A stretch of 55,900 bases of DNA, from NCBI GenBank assembly GCA_001725415.1, contig MEGH01000026.1:150038-205937 (forward strand). The letters run 5' to 3'. The position numbers and the translations under genes were made by a program. The stretch's first letter is position 1, and each line of letters opens with the position of its first letter. Under the pieces are notes generated by a model, which ran no database searches, was not told the origin of the DNA, and saw nothing but the letters and a program-made list of their open reading frames with translations. This stretch comes from Pseudonocardia sp. SCN 73-27 (lineage in GTDB: Bacteria > Actinomycetota > Actinomycetes > Mycobacteriales > Pseudonocardiaceae). Below, piece after piece: positions 1 through 55,900 of the stretch.

Positions 1-44
1 GCCGCCGCCTCCGGGGCCCTCGGCCGTGTCGATCCGGTCGTTCG

Positions 45-911
45 TTACTTGATCAGCGCACCGAGGTCGACCGACATCCGCAGCCCGGTGATGTAGCGCG
101 CCTCGTCGGACGCCAGGAACAGCACGGCATTGCTGATGTCGGTGACATCGAGCCACGGGACCGCGTGCTTCCACGGCTTGGACGGATCCCAGAGCAGGTT
201 CATCGTCGAGGACGCCTCACCGAACTCCTCACGGCTGGGGGAGTGGTCGAGGTCGGGCCGGAACATCCGCTTGAGCGGCTCGTTCTTGAAGTTGATGTCC
301 GTGTCGACGGTCGTGGGGTGGATCGTGTTGACCCGGATTCCGTGCTCGGCCACCTCGGCCGCGAGGGACTGCGAGAGGCCGACGACTGCGAACTTGGCCG
401 CGCAGTACGCGGCCAGGTTCGGCATCGCTTTCAGACCGAGCAGGGAGCTGGTGATGATGATCGAGCCGCCGTTGCCGGCCGCGATCATCCGGGGCACGAC
501 CGGACGGATCGTCGCCCAGACGCCCTTGGCCATCACGTCGACGTGGGCATCCCACATCTCCTCGGTGATCTCCCAGGTCCGTGGACCGACCTGGCAGATG
601 CCTGCGTTCGCGCACACGATGTCGACGTGGCCGAACTCCTCGTAGGCCTCGTCGACCACGGCCTGCATCGCAGCGACATCGCGTACGTCCGCGGTACGGG
701 CGAGAATCCGCCGGTCCTGGTCCTCGACGAGCGCGACGGTCTCGTCGAGCTCCGTCTTAGTGCCGAGGGGGTAGCCGAGGTCGTCGATGTCGTCGCAGAG
801 GTCGATCGCGACGATGTCGGCCCCCTCGCTCGCCAGGAGACGGGCGTGCGAGCGGCCCTGGCCACGTGCCGCGCCCGTGATCAGCGCAACCTTGCCCTCC
901 AGCCGGCCCAC
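45..911 (-). CDS. Mycofactocin-type short-chain dehydrogenase (SDR)
   Basis: NAD-dependent alcohol/ketone oxidoreductase of the SDR subfamily whose tightly bound nicotinamide is recycled through mycofactocin (family knowledge). The 288-residue protein opens with GRLEGKVALITGAARGQG, the Rossmann glycine motif. It has the extended DLCDDIDDLGYPL insertion typical of this subfamily, CANAG, a catalytic Ser in TSSLLG, and YCAAK for Tyr/Lys. The GTG start at 911 lies one base after the stop of the DUF1330 gene, so the two are translationally coupled. A longer reading frame exists upstream but only shadows DUF1330. It is close in sequence to the second SDR at 10347. Its substrate is unknown; a secondary alcohol intermediate of the catabolic pathway is inferred. 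Confidence 0.9.
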   Translation of the reverse strand: MGRLEGKVALITGAARGQGRSHARLLASEGADIVAIDLCDDIDDLGYPLGTKTELDETVALVEDQDRRILARTADVRDVAAMQAVVDEAYEEFGHVDIVCANAGICQVGPRTWEITEEMWDAHVDVMAKGVWATIRPVVPRMIAAGNGGSIIITSSLLGLKAMPNLAAYCAAKFAVVGLSQSLAAEVAEHGIRVNTIHPTTVDTDINFKNEPLKRMFRPDLDHSPSREEFGEASSTMNLLWDPSKPWKHAVPWLDVTDISNAVLFLASDEARYITGLRMSVDLGALIK

Positions 912-912
912 G

Positions 913-1278
913 TCAGATCTCCCACGGGGTGGTGACCTGCAGGACGGCCTCCTGCAGCGAGTCGCCCCGCAGATGGAAGCCCGACTTGAAGTCGGCGTCG
1001 TTGAGCAGGGCGAAGAACTGCTTCGAGTTCGGGTAGCGGACGATCCACACCGCGTCCCAGGACTGCCCGTCCTCGGCGACCATGACGTGCCCGCCCTTGC
1101 CGAGATAGACGAACTCCACCCCGAAGCGGGGACCGTGCACCTTGCAGTGCCGGACGTAGTCCTCGTAGGTCTTCTCACCGCCCTCGGTGAACCGGAGCAG
1201 GTTCATGAGGATGATCGGCTGGTCCTGGGGGAGGTCGAGCAGCGCGTTGATCGCGTCCTGCTCCGGATCGATGGCCAT
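913..1278 (-). CDS. DUF1330 family protein
   Basis: A 121-residue protein resembling the DUF1330 family of small dimeric alpha/beta-barrel (ferredoxin-like) proteins. Recognisable features are LMNLLRF near the N-terminus, a YEDYVRH segment and WDAVWIVRYPN near the middle. Family members have no settled biochemical role, although they often sit in catabolic operons. The ATG at 1278 is preceded by AGAGGAAA at a suitable distance. In-frame sequence upstream is non-coding in character and contains the promoter. It is the first gene of a two-gene operon with the mycofactocin-type SDR and is driven by the TGTCCC-N5-GGGACA promoter at 1342-1387. It could be an isomerase or cyclase-like helper, but nothing in the sequence proves this. 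Confidence 0.82.
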   Translation of the reverse strand: MAIDPEQDAINALLDLPQDQPIILMNLLRFTEGGEKTYEDYVRHCKVHGPRFGVEFVYLGKGGHVMVAEDGQSWDAVWIVRYPNSKQFFALLNDADFKSGFHLRGDSLQEAVLQVTTPWEI

Positions 1279-1341
1279 GGTCGTTTCCTCTCGGGTTTCG
1301 CGGGTGCGAACGTCGGTAGGAGCCGGATCGGCGTCGTGATG

Positions 1342-1387
1342 GACGTTAGAAAATGTCGTCGGGGGGCTGTTGTCCCGCGGTGGGACA
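1342..1387 (-). promoter_or_regulatory. Operator TGTCCC-N5-GGGACA with -10 for the DUF1330-SDR operon
   Basis: Positions 1371-1387 read TGTCCC GCGGT GGGACA, a perfect 6-5-6 inverted repeat. On the minus strand a TAACGTC element (1348 to 1342) follows exactly 22 bp after the repeat. If TAACGTC is the -10 region, the repeat is centred near -43, the classic class II activator position. The same arrangement recurs at 10235, 19314 and 20302. Confidence 0.75.
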
Positions 1388-1390
1388 GGC

Positions 1391-2344
1391 TCAGCCGGGA
1401 ATCGTGAGTACGAGCTTGCCCGTGGTCCGGCCGGTCTCACCCTGACGGTGTGCGTCGGCCGCCGACGCCAGCGGGAACGTCGAGTCGACGACGACCTGGA
1501 GCTTCTTCTCGTCGACCAGAGCGGTGAGTTCGGCGAGCCCGGTGCGGTCGGGCTCGACGAGCATCCAGGTCACGCGGACGCCGTCTCGGCTGGGCATCAG
1601 CGACGAGTCGAACCCGGGTGGCGGGATGATGCTCACGAGGATGCCGCCTTCGCGCAGGGTGCTCAGCGAACGTCCGGTGACGTCTCCACCGAGGGTGTCG
1701 AGTACGACGTCGACGTCGGACACGACATCGGCGAAGTCCTGTGTCCGGTAGTCGACGAGCTCGTCGGCACCCAGTCCGCGCAGGATGTCGTGCTTGGCCG
1801 CGCTGGCCGTACCGATGACGTATGCGCCGCGCGCCTTCGCGATCTGGACCGCCAGGTGGCCGACACCCCCCGCCGCGGCGTGGACGAGCACGCGCTGGCC
1901 GCTCGCGAGGGCGGCGGTGTCGACGAGCGCCTGCCAGGCGGTGAGGCCGGCGAGCGGAAGCGCTGCACCGTGAACGGCGTCGAGGCTTTCCGGGCGCGCG
2001 GTGAAGTGCCGGGCCGGGCCCGTCACGAACTCGGCATATGCGCCGGCCGGGCGGGGGAAGCGCGGCATCCCGATGACCTTGTCGCCGGGCGCGAAGATCG
2101 TCACGCCGGGCCCGACGGCCTCGACGATGCCGGAGACGTCGAAGCCGAGGGTGAACGGGGGCTTCTCGTCGTGGTAGAAGTAGCCACGGCCGCGGGTCTT
2201 CCAGTCGGTCGGGTTGATCCCTGCCGCCTCCACCCGCACGAGAATCTCCGTGGGCCCGGCCTCCGGTCGTTCGTGGTCGACGAGTGTCAACACCTCGGGA
2301 CCGCCCGCGCGGTCCTGGCTCATCGCCTTCATCGTCTCGCTCAT
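1391..2344 (-). CDS. NADP-dependent quinone oxidoreductase-like MDR protein
   Basis: Zinc-free medium-chain dehydrogenase/reductase of the quinone oxidoreductase (QOR) type, 317 residues, the usual length. The GroES-like N-terminal half contains GINPTDWKTRGRG and the GFDVSGIVEAVG segment. The nucleotide-binding half shows VHAAAGGVGHLAVQIAK, the NADPH motif, around residue 150. It lacks the cysteines of zinc alcohol dehydrogenases. The start at 2344 is chosen because GGGAG precedes it and a TTGACA/TACGGT promoter lies just upstream. The frame continues upstream only as antisense shadow of the hydroxylase gene. It is divergent from the Mo-hydroxylase operon and shares the operator between them, suggesting a reductase step in the same pathway. 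Confidence 0.9.
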   Translation of the reverse strand: MSETMKAMSQDRAGGPEVLTLVDHERPEAGPTEILVRVEAAGINPTDWKTRGRGYFYHDEKPPFTLGFDVSGIVEAVGPGVTIFAPGDKVIGMPRFPRPAGAYAEFVTGPARHFTARPESLDAVHGAALPLAGLTAWQALVDTAALASGQRVLVHAAAGGVGHLAVQIAKARGAYVIGTASAAKHDILRGLGADELVDYRTQDFADVVSDVDVVLDTLGGDVTGRSLSTLREGGILVSIIPPPGFDSSLMPSRDGVRVTWMLVEPDRTGLAELTALVDEKKLQVVVDSTFPLASAADAHRQGETGRTTGKLVLTIPG

Positions 2345-2400
2345 GGCATCTCCCTGTCGACCTCGGAATGCCGACCGGGCGACGGTCGGCTGTCGACCGG

Positions 2401-2430
2401 ACCGTAGGAGTGGGCTCTCCAGGGTGTCAA
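2401..2430 (-). promoter_or_regulatory. Sigma70-like promoter of the quinone oxidoreductase gene
   Basis: On the minus strand TTGACA (2430 to 2425) is separated by 18 bp from TACGGT (2406 to 2401), a good housekeeping-type promoter with a predicted start near 2395. The shared operator at 2446-2462 lies upstream of this -35 box. The gene may therefore be controlled differently from the divergent hydroxylase operon. Confidence 0.55.
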
Positions 2431-2445
2431 CGTGCGGGAACGTCC

Positions 2446-2491
2446 CGTCCCAACTTGGGACAACCCGCTCCCCGGGGTGCCTGCCAGCGTT
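2446..2491 (+). promoter_or_regulatory. Operator and putative promoter of the Mo-hydroxylase operon
   Basis: Positions 2447-2461 read GTCCCAA C TTGGGAC, a perfect 7-1-7 palindrome and the most symmetrical copy of the regulon operator. A degenerate -10 (CAGCGTT, 2485-2491) follows 22 bp after GGGACA. This predicts a transcript start at about 2497, immediately before the GTG at 2498. Confidence 0.65.
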
Positions 2492-2497
2492 GCCAGG

Positions 2498-3409
2498 GTG
2501 AAGCCACCACCGTTCAGCTACCACCGCGGCCGCACCGTCGAGCACGCCGCGGAGCTGCTGCGCGAACTCGGGCCGAGTGCCCGGCTGCTCGCCGGCGGCC
2601 AGTCCCTGCTGCCGATGCTCAACCTGCGACTCGCCGAGCCGGCACACCTCGTGGACCTCGGTTCCGCACCTGGCCTCGACGTCATCCGCCGCGACGGCGA
2701 CATGCTGGTCGTCGGTGCCACAGCGCGGCAGGCCGCGGTGGAGCATTCCTCCGACGTCCGCGCGCTCGTGCCGCTGCTCGCCGAGGCCGTCGAGCATGTG
2801 GCCCACCCTCCCATCCGGCACCGCGGGACGGTGGTCGGCAGCATCGCGCACGCGTCAGCCGTGGCGGAGCTGCCCTGCGCAGCCGTTGCGCTGAATGCGC
2901 AGCTGACGTTGCTCAGCGCCGATGGCGTTCGGACGGTCGGGGCCGAGGAGTTCTTCACGGGCGCCTTCACCACATCGGCACGTGCCGACGAGATCGTCGC
3001 CCAGGTCGCGTTCCCGGTGACCGGGCCCGGTACCGGTCAGGCGTGGTCGGAATTCAGTCTGCGGCGCGGCAACTTCCCGGTCGCCGGCGCCGGCGCGAGC
3101 GTCACCGTCGCCGACGGCGAGATCGTCGACGTCGCGATCGCGATCTGCGGTGTGTCCGATCGACCTGTCCGGGCCCGTGCCGCCGAGGCGGCGCTGCTCG
3201 GAACCAGGCCCGGCCCGGAGGTCGTCGCCGCTGCCGCCGCCGCGTCGATCGCGGACCTCGCTCCGCGCGTCGACGGGGACCTCGCCGCACACATCCTGCC
3301 GGTCGTCGCGGCGCCCGTTCCTGCCTGGGGGTACCGCGCATCCGTCGCGAAGTCCCAGGTCCGCCGGGCCGTGACGACCGCCCTGACCCGCGCCGGAGGC
3401 GTGCGATGA
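2498..3409 (+). CDS. Molybdenum hydroxylase, FAD-binding medium subunit
   Basis: The flavin subunit of a xanthine-oxidase/CO-dehydrogenase-type enzyme, passing electrons from the FeS subunit to FAD. The 303-residue protein carries the first FAD loop AGGQSLLPMLNLRLA around residue 33 and a second loop near GTVVGSIAHASAVAELP. The C-terminal CODH flavoprotein domain follows. The GTG at 2498 has no Shine-Dalgarno sequence, but it coincides with the predicted transcript start, so a leaderless mRNA is plausible. An ATG further upstream (2432) would place the operator inside the gene and is rejected. It overlaps the next gene by 4 bp (ATGA) and forms an M-S-L order typical of cox-like loci. Confidence 0.9.
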   Translation: MKPPPFSYHRGRTVEHAAELLRELGPSARLLAGGQSLLPMLNLRLAEPAHLVDLGSAPGLDVIRRDGDMLVVGATARQAAVEHSSDVRALVPLLAEAVEHVAHPPIRHRGTVVGSIAHASAVAELPCAAVALNAQLTLLSADGVRTVGAEEFFTGAFTTSARADEIVAQVAFPVTGPGTGQAWSEFSLRRGNFPVAGAGASVTVADGEIVDVAIAICGVSDRPVRARAAEAALLGTRPGPEVVAAAAAASIADLAPRVDGDLAAHILPVVAAPVPAWGYRASVAKSQVRRAVTTALTRAGGVR

Positions 3410-3942
3410 CTGCGACCCACGAATCGGCGGCCGGGCTCGGTGAGATCGACACCGACCCCGCCGCACTGCACCCGATCACGATCACCGTCAACGGCACGAC
3501 GCACCGGCTGGCGGTCGAGGGCCGTCGGCTGCTCGTCGACGTGTTGCGCCAGGACCTGCGGCTGACCGGTACGCACACCGGGTGTGACCAGGGTGTCTGT
3601 GGTGTCTGCACGGTGCGGCTCAATGGCGCCACGGTGAGGTCGTGCATCACTCTCGCCGTACAGGCCGATGGCGCCGAGGTCCGGACCATCGAGGGCGTCG
3701 CTCCCGACGCCCGGACGTTGCATCCGATCCAACAGGCGTTCTGGGAGAAGCAGGGCCTGCAGTGTGGGTTCTGCACTCCCGGGATGGTGTTGCGTGTCCA
3801 GGAGATCCTGGAGCAGAACCCCTGCCCGACCCGGGCGCAGGTCCGGGAAGGGATTTCCAGCAACCTGTGTCGCTGCACCGGCTACCAGTTCATCGTCGAC
3901 GCCACGGTCGAGGCGGCCGAGCGGATGGCGGAGGGTTCTTGA
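3406..3942 (+). CDS. Molybdenum hydroxylase, [2Fe-2S] small subunit
   Basis: Iron-sulfur subunit, 178 residues, slightly longer than usual because of an N-terminal extension of about 20 residues. The plant-type ferredoxin cluster motif is GCDQGVCGVCTVRLNG near residues 60-75. The second cluster domain shows CGFCTPGM and NLCRCTGY near residues 120-155. All eight cysteine ligands appear to be present. It transfers electrons from the molybdenum site to FAD. It overlaps both neighbours (ATGA with the FAD subunit, TGATG with the large subunit), so stoichiometric co-translation is expected. Confidence 0.95.
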   Translation: MTATHESAAGLGEIDTDPAALHPITITVNGTTHRLAVEGRRLLVDVLRQDLRLTGTHTGCDQGVCGVCTVRLNGATVRSCITLAVQADGAEVRTIEGVAPDARTLHPIQQAFWEKQGLQCGFCTPGMVLRVQEILEQNPCPTRAQVREGISSNLCRCTGYQFIVDATVEAAERMAEGS

Positions 3943-6398
3943 TGAGCCAGACCACAGACAGTCATGCTGACGTGCCGGCGCCGATGGCCCCGCACAAGGA
4001 CATGAAGTGGATCGGCAAATCCGTCAAGCGGGTCGAGGACCCCAAACTGCTCCGCGGACTCGGCCGCTACATCGACGACGTCGTGCTGCCGGGAATGCTG
4101 CACGCGGCCGTCCTGCGCAGCCCGCACGCGCATGCGCGGATCGTCTCCGTCGACGCCGAGCGGGCCCGTCGGGCACCCGGCGTCGTCGCGGTCCTGACCG
4201 GGCCCGAGGCTGCCGAGCAGTTCGGCCCACTGCCCGACTCCGGACCGGCCCCCGACAAGCACGTCTGGCGTGTGCTGGCCGCTGACAAGGTTCACTACGT
4301 CGGCGAAGGCGTCGCGGTCGTCGTGGCGGAGAACCGCTACCAGGCCGAGGATGCCCGCACCCTCATCGACGTCACCTACGACGTCCTCGAGCCCGTCGTC
4401 GACCCGATCGCTGCGGCCGAGGACACCGGCAACCTCGTTCACGAGGCCTTGGGCACGAATGTCGCGTACGAGCGGACGTTCACGTTCGGCGACGTCGCCC
4501 ACGACTTCGCCGACGCAGATCTCGTCGTCCGGGACCGGCTGCGCTGGGGCCGTCAGACCGCGCACCCCCTCGACACCACGGCCGCGATCGGCGACTACGA
4601 CGCGGGCACCGGCGAGATGGTGGTGCACACCAACAGCATCAGCATGACCTGGCTGGCGTTCGGCGCGGCAGTCGCGCTCGGTATCCCCAGCAACAAGCTC
4701 GACCTTCGGCCCTACATCTCCGGCGGCAGCTTCGGTTCCAAGCAGTTCTGCTGGCGATCGACGGTCACCGCGGCGATGATGTCCAAGATCACCGGCCGGC
4801 CCGTCAAATATGTCGAGGACCGGCTCGACCACCAACTCAACGGTGACCAGCACGGGTCCGACCGCTACTACGACGTCGAGCTCGCGCTGATGCGCGACGG
4901 TACGTTCCGCAGCCTGAAGATCGACTGTGTGGACGACTACGGCGCCTACATCCAGTTCGGGGTCGGATCCCATGGGAATGCGCTCGCTCAGGTGACGGGG
5001 CCCTACCGGATCACCAGCACCGAGTATCGCGTGCGTGCGGTCCTGACGAACAAGACCCAGCAGGGCGCCTATCGCGGCTTCGGTGCCGATGCCGGGAACT
5101 GGGCCCTCGAACGCATCGTCGACAAGGCGGCCGCGGAACTGGGTCTCGACCCGGCCGACATCCGGCGCCGCAACCTGATCCCGCCGGACGCGTTCCCCTA
5201 CCACATCCCCAGCGGCAACATGTACGACTCGGGCAACTACGAACCGGTGCTCGACCACGCCCTGCAGCGGTTCGACTACGACGGCTGGCGCCGCAAGCAG
5301 GAGGCGATGCGCGCCGAGGGCCGCAAGATCGGCATCGGCGTCGTCACCGCGAACGAACGCAGCGTCTACGGTGCCACCGAGTTCTGGTTCTGGTTCGACG
5401 ACAAGGATGTTCCGGTCAAGACCACCTCCACGCCGGAGGGTGTGTCGATGACGGTGGACACCGTCGGCGCGGTCACCGTGACGCTGTACTCGACCCCGTT
5501 CTGGGGCAACAGCTCCGACACCGTTGCGGCGATGCTCGCCGCCGAGGAGTTCGACGTCGACCCGGCCGATGTCAGTGTCGTGCACCACGGCACCAAGGGT
5601 GGCCTGCCCGCAGCGGGGCCCGGGGGAAGCCGGCTCACGGTGATGCTCGCGGGCGCGATCACCGGCGCCTCGAAGAAGATCAAGGACAAGCTCCGGCGGA
5701 TCGCCGCCCACGACATGGAGGTCGACGAAGCCGACCTCGAGTGGGTCGACGGTGGCTATCAGGTCCGCGGGGCCGAGGACTCGCGGCGCAGCATCGGTGA
5801 CCTCGCGATGCTCGCCTATCTGGTCAAGACCGCCCTGCCGGATGGCGAGGAGAGCGGTCTCGCGGCCGACTTCGTCTACGACCACCCGCACCTGACGATG
5901 CCCAAGCCCGACCGCAGCGACCTCGGATCGTTCTACCCGTGTGTCGGGCACGCGTGTCATCTGGTCGCCGTGGAGGTCGACGAGGAGACCGGATCGGTCG
6001 ACATCCTCGACTACGTCGCCGTGCACGACTCGGGCACGCTGGTCAACCCGCGGTCCTACGACGGCCAGATCGTCGGCGGCACCGCGCAGGGCGTCGGGAC
6101 CGCACTGGCGGAGGAGATGACCTACGACGCGGCTGGCAACCCGCTGGTCGGCACGTTCTGGGACTACCTGATCCCGACCGCGCTCGACGTGCCCGAGGTG
6201 AACTTCGGCCACGAGGAGACGCCGTCGCCGATCACGGCCCACGGGATCAAGGGGGGCGGTGAGGCGGGCCGCCTGATGGCCCCCGGGGCCCTCTCCGCCG
6301 CCATCGACGATGCACTGCGCGACCACGGTGTGCGGGTGACCGAGCTACCGGCCACCCCCGAGCGGATCGTCGGCTGGATCCAGGGTCACAGGGGCTGA
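3942..6398 (+). CDS. Molybdenum hydroxylase, molybdopterin-binding large subunit
   Basis: The catalytic subunit, 818 residues, the usual length for this family. It contains YISGGSFGSK (the variant of GGGFGGK) and AYRGFGAD near residue 376 where the Mo site lies. Near residue 770 GIKGGGEAG supplies the base Glu. The form I CO-dehydrogenase signature AYXCSFR is absent, so this is not a classical CO dehydrogenase. Hydroxylation of an N-heterocycle, aldehyde or other activated carbon is more likely. No Tat signal is visible, so a cytoplasmic enzyme is expected. It is followed after one base by an SDR gene, and CoxD/CoxE-like maturation genes lie downstream in the same operon. Confidence 0.92.
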   Translation: MSQTTDSHADVPAPMAPHKDMKWIGKSVKRVEDPKLLRGLGRYIDDVVLPGMLHAAVLRSPHAHARIVSVDAERARRAPGVVAVLTGPEAAEQFGPLPDSGPAPDKHVWRVLAADKVHYVGEGVAVVVAENRYQAEDARTLIDVTYDVLEPVVDPIAAAEDTGNLVHEALGTNVAYERTFTFGDVAHDFADADLVVRDRLRWGRQTAHPLDTTAAIGDYDAGTGEMVVHTNSISMTWLAFGAAVALGIPSNKLDLRPYISGGSFGSKQFCWRSTVTAAMMSKITGRPVKYVEDRLDHQLNGDQHGSDRYYDVELALMRDGTFRSLKIDCVDDYGAYIQFGVGSHGNALAQVTGPYRITSTEYRVRAVLTNKTQQGAYRGFGADAGNWALERIVDKAAAELGLDPADIRRRNLIPPDAFPYHIPSGNMYDSGNYEPVLDHALQRFDYDGWRRKQEAMRAEGRKIGIGVVTANERSVYGATEFWFWFDDKDVPVKTTSTPEGVSMTVDTVGAVTVTLYSTPFWGNSSDTVAAMLAAEEFDVDPADVSVVHHGTKGGLPAAGPGGSRLTVMLAGAITGASKKIKDKLRRIAAHDMEVDEADLEWVDGGYQVRGAEDSRRSIGDLAMLAYLVKTALPDGEESGLAADFVYDHPHLTMPKPDRSDLGSFYPCVGHACHLVAVEVDEETGSVDILDYVAVHDSGTLVNPRSYDGQIVGGTAQGVGTALAEEMTYDAAGNPLVGTFWDYLIPTALDVPEVNFGHEETPSPITAHGIKGGGEAGRLMAPGALSAAIDDALRDHGVRVTELPATPERIVGWIQGHRG

Positions 6399-6399
6399 G

Positions 6400-7158
6400 A
6401 TGGGGCGACTGGACGGCAAGATCGCCCTGGTCACGGGCGCCGGCCGGGCCCCCGGTCGCGAGCTGGCCACGCGGCTGGCGCGGGACGGGGCTGCACTGAT
6501 CCTGGTCGACCACGATGACGACGACCCGTCGGCTGCGGTCGACCTGATCTCGACCGCGGCGGTCGTGCAGGCGCTCGGCGGGCGGGTCGTGACCCATGAC
6601 GTCGACGTGGTCGACATGTCGGCACTCACCGCCGCAGTGACTGCAGGCGTCCGGCGCTTCGGTGGGCTCGACGCCGTCGTGGTCGGTCCTGTCTTCACAG
6701 CGCCGTGCTCGGTCGAGGCGACTGCGGACGAAGCGTGGCACGACGCCCTCGACCGGGTTCTGACCGGAGTGTGGAACGTCTGCTGCGCAGCGCTGCCCCA
6801 CCTGACAGATGGCGGATCCCTGACCGTCGCAGGCACCGCCGCCGGGCTGCGTGGGTTCGCGCATCTGGCGCACCAGGCGGCGGCCGAGCACGGCGTCGTC
6901 GGGCTGGTGCGTTCGCTGGCCCACGAGCTCGCCCCGCGGTCGATCCGTGTCAACAGTGTCCATCCCGTTGCCGACGCCGGCGCGACGCCGGCGGGCGGTC
7001 TCGTGGGCAACCTCGTCTTCGTTCCGGAGCCGGAGGTCCCACCCCAGTTCGCGGAGGCGCGAGACGTGTCGGAGACGGTCGTGTACCTGGCGTCGGACGA
7101 CGCCCGTCTGCTCACCGGGCTGACGGTGCCCGTCGCAGCGGGGCTGGTGTCGCGGTGA
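6400..7158 (+). CDS. Degenerate short-chain dehydrogenase paralogue
   Basis: SDR-fold protein, 252 residues, clearly related to the mycofactocin-type SDRs of this locus (GRLDGKIALVTGAG at the N-terminus and VYLASDDARLLTG near the end). The catalytic residues are missing. The usual NAG is replaced by VVGPVF, and the YSAAK segment reads QAAAE before HGVVGL. The nucleotide-binding glycines are altered to TGAGRAPG. It starts one base after the large-subunit stop and overlaps the epoxide hydrolase gene by 4 bp, so it is retained in a tight operon. A structural or binding role, or a redesigned active site, is inferred; ordinary SDR catalysis looks unlikely. Confidence 0.85.
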   Translation: MGRLDGKIALVTGAGRAPGRELATRLARDGAALILVDHDDDDPSAAVDLISTAAVVQALGGRVVTHDVDVVDMSALTAAVTAGVRRFGGLDAVVVGPVFTAPCSVEATADEAWHDALDRVLTGVWNVCCAALPHLTDGGSLTVAGTAAGLRGFAHLAHQAAAEHGVVGLVRSLAHELAPRSIRVNSVHPVADAGATPAGGLVGNLVFVPEPEVPPQFAEARDVSETVVYLASDDARLLTGLTVPVAAGLVSR

Positions 7159-8333
7159 GCGCCCCTGTCGAGCCGTTCGTGGTCGCAGTTCCCGATGAGG
7201 TCCTCGATGACGTGCGCCAGCGACTCCTGCGCACCCGCTGGCCCATCGATGTCGGCAACGACGACTGGCGCTACGGCGCCAACCGCGCCTACCTGGAGGA
7301 ACTCGTCGCCTACTGGCTCGACGACTACGACTGGCGCGAGCACGAGCGGCGGATGAACCGCCACGCCCACTTCCGGACCACGATCGACGACGTCCCGATC
7401 CACTTCGTACACGAGCGCGGCGTCGGTCCCGCCCCGGTTCCGCTGGTGCTCACGCACGGCTGGCCGTGGACGTTCTGGGACTTCGAGCACGTGATCGGAC
7501 CGCTCACCGACCCAGCCGCGCACGGCGGCGACCCGGCCGACGCGTTCGACGTCGTCATTCCCTCACTCCCAGGGTTCGGCTTCTCGGTTCCGTTGCAGCG
7601 CACCGGGATCAACTTCCATCGCACCGCCGGGCTGTGGGACACGCTCATGCGGGACCGGCTCGGCTACGACAGGTACGCCGCCCAGGGCGGCGACTGGGGC
7701 CAGCTGGTGACCTCGGAGCTGGGACACCGCCACGCCGAGCACCTGATCGGGATCCACCTCAACCTGTCGCTGCCGCTGGACTTCTTCGAGGCGGCGCTGC
7801 CGGCCGAGGAGGACTACGCCCCCGACGAACGGCACTGGTACCACCACACCCAGGCCCGGATGGCGCATGCGACGAGCCACATCGCCGTCCAGAGCACCGA
7901 CCCGCAGAACCTCGCCTACGCCATGCACGACTCGCCCGTGGGCCTGCTGGCCTGGCTGGTGGATCGGCGCCGGTGGTGGAGCGACTGCGACGGTGACGTC
8001 GAGTCCCGTTTCTCCAAGGACGACCTCATCACCCTCGCGATGCTGTACTGGGTCGGCGAGAGCTTCGTGACGAGTGCCCGCTTCTACTGGGAGGCGCGCA
8101 ACGACCTCTGGAAGGCCGCGTCGACCGGCACACCCGTCGTCACCGCACCCACCGGGATCGCTGTGTTCCCGCAGGAGCTGCTCGTCATGCCGAAGGCGTG
8201 GATGGAGCGCTACTACGATCTGCGGAGGCTCACCTACATGAAGTCGGGCGGGCACTTCGCCCCCGCCGAGGAGCCGGCCGCGCTCGTCGAGGACGTCCGT
8301 GAGTTCTTCAGGCCGCTGCGGGCCGGCCGATGA
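7155..8333 (+). CDS. Epoxide hydrolase (EHN-domain alpha/beta-hydrolase)
   Basis: Hydrolase of the microsomal epoxide hydrolase-like family, 392 residues. An N-terminal EHN domain (VPDEVLDDVRQRLLRTRWP, then YLEELVAYW) precedes the alpha/beta-hydrolase core. The core shows HGWP for the oxyanion hole and GGDWGQ with the nucleophilic Asp near residue 180. A C-terminal catalytic His sits in KSGGHFAP. The GTG start overlaps the upstream stop (GTGA) and the ATGA at the end overlaps the MoxR gene. The enzyme would open an epoxide to a diol, or hydrolyse a similar strained ring or lactone. It is likely an internal step after molybdenum-dependent hydroxylation. Confidence 0.9.
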   Translation: MSAPVEPFVVAVPDEVLDDVRQRLLRTRWPIDVGNDDWRYGANRAYLEELVAYWLDDYDWREHERRMNRHAHFRTTIDDVPIHFVHERGVGPAPVPLVLTHGWPWTFWDFEHVIGPLTDPAAHGGDPADAFDVVIPSLPGFGFSVPLQRTGINFHRTAGLWDTLMRDRLGYDRYAAQGGDWGQLVTSELGHRHAEHLIGIHLNLSLPLDFFEAALPAEEDYAPDERHWYHHTQARMAHATSHIAVQSTDPQNLAYAMHDSPVGLLAWLVDRRRWWSDCDGDVESRFSKDDLITLAMLYWVGESFVTSARFYWEARNDLWKAASTGTPVVTAPTGIAVFPQELLVMPKAWMERYYDLRRLTYMKSGGHFAPAEEPAALVEDVREFFRPLRAGR

Positions 8334-9244
8334 ACGGGACGGAGTCGGCAGTGCGCCGTGCCTCGCGGGCACGCCGCGATGCGGTCGCCGGCCGTGTCGT
8401 GGGCCGCGAACGGGAGCTGGACCTCGTTCTCGCCGCCGTGTCGGCCGGCCGCGACATCCTGCTCGAGGGCCCCCCGGGCACCTCGAAGTCGACGATGCTG
8501 CGCGCGATCAGCCAGAACTGGGGCGTCCCGTTCTTCCTGGTCGAGGGCAACGGCGAGCTGACCCCGGCCCGGCTCGTGGGCCACCACAACCCGGCCCGGG
8601 TGCTGCGCGAAGACTACTCCGACGACAATTTCGTAGCCGGACCGCTGGTGCAGGCGATGCAGGCGGGCGGGTTCCTCTACATCGAGGAGCTCAACCGGGC
8701 GCCGGAGGACACCCTCAACGTCCTGCTGGCCGCCATGGCTGAGCGTGAGGTCGTCGTCCCACGTGCCGGCACCGTCCGGGCCCTGCCGACCTTCCGGCTC
8801 CTGGCCTCGATGAACCCGTTCGACAACATCGGGACGGCCCGCATCTCCGACAGCGTGTACGACCGCTGGTGCCGTCTGGTCGTCGACTACCAGGACGACA
8901 CCGAGGAGCGGGCGATCGTGTCCACCCGTACCGCTTGCTCCGACGACCTGCTCGTCGCCGACGCCGTTGCCATCACCCGGGCGACGCGGGCTCACCCGGA
9001 GCTCCGCCGCGGCTCGAGCGTGCGCGGCGCGATCGACCTCGTCGCGATCGCGGTCGAGCTCGAGGCCCTCGAGACACCAGCAGACCGGAACCGGATCGTG
9101 CTCGATGCGGCGCTGCTCGCACTGTCGGCGCGCATCGCGGTCGACGAGACGTCCGAGGCCACCCCGGAGCGGGTGATCACCGAGATCTGGGAGAACCATT
9201 TTTTCTCGCACCCCGGCGTGCGGCGCCGGGACCGCACCGCCTGA
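8330..9244 (+). CDS. MoxR-type AAA+ ATPase (CoxD-like)
   Basis: AAA+ ATPase of the MoxR/CoxD family, 304 residues. Walker A is GPPGTSKST near residue 50, and the Walker B region reads EELNRAP. The sensor region ASMNPFDNIGT and an ISDSVYDRW segment follow. In carboxydotrophs CoxD unfolds or remodels the apo-enzyme while the Mo site is sulfurated and copper is inserted. Here it is expected to mature the neighbouring Mo hydroxylase together with the VWA protein. It is placed in the same operon with 4-bp overlaps on both sides. Confidence 0.92.
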   Translation: MNGTESAVRRASRARRDAVAGRVVGRERELDLVLAAVSAGRDILLEGPPGTSKSTMLRAISQNWGVPFFLVEGNGELTPARLVGHHNPARVLREDYSDDNFVAGPLVQAMQAGGFLYIEELNRAPEDTLNVLLAAMAEREVVVPRAGTVRALPTFRLLASMNPFDNIGTARISDSVYDRWCRLVVDYQDDTEERAIVSTRTACSDDLLVADAVAITRATRAHPELRRGSSVRGAIDLVAIAVELEALETPADRNRIVLDAALLALSARIAVDETSEATPERVITEIWENHFFSHPGVRRRDRTA

Positions 9245-10230
9245 CTGTCGACAACCCCGTCGAGCTGCCGGGGGAACCCGACCGCCCGGGAAGCCCGCTT
9301 CGGCGTCGCGCGAAGCGGCTCGCCGAGGCGCCGGCACTCTTCCAGGACGGTGGCGGGACGCCGCTGATCGTCGACGTCGCCGACGACCGCGGCGACGGGA
9401 GCGATGAACAGCCGGCGGGCGGTCAGGGTGTTCTGGTCACCTCCCAGCGTGCCCGTTGCCGGGATCTCGACGAGTTGCTCGAGTGGGCACCTTCCGACCC
9501 CGAGGTTGCCGCGATGGCCCGCCGGATCGCTCGCAGCCTCACCGTCCGGCGGCGGCCCCGGGTGCGGCGCGGTGAACGAGGCGGGGGTCGCAGCCAACCG
9601 TTGCCCTACCGCTACCGCTCCGACGACATCGACATCGACCGCACGCTGGAGGTGCTGGCCGAACACCCTCGGCCGGACGACACCGCGGTCGTTGTCCGCG
9701 AGCGGGTCCGGTCGCGTCGTGCCGTGGTCCTGGTTGCCGACGTGTCGGGGTCGATGCGCGGGGAGAAGGCACGCATCGCGGCTGCGGCGATCGCTGCGTT
9801 GTCGGCCGACCTGACCGGTGCGGGCAGCGACGACCAGCTCGCGCTCGTCGCGTTCTGGTCCGACGCCGCGCTGGTGACGTCGTTCGACACCCCGCTGCCG
9901 GCGACCCGGATGCTCGACCGGTTGCTGCGCATTCCTGCCCGAGGGCTGACCAACGTGTCGTTCGGCCTCGAGGTCGCGCGGGCCGAGCTCGGCCGCTCGC
10001 CACTGCGGAAGCGCTCGATCGTCCTGCTCTCCGACGTCGTGCACAACGCCGGCGCGGACCCGCGAGGCGTCGCTGCCCGCTGTGAGGAACTGCACGTGTT
10101 GCTCGAAGCCGACGGGGAGCACGACGCCGCGCTGGCCGCCGACCTCGCGCGCCTCGGCCACGGGCGGCTTGCGTCGGTGGCCGGTCACCGCGACGTCGCC
10201 CCGGCGCTCAACCGCCTGTTCATTCATTGA
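9241..10230 (+). CDS. VWA-domain maturation protein (CoxE-like)
   Basis: CoxE-family protein of about 329 residues with a C-terminal von Willebrand A domain. The metal-ion-dependent adhesion site is visible as VADVSGSMRGEK, with the Thr in LTNVSFG and the Asp in LLSDVV. The N-terminal 120 residues are charged and contain an arginine-rich stretch. The frame has no ATG, GTG or TTG near the previous stop. The best candidate is CTG at 9241, overlapping the TGA of the MoxR gene; the next TTG would remove about 78 residues. It pairs with the MoxR ATPase as a maturation chaperone and closes the operon. Confidence 0.85.
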   Translation: MTVDNPVELPGEPDRPGSPLRRRAKRLAEAPALFQDGGGTPLIVDVADDRGDGSDEQPAGGQGVLVTSQRARCRDLDELLEWAPSDPEVAAMARRIARSLTVRRRPRVRRGERGGGRSQPLPYRYRSDDIDIDRTLEVLAEHPRPDDTAVVVRERVRSRRAVVLVADVSGSMRGEKARIAAAAIAALSADLTGAGSDDQLALVAFWSDAALVTSFDTPLPATRMLDRLLRIPARGLTNVSFGLEVARAELGRSPLRKRSIVLLSDVVHNAGADPRGVAARCEELHVLLEADGEHDAALAADLARLGHGRLASVAGHRDVAPALNRLFIH

Positions 10231-10234
10231 CGCG

Positions 10235-10280
10235 TGTCACATTCCGGGACACCACGCGAACAATTGGTCGCTCTACCGTC
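10235..10280 (+). promoter_or_regulatory. Operator and -10 of the second SDR gene
   Basis: TGTCAC ATTCC GGGACA (10235-10251) is a 6-5-6 inverted repeat with one mismatch. TACCGTC (10274-10280) starts exactly 22 bp after it and serves as a likely -10 region. This separates the SDR at 10347 from the upstream hydroxylase operon. Confidence 0.68.
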
Positions 10281-10346
10281 AGATCGTTCCGTGGGCGGTG
10301 CGCCTCGGCGCCATCGCCCATTTCGATGTGACAGGAGCGACGAATA

Positions 10347-11189
10347 GTGAATCGGGTAGAGGGAAAGGTCGCGCTCATCACCGGCGCGGCCCGGGGGCAG
10401 GGACGGGCCCATGCGAAAAGGCTGGCGGAGGAGGGTGCCGACATCGTCGCCGTCGACATCTGCGCCGACATCGAGAATCTGGGCTATCCGCTGGGCAGCA
10501 CCGAGGAGCTCGCGGAGACCGTACGTCTCGTGGAGAACGAGGACCGGCGGATTCTCGCCCGCCGCGTGGACGTCCGTGACGCGGCCGGGATGCAGGCGGT
10601 CGTCGACGAGGCGTGTGCGGAGTTCGGCGGCATCGACATCGTGTGCGCCAACGCCGGGATCATCGACTCGGTGCCCAAGACCTGGGAGATCACCGAGGAG
10701 ATGTGGGACGCCCAGCTCGACGTGATGCTCAAGGGCGTCTGGCACACTGTGAAAGCGGTCGTTCCGAGGATGATCGCCGCAGGTCGCGGCGGCTCGATCA
10801 TCATCACGAGCTCGTTGGTCGGGCTCAAAGGAACCCCGCACACGGCGGCGTACTCCGCGGCGAAGGCGGGCGACGTCGGGCTGGCACAGTCCTTGGCCGC
10901 GGAGGTGGCCGAGTACGGCATCCGGGTCAACACCGTCCACCCGACGGCCGTCGACACCGACATCCTGCAACGCAACGAACCCATGCAGAAGCTGTTCCGC
11001 GCGGACCTCGGTGGTCGGGTCCCGACCCGCGAGGAGTTCGCGGAGGCCTGCGCGCCGATGAATCTCATCCCCATTCCGTGGATCGAGGCGCGCGACGTCA
11101 GCAACGCTGTGCTGTTCCTCGCCTCCGACGAGTCACGATATGTCACCGGTCTCCGGATGTCGGTCGATGCGGGCGCGCTGATCAAATAG
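10347..11189 (+). CDS. Mycofactocin-type short-chain dehydrogenase (second copy)
   Basis: SDR of 280 residues with the same subfamily features as the first copy. It has VALITGAARGQG, the DICADIENLGYPL insertion, VCANAGI, a catalytic Ser in TSSLVG, and YSAAK. The sequence ends in VDAGALIK. The GTG start at 10347 is preceded by AGGAG at 10332-10336. It is a single-gene transcription unit with its own operator, just ahead of the importer operon. The two SDRs may act on different alcohols or on enantiomers, or at successive steps. Dependence on mycofactocin is inferred from subfamily sequence; no mycofactocin biosynthesis genes are in the window. Confidence 0.92.
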   Translation: MNRVEGKVALITGAARGQGRAHAKRLAEEGADIVAVDICADIENLGYPLGSTEELAETVRLVENEDRRILARRVDVRDAAGMQAVVDEACAEFGGIDIVCANAGIIDSVPKTWEITEEMWDAQLDVMLKGVWHTVKAVVPRMIAAGRGGSIIITSSLVGLKGTPHTAAYSAAKAGDVGLAQSLAAEVAEYGIRVNTVHPTAVDTDILQRNEPMQKLFRADLGGRVPTREEFAEACAPMNLIPIPWIEARDVSNAVLFLASDESRYVTGLRMSVDAGALIK

Positions 11190-11197
11190 TGATCCGT

Positions 11198-11242
11198 GTC
11201 CCAGAGCGGGACACCACTGAGAGATTCGTCTCGGCAAACATT
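11198..11242 (+). promoter_or_regulatory. Operator of the importer operon
   Basis: TGTCCC AGAGC GGGACA (11198-11214) is a perfect 6-5-6 inverted repeat, extending to GTG/CAC on the outside. The -10 is weaker here: AAACATT begins 21 bp after the repeat. The first start codon is at 11336. Confidence 0.65.
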
Positions 11243-11335
11243 CTGTATCCGATCGATAGATCGCCCTGCACTGCTGACCGTTTTCCCTGCCTCCCCGAAA
11301 ATTCGGCGGCGGCGAGTCCTGAATGGAGGTCGGTG

Positions 11336-12463
11336 ATGCGCTTCCTCGCCTCATCGTCGCGCGTGCGGATCATCATCGCATCGCTGGCGGCCGCAGCGGC
11401 CGTCGTCGTCGCCGGATGTGCCCCGCCATCGAGTTCGGAGTCCGGGGGTGGGGCGGCGGTGGCGTCGGGTGCCAACGGTGCCGCGCGGTCCGCGCCGGGT
11501 GACATCACGCCGTACTGCCCGTCGGAACCGACGAAGATCGTGTTCATCAAGTCGGCCGGCGGCCAGGTGTGGTCGGCCATCGCGAACGCGGAGTTCGAGG
11601 CCGAGGCCGCCAAGTGCCCGAACATCCAGGCCAGCTGGTACAACGGCACGTCCGGTGTCCAGGGCGCGATCGCGGCCACCAATGCCGCCGTCGCGCAGGG
11701 CGCCAAGGCTCTCGTCGTGATCGCCGACTTCGGCGCCGCGCAATTGCCGTCGCTGCGCAAGGCCGTGCAGTCCGGCGTGACCGTCGTGACGACGGTCAGC
11801 GACGGCGGCGCCCAGAAGGGAACCGACGTCAGCGACTCGCTGCTCTGGGACGTCAACTCCATCGGCGAGAACCAGGCCAAGTGGCTCAACGACCACGTCA
11901 AGACGGGCAAGGTCGCCTTTCTCGGAGGCCAGCCGGGCGCGCCGTCCACCCAGACGACGTTCGACGCCTTCAAAGCAGCCCTCACCAAGTACGCACCGGG
12001 CGTCCAGCTCGTCCCGGACACCTGGGTCCCCACGAACTGGGACGGTGCGCAGAAGCGTCGCGCAGTCGCCGGCCTGATCGCGCAGAACGGCGACTACGCC
12101 GCGTTCGTCAGCGACTACGGTGCCTCGGACATCGGTGCGGTGCAGGCAGTCCTCGACGCGAAGGCGACGATGCCCGCGTTCCTCAACATCGGTTCGTCGC
12201 AGGGGTTCGTCTGCACTGTGAAGCAGAACAACATCCAATGGTTCGGTCAGGACGGATCGACCCGCATGACCGCCTCGGCCCTGCGAATTGCTCTCGCCGA
12301 CATGCAGGACGAGCCCAGCGCGGAGCCGAACCCGTACGTGCTGTTCACATACGCCGACACCGCCGCGGGCAAGATGCCCGAGTGCGACCCGTCGGTCTCA
12401 CCCGACGCCGACCTTTCCTCGAGCCTGTCGGTGGCCGATCTGAAGAAGGTCCTCGGTGGCTGA
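11336..12463 (+). CDS. Sugar-type ABC importer substrate-binding lipoprotein 1
   Basis: Periplasmic-binding-protein family 4 (RbsB-like) lipoprotein, 375 residues. The signal peptide runs to the lipobox VVVAGC, so Cys about 23 is lipidated and the protein is anchored outside the membrane. A short low-complexity Ser/Gly/Ala linker follows. The mature part has a two-lobed layout including GGQVWSAIANAEFE, ATNAAVAQGAK and AFVSDYGASDIGAVQAVLD. The ATG at 11336 has GGAGG eight bases upstream. It is strikingly similar to the second lipoprotein at 20399, with shared long segments. It overlaps the ATPase-permease gene by 8 bp. Its ligand is unknown. Confidence 0.93.
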   Translation: MRFLASSSRVRIIIASLAAAAAVVVAGCAPPSSSESGGGAAVASGANGAARSAPGDITPYCPSEPTKIVFIKSAGGQVWSAIANAEFEAEAAKCPNIQASWYNGTSGVQGAIAATNAAVAQGAKALVVIADFGAAQLPSLRKAVQSGVTVVTTVSDGGAQKGTDVSDSLLWDVNSIGENQAKWLNDHVKTGKVAFLGGQPGAPSTQTTFDAFKAALTKYAPGVQLVPDTWVPTNWDGAQKRRAVAGLIAQNGDYAAFVSDYGASDIGAVQAVLDAKATMPAFLNIGSSQGFVCTVKQNNIQWFGQDGSTRMTASALRIALADMQDEPSAEPNPYVLFTYADTAAGKMPECDPSVSPDADLSSSLSVADLKKVLGG

Positions 12464-14939
12464 CGACACCATCGTCGATCTGCAGCCCGCGCTGCGGATC
12501 GACCACGTGACGAAGACGTTCCCGGGTGTGGTCGCCCTCGACGACGTCGACCTGACGGTCCGCGCGGGCGAGGTCCACGGGATCGTCGGCGAGAACGGCG
12601 CCGGCAAGTCGACGCTCATGGCGGTGGCGTCCGGCGCCCTGGTGCCGGAGGCAGGCTCCGTCTCGGTCTGCGGTCGGTCGCTGCGCCCCGGTTCCACGCA
12701 CGACGCGCAGGAGCTCGGTGTAGCGATCGTGCTGCAGGAGCCCGCCCTGCTGCCCGACCTCACCGTCGCGGAGAACATGTACCTCGGGCAGCCACCGACG
12801 GCGCGGCCACCGATCGGGCAGCTGCGGGCGTGGAGCCGGGACCGGTTGTGCGACTGGAGCGACGACGTCGGCATCGACCCCGACGCACGGATCGAGGAGC
12901 TCGAGCCCGAGCAGCGGTTCATCGTCGACATCGTTCGGGCGCTCGCGCGCAGGCCGGCGGTGCTCGTGCTCGACGAGCCCACCGAACACCTCGCCGGTGA
13001 GGACGTCGAACGACTGTTCGCGGCGGTGCGGGAGCGGGTGCGCGACGGCGGCGCCGTCGTCTACATCTCGCACCGGATCCGCGAGGTCAAGCAGATCGCC
13101 GACCGGATCAGCGTGCTGCGTGACGGCTGTCATCGCGGCACCTTCGACGCGGCCACGCTGTCGGAGCGCGACATCGTCGACCTCATCGTCGGTCGACGGC
13201 TCGACGCCGTCTTCCCGGACAAGCCCGGGCCGGCCGGTGGGGACACCCCGGTCCTGGCCGTCGAGTCGGTGAGCGGCCGCGGGTTCGAGGACCTGACGTT
13301 CACCCTGCGGCCCGGCGAGATCATCGGTTTCGCCGGAATCGAGGGCAACGGTCAGCGCGACGCCCTGCGGGCGCTGGCCGGGCTCGGCCACCGCAGCGGA
13401 GGGGTCGAGGTCGACGGCGAAGGGGTCCGGCGGAGGTCGTCGGCGGTCGCGTACCTGACCGGCGACCGGCACCGCGAAGGTGTGTTCCCCGGGCTGACCG
13501 TCCGGGAGACGATCGGCCTGCGCAACCTCGACAGGTTCAGCACCCTCGGCGTGGTCGAGCCACGCCGGGAACGCGAGTTCGCAAGGACCGCGGTCGCGGA
13601 TCTCGCCGTGAAGACCCCGACCATCGAGACACCGATCGAGTCGCTGTCGGGGGGCAACCAGCAGAAAGCCCTGCTCGCGGGTGTGCTGCGTCGCGACCCA
13701 CGGGTGCTGCTGATCGACGAGCCGACACAGGGTGTCGACGTCGGCGCCAAGTCCGAGATCTACGACCTGTTGCGCGACAACGCCCGTGATCGGGGGATGG
13801 GCGTCGTCGTGGTCTCCTCGGACGGGATCGAACTGGCCGGGCTGTGCGACCGGGTCCTCATCTTCTCGCGCGGGCACGTCGTGGAGGAGCTCGCGGGTGA
13901 CGACGTGACCGAGGCCCGGATCACCGGGGCGGCACTGACCGCGACGACACATCGCGACAAGGCCGGCGACCGCGCCGGCTCGGTCGTCCGCTGGTTCGCG
14001 GGGGACACCGCGCCGATCGCGATGGTCGCGCTCGCGGTACTGGGACTCGGAATCTGGACGTCGTTGTCGAGCGCCTTCTACCTCACGACGCCGAGCATCG
14101 CCGGGCTGCTCGCGCTCGTCGCGGTGCTGGGCTTCGTGGCGCTCGGCCAGACCGTCGCACTCACGATCGGTGCCGTCGACCTGTCGGTCGGCCCACTGAT
14201 GGGCTTCGTGGTCGTCGTCCAGTCGTTCTTCCTGACGGCCGAGTCGATGCCGCTCGACAGGGTGCTGGGCTGGGTGCTGCTGTTCGGTGTGCCCCTGGCC
14301 GTCGGCCTGGTGAACTGGGCGCTCGTCGATGTCGTGAAGATGAACGCGATCGTCGCGACGCTGATCACCTTCATCGCGCTCCAGGCGCTGTCGCTGGTGC
14401 TGCGGCCTCAGCCGGGCGGGCTGTTCGACAGCCGCATCACCGACGCGTTGACGTTCACGGTCGGACCGATCCCGGCCGCGTTCCTCGCGTTGCTCCTCGT
14501 CGCCGGGGCGCTGCAGTTCTGGCTGCGGCGCAGCCGGACCGGCATCGCACTGCGATCGGTCGGCTCGCAGCCCGACGCGGCCCGGCTCAACGGCCTCAGC
14601 GCCCCGCGGGTCCGGCTCATCGGCTTCCTGTTGTGCAGTCTCCTCGCAGGGCTCGCAGCGTTGTTCCTGCTGGCCCAGGTCGGCTCGGGTGACCCGACAT
14701 CGGGCATCGACTACACGTTGACCAGCATCTCGGCCGCGGTGATCGGTGGCGCGAGCATCTTCGGCGGCCGCGGATCCTTTGTCGGCACCGTCGCGGCTGC
14801 GTTCCTCGTGACCCAGGCCATCGGGGCGGTGACCTTCCTCGGGCTCGACGCCGCGTGGTCGTCGTACCTGCCTGGGGCGATGACGCTGATCGCAGTGGCC
14901 GTCTACTCGCGCACCCGGCACCTCGCACGCACACACTGA
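12456..14939 (+). CDS. Fused ABC importer ATPase-permease (RbsA-RbsC type)
   Basis: An 827-residue fusion. Residues 1 to about 500 are a double ABC ATPase of the ribose-importer type. The first cassette has Walker A GENGAGKST and LVLDEPTEHL. The second has a degenerate P-loop (GIEGNGQRD), intact signature SLSGGNQQK and LLIDEPTQGVDVGAK. From about residue 510 the chain continues into a hydrophobic RbsC-type permease with the characteristic GAVDLSVG loop and some eight to ten membrane segments. In most relatives these are separate genes. The fusion ties one permease half permanently to the ATPase, and the separate permease downstream supplies the other half. The start is GTG inside the lipoprotein gene. 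Confidence 0.93.
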   Translation: MADDTIVDLQPALRIDHVTKTFPGVVALDDVDLTVRAGEVHGIVGENGAGKSTLMAVASGALVPEAGSVSVCGRSLRPGSTHDAQELGVAIVLQEPALLPDLTVAENMYLGQPPTARPPIGQLRAWSRDRLCDWSDDVGIDPDARIEELEPEQRFIVDIVRALARRPAVLVLDEPTEHLAGEDVERLFAAVRERVRDGGAVVYISHRIREVKQIADRISVLRDGCHRGTFDAATLSERDIVDLIVGRRLDAVFPDKPGPAGGDTPVLAVESVSGRGFEDLTFTLRPGEIIGFAGIEGNGQRDALRALAGLGHRSGGVEVDGEGVRRRSSAVAYLTGDRHREGVFPGLTVRETIGLRNLDRFSTLGVVEPRREREFARTAVADLAVKTPTIETPIESLSGGNQQKALLAGVLRRDPRVLLIDEPTQGVDVGAKSEIYDLLRDNARDRGMGVVVVSSDGIELAGLCDRVLIFSRGHVVEELAGDDVTEARITGAALTATTHRDKAGDRAGSVVRWFAGDTAPIAMVALAVLGLGIWTSLSSAFYLTTPSIAGLLALVAVLGFVALGQTVALTIGAVDLSVGPLMGFVVVVQSFFLTAESMPLDRVLGWVLLFGVPLAVGLVNWALVDVVKMNAIVATLITFIALQALSLVLRPQPGGLFDSRITDALTFTVGPIPAAFLALLLVAGALQFWLRRSRTGIALRSVGSQPDAARLNGLSAPRVRLIGFLLCSLLAGLAALFLLAQVGSGDPTSGIDYTLTSISAAVIGGASIFGGRGSFVGTVAAAFLVTQAIGAVTFLGLDAAWSSYLPGAMTLIAVAVYSRTRHLARTH

Positions 14940-14952
14940 CACGGAGACGTCG

Positions 14953-15963
14953 ATGAGCAACTCGTTGAGCGACCCGGAGCAGGTCGCCACCGTCGACCTG
15001 GATGTGAGCCCACCGCAGCGCAGACCCCGGGTCGCAGGCCCCTACACCGGCATCATCCTGGCGACGTGTGCACTGTTCGTCCTGAGCGCGATCATCGTGC
15101 CGAAGTCCCTGTCCGCGCAGTCGCTGGGGGCGATGCTGCCGTTCTGGGCGATCCTCGCGATCATGTCCGTGGGCCAGACCCTGGTCATCCAGCAACGCGG
15201 TATCGATCTCTCCATCCCCGGCGTGGTCAGCCTGACCGCAATGGGCTTCGTCGTGTTCGTCGACCGCAACGACACGTCGGTGTTCCTCGGGCTCGTCGTC
15301 GTGGTCATCGCCGGTGTCGTCATCGGCCTGGTCAACGGACTGATCATCACCAAGATCAACGTGACGCCGCTGATCACGACCCTGGCGCTCAACGCGCTGC
15401 TGGTCGGCGCGATGTTCAGCTACACCAAGGGCGTCGGGTCGGCGGCGCCGGCGAGCCTGCAGGCCTTCACGGCCTCGAGCTTCCTCGGCCTGTCGACGCT
15501 GGTGTGGCTCGCGATCGGGACGGTTCTGCTCGTGGGCTTCGTGTTGCGGCAGACAGCTGTCGGGCGGCGGTTCGTCGCCGTCGGGTCCAACCCGGACGCG
15601 GCGCGGGCCATCGGTGTCCGGGTCGACGTCTACATCGTCGGTGCCTACATCGCAGCCGCGCTGCTGTTCGCGCTCGCCGCGGTGCTGCTCGCCGGCTATG
15701 CCCAGAACCCTGCGCCGACCATGGGCAACTCCTACCTGTTCCAGACCGTGATGGCCGTGGTCATCGGCGGTACGAGCCTCGCCGGTGGACGTGGCAGCGT
15801 GTTCGCGACCGCCGTGGCAGCCCTGTTCCTCACCCAGCTCGGACAGGTCGTACTCACACTGGGCGCCAACGCCGCAGTGCAGCTGCTCGTCCAGGCCGTC
15901 GCGATGGCCCTCGCGCTGGCGGGTGCCGCGGTGCTCAACCGGCGGCGGGCGCGCTCCACATGA
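14953..15963 (+). CDS. ABC importer permease (RbsC type)
   Basis: Membrane permease of 336 residues with multiple hydrophobic segments and the family loop RGIDLSIPG. NPDAARAIGVRVD and GGTSLAGGRGS are further RbsC landmarks. It pairs with the permease half of the fused ATPase protein to form the translocation channel. A short polar N-terminal tail of about 30 residues precedes the first membrane segment. CGGAG before the ATG serves as ribosome binding site. The gene lies 13 bp after the fusion gene and overlaps the alpha/beta-hydrolase by 4 bp. Confidence 0.93.
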   Translation: MSNSLSDPEQVATVDLDVSPPQRRPRVAGPYTGIILATCALFVLSAIIVPKSLSAQSLGAMLPFWAILAIMSVGQTLVIQQRGIDLSIPGVVSLTAMGFVVFVDRNDTSVFLGLVVVVIAGVVIGLVNGLIITKINVTPLITTLALNALLVGAMFSYTKGVGSAAPASLQAFTASSFLGLSTLVWLAIGTVLLVGFVLRQTAVGRRFVAVGSNPDAARAIGVRVDVYIVGAYIAAALLFALAAVLLAGYAQNPAPTMGNSYLFQTVMAVVIGGTSLAGGRGSVFATAVAALFLTQLGQVVLTLGANAAVQLLVQAVAMALALAGAAVLNRRRARST

Positions 15964-16757
15964 CGACGCTGAGCTGCCATCTGATGGCAGGGCTCCCGCC
16001 GCCCGAGGTGGGTCGCCGGTTGAGCCGGCCCGTCGGGGGATTCCGGCTCGCCTACGACCGATCCGGGAACGGGCCGGCGGTGATGCTCCTGCACGGCGGG
16101 CACGGTGACCGCACGGACTGGGCGGATGTCGCGGTCCAGCTCGACGCCACCGTCGTCGTCCCCGATCTGCGGGGAGTGGGTGAATCCGACCGATGGCCCC
16201 ACGGCGACGTCTCTGTGCCTGCCCAAGCCGCCAGTGTGGTCGGGCTGATCGACGAGCTGCGCCTCGGTCGTGTGGTCCTCGGTGGCTACGGGGTGGGAGC
16301 CGCCGTCGCACGTCTCGTTGCGGCACGACACCCGAGGAACGTGGCGGGGCTGGTCATGACGCCACCTCCGCACGTACCGGCGCGAGCGGTCACCGGGACC
16401 GCGAAGGACATCGTGCGCAGAAGCTGGACGAACTGGTCCGCGCCGCGGTTCGTCCCGGACCGAGACCGGCTCGAGCACCTCGCGCAGCAGCACGACCGTC
16501 GTCTGCTCGTGATGGCGGAGAACGTTTCCCCACCTCAGGAGGCGGAGGTCGTGACCGTCCCGACGACGATCTTGTGTCCTCAGCTCGACCCACTGGTACC
16601 GGCGACGTGGTTCGACCGCCTTGCAGAGCGCTTCCGCCGGGTGAGGGTGCGCGGCCTGCCAGGGGTCGGGCACTTCGTCCCGGTCGAAGCGCCCATGGCG
16701 TTCGTCGAGGCACTCAACGCCACGCTCTCGGAAAGGAAAGATCGACATGCAACCTGA
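15960..16757 (+). CDS. Alpha/beta-hydrolase fold protein lacking the Ser nucleophile
   Basis: Alpha/beta-hydrolase of 265 residues with VMLLHGGHGDRTDW for the oxyanion region, VPDLRGVGESD, a late Asp in CPQLDPLVP and a C-terminal His in GVGHFVPVE. The nucleophile elbow, usually GxSxG, reads GGYGVGAAV (GGC TAC GGG GTG GGA), so Gly replaces the Ser. The Asp and His positions are kept. The gene overlaps both neighbours and shows no sign of decay. Possible explanations are a lyase or cofactor-free reaction using only the His, or a non-catalytic binding role. The assignment of fold is secure and the function is unknown. Confidence 0.85.
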   Translation: MTTLSCHLMAGLPPPEVGRRLSRPVGGFRLAYDRSGNGPAVMLLHGGHGDRTDWADVAVQLDATVVVPDLRGVGESDRWPHGDVSVPAQAASVVGLIDELRLGRVVLGGYGVGAAVARLVAARHPRNVAGLVMTPPPHVPARAVTGTAKDIVRRSWTNWSAPRFVPDRDRLEHLAQQHDRRLLVMAENVSPPQEAEVVTVPTTILCPQLDPLVPATWFDRLAERFRRVRVRGLPGVGHFVPVEAPMAFVEALNATLSERKDRHAT

Positions 16758-17484
16758 GAAGGCGTCGCTCGGTGGCTGGTGCCACCTCGCGTCTCCGTTC
16801 TCCGTCGAGCTCATGGCATCGGTCGGGTTCGACTGGTGCTGTCTCGACATGCAGCACGGCACGATCCGGATCAGCGATGTCATCGGAGCGCTGCAGGCTG
16901 TCCGGGCTGCGGCCGGAACGGCCTATGTGCGCGTCCCCGGTGACGACGCCGCGCTGATCGGGGCGGTCCTCGACGCCGGCGCCGACGGTGTGTTCATCCC
17001 TCAGGTGTCGACCGCCGAGCAGGCGCGGGCGGCCGTCGGGGCCTGCCGGTACTCCCCGGACGGTGCCCGCAGCTGGGGACCGTTGCGTCCGAAGCTCACG
17101 ACCGCCCGCCCCGACCCCGCAGTCCTGGGCGCCGCGCCCTGCTACGTGATGATCGAGGACCGGGCCGGAGTGGAGAACGTCGCCGCGATCGCCGCCGTCC
17201 CGGGTGTGACGGGCATTCTCGCAGGGCCGGCGGACCTCGCGCTGGACCTCTACGGCGACCCGTATCTCGCATCGGACCCACGAACCGTCGACGCCCTGAT
17301 GCCGGTCGTCGTCGCATGTCGGGACAACGGGATCACCGCGGGCGTCTTCTGCGGCACCGGCAACGTGGACCGCTGGCACACTGCAGGCTTCGCGATGCTG
17401 GCCGTGGAATCCGACACCACTCTTCTGCTGACCGCGGCTCGACGGGCGGCTGCGGACGCCCGGGCACAGCTCGACAGTGTCTGA
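16747..17484 (+). CDS. HpcH/HpaI-family aldolase
   Basis: Class II pyruvate aldolase-like enzyme, 245 residues, TIM-barrel. It contains DMQHG near residue 37 (metal/substrate region), GADGVFIPQVSTAEQA, the substrate loop YSPDGARSWGP, MIEDRAG with the metal-binding Glu, and GPADLALDLYGDP. Family members split 4-hydroxy-2-oxo acids into pyruvate and an aldehyde, with a divalent metal. It is expected to act late in the pathway. The ATG overlaps the hydrolase stop by 11 bp and is preceded by AAAGGAAAG. Confidence 0.9.
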   Translation: MQPEKASLGGWCHLASPFSVELMASVGFDWCCLDMQHGTIRISDVIGALQAVRAAAGTAYVRVPGDDAALIGAVLDAGADGVFIPQVSTAEQARAAVGACRYSPDGARSWGPLRPKLTTARPDPAVLGAAPCYVMIEDRAGVENVAAIAAVPGVTGILAGPADLALDLYGDPYLASDPRTVDALMPVVVACRDNGITAGVFCGTGNVDRWHTAGFAMLAVESDTTLLLTAARRAAADARAQLDSV

Positions 17485-17496
17485 CCATCCCGGACG

Positions 17497-17523
17497 CCGG
17501 CCCCGACCCCGATCCCGGGCCGG
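17497..17523 (+). terminator. GC hairpin after the aldolase gene
   Basis: CCGGCCC (17497-17503) pairs with GGGCCGG (17517-17523) around a 13-base loop, directly between the aldolase stop and the DUF421 ATG. It has no T-tract, so it may act as an attenuator or be incidental. Confidence 0.35.
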
Positions 17524-17526
17524 GGC

Positions 17527-18093
17527 ATGACGGCCTCGGCCGAGCTCGGTGTCGATCTGCGAACCGCGGGCCTCGTGGTCGTCGCGACCCTCGGCATCTA
17601 CCTGGCTCTCCTGGTGTGTGTACGGGTCTGCGGTCAGCGCAGCCTGGCGGCGATGTCCGCGACCGACGTCGCGTGCGTCATCGCACTCGGCGCGGTCGTC
17701 GGGCGGACCACACTCCTGGCGACGCCGACCCTGACGACGGGAGTGATCGCTCTCGCGATGCTCTTCGCCGTACAGCGGTCGTTGTCGCTGCTGCGCCGCA
17801 ACCGCGTACTGAGCCGGGTTCTCGCTCGTGAACCCGTGTTACTGGTCCGGGCCGGCCTGGTGCAGCGAGACGGACTGCGCCGCGCGCGGATGAACGAGGA
17901 CGACCTGCGGCAGCGGCTACGAGTAGCGGGTGTGGCGAGGCTGGCCGATGTCGACTGTGTCGTGCTCGAGCGCAACGGAGTCGTGAGTGTCCTGCGGGCA
18001 GGTCCGGACGCCGACCCGTGGCTGATGGCCGACGTGCCCGGCTACGACGAGCAGTACCAACATGGGACAACGCGGCCGCAGCGCACCGGCTGA
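17527..18093 (+). CDS. DUF421 (YetF-like) membrane protein
   Basis: A 188-residue protein with about three N-terminal membrane segments followed by a soluble C-terminal domain. It matches the DUF421/YetF pattern: GQRSLAAMSATDVACVIALG in the membrane part, then EPVLLVRAGLVQRDGLRRARMNEDDL and a V-L-E-R-N-G-V segment in the domain. YetF-like proteins are poorly understood and are not normally part of catabolic operons. Here it sits between the aldolase and the zinc alcohol dehydrogenase on the same strand. It may be a passenger or may influence membrane handling of the substrate. Confidence 0.82.
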   Translation: MTASAELGVDLRTAGLVVVATLGIYLALLVCVRVCGQRSLAAMSATDVACVIALGAVVGRTTLLATPTLTTGVIALAMLFAVQRSLSLLRRNRVLSRVLAREPVLLVRAGLVQRDGLRRARMNEDDLRQRLRVAGVARLADVDCVVLERNGVVSVLRAGPDADPWLMADVPGYDEQYQHGTTRPQRTG

Positions 18094-18130
18094 TCCTCAA
18101 CCCGTCGAAGTCGGTGAGGGGAGGACCATT

Positions 18131-19237
18131 GTGCCGGAGAACGACGCGGTGATGGGGTCGGTGGCCGCGCTGGTCGGTCGCGGGGCGGTCGAGGTGCAGA
18201 ACTACCCGGTCCCGGCAACGGGGCCGGGCGAGGCGTTGTTGGAGATCCTGCAGGCCAACGTGTGTGGCTCCGATGTCGGCATCTACCACCACCGCAACCC
18301 CGTCCTGCGCGATGTCGTGCTCGGCCACGAGTTCGTCGCCCGTGTCGCGGTGCTGGGGGAGGGGCTCACGCATGACTCCGCGGGCACACCGGTTGCGGTG
18401 GGCGACCGCGTCGTCGTCGTGTACTTCCGGGTGTGCGGACGCTGCCGGGCGTGCGGACGGGGCGAGTTCAACATGTGTGTGAACTGGGCGGACACGATGG
18501 CGGTGCCACCGACGCAAGCCCCGCACTTCCACGGTGCGTTCGCCAGCCACTACCACCTCTCCGCCGGTCGGCACTTCTACGTCGTCCCGGACGGCCTGAC
18601 CGATGCCGAGGTCGCAGGCGCCAACTGCGGCCTCGCACAGATGCTGTTCACCCTGGAACGGATCGGTGTGCGGCGGGGGCAGAACGTCGTCGTACAGGGA
18701 TGCGGCGGTCTCGGGCTCTACGCGTGCGCTGTCGCGGCACGGTCGGGAGCGCGGGTGATCGCGGTCGAACGCGACCCGGACCGGATCGCGGCGGCGGCCC
18801 GTTTCGGCGCCGGCGATGTCGTCGACATGAGGATCGACGTCAGCGACGGCGACCGGCTGTCGCGGGTCGCCGAGCTGACCGATGGCGACGGGGCCGACCT
18901 CGTCATCGAGGTCACCGGTCGCCCGGCGGCGTTCGCCGAGGCCGTCGCCTTCGCACGGACGGGCGGCACGATCGCCTCGGTCGGCAACCTCGGTGTCGGC
19001 CCCGGCGCCGAGCTGTCGATCACGCCGGCGTCGTTCACCCGCAAGAACCTCACCGTGCGGGGGTTCCTCCGCTACGACCCGTGGTACCTGCGCCGCGCGC
19101 TCGACTTCCTTCTCGACACCCGCGATCTCCATCCCTACGGATCGTTGTCCGATCGTGTCTACTCCCTCGACGAGATCGACACCGCGATTCTCCGGACCGA
19201 ATCCGGAGGGGCGATGCGGGCCGCCGTCGTCCCGTGA
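18131..19237 (+). CDS. Zinc-dependent alcohol dehydrogenase (MDR family)
   Basis: Medium-chain zinc dehydrogenase, 368 residues. The catalytic zinc ligands are in VCGSDVG and LGHEF. The structural zinc site is the four-Cys loop CGRCRACGRGEFNMC. The nucleotide-binding motif is VQGCGGLGLYA. The GTG at 18131 is chosen because GGGGAGG lies at the correct distance. An upstream ATG at 18062 overlaps DUF421 by 32 bp and lacks a Shine-Dalgarno sequence. Related enzymes oxidise polyols, threonine or cyclic alcohols with NAD(P). It is the last gene of the importer operon. Confidence 0.88.
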   Translation: MPENDAVMGSVAALVGRGAVEVQNYPVPATGPGEALLEILQANVCGSDVGIYHHRNPVLRDVVLGHEFVARVAVLGEGLTHDSAGTPVAVGDRVVVVYFRVCGRCRACGRGEFNMCVNWADTMAVPPTQAPHFHGAFASHYHLSAGRHFYVVPDGLTDAEVAGANCGLAQMLFTLERIGVRRGQNVVVQGCGGLGLYACAVAARSGARVIAVERDPDRIAAAARFGAGDVVDMRIDVSDGDRLSRVAELTDGDGADLVIEVTGRPAAFAEAVAFARTGGTIASVGNLGVGPGAELSITPASFTRKNLTVRGFLRYDPWYLRRALDFLLDTRDLHPYGSLSDRVYSLDEIDTAILRTESGGAMRAAVVP

Positions 19238-19313
19238 CGGCCGGGAGCGCGCGAGTTCCTCCCCGCGCGTGCACGCGTCCGCTCCGAACAGCGTGCGAGG
19301 GTCGGGCAGCGAT

Positions 19314-19359
19314 CGTCCCAAGTCGGGACACCTGGTCAGGCAGCTGCGTCCCTAACGTC
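19314..19359 (+). promoter_or_regulatory. Operator and -10 of the isomerase gene
   Basis: CGTCCC AAGTC GGGACA (19314-19330) is the regulon inverted repeat. TAACGTC (19353-19359) starts exactly 22 bp after it. The gene start at 19410 leaves a leader of about 45 bases. Confidence 0.72.
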
Positions 19360-19409
19360 GGATTCGGATCAACCGATGGTGCCGAGCAATGGCAGCAGGA
19401 GGCGTAGGG

Positions 19410-20279
19410 ATGAACAGGAGCAAGAGAGTGACGGAACCGGGTGTGATCCTCGGATACGGCAACCTCGTCGGTGTCTCCTTCGAGGAGCGGGTGGCCGCGG
19501 CCGCGGCGGCCGGCGCCGACGCGATCGGGTACTCCGTGTTCGAGTTCCAGGACGCCCGCCGCGCGGGGATCACCGCGAAGGAGCTGGCGGGAATCGCCGA
19601 GCGGTCGGGTATCCGGGTCGCGGAGCTGGAGATCGGTCTGGGATTCGACGGCCCCGCAGACGGTCGACGATGGCAACCCACCGGCTTCCCCTGGGATCTG
19701 CCCTACATGGACGCGGGCGTCGAGCAGGACCTGATCGAGCTCGCCGGCGCCTTCGGGGCGCACCACGTCGTCGTCGCGGCATCCACGGGTGGCCAGGGGA
19801 CGGCGTCCACCGCCCGCTTCGCGCGGCTCTGCGACCGCGCTGCCGAGGTAGGGGCGAAGGTGGCCATCGAGTTCCTTCCGGGAACCGACATGCCCGACAT
19901 CGCAAGTGCGCTGGCCGTGGTCGAGGCCGCCGACCGCGACAACGGCGGGCTCTGCGTGGACAACTGGCACTTCATGCGGGGCAACCGCGACGACGCGGCC
20001 CTGCAGTCGTTGCCGGCGGATCGGGTCGTCGTCGTGCAACTCTCGGACGGCCCGGTCGCGCCCCGGACGGACGACTACTTCGAGGAGACGCTCAGACATC
20101 GCATGCTGTTCGGCGACGGTGACTGGGATGTGGCGGGGTTCCTCGCGACGCTGCGCGGCACCGGCACGACTGCGCCGGTGTCGATCGAGATCCTCTCCGA
20201 ACACTGGCAGGGCCGGCCGGTCCTCGAAACGGCCAAGGCGTTCGTGGCAGCCGCTCGTGCGCTCGAGAGTCCTGCCTGA
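19410..20279 (+). CDS. Sugar phosphate isomerase/epimerase-like TIM-barrel protein
   Basis: AP-endonuclease-2/xylose-isomerase-like barrel of 289 residues. Likely metal ligands are the Glu in KVAIEFLPGTD, the Asp in CVDNWHFMRG, and the Glu in SIEILSEHW, consistent with a divalent-metal isomerase or dehydratase. The ATG at 19410 has AGGAGG eight bases upstream, so the earlier ATG at 19389 is rejected. It is a single gene under its own operator, between the importer operon and the second lipoprotein operon. Candidate roles are keto-enol isomerisation or dehydration of a pathway intermediate. Confidence 0.85.
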   Translation: MNRSKRVTEPGVILGYGNLVGVSFEERVAAAAAAGADAIGYSVFEFQDARRAGITAKELAGIAERSGIRVAELEIGLGFDGPADGRRWQPTGFPWDLPYMDAGVEQDLIELAGAFGAHHVVVAASTGGQGTASTARFARLCDRAAEVGAKVAIEFLPGTDMPDIASALAVVEAADRDNGGLCVDNWHFMRGNRDDAALQSLPADRVVVVQLSDGPVAPRTDDYFEETLRHRMLFGDGDWDVAGFLATLRGTGTTAPVSIEILSEHWQGRPVLETAKAFVAAARALESPA

Positions 20280-20301
20280 CGGGCCTGCCACCCGGGCGGT
20301 T

Positions 20302-20347
20302 CGTCCGAACTCGGGACAACTCGTCGGCCGGCTCGGTCCATAACGTC
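20302..20347 (+). promoter_or_regulatory. Operator and -10 of the second lipoprotein-BKACE operon
   Basis: CGTCCG AACTC GGGACA (20302-20318) is the regulon repeat with one left-arm mismatch. TAACGTC (20341-20347) starts exactly 22 bp after it. Confidence 0.7.
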
Positions 20348-20398
20348 GGTCACGGTCCGACGAACGGATCCCAGCCCCCATCACCAAGGAAGATCGTC

Positions 20399-21517
20399 AT
20401 GCACCGCGCCCGTGTCCCACGCCTCCCGGCGTTCCTCCTCGCGACGGCACTCGCCTCGGCCGTCGCTCTCGCCGCCTGCTCCCCGGCCCCCACCGGAGGC
20501 AGCTCGTCCGCGGGCGGAGCCACCCAGCAGGCGGCCGCTGCGGCTCCCGGTGACATCACGTCGCTGTGCCCCTCGGAACCGACCAAGGTCGTCTACGTCA
20601 AGTCCGCAGGCGGACAGGTCTGGTCGGCGATCTCCAACGCCGAGTTCCAGACGGAGGCGGCGAAGTGCCCGACGATCGAGGCGAGTTGGTACAACGGCAC
20701 GACGGGCCAGCAGGGCGCGATCGCGGCCACGAACGCCGCGGTTGCGCAGGGCGCGAAGGTCATGGTGATCAGCCCCGACTTCGGCCCCTCACAGCTGCCC
20801 TCGATGCGCAAGGCGATGGAAGCCGGCGTCAAGGTCGTCAGCACCGTCAACGACGTCGCGGGTCTGAAGGGCACCGACTACGTCGAGTCGCTGGTGTGGG
20901 ACACCGACGCGATCGCACGCAACCAGGCCGAGTGGCTCGCCAAGAACGTGGGCAGCGGCAAGGTGGCGTTCCTCGGCGGACAGCCCGGCGCACCGTCGAC
21001 CGAGAAGACCTTCACCGCGTTCGCGACAGCGCTCACGCAGTACGCACCGCAGATGCAGCTCGTCCCCGACACCTGGGTGCCGACGAACTGGGATGCCGCG
21101 CAGAAGCGACGCTCGGTTGCCGGCCTGGTCGCCCAGAACGGTGACTACGCCGCGTTCGTCAGCGACTACGGCGCGTCCGACATCGGCGCGGTGCAGGCCA
21201 TCGTCGACGCCGGCGGGAAGATGCCCGCGTTCCTCAACATCGGCTCGTCGCAAGGATTCGTCTGCGCTGTCACGCAGCACAAGATCGCTTGGCTGGGCCA
21301 GGACGGGACCACTCAGATGTCGGCGGCGTCGCTACGGGTCGGGCTGGCGTCGCTGGCGGGCAAGGCGAGCGCCGAGCAGGTTCCGTTCGTGCTCTCGATC
21401 TACGCCGACACCGCGGCCGGCAAGGTTCCGGCATGCGACCCGTCGATCTCACCGGACGCGGACCTGTCGTCGAGCCTGCCCGTCGACAAGCTCAAGGCTG
21501 TCCTCAACGGCAGCTGA
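20399..21517 (+). CDS. Sugar-type ABC importer substrate-binding lipoprotein 2
   Basis: RbsB-like lipoprotein of 372 residues with signal peptide ending in the lipobox VALAAC, then a Ser/Gly/Ala linker. It shares most of its length with the first lipoprotein (for example TWVPTNWD, NGDYAAFVSDYGASDIG and ADTAAGK). No ATPase or permease accompanies it, so it presumably feeds the transporter encoded at 12456-15963. A second binding protein usually widens ligand range or tunes affinity. AAGGAAG precedes the ATG. It is co-transcribed with the BKACE gene. Confidence 0.93.
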   Translation: MHRARVPRLPAFLLATALASAVALAACSPAPTGGSSSAGGATQQAAAAAPGDITSLCPSEPTKVVYVKSAGGQVWSAISNAEFQTEAAKCPTIEASWYNGTTGQQGAIAATNAAVAQGAKVMVISPDFGPSQLPSMRKAMEAGVKVVSTVNDVAGLKGTDYVESLVWDTDAIARNQAEWLAKNVGSGKVAFLGGQPGAPSTEKTFTAFATALTQYAPQMQLVPDTWVPTNWDAAQKRRSVAGLVAQNGDYAAFVSDYGASDIGAVQAIVDAGGKMPAFLNIGSSQGFVCAVTQHKIAWLGQDGTTQMSAASLRVGLASLAGKASAEQVPFVLSIYADTAAGKVPACDPSISPDADLSSSLPVDKLKAVLNGS

Positions 21518-21546
21518 GCAGGAACGAACAGGAGGGAGGTCGTCGC

Positions 21547-22479
21547 GTGGCGAGCAGGCGCAAGGTCGTCGTCACCTGTGCGGTGACGGGTGCGATCCAC
21601 ACCCCGTCGATGTCACCGCACCTGCCGGTCTCGGCGTCGGAGATCGCGGAGGCGGCGTTGGAGGCTGCTGAGGCAGGCGCGGCGATTCTGCACCTGCACG
21701 CCCGCGACCCCGTGGACGGACGCCCGTCGCAGGACCCGGCTCACTTCGAGCCGATCCTGCGCAAGCTGAAGGGCCACACCGACGCCATCGTCAACCTGAC
21801 GACGGGCGGCAATCCGGCGATGACCGTCGACGAGAGGGTGCGGCCGCTCGCGGAGTTCGCACCGGAGATCGCCTCGCTCAACATGGGGTCGATGAACTTC
21901 GGGCTCTACCCGATGCTGGAGCGGACAACGACGTTCCGGCATTCGTGGGAACGGCCGGCCCTGGAGGCCTCGCGCGACGTCGTCTTCAAGAACACGTTCG
22001 CCGACATCGAACGCATCCTTGCGATCGGCGATGCGAACGGCACCCGGTTCGAGTTCGAGTGCTACGACACCTCGCACCTCTACAACCTCGCGCACTTCCG
22101 CGACCGTGGGCTCGTTCGGGGACCGCTGTTCGTGCAGTCGGTGTTCGGACTCCTGGGCGGCATCGGGACGCACCCCGACGACGTCGCACACATGCGGCGT
22201 ACAGCGGACCGCCTGCTCGGCGACGGGTACGAGTGGTCGGTGCTGGGCGCAGGGAAAGCTCAGATGTCGCTGGTGACGATGGGCGCGACAATGGGAGCGC
22301 ATGTCAGGGTCGGCCTGGAGGACTCGTTGTGGATCGGCCCTGGCCGGCAGGCGACGAGCAACGCCGAGCAGGTCACGCGAGTTCGCGGGGTGTTGGGCGC
22401 CCTGAGCATCGACGTCGCCACGCCCGCCGAGGCCCGAGCCCTGCTGTGCCTGAAGGGCGGGGCCTCGGTGGGCTTCTGA
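21547..22479 (+). CDS. BKACE family beta-keto acid cleavage enzyme (DUF849)
   Basis: TIM-barrel enzyme of 310 residues in the beta-keto acid cleavage family, which condenses a beta-keto acid with acetyl-CoA to give acetoacetate and a new CoA thioester (known for 3-keto-5-aminohexanoate). The zinc-binding His pair is in LHLHARDP near residue 47. Other landmarks are SQDP, NLTTGG, the SLNMGSMNFG segment and the late HVRVGLED with the catalytic Glu/Asp. The GTG start is preceded by AGGAGGGAGG. Its presence implies that the pathway generates a beta-keto acid, a useful constraint on the unknown substrate. Confidence 0.9.
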   Translation: MASRRKVVVTCAVTGAIHTPSMSPHLPVSASEIAEAALEAAEAGAAILHLHARDPVDGRPSQDPAHFEPILRKLKGHTDAIVNLTTGGNPAMTVDERVRPLAEFAPEIASLNMGSMNFGLYPMLERTTTFRHSWERPALEASRDVVFKNTFADIERILAIGDANGTRFEFECYDTSHLYNLAHFRDRGLVRGPLFVQSVFGLLGGIGTHPDDVAHMRRTADRLLGDGYEWSVLGAGKAQMSLVTMGATMGAHVRVGLEDSLWIGPGRQATSNAEQVTRVRGVLGALSIDVATPAEARALLCLKGGASVGF

Positions 22480-22580
22480 CGCGGTCCGCCACAGAACTGG
22501 CCGGCTCGCGCGGCGAAGAGTCCGGAGCACGTCAGCGCGTTCGTCGAATCCACGTCGATGTGATGGGCGTCGTCGAGGAG

Positions 22581-23243
22581 TCAGGGTGAGGCGTGGGCCG
22601 GCGGCTCCGCGGAACGACCCGGCAGGGCCGCGACACGGGTGACGAGTTCGGCGGCGATGTCGTCGAGTGCGAGGACCCGGTCGACGACGTGCCGGGCGAT
22701 CGTGGCTCGGGGCATGGCGAAGTGGTCGGAGGTGGCCTCGTCCGTCGTGAGGACCGTGCCCCCGAAGGCGTGCACGGCCACCGCTCCGGTGGCACCGTCG
22801 CGTCCACCGCCGGACAGGATGACCGCGACGATCCGCGGGCCTGCGGCGACGGCGAGGGTCACGAGCAGGAGATCGGCCGAGGGCCGGTACGGCGGCGGAC
22901 CGTCCGTCGGGATGAGGGCGAGCGTCGCGCCCGGTGTGGCGAGGGCATGCGTCCCGGGCGGGACCACCGCCACTCGGCCTTCGCGGAGGAGGTCGCCGTG
23001 CCGGACGGCGTCGACCGGCAGCCGACAGTGCCGGCGCAGGATCGGGACGAGCAGGTCCACGTCGTCCGGACGTCGGTGCTGCACGACGACGACCGCTGCC
23101 GGTAGGTCCACGGGCAGGGAGGCCAGCACATGCCCCACCGCCTGGAGCCCACCGGCCGAACAGGCGAGCACGACGACGTGCCGGGGCCAGGCGTGCGGCA
23201 CCGACGTCGACGACTGCGCGTCGAGTGGCTCCGGCGCGTTCAT
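22581..23243 (-). CDS. CheB-type methylesterase domain protein
   Basis: Stand-alone CheB methylesterase domain of about 220 residues without a receiver domain. The catalytic Ser is in LACSAGGLQAV, the His in VVVQHRRPDD, and the Asp in SGGGRDGATGA. No chemotaxis genes are nearby, so a role outside chemotaxis is likely; such orphans occur in signalling or stress loci. The start is uncertain: ATG at 23243 is used here, but GTG at 23306 would add 21 residues. It is convergent with the BKACE gene and marks the boundary between the catabolic and dormancy-like regions. Confidence 0.8.
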   Translation of the reverse strand: MNAPEPLDAQSSTSVPHAWPRHVVVLACSAGGLQAVGHVLASLPVDLPAAVVVVQHRRPDDVDLLVPILRRHCRLPVDAVRHGDLLREGRVAVVPPGTHALATPGATLALIPTDGPPPYRPSADLLLVTLAVAAGPRIVAVILSGGGRDGATGAVAVHAFGGTVLTTDEATSDHFAMPRATIARHVVDRVLALDDIAAELVTRVAALPGRSAEPPAHASP

Positions 23244-23370
23244 CGGCGTTCGGCCCCGGGATCGAGGGGATCGTGGAGAGCAGGTCGCTGCGGCGTGGTC
23301 GGACACCGTCTCGACACGGTCCGGCCTCGCGCCCTGCCGGGTACCGGGTGATGGGCCGGGGACGTGTCGA

Positions 23371-23736
23371 TCACGGGTTCGTTCGTTTCTCGGCGGCGGA
23401 GAACAGCCCGATCATGTTGCCGTCCGGATCGGCGAACATCGCCATGTTGCCCATGTCGCCGACCGGAGCCGGCCCCATGACCCGGTGCGCCCCGAGCTCC
23501 TCGGCGCGGCTCAGAGCCTTGTCCAGGTTCTCCACGCCGACGTAGAAGGTGACGTACGGGCGTACGCCCTGCGGTGTCGGGAGCACACCGCCGTTGATCC
23601 CGGCCGCGCCGGTGTCGACGACCCCGTAGCCGTTCGCATCGGGCGTGATGGTCCAGTCGAACAGCTCGGCGTAGAAGTGTCGGGCGCGGTCGCCGTCGAC
23701 TGCGCCGATCTCGAAGTGGATGACGGGTGCGCCCAT
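23371..23736 (-). CDS. VOC (glyoxalase-like) family protein
   Basis: Vicinal oxygen chelate fold protein, 121 residues, with two beta-alpha-beta-beta-beta modules. IHFEIGAVDGDRARHFYAELFDW opens the first module and FADPDGNMIGLF closes the second. The ATG at 23736 has AGGAGG upstream. VOC proteins include glyoxalases, dioxygenases and resistance proteins, and this sequence does not identify a reaction. A GGGAG TTTC GGCCC box lies about 105 bp upstream. Confidence 0.85.
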   Translation of the reverse strand: MGAPVIHFEIGAVDGDRARHFYAELFDWTITPDANGYGVVDTGAAGINGGVLPTPQGVRPYVTFYVGVENLDKALSRAEELGAHRVMGPAPVGDMGNMAMFADPDGNMIGLFSAAEKRTNP

Positions 23737-23840
23737 CGTGTGCCTCCTGGATCGCGGATGTCCGACGAGCCGGCCGGCCCGGCGTCCCTGTGCGGCGGCC
23801 GCGCCCCCTGACCGTCGTCGGTCCCGGCGGCTTCCGACAG

Positions 23841-23854
23841 GGGAGTTTCGGCCC
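23841..23854 (-). promoter_or_regulatory. DosR-like box upstream of the VOC gene
   Basis: GGGAG TTTC GGCCC matches the 5-4-5 box of the dormancy-like region, between the divergent VOC and PPOX genes. Confidence 0.5.
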
Positions 23855-23976
23855 GGACGACCGAGTCCTCCGTCCCGTGACGGCCGGGACCGTCCGGGGA
23901 GCCACACCGGGCCGCCCCGTGATCAGGCGAACGGGTCCCAGCGCTGGGAGAGACTGTCGAAAGGTCCCTGTCCGTG

Positions 23977-23990
23977 GTGCCTTTCGGCCC
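23977..23990 (+). promoter_or_regulatory. DosR-like box upstream of the PPOX gene
   Basis: GTGCC TTTC GGCCC shares the right arm and spacing of the box. It lies about 35 bp before the ATG at 24026. Confidence 0.45.
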
Positions 23991-24025
23991 GACAACGGTC
24001 TCGGCTCGATCCGGAGACTGGGTGC

Positions 24026-24454
24026 ATGTCGGTCTCCATCTCCGCCTCCGTCGGCCCGTCCCGGCTCCTCGAGCTCGACCGCGGCGAATGCCTGCGTCGT
24101 CTCGCCGGTGTCGCAGTCGGCCGTGTCGTGTTCACGGAGGCTGCGATGCCCGCTGCCCATCCGGTGAACTTCCTGCTGGAGGGTGAGGAGATCCTCTTCC
24201 GCAGCGGGCCCGGAAGCGTGCTGTCCGCCGCCGGCCGCGGCGATGTCCTCGCCTTCCAGGCCGACCACATCGACCCGGCCGTGCGGACGGGCTGGAGCGT
24301 GCTCGCCGTCGGGCGCGCGTACGAGGTGACCGACATCGCGCGCCTCGCCCACCTCGAAGCCCGACTGCCGACGCCCTGGGTCCCCGGGCGAGCCGGCCAC
24401 ACCGTCGCCGTTCCGGCTCAGCGGCTCACGGGCCGGCTCATCGGCCCGGCCTGA
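24026..24454 (+). CDS. Pyridoxamine 5'-phosphate oxidase-fold flavin-binding protein
   Basis: A 142-residue split-barrel protein. LLELDRGECLRRLAGVAVGRVVFTE followed by PAAHPVNFLLEGEEILFRS is typical of the PPOX-like group that binds FMN or F420. Members of this group occur in the mycobacterial DosR regulon (for example Rv3129). The start is the ATG at 24026, just after a DosR-like box. A redox role in hypoxia is inferred from family and context. Confidence 0.85.
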   Translation: MSVSISASVGPSRLLELDRGECLRRLAGVAVGRVVFTEAAMPAAHPVNFLLEGEEILFRSGPGSVLSAAGRGDVLAFQADHIDPAVRTGWSVLAVGRAYEVTDIARLAHLEARLPTPWVPGRAGHTVAVPAQRLTGRLIGPA

Positions 24455-24491
24455 CCGTCGGCGTCGAGTCGCTGCGGCGGTGCCGGATGCC

Positions 24492-24505
24492 GGGCCGATC
24501 GACCC
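24492..24505 (+). promoter_or_regulatory. DosR-like box upstream of a membrane protein gene
   Basis: GGGCC GATC GACCC follows the 5-4-5 pattern, about 100 bp before the ATG at 24604. Confidence 0.5.
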
Positions 24506-24603
24506 GCCCGCCGGAGCGCGAAGGACCCGGACGGTGCGGGCTCTCGCCCCTGTGGACGCGAGCGGGTGCCGGGCCACGCTGGACGTGCGTCCAGGGAGGT
24601 CTC

Positions 24604-25032
24604 ATGGTCACCAGCACACCGGTTCCGGTCGTCCCGCGGCGCCACTGGAGTCTGGCCGGTCTGGAAGGTCTGATCGCGCTGTCGGCGGTGTACGGCGGCA
24701 TCGGGCTGGTCGCGGCGAACGCGATCGGCATGCCCGACGAGTGGCTCGTGGGCACCCCGTTCGGGTCCTGGGCGCTGCCCGGTGTGCTCCTCCTGACCGT
24801 CGTCGCCGCACCCATGGCGGCGGCCGCGATGCTCGAGCTGCGGAGATCGCCGTGGGCCGCGATCGGTTCGGTGGCCGCAGGCGCCGCGCAGGTGGGGTGG
24901 ATCGCCGGTGAGCTGCTGATCATGCAGCGCTACAACGTCCTGCAGCCGGTGATGATGCTTCTCGGGCTGCTCGTCGTCCTCGTGGCGGTGACGGTGCGCA
25001 GACGGGAACCGTTGTGGCCGCCGTCGCGATGA
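24604..25032 (+). CDS. Small four-helix membrane protein
   Basis: A 142-residue hydrophobic protein with about four predicted membrane segments: residues 16-36, 57-80, 84-105 and 112-132. AGGGAGG precedes the ATG. I do not recognise a characterised family. It is followed directly by a lipoprotein gene, so both products may act at the cell envelope. An upstream DosR-like box suggests stress control. Confidence 0.72.
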   Translation: MVTSTPVPVVPRRHWSLAGLEGLIALSAVYGGIGLVAANAIGMPDEWLVGTPFGSWALPGVLLLTVVAAPMAAAAMLELRRSPWAAIGSVAAGAAQVGWIAGELLIMQRYNVLQPVMMLLGLLVVLVAVTVRRREPLWPPSR

Positions 25033-25106
25033 CGCGCCGTCCGCCGATCGAGTCGGCCCAGGGTCGTCAGGCGTCGGGTGGTGAGCGAGAGCCGAGTGGC
25101 GCAGCG

Positions 25107-25895
25107 ATGATCGGCCGGGTCGCGGCGCGGATCGCCGCAGGGGCGTGCGCGCTCGTGCTGGCGGGGTGCGGCGGCACCGGGAGCGGCGCCGGCGCCCCGA
25201 CGACCGCCCCGACGACCGCAGGCGGTTCGACGGTCGCCCCGACGACAGCGGGACCGGCACCGACGACCAGTGCCGGGCCCACATCAGAACCCGACCGGAC
25301 GGCCGCGTTCGCCCCGCTCTGGCCGTTCGCCGATGCGAGCGAAGCGGCGGCGTGGCAGCGCGAGTACGCCACCGGCGGTCATCAACCCTGGCACCTCGAT
25401 CCCGGTGCCACCGCCCTCGCGTTCGCCGCCGCCCTCGGACTGACCGGTATCGACCAGGTGACGTCCAGCCAGGTCGCCGGGGACCAGGCCTGGGCGGGGG
25501 TCGGCCATGCCCTGCCCGAGCGCCCGGCCGCGACGGCGGCCGTCGTTCACCTCGTCCGCCTCGGAACCGGCGTCGACCGACCCTGGGAGGTCGTGGGCAC
25601 CCACGACACCACACTCACCCTCGACACCCCGGCCTACGGGACCGCCGCGGGGTCGCCGGTGGCGGTGGGAGGCGAGATCACCGGCGTCGACGAGAGCTTG
25701 CGGGTCCAGGTTCGGTCCGCAGGGGCTGCGCGGCCGCTCGGCGACACCTGTTGTCTGCCCGCCGGTGGTGAGAGGCAACGGTGGGCGACGACCGTCACCG
25801 TGCACGGGCGCGGCCTCGCGACGATCGTCGTCTCGACGGGCGGGCACGTGGCCGAGGTGGAGCGTTTCGCCGTCACGGCCGTGCTGCTGCGGTGA
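25107..25895 (+). CDS. Putative lipoprotein with Pro-Thr-rich linker
   Basis: A 262-residue secreted protein. The signal peptide ends in the lipobox LVLAGC, followed by a low-complexity APTTAPTTAGG-type linker of about 40 residues. The folded region contains HDTTLTLDTPAYG, a GGEITGVDESLRV segment and a Cys pair (TCCLP). The C-terminal part is beta-rich and faintly resembles Gmad2-like domains, but I would not assign it. ATG at 25107 is chosen because the signal peptide starts there. An ATGA-overlapping ATG at 25029 would add 26 residues. Confidence 0.7.
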   Translation: MIGRVAARIAAGACALVLAGCGGTGSGAGAPTTAPTTAGGSTVAPTTAGPAPTTSAGPTSEPDRTAAFAPLWPFADASEAAAWQREYATGGHQPWHLDPGATALAFAAALGLTGIDQVTSSQVAGDQAWAGVGHALPERPAATAAVVHLVRLGTGVDRPWEVVGTHDTTLTLDTPAYGTAAGSPVAVGGEITGVDESLRVQVRSAGAARPLGDTCCLPAGGERQRWATTVTVHGRGLATIVVSTGGHVAEVERFAVTAVLLR

Positions 25896-26053
25896 GGCCA
25901 GGCTCGGCACCGACGGTCGCCGAGAGTCGTCCGCCGGGTGGTCGCCTGCCTGTGAAGAACGCCGAGCCCGGTCCGCGCCGGCAAGCGTCGTCCGCCGCCA
26001 GGCGCGGAGGGCCTGGGCGCTCTCGGAGCGGTCGTGGTGGGCGGCCGTGGCGC

Positions 26054-26314
26054 TCAGCTCTCGGTGAGGAACGTGATCCAGCCGTCGAGGTTCGTCAGAC
26101 GCTGGTAGTCGTCCTCCTCGATCCGTCGTCCGCTCCGTTGCGACACCTGCGCGACAAGATTCCGGTAGTCCAGGGAGTCGAGCCCGAGGGCTTCCCGGAG
26201 GTCTTCGTCGAGGGTCAGCGCGTCGAGTTCGGGACCAGGGGCGATCTCGGTCAACACGTCGACGACCAACGCGTGCGCAGCATCGCGGTCGAGTCCGCGT
26301 TCGGTGTCCGGCAT
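26054..26314 (-). CDS. Stand-alone acyl carrier protein
   Basis: An 86-residue carrier protein with the phosphopantetheine attachment Ser in LGLDSLDY near residue 47, followed by a typical helical second half. The ATG at 26314 has GGAGG upstream. No fatty-acid or polyketide synthase gene is adjacent, so its partner is elsewhere. The nearby WS/DGAT and acyl-CoA synthetase genes hint at a role in storage lipid or fatty-acid handling. A weak box-like sequence (GGGGA TTTC GCCGC) lies at 26345-26358. Confidence 0.85.
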   Translation of the reverse strand: MPDTERGLDRDAAHALVVDVLTEIAPGPELDALTLDEDLREALGLDSLDYRNLVAQVSQRSGRRIEEDDYQRLTNLDGWITFLTES

Positions 26315-26434
26315 GGCAGGCAGTGCCTCCGCGGTCGTGTACTGGGGGATTTCGCCGCGGGGCGTTCGTGAGGTCGTCGCCCCACACCGCGCGGTGCGGG
26401 GCCGCTGCCCTGCCGGGCGGCGGCCCCGCGGGCG

Positions 26435-26824
26435 TCAGGCGTGCCCGGTCGCGGTGGTCCCGGTCGGCGTGTGGTGCGCCTCCTGGAGCTCCCGGACGTG
26501 GATGAACTCACCGAGGGCCCACGTCGCCACGATCGCGATCACGAACGCGGCGAGCACCACCCCGTTGACCGTCCACAGCGCCGCGACGCCCAGGCCGACG
26601 GCGGCCGTTCCGGTGACCAGCGCAGCGCGCTGTGCAGCACCGGGGGCGAACCACCGATCGACCGCGAGCGCCGCCGCAGCGATCCCGAGCACCAGCCCGA
26701 CGGCAGCCATACCGCGCGGGTCCTGGACGAAGGGCACTGCGCCCCACACCAGGTAGCCCACGTACGGCACCACGATCGCCGCGACGAGAACCGTCGCCGC
26801 CATGTCCTTCCAGGTGAACCTCAT
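26435..26824 (-). CDS. Small integral membrane protein
   Basis: A 129-residue protein with about four membrane segments (residues 8-30, 38-57, 66-86 and 88-107) and a polar C-terminal tail rich in His, Thr and Gly. The ATG at 26824 has AGGAGGTGGAG upstream. It is an unrecognised family, likely an envelope protein of the stress island. Confidence 0.75.
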   Translation of the reverse strand: MRFTWKDMAATVLVAAIVVPYVGYLVWGAVPFVQDPRGMAAVGLVLGIAAAALAVDRWFAPGAAQRAALVTGTAAVGLGVAALWTVNGVVLAAFVIAIVATWALGEFIHVRELQEAHHTPTGTTATGHA

Positions 26825-27240
26825 GATCTCCACCTCCTTCCTGACGCGCCCAGTGTCGCGGCGCCGGCGGCCGCCCGGCAGAGGCGACCGGGCCGAGCCC
26901 GAGGGGGCGGATGTCATCGGGCGGCGAGGCCTCTCGGCCCTGGAGCGTGCGCCGACACGGCGGATGCCGCGACTCCTGCCGGGCAGCACGCGGGGTCGGC
27001 GGTCCGCGTCCGAGGTACCCCGGTGAGGTTCGATCGGCGTGCGCGGTCGGGACGTTGGGCCCTGATCAGACGGGCGCAGGTGTTCCTAGTTTCGACCACC
27101 GCGCCGTCCTCGCACGACGTCCACCGGTCGGCGGTGACAGGCGGGTCCGTGTCCCGGTCGCCGGGTCGGACGGTCGCACGATCGGCACGGGAGGCCCGTA
27201 TCCGGTCACCACATCGGATCGGAATCAGAGGAGGCTCGCG
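26825..27240. other. 416-bp divergent intergenic region
   Basis: No supported gene. The region separates the minus-strand membrane protein from the plus-strand aldolase and holds a DosR-like box at 27049. The remainder shows no strong hairpin or repeat. Confidence 0.6.
27049..27062 (+). promoter_or_regulatory. DosR-like box upstream of the aldolase operon
   Basis: GGGAC GTTG GGCCC with a TC before it fits the 5-4-5 core. TAGTTT begins at 27087, 24 bp after the box, and is a plausible -10 region. Confidence 0.62.
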
Positions 27241-28146
27241 ATGACGACGACCAGTCGGCCCCGGCTGCAGGAGATCGGTCTGCCGGCGGGCAAACAGACC
27301 CGACTGCACCGGATCGTGCACGAGCACGGTCTGCGGAACGGGACGGCGTTGTTCCTGCCCTACGACCAGGGGCTGGAGCACGGCCCGCGGGACTTCACCG
27401 AGAACCCGGTCGCGTCGGATCCGCGCTACGTGCTCCGGCTGGCGGTCGAGGGCGGTTTCAACGGAATCGTGCTCCAGGTCGGCCTGGCGCAGAAGTTCGC
27501 ATGGGAGTTCGCGGGCGAGGTCCCGCTCGTGCTCAAGTTGAACGGCAAGACCGACGTCCCGCCCGCCGACGCGCCCGTGTCCCCGCTGCAGGCGTCGGTC
27601 GAGGACGCGGTTCGGCTCGGTGCGGACGCCGTCGGGTACACGCTCTACGTCGGCACGCAGGCAGCGGAGGCCGACTACGCGCAGCTGCGACGTGTCCGTG
27701 CCGACTCGGACCGTTACGGAATGCCCCTGATCGTGTGGGCGTATCCACGCGGGTGGGCGGTGGACGAGAAGGGCGGCCGCGACTCGTTCTACGAGGTCGA
27801 CTACGCGGCCCGGGTCGCGTCGGAGCTCGGCGCGGACATGGTGAAGGTCAACTTCCCCGATCCGGACAAGCACACCGGGGTGCCGGCGGCGTACCGGCAT
27901 CGGCTGACGGCGCAGGAGGCCATCGACCGGGTCGTCCGTTCGGCGAACCGGACGATGCTGCTCGTCTCGGGCGGATCGCGGCTGGGTGACGACGCGATGC
28001 TCGCCAAGGCCCGGATGTCGATGGAGGCCGGTGCGACCGGGCTGATCTTCGGCCGCAACGTGTGGCAGCGAGAGCACGACGAGTCGCTGCGGTTCGTCGA
28101 GCACCTCCGCAAGATCCTCGCCGAGTACCCCGACGAGCGGTCGTGA
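27241..28146 (+). CDS. Class I fructose-bisphosphate aldolase (DeoC/FbaB/LacD-like)
   Basis: Schiff-base aldolase of 301 residues in the archaeal-type class I family. It starts with a short tail and then shows FLPYDQGLEHGP, KLNGKTDVP and the Schiff-base Lys in MVKVNFPDP (Lys 202 by position). The C-terminal phosphate-binding region is VSGGSRLGDDAML and GLIFGRN. It would cleave fructose 1,6-bisphosphate or work in the gluconeogenic direction with the PEP synthase encoded at 36387. AGGAGG precedes the ATG. The next gene overlaps its stop (GTGA). Confidence 0.9.
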   Translation: MTTTSRPRLQEIGLPAGKQTRLHRIVHEHGLRNGTALFLPYDQGLEHGPRDFTENPVASDPRYVLRLAVEGGFNGIVLQVGLAQKFAWEFAGEVPLVLKLNGKTDVPPADAPVSPLQASVEDAVRLGADAVGYTLYVGTQAAEADYAQLRRVRADSDRYGMPLIVWAYPRGWAVDEKGGRDSFYEVDYAARVASELGADMVKVNFPDPDKHTGVPAAYRHRLTAQEAIDRVVRSANRTMLLVSGGSRLGDDAMLAKARMSMEAGATGLIFGRNVWQREHDESLRFVEHLRKILAEYPDERS

Positions 28147-28676
28147 CGGTCGACGCGACGCCGCACCTGAGCGATGTCTGTCTGGCGGTCGTCCGCTCCG
28201 CCGCGTCGACGGCCCGCCTGCTCGTCCGGGGCGCGCTGACCACCCCGAGGGCGCTGGTGGGGACCGTGCTGCGGGACGCGGACGGGGGCGGATCGACCGT
28301 CTTCCGCGAGACCCGGGCCGCGCGGCGTGCGGCCGACAGGGTCCTGCTGGTCGTCGCCTTCCGGCTGCGCTGGGTGGGGAACAGGCGGTGGGCCCATGCG
28401 GTGTTCCGCACGACGTGTGTGGTCAACACCCCGTTGTTCGCCGGGTTTCCGGGCTTCGTGAGCAAGCTCTGGCTCACCGATCGGTCGACGGGGGTGTACC
28501 GGGGTCTGTACGAGTGGGACGGCGCCTCCGCCGCGAAGGCGTATGTGCTGCGCCTGGCGCAGGTCCTGCGTCTGGTCACGGTGCCGGGCTCGGTCTCGTA
28601 CGCGGTGGTGGAGGGTGTGGATCGTGCCGAGGTACTGGCCGATCGAATCCAGCTGCCCGCCCCCTCGCTCCGGTGA
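28143..28676 (+). CDS. Conserved protein with ferredoxin-like (YdhR/ABM-like) fold
   Basis: A 177-residue protein. Its second half (FPGFVSKLWLTDRSTGVYRGLYEWDG) resembles YdhR- or ABM-type small monooxygenase-like domains in which a dimeric alpha/beta-barrel binds a hydrophobic ligand. The first 70 residues contain Arg/Ala-rich helices. The GTG overlaps the aldolase stop by 4 bp, so the two genes are co-translated. Function unknown; the fold guess is moderate. Confidence 0.6.
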   Translation: MTVDATPHLSDVCLAVVRSAASTARLLVRGALTTPRALVGTVLRDADGGGSTVFRETRAARRAADRVLLVVAFRLRWVGNRRWAHAVFRTTCVVNTPLFAGFPGFVSKLWLTDRSTGVYRGLYEWDGASAAKAYVLRLAQVLRLVTVPGSVSYAVVEGVDRAEVLADRIQLPAPSLR

Positions 28677-28705
28677 CGCCCGAGGGTCCGACGGGCCGCC
28701 GGCTG

Positions 28706-28719
28706 GGGTCGTCCGACCC
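28706..28719 (+). promoter_or_regulatory. DosR-like box upstream of the alpha/beta-hydrolase
   Basis: GGGTC GTCC GACCC sits in a longer palindrome GGGGTCG TC CGACCCC (28705-28720). TAGCGT begins 23 bp after the box and predicts transcription starting at about the GTG (28755), so the mRNA may be leaderless. Confidence 0.65.
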
Positions 28720-28754
28720 CTGCCGACCCCGCGGCGGCGTCATAGCGTCGCCGT

Positions 28755-29699
28755 GTGAACCAGATGCCGGCGGACGACGCGACGGCCTCGTCGCCCGGCC
28801 GAAGCATGACCGTGGACCTCGGTGGGCCGTTGCACTATGTCGACTTCGGCGGCCCACCCGGCGGGTGTGTGCTCGTCCTGGTGCACGGTCTCGGCGGGTC
28901 GCACCTCAACTGGGACCTGGTCGCACCGGTGCTGGCCCAGCGGTACCGGGTGCTCGCGGTCGACCTGCCGGGTTTCGGGCTCTCGGCGCCGGGAGGCCGG
29001 CCCGCCACCGTCCCTGCCAACGTCCGGCTGCTCGCGCGGTTCATCGACACGGTCGTCGGCCACCCCGTCGTGGTGATCGGCAACTCCATGGGCGGCATGA
29101 TCGGAATCCTCATGACCGAGCACTCACCGCAGCGGGTGAGCGGGTTGGTGCTCGTGGATCCTGCGCTGCCGTCGCCCTGGCGGTTCCCTGCCGCGGGCGA
29201 GGTCGCGATAGCCGTCTCGATGCTGCCGGGGCTGGGGGAGTACCTGACCGCCGCCCGGCGCCGCCGGATCGGGCCCCGGACGACGGTGTACGGGATGCTC
29301 CGGCTCTGCGGCGTCGACCCCCGGCAGGTGCCTGCCGAGCTGATCGACCGGTCGGTGGACCTGATCACCCGGCGCCAGGACGTCGCCGGGGCTGATCGTG
29401 CCTTCCTCACCGCCGCCCGGTCTCTCGCATGGGTGCTGATCCGGGCGGGGGACTACCGGAGTGCGATGAGGACGATCCGCGTCCCGGTGCTGCTCGTGCA
29501 CGGCGACCGGGACGCCCTCGTCCCCGTCGGCGCCGCGCGGACCGCGGCACGGGACAACCCGGTGTGGACCTACGTCGAGCTCGCGGGTGTCGGGCACGTC
29601 CCCCAGCTCCAGGTGCCGGACCGGTTCACGTCCGAGGTGCTCGACTGGCTCGACGGCGTTCTCGGCGCCGGCCTCCCGAGCCGCGACGAGGGCCACTGA
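28755..29699 (+). CDS. Alpha/beta-hydrolase (lipase/esterase-like)
   Basis: Alpha/beta-hydrolase of 314 residues with VLVHGLGGSHLNW, DLPGFGLS, the nucleophile elbow GNSMGG, a late Asp in VHGDRDALVP and the His in GVGHVPQLQ. Unlike the enzyme at 15960, the Ser is present. It might act on neutral lipids or CoA thioesters, given the WS/DGAT genes immediately downstream. GTG at 28755 is used because it coincides with the predicted transcript start; ATG at 28764 is an alternative. Confidence 0.85.
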   Translation: MNQMPADDATASSPGRSMTVDLGGPLHYVDFGGPPGGCVLVLVHGLGGSHLNWDLVAPVLAQRYRVLAVDLPGFGLSAPGGRPATVPANVRLLARFIDTVVGHPVVVIGNSMGGMIGILMTEHSPQRVSGLVLVDPALPSPWRFPAAGEVAIAVSMLPGLGEYLTAARRRRIGPRTTVYGMLRLCGVDPRQVPAELIDRSVDLITRRQDVAGADRAFLTAARSLAWVLIRAGDYRSAMRTIRVPVLLVHGDRDALVPVGAARTAARDNPVWTYVELAGVGHVPQLQVPDRFTSEVLDWLDGVLGAGLPSRDEGH

Positions 29700-29768
29700 G
29701 GCCCCGCTCGCGCGCGTCTGCGGCGATGTGCGGAGCGGAGCCGGCGAGGGCGTGCACCTGCCCCGGTC

Positions 29769-29782
29769 GGGACCACTGCGCC
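29769..29782 (+). promoter_or_regulatory. Weak DosR-like box upstream of the lipid synthesis operon
   Basis: GGGAC CACT GCGCC has an intact left arm and a degenerate right arm, about 60 bp before the WS/DGAT gene. Confidence 0.4.
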
Positions 29783-29840
29783 CGGAGGCCGTGCCCTTCG
29801 ACCCTGTGGAGCCCGCGCCGGCCCCACGACCGTGGGAACG

Positions 29841-31184
29841 ATGACACCGTCGCGGATCCCCATGACAGCCGATGACGCGGTCTGGCTACGGCTCGACCGA
29901 CCGGAGAACGTCATGTCGGTGGTCTCGGTGCTCTGGACCGCCACGCCCGTGGACGCCTCCGACCTGCGGCACGTCCTGCGCGACCGGATGCTGGACCGGC
30001 ACCCGGTCTTTCGGTGCCGTCCGGTGGTACGGGCGTGGCCGTTCCCGTCGGAGTGGGTGCCGGAGGAGCACTTCGACATCGACCGTCACGTCACCTGCGA
30101 CGGGCCGTCGTGCACCACGGCGGGTCTGCAGGCTCTGGTCGGTGGGCTGCGGTCGGAGACGTTCGCCCGGGCCCATCCGCCCTGGCGTGTGCGGATGGTC
30201 CCGTACGGCGACGGCAGTGCCGTGGTGCTGCAGGTCCACCACTCGATCACCGACGGGATCCGGCTGACCCAACTCATGGTGGACCTGCTCGACCCGGCCG
30301 AGCCCGGCGACCACCTCACCCCGGCCGGGACCCACATGGCCGACAGCACGAGCGTCCGCGATCTGCTCGATCCGCAGCGGGCCCTGGAGGCGTCCGCCGA
30401 GCTGACGCGAACCGCGTTCCGAACGGTGACGAGTGTCGCGACGCTGATGACCTGGTCCAACCCGCACACCGCCTGGACCGGCCGCGCCGGCGTGGCCAAG
30501 CACGCGGGCTGGGGCCCACCCGTGTCGCTCGCCGCGCTGGCAGACCTCGGCGCCCGCCACCACGCGACGGTCAACGAGGTGCTGCTCGCGTTGCTGGGCG
30601 GGGCCGTCGGTCGGGTACTCGACCGGCGGGGCGGCAGTCCGGATGACCTGGCATGGATGGTGCCGGTCAACCTCGAACCCTTCGACCCCGCGTTGCCGAC
30701 CCGCCTGGGCAACCGGTTCTCGCTCGTGCTCGCCGTGCTCCCGCTGCACGGTGACCTCGCAGAGCGGATCTCGATCGTCCACGACCGGATCACTCGCATC
30801 CGCGGCTCGTGGGAGGCGTGGCTCACCGCGGGCACCCAGCGCCTCATCGGCGCCGTCCCGCCCGCTGCCGGTGAACCGATCTCCCGGTTCTTCGCCGACA
30901 AGGCCGTCGGTGTGCTGACGAACGTCCCCGGCCCTCCCGCCCCCATGGACCTGTGCGGCGCTCGGGTGCTGGGCAGTGTCGGCTGGGCGCCGTGCAGCGC
31001 CGACCAGGCCGTGACGGCGTGCGTCTTCAGCTATGCCGGCGACGTGTTCACCGGCTTCGGCACCGATGGCCGTCTGGTCGGCAGCGCGGACGCGCTGGTG
31101 CACGCCTTCGCCGCCGAGACGAGCGCAGCACTCGGAGACACCGCACCATCCCGTCCCGTCGTCCCGGCGAGGAGCACGACATGA
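29841..31184 (+). CDS. Wax ester synthase/diacylglycerol acyltransferase (WS/DGAT) 1
   Basis: Acyltransferase of 447 residues making triacylglycerol or wax ester from acyl-CoA. The catalytic HHxxxDG motif is HHSITDG at residue 133, with a C-terminal NVPGP. The N-terminal MTADDAVWLRLDRPENVM is a recognisable family opening. Mycobacterial Tgs1, the DosR-controlled storage lipid enzyme, belongs to this family. A GTG at 29832 is an alternative start. The stop overlaps the acyl-CoA synthetase ATG by 4 bp. Confidence 0.92.
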   Translation: MTPSRIPMTADDAVWLRLDRPENVMSVVSVLWTATPVDASDLRHVLRDRMLDRHPVFRCRPVVRAWPFPSEWVPEEHFDIDRHVTCDGPSCTTAGLQALVGGLRSETFARAHPPWRVRMVPYGDGSAVVLQVHHSITDGIRLTQLMVDLLDPAEPGDHLTPAGTHMADSTSVRDLLDPQRALEASAELTRTAFRTVTSVATLMTWSNPHTAWTGRAGVAKHAGWGPPVSLAALADLGARHHATVNEVLLALLGGAVGRVLDRRGGSPDDLAWMVPVNLEPFDPALPTRLGNRFSLVLAVLPLHGDLAERISIVHDRITRIRGSWEAWLTAGTQRLIGAVPPAAGEPISRFFADKAVGVLTNVPGPPAPMDLCGARVLGSVGWAPCSADQAVTACVFSYAGDVFTGFGTDGRLVGSADALVHAFAAETSAALGDTAPSRPVVPARSTT

Positions 31185-32695
31185 GTCTCAACCTGGCGAT
31201 GATGCTGCGCGAGGCCGCGCACACCCATCCGCACCGGACCGCGATCGTCCTGGACGACGAGCGGCTCGGATACGCCGACCTCGATCACGCCGCGGACCGG
31301 TTCGCCGCAGGGCTCGTCCGGCACGGCATCCGGCCCGGTGACGTCGTCGCGGTCCAGCTGCCCAACGTGCCGCAGTTCGCCGTCGCGCACTTCGGGATCC
31401 TCAAGGTGGGTGCGGTCGTCGTCCCGATGAACGTGCTGCTCAAGGCGCGCGAGGTGGCCTACCTGCTCGGCGACTCCGGAGCGCGCACACTGATCACCTG
31501 GGGCGCGGTGGCGGGGGAGGCCGCGAAGGGCGCCGCCGACGCCGGGGTGAGCGACCTCGTGGTGCTCGGCGACCCCGGTCCGGGGACGAGCATCGGCGGG
31601 GTCCTGCGCTTCGAGGAGCTGCTGGCCCATGACGACGGTCCGGTGCTCGAGCAGCGTGACCCGGGCGACGTCGCGGTGATCGTCTACACGGCGGGCACCA
31701 CGGGTGTGCCGAAGGGTGCGGAGCTGACCCATTTCCAGCTGTTCATGAACGCGGACACCCCGGGCCGCCTGTTCGGCATCCGCGACGACGACGTCGTCCT
31801 CGTCGCGCTTCCCCTGTTCCACGTCTACGCGCTGTCGAGCCAGCTGCACGTGTGCGTCCGCTTCGCCGCGACGATGACCCTGCTCCCGCGCTTCGACGCC
31901 GGCCGGGCGCTGGAGGTGATCGAGAGGGACGGCGTGACCGTGTTCGAGGGCGTTCCCACCATGTACATCGCGCTGCTCACCCACCCCGAGCGGGCCGCCC
32001 GGGACACCTCGTCGTTGCGGGTCGGCATCTCCGGCGGCGCGCCCATCCCGGCCGAGGTGCTCGACGAGTTCGAGCGCGAGTTCGGGGTGGTGATCCTGGA
32101 GGGCTACGGGCTGAGCGAGACGGCCTCGACGACCACCTTCAACGTCAGCGCCGAGGAACGACGGGTCTACAGCGTGGGCAAGCCCGTCTACGGCGTCGAG
32201 ATCCGGATCTGCGACGAGTCGGGGCGGGAGCTCCCGCCCGGACGGGGGAACGTCGGGGAGATCCTGGTGCGCGGGGTCAACGTGATGCGCGGGTACCACG
32301 GCCGGCCGCGCGCGACGGCGGAGGCGTTCGCGGGCGGCTGGTTCCACACCGGGGACCTCGGTCACATCGACTCCGACGGGTTCCTGTTCGTCGTGGACCG
32401 CAAGACGGACCTGATCATCCGAGGGGGGTACAACGTCTATCCCCGCGAGGTCGAGGACGTGCTGTACACCCATCCGGCAGTCCGTGAGGCCGCTGTGATC
32501 GGGGTCCCGGACCCCAGGCTCGGACAGGAGGTCAAGGCCGTCGTCGCGCTCCGCGAGGGGAAGCACGCCACCGAGGCGGACCTCGTCGAGTACGTGCGGG
32601 AACGGGTCGCGTCCTACAAGTATCCGCGTTCGGTCGAGTTCCGCGACACCCTTCCGAAGGGCGCGGGCGACAAGATCCTGAAGCGTGCGTTGTGA
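31181..32695 (+). CDS. Long-chain acyl-CoA synthetase (AMP-forming)
   Basis: ANL-superfamily ligase, 504 residues. The P-loop is YTAGTTGVPKG near residue 168, the A5 motif is EGYGLSETAS, and WFHTGDLGHIDSDGFLFVVDRK marks the hinge. The C-terminal catalytic Lys is in LPKGAGDKILKR. It activates fatty acids to acyl-CoA for the flanking acyltransferases. Overlapping starts on both sides (ATGA and GTGA) make a tight WS/DGAT-ACS-WS/DGAT operon. Confidence 0.93.
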   Translation: MSLNLAMMLREAAHTHPHRTAIVLDDERLGYADLDHAADRFAAGLVRHGIRPGDVVAVQLPNVPQFAVAHFGILKVGAVVVPMNVLLKAREVAYLLGDSGARTLITWGAVAGEAAKGAADAGVSDLVVLGDPGPGTSIGGVLRFEELLAHDDGPVLEQRDPGDVAVIVYTAGTTGVPKGAELTHFQLFMNADTPGRLFGIRDDDVVLVALPLFHVYALSSQLHVCVRFAATMTLLPRFDAGRALEVIERDGVTVFEGVPTMYIALLTHPERAARDTSSLRVGISGGAPIPAEVLDEFEREFGVVILEGYGLSETASTTTFNVSAEERRVYSVGKPVYGVEIRICDESGRELPPGRGNVGEILVRGVNVMRGYHGRPRATAEAFAGGWFHTGDLGHIDSDGFLFVVDRKTDLIIRGGYNVYPREVEDVLYTHPAVREAAVIGVPDPRLGQEVKAVVALREGKHATEADLVEYVRERVASYKYPRSVEFRDTLPKGAGDKILKRAL

Positions 32696-34098
32696 GCCCT
32701 GACCGGATGACGCCGCTGGACGCGGCGTTCCTCCAGGCCGAGGATGCCGAGCCTGCTGCCTCGCTGGCCATCTCCTCGACCGCGGTGTTCGCCGGGCCCC
32801 CGCCGTCGTTCGCGGAGTTCCGGGACCACCTCGCGGGGCGGCTGCGGCTCATCCCGAGGTACCGCCAGCGGGTCGTGCCGGTGCCGCTGGATCTCGGTGC
32901 GCCGGTGTGGGCCGACGACCCGGACTTCGACCTGGATCGGCACCTGGTGCGGGTCGCCCTCCCGGCCCCGGGAGGCGACGGGGAGCTCGCTGCGTTGATG
33001 GGGCGGGTGATGGGCACACGGCTCGACCGGGACCGGCCGTTGTGGCGGTACTGGTTCGTCGAGGGTCTCGCGGGGAACCGGTGGGCGCTGATCTCGACGG
33101 TGCACCACAGCATGGTCGACGGGGTGTCCGGCACCGACCTCTACCGCGTCGTCCTCGACCGGGAGCCGGCACCGGTGCCGCCCGAACCGGACGACTGGCA
33201 GCCGCGCCCATGGCCGTCCTCCACCACGCTCATGGCGAGCGCGGCCCGTGACCTCGCCGTGCTGCCGCTGGCCGGGCTGCGGGCCGCGGCCGGGGCGCTG
33301 CGGGACCCACGACGGCTGTGGGCGGCAGGCCGGGGGGCTCTGGCACTGGCGGCCAGCATGCCGCCCGTGTCCCGCTCGTCATTGTCCGGGCCCCTGTCAC
33401 GGCCACGGCACGTCACCTGGACCCGATGCCGGATCAGTGACGTGCGGGCGGTCCGGCACGCGTTCGGCGGCACCTTCAACGACGTCGTCCTCGCCGCGAT
33501 CACCGGGGGGCTGCGGGAGCTGCTGCTGGCCCGGGGTGAGACGCCGCGGCCCGGTGCCGTGCGCAGCCTGGTACCGGTGTCGGTCCGGGCGCCGGGGCAG
33601 GAGGGTGTGCGCGACAACAGGGTGTCGCTCCTGCTGGCCGACCTGCCGACGCACGTCGCCGACCCGGTCGCCCGGTTCCTCGCGACGCGGGACGAACTGG
33701 GCCGATGCAAGGCCGCCGGAGAGGCCGAGGCCGGCGCCGCGGCCGTCGGGATCGCCCGACACGAGCCGTTCCCGATCGTGGCGGCACTGGTCCGGGCAGG
33801 CTGGAGCGTGCCGCAACGCACGATCGTGACGGTGACGACGGACGTCCCCGGCCCGCGTCACACGCTCTACGCCCTCGGGTGTGAGCTGCAGGAGATCATT
33901 CCCTACGTCCCGATCGCGAGCACGCTGCGGATCGGGGTCGCGATCATGAGCTACCGCGACACGGTCACCGTCGGGCTGACCGGCGACGACACGGTCACCG
34001 ACCTCGGGGTCCTCGCCGGCGGGATCGACACCTCGCTGCAGAGCCTGCTCGCGCTGGCCGAGGCCGAACGGGGGGAGCAGCCGGAACCCGACCGTTGA
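32692..34098 (+). CDS. Wax ester synthase/diacylglycerol acyltransferase (WS/DGAT) 2
   Basis: Second acyltransferase of the operon, 468 residues, with catalytic HHSMVDG at residue 139 and the downstream NDVVLAAITGGLRELL and VTTDVPGP segments. The family opening MTPLDAAFLQAEDAE is clear. The GTG start overlaps the preceding stop. Paralogue pairs are common and may differ in acyl or alcohol acceptor. Convergent with the SulP gene. Confidence 0.93.
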   Translation: MSPDRMTPLDAAFLQAEDAEPAASLAISSTAVFAGPPPSFAEFRDHLAGRLRLIPRYRQRVVPVPLDLGAPVWADDPDFDLDRHLVRVALPAPGGDGELAALMGRVMGTRLDRDRPLWRYWFVEGLAGNRWALISTVHHSMVDGVSGTDLYRVVLDREPAPVPPEPDDWQPRPWPSSTTLMASAARDLAVLPLAGLRAAAGALRDPRRLWAAGRGALALAASMPPVSRSSLSGPLSRPRHVTWTRCRISDVRAVRHAFGGTFNDVVLAAITGGLRELLLARGETPRPGAVRSLVPVSVRAPGQEGVRDNRVSLLLADLPTHVADPVARFLATRDELGRCKAAGEAEAGAAAVGIARHEPFPIVAALVRAGWSVPQRTIVTVTTDVPGPRHTLYALGCELQEIIPYVPIASTLRIGVAIMSYRDTVTVGLTGDDTVTDLGVLAGGIDTSLQSLLALAEAERGEQPEPDR

Positions 34099-34121
34099 GA
34101 AGGACGTTCCGGAGCAGGCCG

Positions 34122-34135
34122 CGTGCTCGGGCACG
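34122..34135. terminator. Weak hairpin between convergent genes
   Basis: CGTGC-TCGG-GCACG is a 5-bp stem with a tetraloop between the WS/DGAT and SulP stops. It is short and lacks a T-tract, so the call is tentative. Confidence 0.3.
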
Positions 34136-34153
34136 TGGAGCCGAACTCCCGCC

Positions 34154-35884
34154 TCAGGTGCCGGACGCACCGGTGTCCGGGGGGTCGGTCGCGGCGTGGA
34201 ACGCCGCGACCGCCGTCGGGATCGTCGGGTACAACCTGGCGGGGTCGAGCGCCCCGAGCACCCCGCCGGCCTGCAGGTCCGCCACGAGCTCTCGCTTGGC
34301 GCGGGCCGTGGCGAGAACCACACCGTCCTCGGTGAGCTCGCGGGCCACCGCACACAGTGCATCGGCGGCGGTGAGGTCGAGCTCGGTCACAGCCTCCAGA
34401 TCGAGCACCACCCACCGCACAGGGGCGAGGCCGTTCGCCTCGTCGACAGCCCGGTGGACGCTGCGGCGGAAGTCCTCCGCGTTGGCGAAGAACAGTGGTG
34501 CGTCGTAGCGGTGGACCACGAGACCCGGCACCGGCTCCGTGCCGGGCAGGTGGGACAGGTCGTGCATGCCGGCGACCCCGGGTGCCCAGCCGAGAGCGGC
34601 CGCGTGGGGGCGGGCGATCCGTCGCACGAGGTCCAGCACCGAGAGCGCGACAGCGACGAGGACGCCGAGGAGGACGCCGAGGCCGAGCACCGCGGCGACC
34701 GTGGCCAGCGTGAGGAGCAGCTCGGAGCGTCGGAACGCGGCGATCCTGCGGAACTCGGCGACGTCGATCAGGAGGACCGCGGCGTAGACGACCAGTGCTC
34801 CGAGCGCCGCTCGGGGCAGACTCCGCAGCGCCTCGCTGCCGACGAGCAGCACCGCGACGATGACGACGAGCGCGACGAGCGAATGCAGCTGCGAACGGGC
34901 TCCGGTCGCCTTCCCGAGCGCCGTGCGGCTGCCGCTGCTGCTGACCGGGAACCCACCGAGCACGGCGGAGGCCGCGTTGGTGCCGGCGAGCGCGAGCAGC
35001 TCCTGGTCGGCGTCCGGGGCGTCGGATGACCGCCGGGCGAACACACGTCCGGTGAGGACGACGTCGGAGAAGGCGACGACCGAGACCCCCAGGGCGGGCA
35101 CGACGAGAGACGTGTACTCGGCGAGGCCGAGCCGGGGCAGGCCCGGGACCGGTAGGCCGCTCGGGACCGGGCCGACCGTCGCTATGCCCGATGCGTGCGG
35201 GCCGAGCAGGGCGACTGCTCCGGCCGCGAGCAGCACCACGACGAGCGGGACCGGGGCGCGCGGGACCAGCCTGGCACCGGCGAAGAGCAGGGTGAGCGTC
35301 GCCAGCGACAGCACGAGCGTGGGGACGTGCACGCTCCCGAGCTCCCGCGCGAACCCGAGGACCACCTCGTACGGCGCGTCCCCACCGACCCGGACCCCGG
35401 TCAGCGATCCGAGCTGCCCGACGATCATGATCACCGCGATACCCGCCATGTAGCCGACGAGCACGGGACGCGAGAGCAGGTCGGCGAGGAAGCCGAGGCG
35501 GGCGATCCTGCCGAGCAGGCAGACGAGTCCGACCACCAGTGCCAGTCCGGCGGCCAACGTCGCGTACCGGCCGGGATCGCCTGCTGCCAGGGGGCCGATC
35601 GCGACGGCGGTGAGGATGGCGGTCGTCGACTCCGGGCCGACCGACAACAGACGGGAGGTACCGAGGAATGCATACACCGTGAGCGCGCCGAGGGCCGCCC
35701 ACAGCCCGCTCACCGGGGGCAGGCCCGCCAGGACGGCGTAGGCCATCACCTGGGGCACGAGGTACGCAGCCACGGTGAGCCCGCCCACCAGGTCGCCGCG
35801 CAGGGCAGTGCCGTCCCTGCGGCGCGCGGCTCCCAGCCCTGGACCCAGACCGGCGAGGAAGGTTCGGCGCCCCCGGTCCGCCAT
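34154..35884 (-). CDS. SulP-family anion transporter with STAS domain
   Basis: SLC26/SulP transporter, 576 residues. The N-terminal 400 residues form the membrane domain (GGLTVAAYLVPQVMAYAVLAGL at the start, GFPVSSSGSRTALG in the middle). A C-terminal STAS domain begins near residue 450 with VLDLEAVTELDLTAADAL. Substrates of the family are sulfate, bicarbonate or dicarboxylates; the sequence does not distinguish them. GAGGAG precedes the ATG at 35884. DosR-regulon-like loci often carry SulP genes. Confidence 0.92.
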   Translation of the reverse strand: MADRGRRTFLAGLGPGLGAARRRDGTALRGDLVGGLTVAAYLVPQVMAYAVLAGLPPVSGLWAALGALTVYAFLGTSRLLSVGPESTTAILTAVAIGPLAAGDPGRYATLAAGLALVVGLVCLLGRIARLGFLADLLSRPVLVGYMAGIAVIMIVGQLGSLTGVRVGGDAPYEVVLGFARELGSVHVPTLVLSLATLTLLFAGARLVPRAPVPLVVVLLAAGAVALLGPHASGIATVGPVPSGLPVPGLPRLGLAEYTSLVVPALGVSVVAFSDVVLTGRVFARRSSDAPDADQELLALAGTNAASAVLGGFPVSSSGSRTALGKATGARSQLHSLVALVVIVAVLLVGSEALRSLPRAALGALVVYAAVLLIDVAEFRRIAAFRRSELLLTLATVAAVLGLGVLLGVLVAVALSVLDLVRRIARPHAAALGWAPGVAGMHDLSHLPGTEPVPGLVVHRYDAPLFFANAEDFRRSVHRAVDEANGLAPVRWVVLDLEAVTELDLTAADALCAVARELTEDGVVLATARAKRELVADLQAGGVLGALDPARLYPTIPTAVAAFHAATDPPDTGASGT

Positions 35885-35981
35885 GGCCTCTCCTCCGATT
35901 CGTGCCCGATCCTCGCGCTCGCGTGGTCGCCTCAGCAGGGTCCGTGGACCCGCCGGCATCCACCCCCGTCGTGGCGGGGGC

Positions 35982-35995
35982 GGGCCGGAAGGCCC
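35982..35995 (+). promoter_or_regulatory. DosR-like box between SulP and the small Cys protein
   Basis: GGGCC GGAA GGCCC is a perfect 5-4-5 palindrome. TAGATC begins 23 bp after it, a likely -10 for the gene at 36047. The divergent SulP gene may share the box. Confidence 0.6.
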
Positions 35996-36046
35996 TTCTC
36001 GGTTCGTTGCCGGGGGGCTAGATCCTGGAGGGACGAGGAGGACTGG

Positions 36047-36247
36047 ATGCGCAGCCAGGATCAGAGGTACGAATCGGGGTTGGTCGAGCGGGTCTGGATC
36101 GGCGAGTGCCCGCGATGCGGGGCCCAGGTCCGGGCCCACCACCCCACGCAGGCCCGGGGTTGGGAGACGGTGCACGCCCGGTCCGGCTGCGGTCGCGCGC
36201 TGGTGCCCGACGAGTCCGGCCGCGGCTGGCGGCCCCGGGACGGGTGA
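36047..36247 (+). CDS. Small Cys-containing (zinc-ribbon-like) protein
   Basis: A 66-residue protein. CPRC near residue 21 and a later Cys in SGCGRALVP could bind zinc, together with the His pair in AHHPTQ. AGGAGG precedes the ATG. No known family is recognised. Its own DosR-like box and -10 support expression. Confidence 0.65.
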   Translation: MRSQDQRYESGLVERVWIGECPRCGAQVRAHHPTQARGWETVHARSGCGRALVPDESGRGWRPRDG

Positions 36248-36313
36248 GGGTCGGCGAGCCGTCGTGTCGCTCGTGCGCCCACGGTGAGGTCCTCCTGCGC
36301 CCACGGTGAGGTC

Positions 36314-36327
36314 GGGACGTTCGGTCC
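36314..36327 (+). promoter_or_regulatory. DosR-like box upstream of PEP synthase
   Basis: GGGAC GTTC GGTCC is a near-perfect core, also preceded by TC as at 27049, and about 60 bp before the ATG. Confidence 0.6.
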
Positions 36328-36386
36328 GGCCGCTTGGGGTCGGACTGCCGGGGCGGGACGTGCGAGCGGGCCGCGACCCTGAGGAC

Positions 36387-38783
36387 ATGGTTGCAGAGTC
36401 TTCCCAGCAGACGCCGTGCGCACCCGGTCCCCGGGTCGAAGAGGCCTGCCTGCGCCCTCTTGCGCTGGTCCGTGCCACCGACGCGAACCAGGTCGGGGGC
36501 AAGGCCGCCAACCTCGGCGAACTCCTCGGCGCCGGGTTCCCCGTCCCCGACGGCTTCGTCGTCCCCGCAGCCGCCTATCTGGCGGCGATGGACGAGGCCG
36601 GTGTCCGGGCCGACATCGCGACCCTGCACGCCGAGGCCCTGAGCCATGCGGACGACACGGACGCGACCGATCTCCGGTGCGCGCGGATGGCGGAGCTGAT
36701 CCGCAGGGCGGGCCTCGGCACCGTCCTGCAGGACCGGGTGGCCGCCGCGTACGCGACGCTGGCCGGTGACCGCCCCGGCCCCGTCACCGTGGCGGTGCGC
36801 TCGTCGGCGGTCGGGGAGGACGGCGAACGGGTGTCGTTCGCCGGCGTCCACGAGTCGTTCACCAACGTGCGGGGCGACGCCGAGCTGACGGCCGGCATCG
36901 TCGCCTGCTGGGTGTCCGCCGTCTCACCCCGGGCGGTCGCCTACCGCGCCGAACGCGCCGTGGCCGGTGAGCCCGCGGTCGCCGTCGTCGTCCAGGTCAT
37001 GGTGAACGCCCAGCGGTCAGGTGTCGCGTTCACCGCGGACCCGACCACCGGTCGACGCGACCGGGTGGTGGTCGAGGCGGCCGTCGGGCAGGGCGAGACG
37101 GTCGTGAGCGGGGCCGTCGAACCAGACACCTATGTCTTCTCCGCCCCGGATCTCCATCTCGTGTCGCTACGGGTGGGACACCAGACGCACGAGATCGTCC
37201 GAGGTCGGGACGGTCACGACCTCACCCTCACCCTGGACCCCGAGAGAGCCGCGGCGCGCGTCCTCGACGACGCGGACGCCGAGGCCGTCGCGCGCCTCGC
37301 GCTGCGGGTGCAGGAGCACTACGGCTGCCCGCAGGACGTGGAATGGGCCATGGTCGCCCGCCAGATCCGGCTCGTCCAGACCCGGCCCGTCACGACCCTG
37401 CCGGAACCCGGCGCAGCGGCAGTACCTCCGGCGGCTGCGGGCGAGTCGGCCGGCCTGGGGGACGCGGGTCGGGGCGACGTGCTCGCCTCGGGGCTCACCG
37501 GCGCTCCCGGCCGGGCGAGCGGCCGGGTCCGGCTCCTGCATGATCCGCGCGACGGCCGTCGGCTCCGCGACGGAGACGTCCTCGTGGCGCCGCGGACGGA
37601 CCCGGACTGGCTCCCGACGCTGCGGCGAGCCGCTGCCGTGGTCACCGATCAGGGCGGGGTGACCTGCCATGCCGCGATCGTCGCCCGAGAGCTCGGAATC
37701 CCCTGTGTGGTGGGAGCCCGGTCCGCGACGTCCGATCTTCCGGAGGGCGAGACGGTCACCGTGGACGGGACCACAGGCGAGGTGCGGCGAGGCGCCACCC
37801 CCGCGACCGCCCGCCCGGCTGCGCCGCAGACGACCCCTGACGCGGGACGGGCGCTGTCAACGACCGGGACGGAGCTGCACGTCAACCTGGCCCTGCCCGA
37901 CGCGGCCGAGCGTGTCGCGGCACTCGAGGTCGACGGGGTCGGCCTCCTGCGGGCCGAGGTCGCGCTGACCGCCGCGCTGGGCGGGCGGCATCCACGGGCG
38001 GTGGTCGCCGCGGGAGAAGCCGACGGCTTCGTGGCGGCGATGGCGGCCGCCGTCGGCCGGATCGGCGTGGCCTTCGCACCGCGGCCCGTCCTCTACCGGA
38101 CGACGGACCTGCGCAGCAACGAGTTCCGCGGTCTGGCCGGTGGCGACGAGTTCGAGCAGGTGGAGCGCAACCCGATGATCGGCTACCGCGGTGCCTACCG
38201 GTACCTGCGTGAACCGGACCTGTTCGCGCTGGAGCTCCGCATGCTGGCCGAGGTCCGCGAGCGGACGCCGAACGTCCACCTGATGATCCCGTTCGTCCGC
38301 ACGCGGTGGGAGCTGGCCGCGGTGCTGGAGCTGGTGGACGCGAGCCCGCTCGGTCGGCAGCGCGGCCTGCAGCGCTGGTTGACCGCGGAGGTGCCCTCGG
38401 TCGCGCACTGGTTGCCCGAGTACATCGGGCTCGGGATCGACGGGGTCTCGATCGGCAGCAACGACCTGACGCAGCTGATGCTCGGTGTGGACCGGGACGC
38501 CGAACGGCTCGCCGAGCTCTACGACGAGTCCGACCCGGCCGTGCTCGACGCCATCTCCACGATCATCGAGCGGGCGAGCCGGCTCGGCGTCCCGACATCG
38601 CTGTGCGGGCAGGCGCCCAGCCGGATCCCTGGCTTCGTGGAGTTCCTCGTCCGGGCGGGCATCACCGCGGTGTCGGTCAACCCCGACGCGGTGGGGCGGG
38701 CGCGGGCGGCGATCGATGCCGCGGAACGCCGGCTGCTCCTGGAAGCGGCCCGACGCGCGACGCCGGTTCGCCGGACCGACTGA
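36387..38783 (+). CDS. ppsA: Phosphoenolpyruvate synthase
   Basis: Converts pyruvate and ATP to PEP, AMP and phosphate. The 798-residue length is usual for PpsA. The N-terminal ATP-grasp part shows GGKAANLGELLGAGFPVPDGF and AVRSSAVGEDG. The phosphohistidine domain has the catalytic His in GGVTCHAAIVAREL near residue 425. The C-terminal PEP barrel has ERNPMIGYRGAYRY, the NVHLMIPFVRT segment, IGSNDLTQL and the Cys in SLCGQ. The MCEIPSN-like segment is altered to TAEVPSVA. It supports gluconeogenesis and links pyruvate to the aldolase at 27241. Confidence 0.93.
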   Translation: MVAESSQQTPCAPGPRVEEACLRPLALVRATDANQVGGKAANLGELLGAGFPVPDGFVVPAAAYLAAMDEAGVRADIATLHAEALSHADDTDATDLRCARMAELIRRAGLGTVLQDRVAAAYATLAGDRPGPVTVAVRSSAVGEDGERVSFAGVHESFTNVRGDAELTAGIVACWVSAVSPRAVAYRAERAVAGEPAVAVVVQVMVNAQRSGVAFTADPTTGRRDRVVVEAAVGQGETVVSGAVEPDTYVFSAPDLHLVSLRVGHQTHEIVRGRDGHDLTLTLDPERAAARVLDDADAEAVARLALRVQEHYGCPQDVEWAMVARQIRLVQTRPVTTLPEPGAAAVPPAAAGESAGLGDAGRGDVLASGLTGAPGRASGRVRLLHDPRDGRRLRDGDVLVAPRTDPDWLPTLRRAAAVVTDQGGVTCHAAIVARELGIPCVVGARSATSDLPEGETVTVDGTTGEVRRGATPATARPAAPQTTPDAGRALSTTGTELHVNLALPDAAERVAALEVDGVGLLRAEVALTAALGGRHPRAVVAAGEADGFVAAMAAAVGRIGVAFAPRPVLYRTTDLRSNEFRGLAGGDEFEQVERNPMIGYRGAYRYLREPDLFALELRMLAEVRERTPNVHLMIPFVRTRWELAAVLELVDASPLGRQRGLQRWLTAEVPSVAHWLPEYIGLGIDGVSIGSNDLTQLMLGVDRDAERLAELYDESDPAVLDAISTIIERASRLGVPTSLCGQAPSRIPGFVEFLVRAGITAVSVNPDAVGRARAAIDAAERRLLLEAARRATPVRRTD

Positions 38784-38920
38784 CGCCAGGAGGCCTGCAC
38801 AACCGGTGACGATCGGCGGTGCGCGGCATGACCTTCGCACCTGACAGCCACACACGGACAGCACAGAAGGTGCCGTCATGAGAGGCACGGGAGGACCCCG
38901 TGCTCGACAGAGGAGGAACG

Positions 38921-39412
38921 ATGAGCGAGACGTCGAGCAGGCAACAGTCACAGCAGAGCGAGAGACCTGCAGGGTACGGGGGCGACGGGTCGTTCCGGGT
39001 GCCGGTCGCGACCGGAGGTGGAGCCCGGGACGAGGCATCGGGACCGAGCCTGTTCGCAGGGGCAACCCTGTTCGTGGTGGGTGTCTTCCAGGCCATCGAA
39101 GGTCTCATCGCGCTGCTGCGGAGCAGCTATTACGTCGTCGGCAGTGACCAGCTCGTCGTCCAGGTCGGTTACCCGGTCTGGGGCTGGGTCCACCTGGTCC
39201 TCGGCGTGCTGCTCGTGGCCGTGGGTGTCGGTGTACTGGCGGGGAACGCGGCGGCCCGGGTGACCGGCATCGTCCTCGCCGCTCTGAGCGCAATCGTCAA
39301 CCTCGCCTTCATCGCCGCCTATCCGGTCTGGGCGATCATCGTCATCGCGATCGACATCGTCATCATCTATGCGCTGGCCACCGCGTCCCGCCCGGGGAAC
39401 CGGCCGGCCTGA
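38921..39412 (+). CDS. DUF7144-like small membrane protein
   Basis: A 163-residue protein with a polar, Gln/Ser-rich N-terminal tail of about 40 residues and four hydrophobic helices. SLFAGATLFVVGVFQAIEGL opens the membrane part. This pattern (F..G......G..Q...GL) is common in actinobacterial stress-related membrane proteins. AGGAGGAACG precedes the ATG. A degenerate box (ATGAC CTTC GCACC, 38828-38841) is upstream. It has no assigned function. Confidence 0.78.
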   Translation: MSETSSRQQSQQSERPAGYGGDGSFRVPVATGGGARDEASGPSLFAGATLFVVGVFQAIEGLIALLRSSYYVVGSDQLVVQVGYPVWGWVHLVLGVLLVAVGVGVLAGNAAARVTGIVLAALSAIVNLAFIAAYPVWAIIVIAIDIVIIYALATASRPGNRPA

Positions 39413-39451
39413 GACCGGGCAGCCAGGGGGCACGTGCGGTTCGGCGGGCCC

Positions 39452-39484
39452 GCCGTCCGCGACGTCAGGTGCGTCGCGGACGGC
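39452..39484. terminator. Strong bidirectional hairpin between convergent genes
   Basis: A perfect 13-bp stem (39452-39464 with 39472-39484, arms starting GCCGTCC) closes a 7-base loop, TCAGGTG. It lies between the membrane protein gene and the pyruvate dehydrogenase operon, whose transcripts both run into it. No T-tract is present, which is common in high-GC actinomycetes. Confidence 0.65.
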
Positions 39485-39493
39485 CCCGGCCCG

Positions 39494-40858
39494 TCACCGC
39501 GGCCGGCGGTCCTCGTCGTCTCCCACCTCGTCGTCTCCCACCTGGTCGTCTCCCACCAGGAGGTCCGGCTGACCGAGAACCCGGCCGATCTCCCGGAGCA
39601 GGCGCGAGCCGGTGGCGCCGTCGCTCGCCCGGTGGTCGGCCGCCAACGAGATGTCGACCACCGCGCGCGGAACCACGGCGCCGTCGACCACCCAGGGCCG
39701 GGTCCGTACGGCTCCGATCCCGATCAGCGCGACCTGCGGTGGATGTATCACCCCGACGACCGTGTCGACACCGAGCTCGCCCAGGTTGGTGACGGTGGCG
39801 GTCGCACCGCTGACCTCGGACGACCTCAGGTGCCCGGCGCGGGCACGGCCACCGGCGTCGGCCAGGGCGCGCATGAGGGCGTCGAGGCCGAGAGCGTCGG
39901 CGTCGCGCAGCACGGGTACGGCGAGGCCCCCGCCACGGAGCGAGACCGCGACACCGAGGTGCACACCGTCGCCCGGCCTGAAACCGTCGTCGATCCAGTG
40001 TCCGTTGAGCTCCGGAACAGCGCGCAGGCCGAGCGCGACCGCGCGCAGCAGCAGGGCCGCCGGCAGGACCCGGTCGGGGACCGGGATCGCACGGTTGTGC
40101 GCCCGCAGGGCGTCGAGGGCGTCGGTCAGGTCGACCTGAGCGCCCAGGTAGTAGTGCGGGATCTCCCGCTTGGACCGGGCCATCAGCTGGGCGGTCGCAT
40201 GTCGCGGATCTGCGTGGGCGGCAGGACGAGGGGAACGTGTGGCCGCGGGAGCTGCCCGCGGCAGGTCCCGGGCGCGGACGAGCCCGCGGCGTCCCGACCC
40301 CTGGATCGTCGCGAGATCCACTCCCCGTTCGGCCGCGAGCCGCCGCGCGTACGGCGTTGCGCTGATTCGGTGCGGAAGGGTGGGCGGCTGCAGGACACGG
40401 TCCAGGTCGGACTGGGTGATCCGGCCGCCAGGGCCGGTGGCGGGCACCCTGCGCAGGTCGATGCCGGCCTCGGCCGCCCGCAGCCGGACCAGGGGTGACC
40501 GCACCCGTGGTTCCACGGCTGTGGCCGGACGTTCTGGTGACGGCGGGGACCCCGGCCGCGCGGGCTCGGATGCGGGGATCGGCGACGACGCGCCGGAGGG
40601 CGGCACCGCAGCGGCGTCGTCGGTGGCGATGACGGCCAGCGGGGTGCCGACGGGAACCTTCTGACCGACGTCGACCAGGATGTCACCCAGGACGCCGGAC
40701 TCGAAGCACTCGACGTCGATGACGGCCTTCTCCGTGTCGACAGCTGCGATCACGTCGCCACGACGGATCTCGTCACCGGGCGAGACCAGCCATTCGACGA
40801 CCGTGCCCTCGGTCATGTCGGCGCCGAGCGCCGGCATCGTGAACTCGGCCACGGTCAC
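39494..40858 (-). CDS. pdhC: 2-oxo acid dehydrogenase E2 (dihydrolipoyl acyltransferase)
   Basis: E2 core of a pyruvate-type dehydrogenase, 454 residues. The lipoyl domain carries the lipoyl-Lys in [10 protein letters not shown] (Lys 44). Two peripheral-subunit-binding domains follow ([14 protein letters not shown] near 120 and [15 protein letters not shown] near 168). The catalytic domain has TVTNLG and the C-terminal HRASDG motif. The very C-terminus carries a repeated VGDDE tail. The GTG start overlaps the E1-beta stop (GTGA). No E3 gene is in the window. Confidence 0.92.
39512..39556 (-). repeat. 15-bp tandem repeat (three copies) in the E2 gene end
   Basis: Three 15-bp units (CTCGTCGTCTCCCAC, the third with one change) encode the [10 protein letters not shown] repeats in the acidic tail of E2. 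Such in-frame repeats may vary in copy number between strains. Confidence 0.85.
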
Positions 40859-41847
40859 CCCACCGCCCGGCGCGCAGCTGCGGCCACCTGCGAGGCCGAC
40901 GGCAGCGCCGCCTCCTCCAGATGTCGCGGGTACGGAACGGGAACCTCCACCGCCCCGACACGCTCGACCGGCGCGTCGAGCTGGTCGAGCGCGAGCTCGG
41001 CGACCCTGGCGACGACCTCGGCACCCGGGCCGCCGCTTCGCCAGGCGTTGTCCACCACCACGAGCCGGTGCGTGCGCGACACCGACTCGAGGACCGTGGA
41101 CGAGTCGAGCGGGCGCAACGCGCGCAGGTCCACCACCTCGGCGGACACGCCCTCCGCCGCCAGTTCCGCGGCCGCGTCGAGTGCAGGGGCGAGAGTGCCG
41201 CCGTAAGCGACCACGGACACGTCGGTCCCCCGCTGCCGGACGGCCGCGCCGTCCAGGTCGACCGGCCCGGCATCGACGGACAGTTCGCCGCGGACCCCGT
41301 AGAGCCCGATCTGCTCGAAGATCAGCACCGGGTCCGGGTCCACGAGCGCGGCGGCGAGCATGCCGCGAGCGTCGGCATGCGTCGCGGGGGCGACCACACG
41401 CAGGCCCGGGACGTGGGCGAACCAGCCTTCGAGGGTGTGGGAGTGTTGCGCGCCGAGCTGGCGGCCCGGGCCCGTCGGGATCCGCAGGACGAGCGGGACG
41501 CTGAACTGGCCACCGGACATGTGCCGCAGCGTCGCCGCGTTGTTGACGATCTGGTCGAGCGCCAGCAGGGCGAAGTTGACGGTCATGATCTCCACGATGG
41601 GCCGGGTGCCGCCCAGGGCGGCCCCGATCCCCGCCCCGACGAACGCCGACTCGGACAGCGGGGTGTCGCGTACCCGCTCCTCGCCGAACTCCTCCAGCAG
41701 CCCCTGGCTGACGGCGAAGCAGCCGCCGTAGCGGCCGACGTCCTCGCCCATGAGGAACACACGCTCGTCGGTGGCCAACGCCTCGCGCAGCCCCTCGCGG
41801 AACGCCTCCCGGAAGGTGACGGTCCTGATGCCGGCGGTGGCGGTCAC
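40855..41847 (-). CDS. pdhB: Pyruvate dehydrogenase E1 beta subunit
   Basis: Transketolase-like E1-beta of 330 residues. Landmarks are [13 protein letters not shown] at the start, [35 protein letters not shown], and [15 protein letters not shown] in the C-terminal domain. It forms the alpha2-beta2 E1 with the adjacent alpha subunit, decarboxylating pyruvate or a related 2-oxo acid. The GTG start overlaps the E1-alpha stop. Whether it prefers pyruvate or branched-chain keto acids cannot be told from sequence. Confidence 0.93.
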
Positions 41848-42815
41848 GAGCCGTCCTCCGTCGCGGTCGTCACGAAGCGGGTGAGGTCCTCGACGGGCTC
41901 GAGCGGTGCGGCCCCGGCCGCGCGGACGGCGTCGTCGATCTCGCGACCGACGGCCTCCTCGAGCTCCTTGCGTCCCGCGTCGTCGAGCAGCCCGTCGGCG
42001 GCCAGAGCTGCGGCGGCCAGCTCGACGGGATCCCGCGCGCGCCACGCCTCGAGCTCTGTCCGGTCGCGGTAACGGTCGGCGTCGTACATCGAATGGGCAC
42101 GGAAGCGGTAGGTGCGCAGCTCGAGGAAGCACGGCCCGGCCCCCGCGCGGGCGGTGTCGGCGGCCAGCTCCGTCGCCTCCTGTACCGCGACGGCGTCCAT
42201 GCCGTCGGCGGCCCAGGACCGCACGCCGTACGAGCCGGCCCGCAGCGCCAGGTCGGTCTCGGCGTGGCTGCGGGCCAGCGCGGTCCCCATGGCGTACCGG
42301 TTGTTCTCGCACAGGAACACGAGCGGCAGCCGCCACAGCGCCGCCAGGTTGATCGACTCGTGGAACTCGCCCTCGGCGAACGCCCCGTCGCCGAACAGGC
42401 AGGCGGTGACGCGGTCGCGGCCCCGGAGCCGGTCGGCGAGGGCAAGGCCGACGGCCACCGGTATGCCGCCCGCCACGATCGCATTGCCCCCGTAGAAACG
42501 GCGGCTCGCGTCGAACAGGTGCATCGAGCCGCCGCGCCCACCACTGCAGCCGGTCGTGCGGCCGAACATCTCGGCGAACAGCGACTCCATCGGGATGCCG
42601 CGCGCAAGGGCATGCCCGTGCTCTCGATAGGTGGAGACCACGCCGTCCTCGGGTCCGAGGGCTGCGAGCACGCCCGCGGCGACCGCCTCCTCCCCGATGC
42701 ACAGGTGGAGGAATCCGTGGATGGTGCCTGCGCTGTAGAGCTCCACACACCGCTCCTCGAACCGGCGGACACGCAGCATCGTCGTGAACAGGGCACGACG
42801 CTCCGCGCCGGTCAC
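41844..42815 (-). CDS. pdhA: Pyruvate dehydrogenase E1 alpha subunit
   Basis: ThDP-dependent E1-alpha of 323 residues. It shows [42 protein letters not shown] and the ThDP-Mg motif [20 protein letters not shown] followed by [13 protein letters not shown] is the family phosphorylation-loop region. The GTG overlaps the stop of the interrupted acetyl-CoA synthetase gene, so the operon runs from acetyl-CoA synthetase to E2. Confidence 0.93.
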
Positions 42816-44599
42816 GAGACCACCACCTCGACGGCCGCGGCGTTCTCGAGCGTCGACAGGTCCCCCTCGGGCAGCCCGAGCTCGCGGGCCCGCAGCAGCC
42901 GGCGCATGACCTTCCCGCTGCGCGTGTGCGGCAGCGCGGGAGCGAAGGCGATGGACCGGGGGGCGACGGCCCCGAGCTCGTGGCGGGCGAAGGTGAGCAG
43001 CTCGCGGTTGAGCCTCGCGGTCGGTTCCGTGCCGGCGCGAAGCGTCACGAACGCCTTCACCACCTCTCCTGCCGTGGCGTCCGGGACGCCGATCACGCCG
43101 ACCTCGGCCACGGCGGGATGACGCATCAACGTGCTCTCGACCTCGAAGGGGCCGACGAGGTGTCCCGCGGACTTGATGACGTCGTCGGCGCGGCCGACGA
43201 ACCGGTACCACCCGTCCTCGTCGCGGCGGACGACGTCGCCGGTGAGGTACCAGCCGTCGGCGAAGCACGCGGCGTACCGTTCGGGCTCCGCGAGGTAGCC
43301 CCGGAACATCGAGGGCCACCCGGTCCGCAGCGCGAGCTCCCCCTGCGTGGCGCCCTCCAGGACCGTGACGTGGCCGTCGTGACCGACGTGGGCGCGACCG
43401 TCGCGTCCCTGGGCGAGGAGCCCTGCCTCCACACCGGGCACCGGGCGGCCCATCGACCCCGGCCGGATCTCCGATCCGGCGAAGTTCGCGATCATGATGG
43501 CGCCGGTCTCGGTCTGCCACCACGTGTCGTGCACAGGGCGTCCCAGGGTGGCGTTCGCCCAGACGACCACCTCACCGTTCAGCGGTTCGCCCACGCTGGC
43601 GATCACCCGCAACGCGGACAGGTCGTGCCGCGCGGCCTCCTGAGGGCCCGCGGACATGAACATCCGCAGCGCGGTCGGCGCGGTGTATCAGACCGTCACC
43701 CGCTGGTCGGCGAGCACCTGGTACCAGCGCCGGACGTCGAAGTCGCGGCTGTCGGCGACGAGAGTGGCGCCGACCACCAACGGGGCGATCACACCGTAGG
43801 AGATGCCGGTGACCCAGCCGGGATCGGCCGTGCACCAGTAGGTGTCGTCGGGGCGCAGGCCGAGGACCGCGCGGGCCGTGGCGTCGTGGGCGACCACGGC
43901 GTCGTGGACGTGCAGCGCGCCCTTGGGGGTGCCGGTCGTGCCGCTGGTGAAGTGCAGCAGCGCGGGGTCCTCGGGGTCGGTCGGGGCGATGATGTGGTCG
44001 ACGCCGGCGGCGGCGAGCAGCTCGTCGAACGACTGCTCCCCGGCGACGCCCTCGCCGACGATCAGGATGTGGCGCAAGCCGGGCAGCTCGCTGCGGATCG
44101 GGGCGACGGTCCGACGGAACAGCGCCGCCGTGGTCACCAGCACGGCGGCGTCGCCCAGCTCCAGCCGCCGGCGGACCGGCTCCGGCCCGAACCCGCTGAA
44201 CAACGGCGACAGCACTGCGCGGGCCTTCAGCGTCCCCAACGCGGTGACGTAGAGCTCCGGACACGGCCCCAGCAACGTGAACACCCGTTGTCCCGCGGAC
44301 ACCCCCAGCGCGTCGAGGACGTTCGCGAACCGGTTGCTGCGGTGCTGCAGCTCCGCGTAGGTCATCTCCTGTGCGGAGCCGTCGCGGTCGATCACACGAA
44401 CGGCGGTCCGGTTCCGCCGCCCGGGATGGGCGGCGTGGCGGTCGACCGCCTCGAAGGCGATGTTGAGACCCCCGGCGGGAAGGCCGGTCAGGTCCGCGCG
44501 GGCATGTTCCCAGCTGAACTCGCGACGGGCCTGCGCGTAGTCGCCCACGAGCGCGGCGCGTCGTTCGTGGTCCGTCGTTCCGATCGCGGGGTAGACCAT
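42812..44599 (-). pseudogene. acsA: Acetyl-CoA synthetase interrupted by one in-frame TGA
   Basis: Two ORFs in the same frame together give a full AMP-forming acetyl-CoA synthetase of about 595 codons. The N-terminal part (303 residues) has FTSGTTGTPKG and ends with DQRVTV. The C-terminal part resumes with [14 protein letters not shown] and contains DTWWQTETG and TRSGKVMRR. Only codon 304 (43688-43690) separates them, and it is TGA where relatives have the aromatic residue of VTVWYTAPTA. One G-to-A change of TGG explains it. It may be a true nonsense mutation, a sequence error or a readthrough site. The rest of the frame is undamaged, so any loss is recent. Confidence 0.85.
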
Positions 44600-44632
44600 C
44601 CCGCCAGGCTGGCCCGCGGCGCCGAGGGCGCG

Positions 44633-45436
44633 TCAGGGCCCTGGGGCCCGCGCCCGCGGGACCTCCGCCCCGGGTTCCCCCAGGCCGGCGAGCAGCGTTC
44701 GGGCGTGGTGCGCGGCGTCGACGACGTTGCGCGAGAACGCCTTCCCGGGTTCGGAGGGCTGCGGCGTCAGGACGCGGTAGGCGCGGGGCACGTGCGCGGC
44801 GGCATCGTTGGCCGGAGCGGCCTCGATCGCCCGGACGAGCTCGGAGAGCGCGTCGACGAGCCTGGCGACGGTGCGTTCGAGGGTGCCGATGCGTTCCGGT
44901 GAACCGGCCGGCGGCGTCGGGGCCGGCGCGTCGTCGTCGGGCGCGGACGTCACCGGCCGTCCGCTTCGTGTTCGTGACCCGGGTGCGCCCGCGTCGGGAG
45001 CCACGAGCTCACGCAGCGATGCGGGCAACTGCGTGAGGAGGTGGTCGGTCTGTCCGGGCGCCCAGCGACGGTCCAGAGCGGCGGTCACGAGAGGAATGAC
45101 CCGTCTCGCCTCCACGGGGTCCACGCCGGCCTCGGCGGACACGCGGGACACGAGCTGTTCGGGGCCGAACTTGACGGGTACGACCGAGGGCCGCCAGCCG
45201 TCGTACCAGATGCCCCGCAACAGGAGCGGGAGCTGGGCACCGAGATGGGCCGCCCCGTCGACCTCGAGCCGGTCGCGCACGGCGTGGAGCCAGGCGCGCA
45301 GGAGCCGGTACGCAAACCCCTGGTCCGGGGTGCCGACGGTGTCGGCGACGGTGTCGATCCACTCCAGGGCGGTGCGTTCTGCCTGCCCCAGGGCGTCGAT
45401 GGCGGTGACGGGTCGCGGGTTCGTGGCGGCGGCCAT
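44633..45436 (-). CDS. DUF2267 domain protein
   Basis: A 267-residue protein. The N-terminal half (about residues 20-145) matches DUF2267, with RLLRAWLHAVRDRL, LPLLLRGIWYDGW and LPASLREL. A proline-rich, acidic linker then leads into a second helical part of unknown identity (ERTVARLVDALSELVRAI). DUF2267 proteins are associated with stress loci and PHB or USP genes in actinobacteria. GAGGAG precedes the ATG. Boxes at 45506 and 45564 lie upstream. Confidence 0.8.
   Translation of the reverse strand: MAAATNPRPVTAIDALGQAERTALEWIDTVADTVGTPDQGFAYRLLRAWLHAVRDRLEVDGAAHLGAQLPLLLRGIWYDGWRPSVVPVKFGPEQLVSRVSAEAGVDPVEARRVIPLVTAALDRRWAPGQTDHLLTQLPASLRELVAPDAGAPGSRTRSGRPVTSAPDDDAPAPTPPAGSPERIGTLERTVARLVDALSELVRAIEAAPANDAAAHVPRAYRVLTPQPSEPGKAFSRNVVDAAHHARTLLAGLGEPGAEVPRARAPGP
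44636..44649 (-). promoter_or_regulatory. DosR-like box 1 upstream of the acetyl-CoA synthetase-PDH operon
   Basis: GGGCC CTGG GGCCC is a perfect 5-4-5 palindrome 37 bp before the ATG at 44599. It overlaps the end of the DUF2267 gene. Confidence 0.55.
44658..44671 (-). promoter_or_regulatory. DosR-like box 2 upstream of the acetyl-CoA synthetase-PDH operon
   Basis: GGGAC CTCC GCCCC follows box 1 after 8 bp. Paired boxes are typical of strongly controlled DosR promoters. Confidence 0.5.
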
Positions 45437-45505
45437 GGGGACGCTCCTCGCAGGACGAACGGGTGTTCAGTGCCTCAGGCTGGGTCGCGTGCCCTGACCG
45501 GGTAA

Positions 45506-45519
45506 GGGGCGGAGGTCCC
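45506..45519 (-). promoter_or_regulatory. DosR-like box upstream of DUF2267
   Basis: GGGGC GGAG GTCCC lies about 70 bp before the ATG at 45436. Confidence 0.5.
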
Positions 45520-45563
45520 GTGCGAGTGCTCCGGGTGGCCCGTGCGGGCGTTCCTCGTGGCTC

Positions 45564-45577
45564 GGGACCAATGACCG
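45564..45577 (+). promoter_or_regulatory. DosR-like box in the DUF2267/PLDc_N divergent region
   Basis: GGGAC CAAT GACCG has an intact left arm and degenerate right arm. It could serve either divergent gene. Confidence 0.45.
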
Positions 45578-45719
45578 CACCGGATGGTCATCTCGGCCCT
45601 GGGCCGGTCGCGCCCGGAGGCGATGTGATGTGTGTGGCGGGTGCTCGGTCGTCGTCCCCTCGGCGACCCACCCTCAGTCGGCCATGCCCGCGACCACGCG
45701 GGCCGGGAGAGGACGCAGG

Positions 45720-45965
45720 ATGCCGAGAACGCTCGAGGTCGTGGCCCGAGAGGTCGTCAGTGCAAGGACCGACTGGTCCCCGGCACGGCGCGCTGCGGTC
45801 ACCGTTGCCGCGGCCCTTCAGCTGGGCCTGCTCGCCGCCGCGTTGCAGGACGTGCTGAGACGCCCCGCGGACCAGCTCACGGCGCCGAAGGCGGTCTGGA
45901 CGGCTGCATGCTTCGTCAACTTCGTCGGCCCGCTGTCCTACTTCGCGTTCGGGCGCAGGCGCTGA
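45720..45965 (+). CDS. PLDc_N-like small membrane protein
   Basis: An 81-residue protein with two membrane segments. The C-terminal pattern KAVWTAACFVNFVGPLSYFAFGRRR matches the phospholipase D nuclease N-terminal domain (PLDc_N), a short two-helix module also found as a free-standing protein. GAGAGGACGCAGG precedes the ATG. Possibly a membrane-stress component. Confidence 0.78.
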   Translation: MPRTLEVVAREVVSARTDWSPARRAAVTVAAALQLGLLAAALQDVLRRPADQLTAPKAVWTAACFVNFVGPLSYFAFGRRR

Positions 45966-45991
45966 CGCGGACACACCCCGTCGGCGAGGTC

Positions 45992-46393
45992 TCAGGGCGG
46001 AGGCGGCCCCGGCTGTGACCGCAGGTGGGGTCCCGGCAGACCGTGGGCACCTTCCCGGCCCGAGCGTGCGAGGTGCTCGAGCCTGTGCGCGAGACGCTTC
46101 ACGAGCAGGTCCACGGCGTCGCGCGGCCGGCTCGCGTCCGCGTGCACCACGACCGTGGTGCCGTCGAGGTCGACGACCACGCGCGCGCTGACCGGTCGTG
46201 CCACGGCGGGGTCACCGTGCCGGACCACGTGCAGCCTCGTCGGGGCGGCCGGCCGGCCGCGCCGGGAGAGCAGATCGCTGAGCTGCTCCCGGGCGTACGC
46301 AGCCAGATCGGGCCCGATACCGGTGCCCAGTTGCACGATCGGTTCGGAGGTCCGGCCCGGGACCTGTGGGTGGTCGGTACGCGACTCGCTCAT
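45992..46393 (-). CDS. HPF/RaiA-like ribosome hibernation protein
   Basis: A 133-residue protein with the S30AE/HPF fold pattern: VQLGTGIGPDLAAYAREQLSDLL, then VVVDLDGTTVVVHADASRPRDAVDLLVKRLAHRLE. It is the short form, with no C-terminal dimerisation domain but a proline-rich tail. HPF proteins stall ribosomes in dormancy, and a DosR regulon member (Rv0079) belongs to this group. A DosR-like box at 46430 is 37 bp upstream. Confidence 0.83.
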   Translation of the reverse strand: MSESRTDHPQVPGRTSEPIVQLGTGIGPDLAAYAREQLSDLLSRRGRPAAPTRLHVVRHGDPAVARPVSARVVVDLDGTTVVVHADASRPRDAVDLLVKRLAHRLEHLARSGREGAHGLPGPHLRSQPGPPPP

Positions 46394-46429
46394 GACACGA
46401 GCGTCGTCGCCCGTCGGGCGGCGGACCAC

Positions 46430-46443
46430 AGGTCTTGGGGCCT
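46430..46443 (-). promoter_or_regulatory. DosR-like box upstream of the HPF-like gene
   Basis: On the minus strand AGGCC CCAA GACCT is a 5-4-5 near-palindrome 37 bp before the HPF ATG. It agrees at 7 of 10 arm positions. Confidence 0.45.
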
Positions 46444-46481
46444 GTCGTCGCCGCCGGTGGTCCCGGCCCGGCCGGTACCTC

Positions 46482-46898
46482 TCATCCCGGCAGCGCTGCC
46501 GGACCGGGCATCCCGGCCGGACCCGGGTGCCTGCGTGCCCCTGCGACGGCCACGGCGAACTGGACGCCCTGGAACACACCCTCCAGCCAACCGACGAGCT
46601 GTGCCTGGGCGATGCGCAGTTCGGCGTCCGTCACGACCGAACCCACACGTAGGTGGGGGGCGATGCCGTCGAGCTCGGCGCGCAACGTCGACGGCACCGC
46701 CGCCTCGATCTCGGCCAGCATCGCCTCGTGCGCGTCGACGAGCCTGGCGCGGCCCGCGGTGTCGAGCGGCTGCGCATGCAGCTCCTCGAGCAGCTGTTTG
46801 ACCATGCTGCCCAGTCGCATGAGTTTCGCCGGGTCGGTGATCGACTCGTCGTCGGGGGCCGCCATGACGTCAGGCTGGTCGTTCTGGTCGCGACTCAT
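46482..46898 (-). CDS. Bacterial proteasome activator (Bpa) family protein lacking GQYL
   Basis: Bpa/DUF2587 protein of 138 residues. The four-helix core is plain: ITDPAKLMRLGSMVKQLLEELHAQPLD, then DAELRIAQAQLVGWLEGVFQG. Canonical Bpa ends in a GQYL motif that docks into the 20S proteasome. This protein ends PGPAALPG instead. It is thus a Bpa paralogue that may bind substrates or other partners without opening the proteasome gate. It lies 11 bp after the P-type ATPase gene. Bpa supports an actinobacterial origin with a proteasome. Confidence 0.85.
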   Translation of the reverse strand: MSRDQNDQPDVMAAPDDESITDPAKLMRLGSMVKQLLEELHAQPLDTAGRARLVDAHEAMLAEIEAAVPSTLRAELDGIAPHLRVGSVVTDAELRIAQAQLVGWLEGVFQGVQFAVAVAGARRHPGPAGMPGPAALPG

Positions 46899-46909
46899 GC
46901 CGGCGGACG

Positions 46910-49360
46910 TTAGGTCCGAGGCGGCTCCTCCGGAACGGCCGGTGGTCCCTCGGCGGCCCGCCACTCGTCCCGATCGTCGCGTGGTGCGGAGCCCGATGGT
47001 TGCTGGGCGAGGGCGAAGTACTCCTCCTCCTCCTGTGCGAAGTGCAGCTGCAGGAGGGCGTGCAGGCCGTACATCGTCGCGAGCAGGTCGTCGACCTGGC
47101 CGTGCTCGAGTCCTCCCGCGGCGGACGCGAGCTCGAGATGAGTGGCCATACGTCGGGCGAGCCGGTCGATCTCCAGGTGCGTCCTGCTCATCGGCGCGGT
47201 GGCGTCCGCGCTCCCCAGCGGGCCGGTCAGGGTGGGATAGAGCTGGGCCTCCTCGGCGTGCTCGTGGGGGAGCAGCCGGTCGGAGAGGGCCCGGTCCGCC
47301 TCGCGGAGACCGTCGAGCGCGTCCGGTGTGGCTCCCTTGTCGGCCAGCAGGTCTGCGGCGTCGCGCAAGGTCGAGAGCGCATCGGCCAGCTCGAGGTGCT
47401 CGGCCTCGAAGCGGTGGACCAGAGCCTCCGCGTCGGCCGGCAGCGAGATCGTGTCGGAACGCCCCGGTCGCAGGGCCCGGAGTGCGTTGAGGATGACGGC
47501 GACGTCGATCCCTTCCTGGAGCAGGGCGCCTGCCGCGGGTGGCAGCAGCCCGGCCGCGGCGGCGGCCATCGCGGCCAGCGACAGTCCCATTCCGACGAGC
47601 GCGCTCTGGACGGCCAGGCGGCGGGAGCGGCGGGCGATCCCCATCGCGTCGGCGAGCTTGTCGAGACGGTCGACGGTCAGCACGACGTCGGCCGCCTCGG
47701 ACGCGGCCGTTGCGCCACGTGAGCCCATCGCCACGCCGACCGTCGCCGCGGCGAGGGCCGGGGCGTCGTTGACGCCGTCGCCGACCATGACGGTCACTGC
47801 GCGGGCCCGCTCTGCGCGGACGGCGGCGACCTTGTCGGCCGGTGACTGCTCCGCGCGGACGTCGTCGAGGCCGAGCATCGCGCCGACCTCGCGTGCGGGA
47901 GCGGTGCGATCGCCGGTCAGCAGCACCAGCCGGTTCAAGCCGGCCGCCCGCAGGCGGCGCAGGGTCCGTGGTGCGTCGCGACGGAGCGGGTCCCGCAGCA
48001 GGATCGCGCCGACGACGTCGTCGTCGGCTCGACCCCCACACCCGACCCACACGACCGTCGCACCGTCGAGGAGGGCACGGGACGACACGCTGCGCGTCCA
48101 GGATGCCGTGGGTGGCGGCGTGCGCTTGCCGACCTGTACGCGCGTCCCGTCGACCACGGCGGACACGCCCCGGCCGGGCTCCTCGGCGACGTCGGCCGGC
48201 ACGGACAGCGCCATCCCGCGTTCGCGGGCGTGCGCCACGATCGCCGCGGCCAGCACGTGCGGTGACACCTGATCCGCCGATGCGGCGAGCCGGACCACCT
48301 CCGAGGGCGACCACCCGGGTGCGGCGGCGACGTCGATCACCCGCGGACGGCCCTGGGTGAGGGTGCCTGTCTTGTCCAGCACCAGGGTCCGAGCGCGCCC
48401 GAGACTCTCCAGGGCCCCACCGCTGCGGACGACGACACCGCGCTTCGTCGCCCGCGACAGTCCGGACACGATCGCCACCGGAGCTGCGAGCAGCAGCGGG
48501 CAGGGGGTCGCCACGACGAGTACCGCGACGGCCCTCACCGCCGACCCGGCAAGAACCCACGCGGCCGCCGCCACGACCAGTGCGAGCGGCACGAACCAGG
48601 CGGCATAGCGGTCCGCGAGTCTGACGATCGGCGCGGTCTCCGCGCCCGCCTCCTGCGCGAGGCGGACCAGGCCGGCGTAGGTGCTGTCGGCTGCCGAGGA
48701 CTCGACGAGGACCTCGAAGGCACCCCCGGCGTTGATCACACCGCTCCGCACCGGCTCTCCGACGGGACGCTCGACCAGTACGGACTCCCCGGTGAGAACG
48801 GACTCGTCGAGCAGCGCCGCGGTGGTGCGGACACGTCCGTCGACCGGGACCACCTCGCCCGGTCCGACCACCAGCAGATCGCCGACCTCGACGTCGTCGA
48901 GGGGGACGACGTCGACGACGTCGCCGGTCCGGCGGCGGGCGGTCCGCGGCAGGTGCTCCGTCAGGGCACGCAGGTCACGAGACGCGCGCCGCTCGGCCGC
49001 GGCCTCCAGCTCACGCCCGGTGGCCACCATCACCGCGATCAGCGCGCCGGCGAGGTACTCACCGACGACCAGCGTGCCCACCAGCGACAGCACGGCGAGC
49101 AGGTCGACACCGATCCGACCCCGCAGCAGCGCCGAGCCGACCCACACCAGTGACGGGAGCAGCGCGGCCACCGTCCCGACGCCCCAGGCGATCTCCGCTG
49201 CCTGCGCCGCGCCCATCCATGACGCCACCAACCCGGCGGCGAGGGCGAGGAGCGTGAGGGGCAGCAGCGATGCGGCCGGCCACCGCGACGGTCCCGAGGT
49301 GGCATCCGACCCGCCGCCGGACGAACGGTCGTCACGGCGCTCAGCCGGTCGCTGCGTCAC
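46910..49360 (-). CDS. P1B-type metal ATPase with C-terminal hemerythrin domain
   Basis: An 816-residue fusion. The ATPase part has LTGES near residue 188, the metal-binding TM motif TPCPL near 285, DKTGT near 327 and GDGVND near 527. The TPC motif, absence of an N-terminal HMA domain and the C-terminal hemerythrin fit the P1B-5 (Nia-like) group that responds to Ni and Fe. The HP dipeptide of the N domain is replaced by SPHVLA. The hemerythrin domain (about 645-800) supplies ligands in EHLEL, PHEHAEEAQLYP, SRTHLEID and HFAQEEEEYF. It may sense oxygen or iron. The GTG overlaps the DUF1918 stop. Confidence 0.9.
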   Translation of the reverse strand: MTQRPAERRDDRSSGGGSDATSGPSRWPAASLLPLTLLALAAGLVASWMGAAQAAEIAWGVGTVAALLPSLVWVGSALLRGRIGVDLLAVLSLVGTLVVGEYLAGALIAVMVATGRELEAAAERRASRDLRALTEHLPRTARRRTGDVVDVVPLDDVEVGDLLVVGPGEVVPVDGRVRTTAALLDESVLTGESVLVERPVGEPVRSGVINAGGAFEVLVESSAADSTYAGLVRLAQEAGAETAPIVRLADRYAAWFVPLALVVAAAAWVLAGSAVRAVAVLVVATPCPLLLAAPVAIVSGLSRATKRGVVVRSGGALESLGRARTLVLDKTGTLTQGRPRVIDVAAAPGWSPSEVVRLAASADQVSPHVLAAAIVAHARERGMALSVPADVAEEPGRGVSAVVDGTRVQVGKRTPPPTASWTRSVSSRALLDGATVVWVGCGGRADDDVVGAILLRDPLRRDAPRTLRRLRAAGLNRLVLLTGDRTAPAREVGAMLGLDDVRAEQSPADKVAAVRAERARAVTVMVGDGVNDAPALAAATVGVAMGSRGATAASEAADVVLTVDRLDKLADAMGIARRSRRLAVQSALVGMGLSLAAMAAAAAGLLPPAAGALLQEGIDVAVILNALRALRPGRSDTISLPADAEALVHRFEAEHLELADALSTLRDAADLLADKGATPDALDGLREADRALSDRLLPHEHAEEAQLYPTLTGPLGSADATAPMSRTHLEIDRLARRMATHLELASAAGGLEHGQVDDLLATMYGLHALLQLHFAQEEEEYFALAQQPSGSAPRDDRDEWRAAEGPPAVPEEPPRT

Positions 49361-49554
49361 ACGCCGCGAACCTCGTCGTCGAGATGGGCGTCGGGGCCCG
49401 GGAAGAACAGGGATTCGTGGCCGTCCTGCCACCGCACCTGATAGTGCTCGTGCCCCTCGCCGGTACCGAGCACCGCGATCACCGTTCCCCGGCGAGGTGC
49501 CGCGTCCAGGACGCTGTTCGCGACGACGATCCGATCTCCCACTTCTGCGTGCAC
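49357..49554 (-). CDS. DUF1918 protein
   Basis: A 65-residue protein matching DUF1918: VGDRIVV near the start, a central GTVIAVLG, then YQVRWQDGHESLFFPGPDA. This is a small SH3-like family often found beside stress genes. GAGGAGGAACG precedes the GTG at 49554. It opens the operon that continues to the P-type ATPase and Bpa-like gene. Confidence 0.85.
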   Translation of the reverse strand: MHAEVGDRIVVANSVLDAAPRRGTVIAVLGTGEGHEHYQVRWQDGHESLFFPGPDAHLDDEVRGV

Positions 49555-49638
49555 CGTTCCTCCTCGGTCGGCGTGCCGAACCTGCGAGCGTGCGGGTTCG
49601 GGTCGGGTGGCCGCCTGAGGCTTCCGGCACCGCGGCGG

Positions 49639-49652
49639 AGGACCTCCGGCCC
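49639..49652 (-). promoter_or_regulatory. DosR-like box for the DUF1918-ATPase operon
   Basis: AGGAC CTCC GGCCC, with one mismatch in each arm, is 85 bp before the DUF1918 start. Confidence 0.5.
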
Positions 49653-49773
49653 GGCCCGTCGCGTGAGCCCCCGTCGAAGGCGCACACGACCGTCGGAGCG
49701 AGCCACACGGGGCACCTCCGCCTCTGCGGAGGCATCCGACGCCCGGGCCGGTTCCTCGCGACCTCGGCGACGG

Positions 49774-49787
49774 GGGACCTTCGTCCC
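49774..49787 (+). promoter_or_regulatory. Perfect DosR-like box upstream of the USP-GH65 operon
   Basis: GGGAC CTTC GTCCC matches every core G/C of the published DosR box GGGACTWWAGTCCC. It is about 90 bp before the USP ATG at 49877. Confidence 0.75.
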
Positions 49788-49876
49788 GGGCCGATCCCGT
49801 CGACGGCCTCTGGAGCAGGGTGCTCGTCCACGTGAGGCTGAGACGAACCGGAGCACGCGTCGTCATGGAGGCCGAG

Positions 49877-50764
49877 ATGTCCGACAAGCACCGACCCCTC
49901 CCCGTCGTCGTCGGTGTCGACGAGTCCGCGTCGTCACGTGTCGCTCTGCACTGGGGTGCGGAGCTCGCGTCGGCCATCGGCGCACCACTCGTGCTGCTGC
50001 ACGCGCAACTCCACGGTTCAGCTCGGCTGGCCTCCGCACCGCAACCGCCCTACCTGCGTGAGCTGCTCGCCGATGCCGGGCGGAGCGGGGTCGGGCACGC
50101 GTCGGTGGAGGTCGTGCACGGCAACACGGTGGACCTGTTGCACAACCGTGCCCGGCACGCCCGCCTGCTCGTCGTCGGCAGCTACGGCGACGGGGCGTGG
50201 TCCGGCACGCTCGTCGGGCACATCGCACTCGGGTTGGCAGGCAGGGTGGGATGCCCGGTCGCCGTCGTCCGGGGTGCGACGCCGGGGATGCCTCCCTCGC
50301 GCGGCGGTCCGGTGGTCGCGGCGGTGGAGGACCTCAGGACCGGCCCGGACGTCCTCGACTCCGCGTTGCTGCTGGCCCGCGCGTGGGGTGCACCGCTCCT
50401 CGTCGCGCACTGCGCAGGCGGCCGGGACTCCTCGGGCACGGTCTCGCGGGAGGACGACGCCGCGGCCCGCGGCCTGGTCGACTGGGCCATGCGCTGGGTG
50501 GCCGACCAGGACGCCGGCGTCGCCGTGGCCGGCGAGGTGATCGAGGACCACGCCGGGCAGGGCCTGGTGGACCTCGCCACGTCGGCTCGCGTGATCGTCG
50601 TCGGCCACCACGATCAGCCACCCTCGGCCCGGTCGACGATGCGTCAGCTGATCGAGTTCGCGCCCTGCCCGATCGTCGCCGTTCCGGCACTCCTCGACCG
50701 GCACGTCCCGGCGGCGCCGGACCGTGCGGCCGCAGACGTCGCAACGGCCCCGTCCTCACGGTGA
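49877..50764 (+). CDS. Tandem universal stress protein 1
   Basis: Two USP domains in 295 residues. The first begins VVVGVDESASSRVALHWG; its ATP-loop region is degenerate (GSYGDGAWSGTLVGH). In the second, VVAAVEDLRTGPD opens the domain and GHHDQPPSARSTMRQL replaces the nucleotide loop. So ATP binding is doubtful in both domains. The ATG at 49877 has GGAGG upstream, better than the ATG at 49865. Paired USPs are hallmark DosR-regulon genes. It overlaps the GH65 gene by 4 bp. Confidence 0.9.
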   Translation: MSDKHRPLPVVVGVDESASSRVALHWGAELASAIGAPLVLLHAQLHGSARLASAPQPPYLRELLADAGRSGVGHASVEVVHGNTVDLLHNRARHARLLVVGSYGDGAWSGTLVGHIALGLAGRVGCPVAVVRGATPGMPPSRGGPVVAAVEDLRTGPDVLDSALLLARAWGAPLLVAHCAGGRDSSGTVSREDDAAARGLVDWAMRWVADQDAGVAVAGEVIEDHAGQGLVDLATSARVIVVGHHDQPPSARSTMRQLIEFAPCPIVAVPALLDRHVPAAPDRAAADVATAPSSR

Positions 50765-53286
50765 CCGCCTCCTCCGCTGCGCGACCGGCGTCGTCGCGCA
50801 ACGGGGACACGCCGGTGGTGGCGGCTCGCCCGGTCGACGCGTGGACGGTTGTCTTCGACGGGTTCGACCCCCGCGACGAGGGGCGTCGTGAGGCGTTGTG
50901 CACCACGGGCAACGGGTACTTCGCGACGCGAGGAGCAGCACCGGAGTGCACGGCCGACGGCATCCACTATCCGGGGACCTACGCCGCGGGGGTCTTCAAC
51001 CGCCTCGACGACGAGATCGAGGGCCGGATCGTCACCAACGAGAGCATGGTGAACCTGCCCAACTGGTTGCCCACGCGCATCGCCGTCGACGACGGCGACC
51101 GGGTGGGCGAGTGGATCGACCCGCTCGGCCCGGCCGCGGACCTGACCGAGCACCGGGTCACGCTCGACCTCCGCCGGGGGCTGCTCAGCCGGCAGATCCG
51201 GTTCGGCGACCGCGAGGGGCGACGGTTCACGGTGAGGCAGCGACGCTTCGTCCACATGGGTCTCCGGCAGCTCGCCGGGCTGCAGACCGTCGTCACCGCG
51301 GAGAACTGGTCCGGGCGGCTGCGGATGAGATCCGAGGTCGACGGCACGGTGACGAACGCCGGAGTGGCCCGTTACCGCGAGATGGCGGGCCGGCATCTCG
51401 CCGTCGACGAGTGTCGCGAGGTCGACGACGAGACGGTGCTCCTCGCCGCGCGGACGATCCGGTCCGGCATCCTGGTGGCCGTCGCCGCGCGGACGCGCAC
51501 GGACCTGGCGGCCGAGCGGTCGCTCGTCGACGAGCGCGACCGGGCCGGGCACGAGATGCGGGTGGACCTCGTCGAAGGTTCGTCGGCGACGCTGGAGAAG
51601 ATCGTTGCGATCGCGACGTCACGCGACGTCGCCATCTCGCATCCGGCGGTGTCGGCCACGGACCGGCTCAGCGACGCCGGCGACTTCGACGAACTGCTGG
51701 CCTCCCACGAGATGGCCTGGGCCCAACTGTGGCGGCGGTTCGACGTGGAGCCCGCCCCGGGCGGCGGCCCCATGGTCGACGAGACCCTTCGGACCCTGCG
51801 ACTCGGTCTGTTCCATCTCCTGCAGACGGTGTCACCGCACAACCTGGATCTCGACGCCGGGATCCCGGCGCGTGGCCTGCACGGGGAGGCCTACCGCGGA
51901 CACGTCTTCTGGGACGAGCTGTTCGTGTTCCCCGTCCTGACGCTCCGGATGCCCGTCCTTGCCCGGGCCCTCCTGCACTACCGCGTGCGCAGGCTCGACG
52001 CGGCGCGACGGTCCGCGCGTGCGGCCGGGTTCAGGGGCGCGATGTTCCCGTGGCAGTCGGGCAGCGACGGCCGCGAGGAGTCGCAGACGGTGCACCTCAA
52101 CCCGATGTCCGGCCGGTGGCTACCCGATCACAGCCACCTGCAGCGACACGTCGGTCTGGCCATCGCCTACGACATCTGGACCTACTACCAGGCGACCGCG
52201 GACCTGGAGTTCCTGGCCGAGCACGGGGCGGAGACGATGCTGGAGGTCGCCCGGTTCTTCGCGGACCTCACCAGCCACGACTCCCGGCTCGACAGGTACC
52301 GGATCCGGGGGGTGGTCGGGCCGGACGAGTACTCGACCCGGTACCCCGGCGCCGACGAACCGGGAATCGACGACAACGCCTACACGAACGTGATGGCGGT
52401 CTGGCTCTTCCGCCGGGTCCGCGAGGTCCTCGACACACTGCCGTCCACGAGACGGGTCGAGCTCGTCGAGCGGCTCGGGCTGACCCCCACGGAACTGCTG
52501 CACTGGGCGAAGCTGACCCGTCGCATGTACGTGCCGTTCCTGCCCTCCGGCGTCATCGAGCAGTTCCACGACCACCACCGCCTGGCCGAGCTCGACTGGT
52601 CGGACTACCGGCGCCGCTACGGCGACCTGCAACGCCTCGACCGGATTCTGGAAGCGGAAGGCCGCTCCGTCGACGACGTGCAGGTATGCAAGCAGGCCGA
52701 CGTGCTGATGCTCTTCTACCTGATGTCGGCCGACGAGCTGCGTGAGCTGCTCGGCGGGCTCGGGTACGCGCTGCCGCCTGCTGCCATCCCGATGACCATC
52801 GATCACTACCTCGCCCGCACGGCGCACGGGTCCACGCTGAGTGCGCTGGTGCATTCCTGGGTCCTCGCCAGGGCGAACCGCGAGGCCGCGCTCGAGCACT
52901 TCGAGAGAGCGCTGAGCAGCGATCTCGCCGACATCCAGGGCGGTACGACCGCGGAGGGGGTCCACCTCGCCGCGATGGCCGGGTCCATCGACCTGCTGCA
53001 GCGCTGTTTCGCCGGGCTCGAGACCCGCGAAGACGCCCTGTGGTTCAACCCGCACTGGCCGGAGCGGTTCGGAGCGCTCGAGTTCGCCGTGCAGTACCGC
53101 GGTCTGTCGCTGCAGGTACGGGTCAGCGGCCGGGAGGTGCGCGTGTCCGCGGCGCCTGGCCCCGGCAGCCCGATCACCGTCGGGTGCGGCTCCGACCTGC
53201 GTGTTCTCGGTCCCTCCGACTCGGTGGTGTTCCTCGCGGGCGCGACGCTGCGGACGACGTTCGTCCCGCAGGGCGGCCGGCCGTGA
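50761..53286 (+). CDS. Glycoside hydrolase family 65 (phosphorylase-like)
   Basis: An 841-residue GH65 protein. The N-terminal beta-sandwich is followed by an (alpha/alpha)6 barrel with the general acid Glu in VVGPDEYS (Glu 523). KQADV and GGTTAEGVHLAAM form the phosphate-binding area. Related enzymes are maltose, trehalose or kojibiose phosphorylases, and Rv2006, a DosR-regulon member in M. tuberculosis, contains a GH65 domain. The substrate here is not determinable, but trehalose or maltose phosphorolysis is plausible. The GTG overlaps the USP stop. Confidence 0.9.
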   Translation: MTASSAARPASSRNGDTPVVAARPVDAWTVVFDGFDPRDEGRREALCTTGNGYFATRGAAPECTADGIHYPGTYAAGVFNRLDDEIEGRIVTNESMVNLPNWLPTRIAVDDGDRVGEWIDPLGPAADLTEHRVTLDLRRGLLSRQIRFGDREGRRFTVRQRRFVHMGLRQLAGLQTVVTAENWSGRLRMRSEVDGTVTNAGVARYREMAGRHLAVDECREVDDETVLLAARTIRSGILVAVAARTRTDLAAERSLVDERDRAGHEMRVDLVEGSSATLEKIVAIATSRDVAISHPAVSATDRLSDAGDFDELLASHEMAWAQLWRRFDVEPAPGGGPMVDETLRTLRLGLFHLLQTVSPHNLDLDAGIPARGLHGEAYRGHVFWDELFVFPVLTLRMPVLARALLHYRVRRLDAARRSARAAGFRGAMFPWQSGSDGREESQTVHLNPMSGRWLPDHSHLQRHVGLAIAYDIWTYYQATADLEFLAEHGAETMLEVARFFADLTSHDSRLDRYRIRGVVGPDEYSTRYPGADEPGIDDNAYTNVMAVWLFRRVREVLDTLPSTRRVELVERLGLTPTELLHWAKLTRRMYVPFLPSGVIEQFHDHHRLAELDWSDYRRRYGDLQRLDRILEAEGRSVDDVQVCKQADVLMLFYLMSADELRELLGGLGYALPPAAIPMTIDHYLARTAHGSTLSALVHSWVLARANREAALEHFERALSSDLADIQGGTTAEGVHLAAMAGSIDLLQRCFAGLETREDALWFNPHWPERFGALEFAVQYRGLSLQVRVSGREVRVSAAPGPGSPITVGCGSDLRVLGPSDSVVFLAGATLRTTFVPQGGRP

Positions 53287-53346
53287 GGAACGGTCCACAG
53301 GCCGGCGGGCTGCCGGGTGGGGACACGTCGTCCGACTCCCATCCGG

Positions 53347-53360
53347 GGTTCTTTCGGCCC
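53347..53360 (+). promoter_or_regulatory. DosR-like box upstream of the second USP
   Basis: GGTTC TTTC GGCCC followed by TGA resembles the box at 27049 (GGCCCTGA shared). It lies about 175 bp before the GTG at 53534. The 247-bp gap holds no gene. Confidence 0.45.
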
Positions 53361-53533
53361 TGACCGGACCTGTCCGACCCGCGGAAACCTGGGCGCCGAC
53401 GCGACGCGACAGACGGGGGCGTGATGCAGCAAACCCTCGCCCGCTCCGAATCGGGGGGCGAGGGCCCGCCGGCACGGGAGCGTCGCAATCGATCCGCACG
53501 GACCGGAGGTCCGAGCCCGAGCTGGAGGACATC

Positions 53534-54406
53534 GTGAGTCGACATCGCAGTGGGTCGGTCGTCGTCGGAGTGGACGGCTCGAGGTCCGCGTCGGACGCGG
53601 TGGCCTGGGCCGCGGCCGAAGCGGCACTGACCGGCGTGCCCTTGCGACTGGTCGCTGCGCTGGGGCCACCGCTCGCCCGCCGGACGGACGACGGCGACCT
53701 CGAGGAGGCCTCGGGGCGTCACCTCGTCGTGTCCGCCGACGCCGCGCTCGACATGGCCACCGAGCAGGCGACACGGGAGCACGACGGCATCGTCGTCGAC
53801 CGGGAGGCCAGGCAGGGCTTCGCGGTGCCGGTCCTCGTCGACGAGTCCCTGCACGCCACCCTGCTCGTGACCGGGAGCCGTGGGCTGGGCGGGGTGCCGG
53901 GGCTGTTGCTGGGATCGGTGTCGACGGCGGTCGCGGCGAAGGCCGAGTGCCCGGTGGTGGTCGTGCGCGGAGCGCGACGCAGCCCTGGCGACGACCGCCC
54001 GGTCGTCGTCGGTGTCGACGGGTCCGAGATCAGCGACCCCGCCGTGGAGCTGGCCTTCGCAGCGGCCTCCGAGCGTGGTGTGCCGCTGATCGCCGTGCAC
54101 ACGTGGTCGGACCAGATGCTGGTCCAGCTCGGACCGATCGTGGACATGGACGCGATCAACGCCGACGAGAGGCACCTCCTGTCGCAGCGGTTGGCAGGGT
54201 GGCGCGAGAAGTACCCCGAGGTCGAGGTCCGCACGGTGGTGCGTCGGGACAAGCCGGCCCAGGTGCTGCAGGAGCTGTCGGCGAACGCACAGTTGCTCGT
54301 CGTGGGAACGCGTGGGCGTGGGCGCGTGTCGGGCCTGTTGCTCGGCTCCGTCGGGCACGCACTCCTGCACACCGCCGAGTGTCCGGTCCTCGTGGCCCGG
54401 TCCTGA
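53534..54406 (+). CDS. Tandem universal stress protein 2
   Basis: Two USP domains in 290 residues, both with intact nucleotide loops: GSRGLGGVPGLLLGSVS in the first and GTRGRGRVSGLLLGSVG in the second. These fit the GxxG-x9-G(S/T) ATP-binding pattern, unlike the degenerate first USP. The GTG is preceded by GGAGG. It probably binds ATP and acts as a stress signalling protein. Confidence 0.92.
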   Translation: MSRHRSGSVVVGVDGSRSASDAVAWAAAEAALTGVPLRLVAALGPPLARRTDDGDLEEASGRHLVVSADAALDMATEQATREHDGIVVDREARQGFAVPVLVDESLHATLLVTGSRGLGGVPGLLLGSVSTAVAAKAECPVVVVRGARRSPGDDRPVVVGVDGSEISDPAVELAFAAASERGVPLIAVHTWSDQMLVQLGPIVDMDAINADERHLLSQRLAGWREKYPEVEVRTVVRRDKPAQVLQELSANAQLLVVGTRGRGRVSGLLLGSVGHALLHTAECPVLVARS

Positions 54407-54525
54407 CTCTCTCCGGGCCGAGGGCGTCCTGCGGCGCGTCAGGTCGATCGCGGACCGGGGGGACCGAGTGGTCGCGGGTCCCCGGACGGAGGGTCGGACC
54501 TCCTACCGAAGCGAAGGAGAAGGCG

Positions 54526-54993
54526 ATGTCCGTCACCATCACACGAAGAGTTCCGCCTCAGGGGCTGATCGACGCGATCAATCCCGTCGTGCGCGGGCTG
54601 GCGAGGTCCCGGCTGCACAGCCTCGTCGACGCGCAGGTGCTGGTACTGCACGTGACCGGCCGACGCACCGGTCGTCGGTACGACATCCCGGTCGGCTTCA
54701 CCGATCTCGGTGATGCACTGCTGGTCGTCACCCAGCACCGGTGGCGGGTGAACCTCCGCGGTGGAGCGGAGGTGATGGTCACCCACCGGGGCCGGACCCG
54801 GCCGATGACCGCCGTGCTGACCGAGGAGCCGAACGCCGTCGCCACGGTGCTGTCGCGCGCGGTCGACCGTGTCGGGCGGGCGGAGGCGCAGCGCCGTTTC
54901 GGGCTCACCCTCCCCGAGGATGTCGACGCGGAGGACCTGGAGGCAGCAGTGCGGGAGTACTCGCTGGAGACGATCACGTTGCGAGACACATGA
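54526..54993 (+). CDS. Deazaflavin-dependent nitroreductase-family protein
   Basis: A 155-residue split-barrel protein of the F420H2-dependent quinone/nitroreductase (Ddn-like) family. VLHVTGRRTGRRYDIPVGF is the family core, with VTQHRWRVNLRGG following. AAGGAGAAGG precedes the ATG. Members reduce quinones or nitroaromatics under low oxygen. It overlaps the partial WS/DGAT gene by 4 bp. DosR regulons contain a nitroreductase next to Tgs1, though from a different fold. Confidence 0.82.
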   Translation: MSVTITRRVPPQGLIDAINPVVRGLARSRLHSLVDAQVLVLHVTGRRTGRRYDIPVGFTDLGDALLVVTQHRWRVNLRGGAEVMVTHRGRTRPMTAVLTEEPNAVATVLSRAVDRVGRAEAQRRFGLTLPEDVDAEDLEAAVREYSLETITLRDT

Positions 54994-55900
54994 CCGAGCC
55001 GGCCGCGCCGGCGGACGCGGTCGTCCTCGCGATCCAGACGGGCTCGCAGGTTCCGCTGCAGATGGGTGTCGTACTGGAGCTCGACGGTCGTCCCGACGCG
55101 GGGACTCTGGGCGACCTCGTCGTCCGGCGTGCAGGCGCGGTGCCGCAACTGTGCCGGGCGGCGGTGCGGCAGCCGCTGCGCCGCCTGCGATGGCGGCCGG
55201 TCGCCGACATCGCCGACCGGGTGACGATCGTCGATGCGGAGCCCGGCGAGGATCTCGTCGACCGGGCCACTCGCACGGTGCTCGAACCCCTGTCCCCGGA
55301 CCGTCCGATGTGGCGGGTCGTCGTGGTGCGCGGCCGGCACACCGCGGTGATCGTCGTACTCAACCATGCCGTCGCCGACGGACTCGCCGGTGTCCAGGTC
55401 CTCGGCCGGCTCCTCGACGGGCCGGCGGACCCGCCCCGGGTGTCCGGGCCCGACCCGGCTCCGGGTTCACGGCGGCCACGGATGCCGCGCGCGCCGACCC
55501 GGTGGGCGCTGGTCGCCGCGATGCGCGCGGGCGGGGGCATCCACCCGCGGCGGGCTGAGCCGTGCTCGCTGCTCGCGCCGACGGGCTCCCGGCGACGGAG
55601 CGAGGTGGTCGACGTCGACCTCGCCACCGTGCGGGCCGCCGCGCACGCTGCCGGCGGAAGTGTCAACGACGCCCTGCTCGCGGTGGTCGCCGGCGCACTG
55701 GAGGAGTTGCTGGAGACACGCGGTGAGCACATCAGGACGCTGGCGGTCGGGGTACCGATGGCGACGGGGCCGCGCGAGCGGACCGCGGGGAACGCCAACG
55801 CCCCTCTGCTGGTGGAGATCCCTCTCGGCGCGGCTCCGCGCGAGCGGATCCGGGTGGCCGCCGCGGCCGTGGCGTCGCGAGGGATCTCCTCCAGCAGAGG
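54990..55900 (+). CDS. WS/DGAT acyltransferase 3 (partial, runs off window)
   Basis: The ATG overlaps the preceding stop, and the open frame continues beyond the window end for at least 303 codons. The catalytic motif reads NHAVADG, so the first His of HHxxxDG is Asn. The second His, which carries the catalytic role in this family, is kept. GSVNDALLAVVAGALEELL matches the conserved helix. The opening is shorter than in the other two copies. Whether it is active is uncertain. Confidence 0.85.
   Translation, partial: MTEPAAPADAVVLAIQTGSQVPLQMGVVLELDGRPDAGTLGDLVVRRAGAVPQLCRAAVRQPLRRLRWRPVADIADRVTIVDAEPGEDLVDRATRTVLEPLSPDRPMWRVVVVRGRHTAVIVVLNHAVADGLAGVQVLGRLLDGPADPPRVSGPDPAPGSRRPRMPRAPTRWALVAAMRAGGGIHPRRAEPCSLLAPTGSRRRSEVVDVDLATVRAAAHAAGGSVNDALLAVVAGALEELLETRGEHIRTLAVGVPMATGPRERTAGNANAPLLVEIPLGAAPRERIRVAAAAVASRGISSSR

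Follow-up and report, generated by a model that had tools for sequence, protein, structure and literature searches.

A TGTCCC-N5-GGGACA palindrome at a fixed distance from predicted -10 boxes as the putative operator of an AcoR-like Fis-type activator in Pseudonocardia

Results

Six inverted repeats in a catabolic cluster

The window is a stretch of 55,900 nucleotides from contig MEGH01000026.1 (C26) of Pseudonocardia sp. SCN 73-27. It carries putative catabolic genes that are preceded by copies of the inverted repeat TGTCCC-N5-GGGACA (Table 1). The first-pass annotation listed six such repeats, all intergenic, and all six are present, with two of its coordinates (2447 and 11198) off by one (2446 and 11197). 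It is also evident that TA[AC]CGTC lies exactly 22 bp past the repeat at the four sites for which this had been claimed (10235, 19314 and 20302 on the plus strand and 1371 on the minus strand). The heptamers at 22 bp from the other two sites are CAGCGTT (2446) and AAACATT, without a TA box (11197), so the box at these sites is weak or absent; at the former a box is found at 23 bp in P. sulfidoxydans. The intergenic status of site 2446, whose minus-strand side faces the zinc-type dehydrogenase at 1391-2344, presumes that this gene starts at 2344, since raw gene calling runs the gene over the site. Start 2344 leaves a full ADH protein and start 2498 a full FAD subunit. The arms and centre of this site are identical in three species, and P. 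sp. N23 lacks both the site and the three hydroxylase genes. The arms of 11197 are invariant in four species.

Table 1. Predicted regulator, operators, -10 elements and target genes (window positions, except where C26 is given).
Feature	Position	Strand	Remarks
AcoR-like Fis-type regulator, candidate	C26:147415-149166		ends 872 bp before the window
Predicted target operon	45..1278	minus	TIGR03971 mycofactocin-coupled SDR (45-911, above cut-off) and small protein (913-1278) without Pfam match
-10 element TAACGTC	1342..1348	minus	22 bp from operator 1371; predicted promoter of 913-1278 and SDR 45-911
Putative operator TGTCCCACCGCGGGACA	1371..1387	minus	exact palindrome, 0 mismatches; arms invariant in four species
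Putative operator CGTCCCAACTTGGGACA	2446..2462	plus	1 mismatch; precedes CO-dehydrogenase-like molybdenum hydroxylase operon
Predicted target operon, putative extent	2498..10230	plus	CO-dehydrogenase-like hydroxylase FAD, FeS and Mo subunits; SDR; epoxide-hydrolase-like; MoxR-type ATPase; VWA/CoxE-like
Putative operator TGTCACATTCCGGGACA	10235..10251	plus	1 mismatch; precedes SDR 10347-11189; 17/17 bases same in four species
-10 element TACCGTC	10274..10280	plus	spacing 22 from operator 10235
Predicted target gene, mycofactocin-coupled SDR	10347..11189	plus	TIGR03971 above cut-off
Putative operator TGTCCCAGAGCGGGACA	11197..11213	plus	0 mismatches; precedes sugar-type ABC transporter operon (11336 onward)
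Predicted target operon, putative extent	11336..19237	plus	substrate-binding protein, ABC ATPase/permease, permease, hydrolase, HpcH aldolase, DUF421, zinc ADH
Putative operator CGTCCCAAGTCGGGACA	19314..19330	plus	1 mismatch; precedes TIM-barrel enzyme 19410-20279
-10 element TAACGTC	19353..19359	plus	spacing 22; identical in four species
Predicted target genes	19410..22479	plus	AP_endonuc_2 enzyme (19410-20279); second substrate-binding protein; BKACE enzyme
Putative operator CGTCCGAACTCGGGACA	20302..20318	plus	2 mismatches; precedes substrate-binding protein 20399-21517 and BKACE enzyme 21547-22479
-10 element TAACGTC	20341..20347	plus	spacing 22 from operator 20302

Clustering, spacing and conservation of the sites

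The geometry had been judged hard to explain by chance, and this holds for strict sites. Exact palindromes occur four times in 6.95 Mb, three of them in the cluster. With at most one mismatch, 22 sites are found genome-wide versus 8 for the pattern read backwards, and 7 of the 22 lie within about 27 kb (C26:141976-169367), against 0.06 expected there from the background rate. When the distance between GGGACA and TAMCGTC was left free from 12 to 32 bp, six matches were found in the genome (backwards control, 2), four of which are at spacing 22, all in the cluster. Loose matches (3 mismatches) in the window number 31 versus a shuffle mean of 46 and are thus not above the shuffles. Among the 15 sites outside the cluster, 14 were inspected (C39:94889 was left out), 8 coding and 6 intergenic, and none of the 14 is flanked on either side by TANNNT at 22 bp. 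In these genome-wide tests, which are pattern searches, the motif was not equally frequent in random intergenic DNA.

A scoring matrix placed 15 operators in the scanned region, 12 of them intergenic, and a TA box follows at 22 bp in seven. The places at 17310, 18053 and 37196 were rejected, being inside coding sequence and without a -10. Five intergenic sites (2446, 11197, L016 4960, 14417 and 15881) lack a TA box at 22 bp, and in two of the seven boxed sites (L016 4983 and 12453) the repeat has 3 mismatches. On its plus side, 15881 bears its own TTGACA-N18-TAACTT promoter, so that not every site can be a class II site at -43. The fixed -10 spacing stands for 7 of the 15 places and is absent from the remainder.

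Across five orthologous promoters in four Pseudonocardia species, the arms are 98.1% identical and the -10 is 90.5% identical, versus 51-54% for the flanks and spacer; the orthologous sites were found by a scan with at most 2 mismatches, which biases this comparison toward conserved arms. A search of 62 Pseudonocardia genomes that permitted spacings of 12-32 gave 12 matches, all with spacing 22 (backwards control, 2).

The assignment of the heptamer as a -10 box is supported by several related promoters in which the start codon lies 5-7 nt past the heptamer, as fits leaderless transcripts. Upstream of 132 genes, TANNNT was found 50 times in the forward and 15 times in the reverse orientation, with TANCGT (20) as the commonest class. 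Fifteen of the 19 TANCGTC cases listed are operator-linked, at loci mostly chosen for having an operator. This forward excess and the operator-free cases indicate that TANCGTC is not exclusive to the regulon, and it may be the general promoter box.

The candidate regulator

As the first-pass annotation had stated, no regulator gene lies in the window; the likely one ends shortly upstream (Table 1). Its product has a C-terminal Fis helix-turn-helix (PF02954, E 4.7e-13), a Walker A motif that is kept (GEPGVGK), a degenerate Walker B and a lid (PF25601; lid region WPGNVREL). The best NCBIfam profile is DhaR, over residues 439-572 (118.8 bits; cut-off 551). Neither a GAF sensor domain (at E 1e-4) nor a receiver domain was matched in Pfam, and AlphaFold on three orthologues gave a low-confidence model (pLDDT 47.9). 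None of 25 regulators matches G[ASV][FY]TG[AS] at the GAFTGA loop. No sigma-54 domain (PF04552) was found in the host genome (99.99% complete), while the control search was positive in 4 of 14 genomes. A role as sigma-54 activator is thus unlikely, since the loop is gone and sigma-54 was not found.

The first-pass annotation had proposed a search for a conserved regulator gene beside orthologous loci. Of the 62 Pseudonocardia genomes, 36 match the AcoR-like protein at E 1e-60 or better. An orthologue (at least 60% identity) is found in five; all other matches are at or below 39%. All five carry sites, with 14 GGGACA-N22-TANCGTC matches, every one within about 22 kb on the contig that carries the regulator. 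In the other 57 genomes, nine hold one match each (backwards control, 4 in 62).

The proposed mechanism and its alternatives

The sites, their fixed spacing and conservation, their co-occurrence with the regulator gene and the recurrence of the layout beside related regulators suggest, at a probability of about 80%, that the AcoR-like protein is a dedicated catabolic activator with TGTCCC-N5-GGGACA as its operator, acting in class II fashion on promoters of a housekeeping-type sigma factor. The 17-bp palindrome would most likely be bound by a dimer of the Fis helix-turn-helix. The dyad lies 30.5 bp upstream of the TANCGT box, which would place it near -43 if the first T of the box is -12. The bound activator would then replace the -35 element and touch RNA polymerase carrying the housekeeping-type sigma; sigma-54-type action appears unlikely. 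For the class II geometry, spacing 22 is seen in all 12 genus matches and at 7 of 12 intergenic cluster sites, with the -10 and the start predicted. Binding, activation, an inducer and the transcript starts are likewise inferred. This evidence agrees with the earlier proposal of one regulon under an activator placed near -43; the putative regulon exceeds the window, with further sites upstream.

The palindrome might instead be bound by a GntR/FCD protein encoded next to the AcoR-like gene (C26:149248-149949); it would probably repress until a pathway intermediate releases it. Its gene separates the AcoR-like gene from the window and is retained in four of the five genomes with an AcoR-like orthologue, the neighbour being found in 4 of 62 Pseudonocardia genomes. 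However, no GntR match was found in G342, a 90% complete draft in which the contig breaks off just after the regulator, although both an exact palindrome and a promoter of spacing 22 are present there. Nor was one found in G323, G324, G350 and G354, where AcoR-like paralogues adjoin the same layout. A site upstream of the -10, with no conserved TTGACA seen in the spacer, is the place of an activator, and GntR/FCD operators are typically shorter. We consider the GntR explanation unlikely.

Still less probable is a promoter for an alternative (ECF-type) sigma factor, with GGGACAAC, the right half, as its -35, the CGTC of TANCGTC as its -10, and an incidental palindrome. Among 22 units, GG-N-ACA followed by [AC]C is nearly invariant, and CGTC resembles ECF -10 elements, but the left arm is conserved as well (98% across both arms) and ECF promoter spacers are not known to reach 22 bp. 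One paralogue group, moreover, has spacing 32 with the same TANCGTC, and one fixed sigma footprint could not cover both. A chance origin, or a dispersed repeat element with no regulatory role, could draw on the shortfall of loose matches against shuffles, but is already contradicted by strict sites that cluster, hold their spacing and stay conserved against diverged flanks, and its probability is negligible.

Related regulators share the layout

AcoR-like paralogues adjoin TGTCGC-N5-GCGACA at spacing 22. In another group, 17 of 17 adjoin TGTCTC-N5-GAGACA-like sites at spacing 32, one helical turn more, with the same TANCGTC box; these 17 sites form a single orthologous group. A further paralogue adjoins a 15-bp TGTCCC-N3-GGGACA at spacing 23, where the dyad distance is again 30.5 bp. 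The recognition helices vary by regulator group (RSS, RST and RAT). Since related regulators share it, the layout is not unique to the TGTCCC-N5-GGGACA regulon. Because the paralogous regulators adjoin dyads at spacing 22 or 32, these remnants of sigma-54 activators probably switch on ordinary promoters while bound to dyads near -43 or -53.

A scan of the order (397 genomes) also gave 3 stray matches (backwards control, 5). The phylum scan showed no spacing preference or enrichment outside the order, with four other matches at spacings 16, 23, 24 and 27, and a phylum-wide claim was dropped on this ground. We tentatively propose, at slightly short of even odds, an order-wide grammar in which a TGTCNC-N5-GNGACA dyad lies 30.5 or 40.5 bp from TANCGTC, the residues that open the recognition helix (RSS, RST, RAT) would determine the variable base of the half-site (C, G or T), and former sigma-54 activators would now be activators of ordinary promoters.

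Discussion

The candidate shares the WPGNVREL lid region and the Fis helix-turn-helix with AcoR/DhaR-like bacterial enhancer-binding proteins, but differs from them in the lost GAFTGA, the degenerate Walker B, a host without a sigma-54 match and an operator next to the -10. Sigma-54 enhancer-binding proteins normally bind far upstream. To our knowledge, actinomycetes generally lack sigma-54, and we know of little work on the mode of action of their AcoR-like regulators.

There are precedents for GAFTGA-less activators. Rhodobacter NtrC, Caulobacter NtrC and V. cholerae VpsR regulate sigma-70-type promoters (PMC10274813). The VpsR chain matches the AcoR-like regulator at E 8.5e-06. Like these three proteins, the present regulator has lost the sigma-54 loop and kept an AAA remnant, and it may use sigma-70-type promoters. 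The two NtrC proteins are response regulators, whereas the present protein has no receiver-domain match in Pfam; unlike all three, it and its paralogues share a fixed distance between dyad and -10. In actinobacterial monooxygenase clusters, an AcoR-like or mimR gene lies beside the catabolic cluster, as here, with a different pathway and with no operator described in the available parts of these sources (PMC8784404, PMC8394569). Top-ranked matches in the open-licence literature included no publication describing a TGTCCC-N5-GGGACA operator, and the motif letters as a query returned unrelated work only among the matches listed.

The analysis would link one candidate regulator to a previously uncharacterised catabolic cluster that includes mycofactocin-coupled dehydrogenases as well as a molybdenum hydroxylase. 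A fixed promoter layout common to several AcoR-like regulators gives a direct route to their targets, and a way to test how an activator driven by ATP from a distance came to work by contact. If the order-wide grammar were true, operators and regulons would be predictable from the regulator sequence alone.

Operator sites in the window and the genome

All six inverted repeats TGTCCC-N5-GGGACA that the first-pass annotation reported in the window are present, and all are intergenic when the dehydrogenase at 1391-2344 is started at 2344 (genes were called with a small hexamer-based caller, so start positions are approximate). The -10 heptamer that it placed at a fixed 22 bp beyond four of the six was found exactly there. 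A loose repeat scan of the window alone, which spans C26:150038-205937 (G+C content 71.7%), gave 31 matches against 46 in shuffled sequences, which is not above chance, and the case therefore rests on the strict sites. Three of the four exact operator sites in the genome (6.95 Mb in 99 contigs) lie in the cluster. With at most one mismatch there are 22 sites, compared with 8 for the pattern read backwards, and seven of the 22 fall inside 27.4 kb, where the background expectation is 0.06. When the spacing was left free from 12 to 32 bp, GGGACA-N-TAMCGTC had six matches in the whole genome and two when read backwards; four of the six are at spacing 22, all of them in the cluster, and the remaining two are at 19 and 23. 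The motif is thus not equally common elsewhere in the genome: strict sites cluster, and TANNNT at 22 is found in none of the 14 sites examined among the 15 outside the cluster (8 coding, 6 intergenic).

Operator sites in the window and in L016, the locus upstream of it
Locus	Position	Strand	Mismatches	Sequence 22 bp beyond	Remark
Window	1371	minus	0	TA[AC]CGTC	toward the gene it would serve
Window	2446		1	other heptamer
Window	10235	plus	1	TA[AC]CGTC
Window	11197		0	other heptamer
Window	19314	plus	1	TA[AC]CGTC
Window	20302	plus	2	TA[AC]CGTC
L016	4960	minus	2	other heptamer	weaker
L016	4983	plus	3	TANSGTC	weaker
L016	11939	minus		TANSGTC
L016	12453	plus	3	TANSGTC	weaker
L016	14417	minus		CGACGAT
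L016	15881			[TC]GACCAT (minus side)	common to two divergent genes

Extent of the regulon

The six sites had been taken to define a single regulon; the sites are real, and the regulon is larger, continuing upstream into L016. Matrix scoring of the window, L016 and a further locus, L017, returned 15 places, all outside L017. TANSGTC stands at 22 in seven (three in L016 and four in the window), five intergenic ones have a different heptamer there, and three were dropped because they lie within coding sequence. Among 22 units from five genomes, whose counts are descriptive since the matrix was trained on units picked for their -10, GGGACA in the downstream half varies little or not at all outside its third base (G in 17), [AC]C follows it in every unit, and the upstream half begins with C in nine.

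The heptamers at 14417 and on the minus side of 15881 are retained. The plus side of 15881 and the minus side of 2446 each have their own TTGACA-N18-TANNNT promoter, with the -10 starting 50 and 39 bp beyond the operator, respectively. The five sites without a TA box at 22 do not fit the simple picture; at these the regulator may have another mode of action, or none.

As to gene content, the BKACE enzyme at 21547-22479 scores above the NF053538 cut-off (3,5-dioxohexanoate:acetyl-CoA transferase). Together with a PF04199 cyclase and an FMO-like monooxygenase (L016:8629-9627 and L016:3284-4924) and mycofactocin-coupled SDRs, it is a hint that a cyclic polyketone or polyol undergoes ring cleavage. 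A short aldehyde dehydrogenase fragment at L016:12507-12836 (110 aa, 35 residues matching the middle of PF00171) is probably a gene remnant.

Conservation in relatives

When five orthologous promoters from four species are compared, agreement is 98.1% over the operator arms (360 pairwise cells), 90.5% over the -10 heptamer and 84.7% over the palindrome centre, and 54.2%, 53.3% and 51.5% over the upstream flank, spacer and downstream stretch, respectively. Sites in relatives were located by a scan allowing at most two mismatches, which favors conserved arms; a site was nonetheless present in each promoter compared. In five other site groups the arms are 100% identical and the spacers 39 to 77%; flanks are at times well kept there (85% upstream at 11197 and 86% downstream on the plus side of 15881). 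In P. sp. N23, three Mo-hydroxylase genes and their operator are both absent and the adjacent operators are retained. In that genome a block of genes without counterparts in this cluster (L077:5107-8948) separates two regulon members, the orthologs of 19410 and 20399, each of which keeps its operator.

A candidate regulator beside the window

The annotation saw no regulator gene in the window; the candidate ends 872 bp before it. C26:147415-149166 encodes an AcoR-like protein of 583 residues that carries both an AAA lid (PF25601) and a Fis-type helix-turn-helix (PF02954). It retains Walker A, with a degenerate Walker B and no GAFTGA loop. A sigma-54 DNA-binding domain was found nowhere in this genome (four of 14 named genomes, including E. 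coli and B. subtilis, were positive as controls). The regulator is 94% identical to that of P. sulfidoxydans, 90% to that of P. dioxanivorans CB1190 and 85% to that of P. sp. N23, which places the genome in Pseudonocardia.

Thirty-six of the 62 Pseudonocardia genomes contain a match at E 1e-60 or better; in five it is an ortholog of at least 60% identity, and in the rest the identity is at most 39%. GGGACA-N22-TANCGTC is present in 14 of the 62 (backwards control, 4 hits): the five ortholog genomes have 4, 4, 4, 1 and 1 hits, each close to the regulator; nine of the 57 others have one each. A GntR/FCD gene also adjoins the regulator and at E 1e-30 was found in 4 of the 62 genomes. It had no match at that threshold in genome G342, where one contig carries a 58-60% identical regulator and an exact palindrome by the orthologous peptidase gene; a second site there has two mismatches and TAGCGTC at 22. 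Sites retained without the GntR neighbor are good evidence, but not final, because the draft is 90% complete and the contig ends after the regulator.

Family layout and recognition helix

Seven perfect TGT-N11-ACA palindromes were found at 41 paralogous AcoR-like loci (33-39% identity; a part of all such matches) and none in the reversed sequences; four read TGTCGCGTTACGCGACA with TASCGTC at 22. With 21 spacings free, TGTCNC-N5-GNGACA-TANCGTC was found 12 times in 7 of the 62 genomes, always at 22 (backwards 2), though several of these hits are orthologous and fewer are independent. In the order (397 genomes scanned), 21 genomes together had 22 hits, against 5 backwards. Two belong to this genome and 17 are at exactly 32; the last three, at 22, 20 and 19, have no AcoR-like gene in the 3-kb stretch. 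All 17 sites at 32 (13 TGTCTC-N5-GAGACA, 4 TGTCCC-N5-GAGACA) are flanked by an AcoR-like gene and, on the opposite side, by an Amidohydro_2-type gene (identified by Pfam in five and by matching N-terminal sequence in the rest). Since the 17 form a single orthologous group, they count as one conserved promoter and not as 17 independent cases. Compared with 22, a spacing of 32 adds 10 bp, roughly a turn of the helix. A further AcoR-like gene of this genome (Fis HTH and AAA lid; L019:4995-7174, on contig C28) lies beside a BMC microcompartment shell gene; the 15-bp TGTCCC-N3-GGGACA in front of the shell gene has TACCGTC at 23, which keeps the dyad-to--10 distance of 30.5 bp. Across 396 genomes of the phylum, four other hits (spacings 16, 23, 24 and 27) showed no enrichment outside the order.

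The recognition helix is ISRSSLYRKI in all five regulators of the TGTCCC group, IARSTLYRKV in all three used from the TGTCGC group (a fourth, L068, is cut off and was left out) and [SG]RAT[LI]YRK in all 17 regulators with spacing 32. This suggests that the recognition helix may read the variable fifth half-site base, on three groups, too few for statistics, with C at that base in one half of 4 of the 17 spacing-32 sites.

The -10 element

TANNNT lies upstream of 132 genes in 50 forward and 15 reverse cases, at loci partly chosen for the operator. In several related promoters (loci L134 and L075 and the TGTCGC group) the start codon follows the heptamer by 5-7 nt, which fits a leaderless transcript and supports the -10 assignment. 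Four promoters of the window have 50 to 66 nt between the end of the heptamer and the called start codon, implying leaders of about 44 to 61 nt. In relatives, TAGCGTC or TAGCCTC immediately precedes the start codon of alpha/beta hydrolase genes (L134:2718 in P. sulfidoxydans, L075:9956 and L077:2080-2115), and two of these three genes also have an operator-like site at 22, a weak one in L077; none was seen before the related gene here, L016:370-1239.

Discussion

The sites, their spacing and conservation, the linkage and the loss of sigma-54 features are established. A regulator dimer would bind the palindrome, whose dyad lies near -43, and would contact RNA polymerase with a housekeeping-type sigma factor, presumably activating transcription; no conserved TTGACA was seen in the spacer. 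An effector bound by the N-terminal part may switch the regulator on. AcoR-like genes lie beside actinobacterial monooxygenase clusters, and for one such cluster the regulators' role is said to lack experimental proof (PMC8784404). Enhancer-binding proteins without GAFTGA that act on sigma-70 promoters are described for Rhodobacter NtrC, Caulobacter NtrC and a V. cholerae protein (PMC10274813). No description of the operator or its fixed spacing turned up among the open-licence papers listed in the searches.
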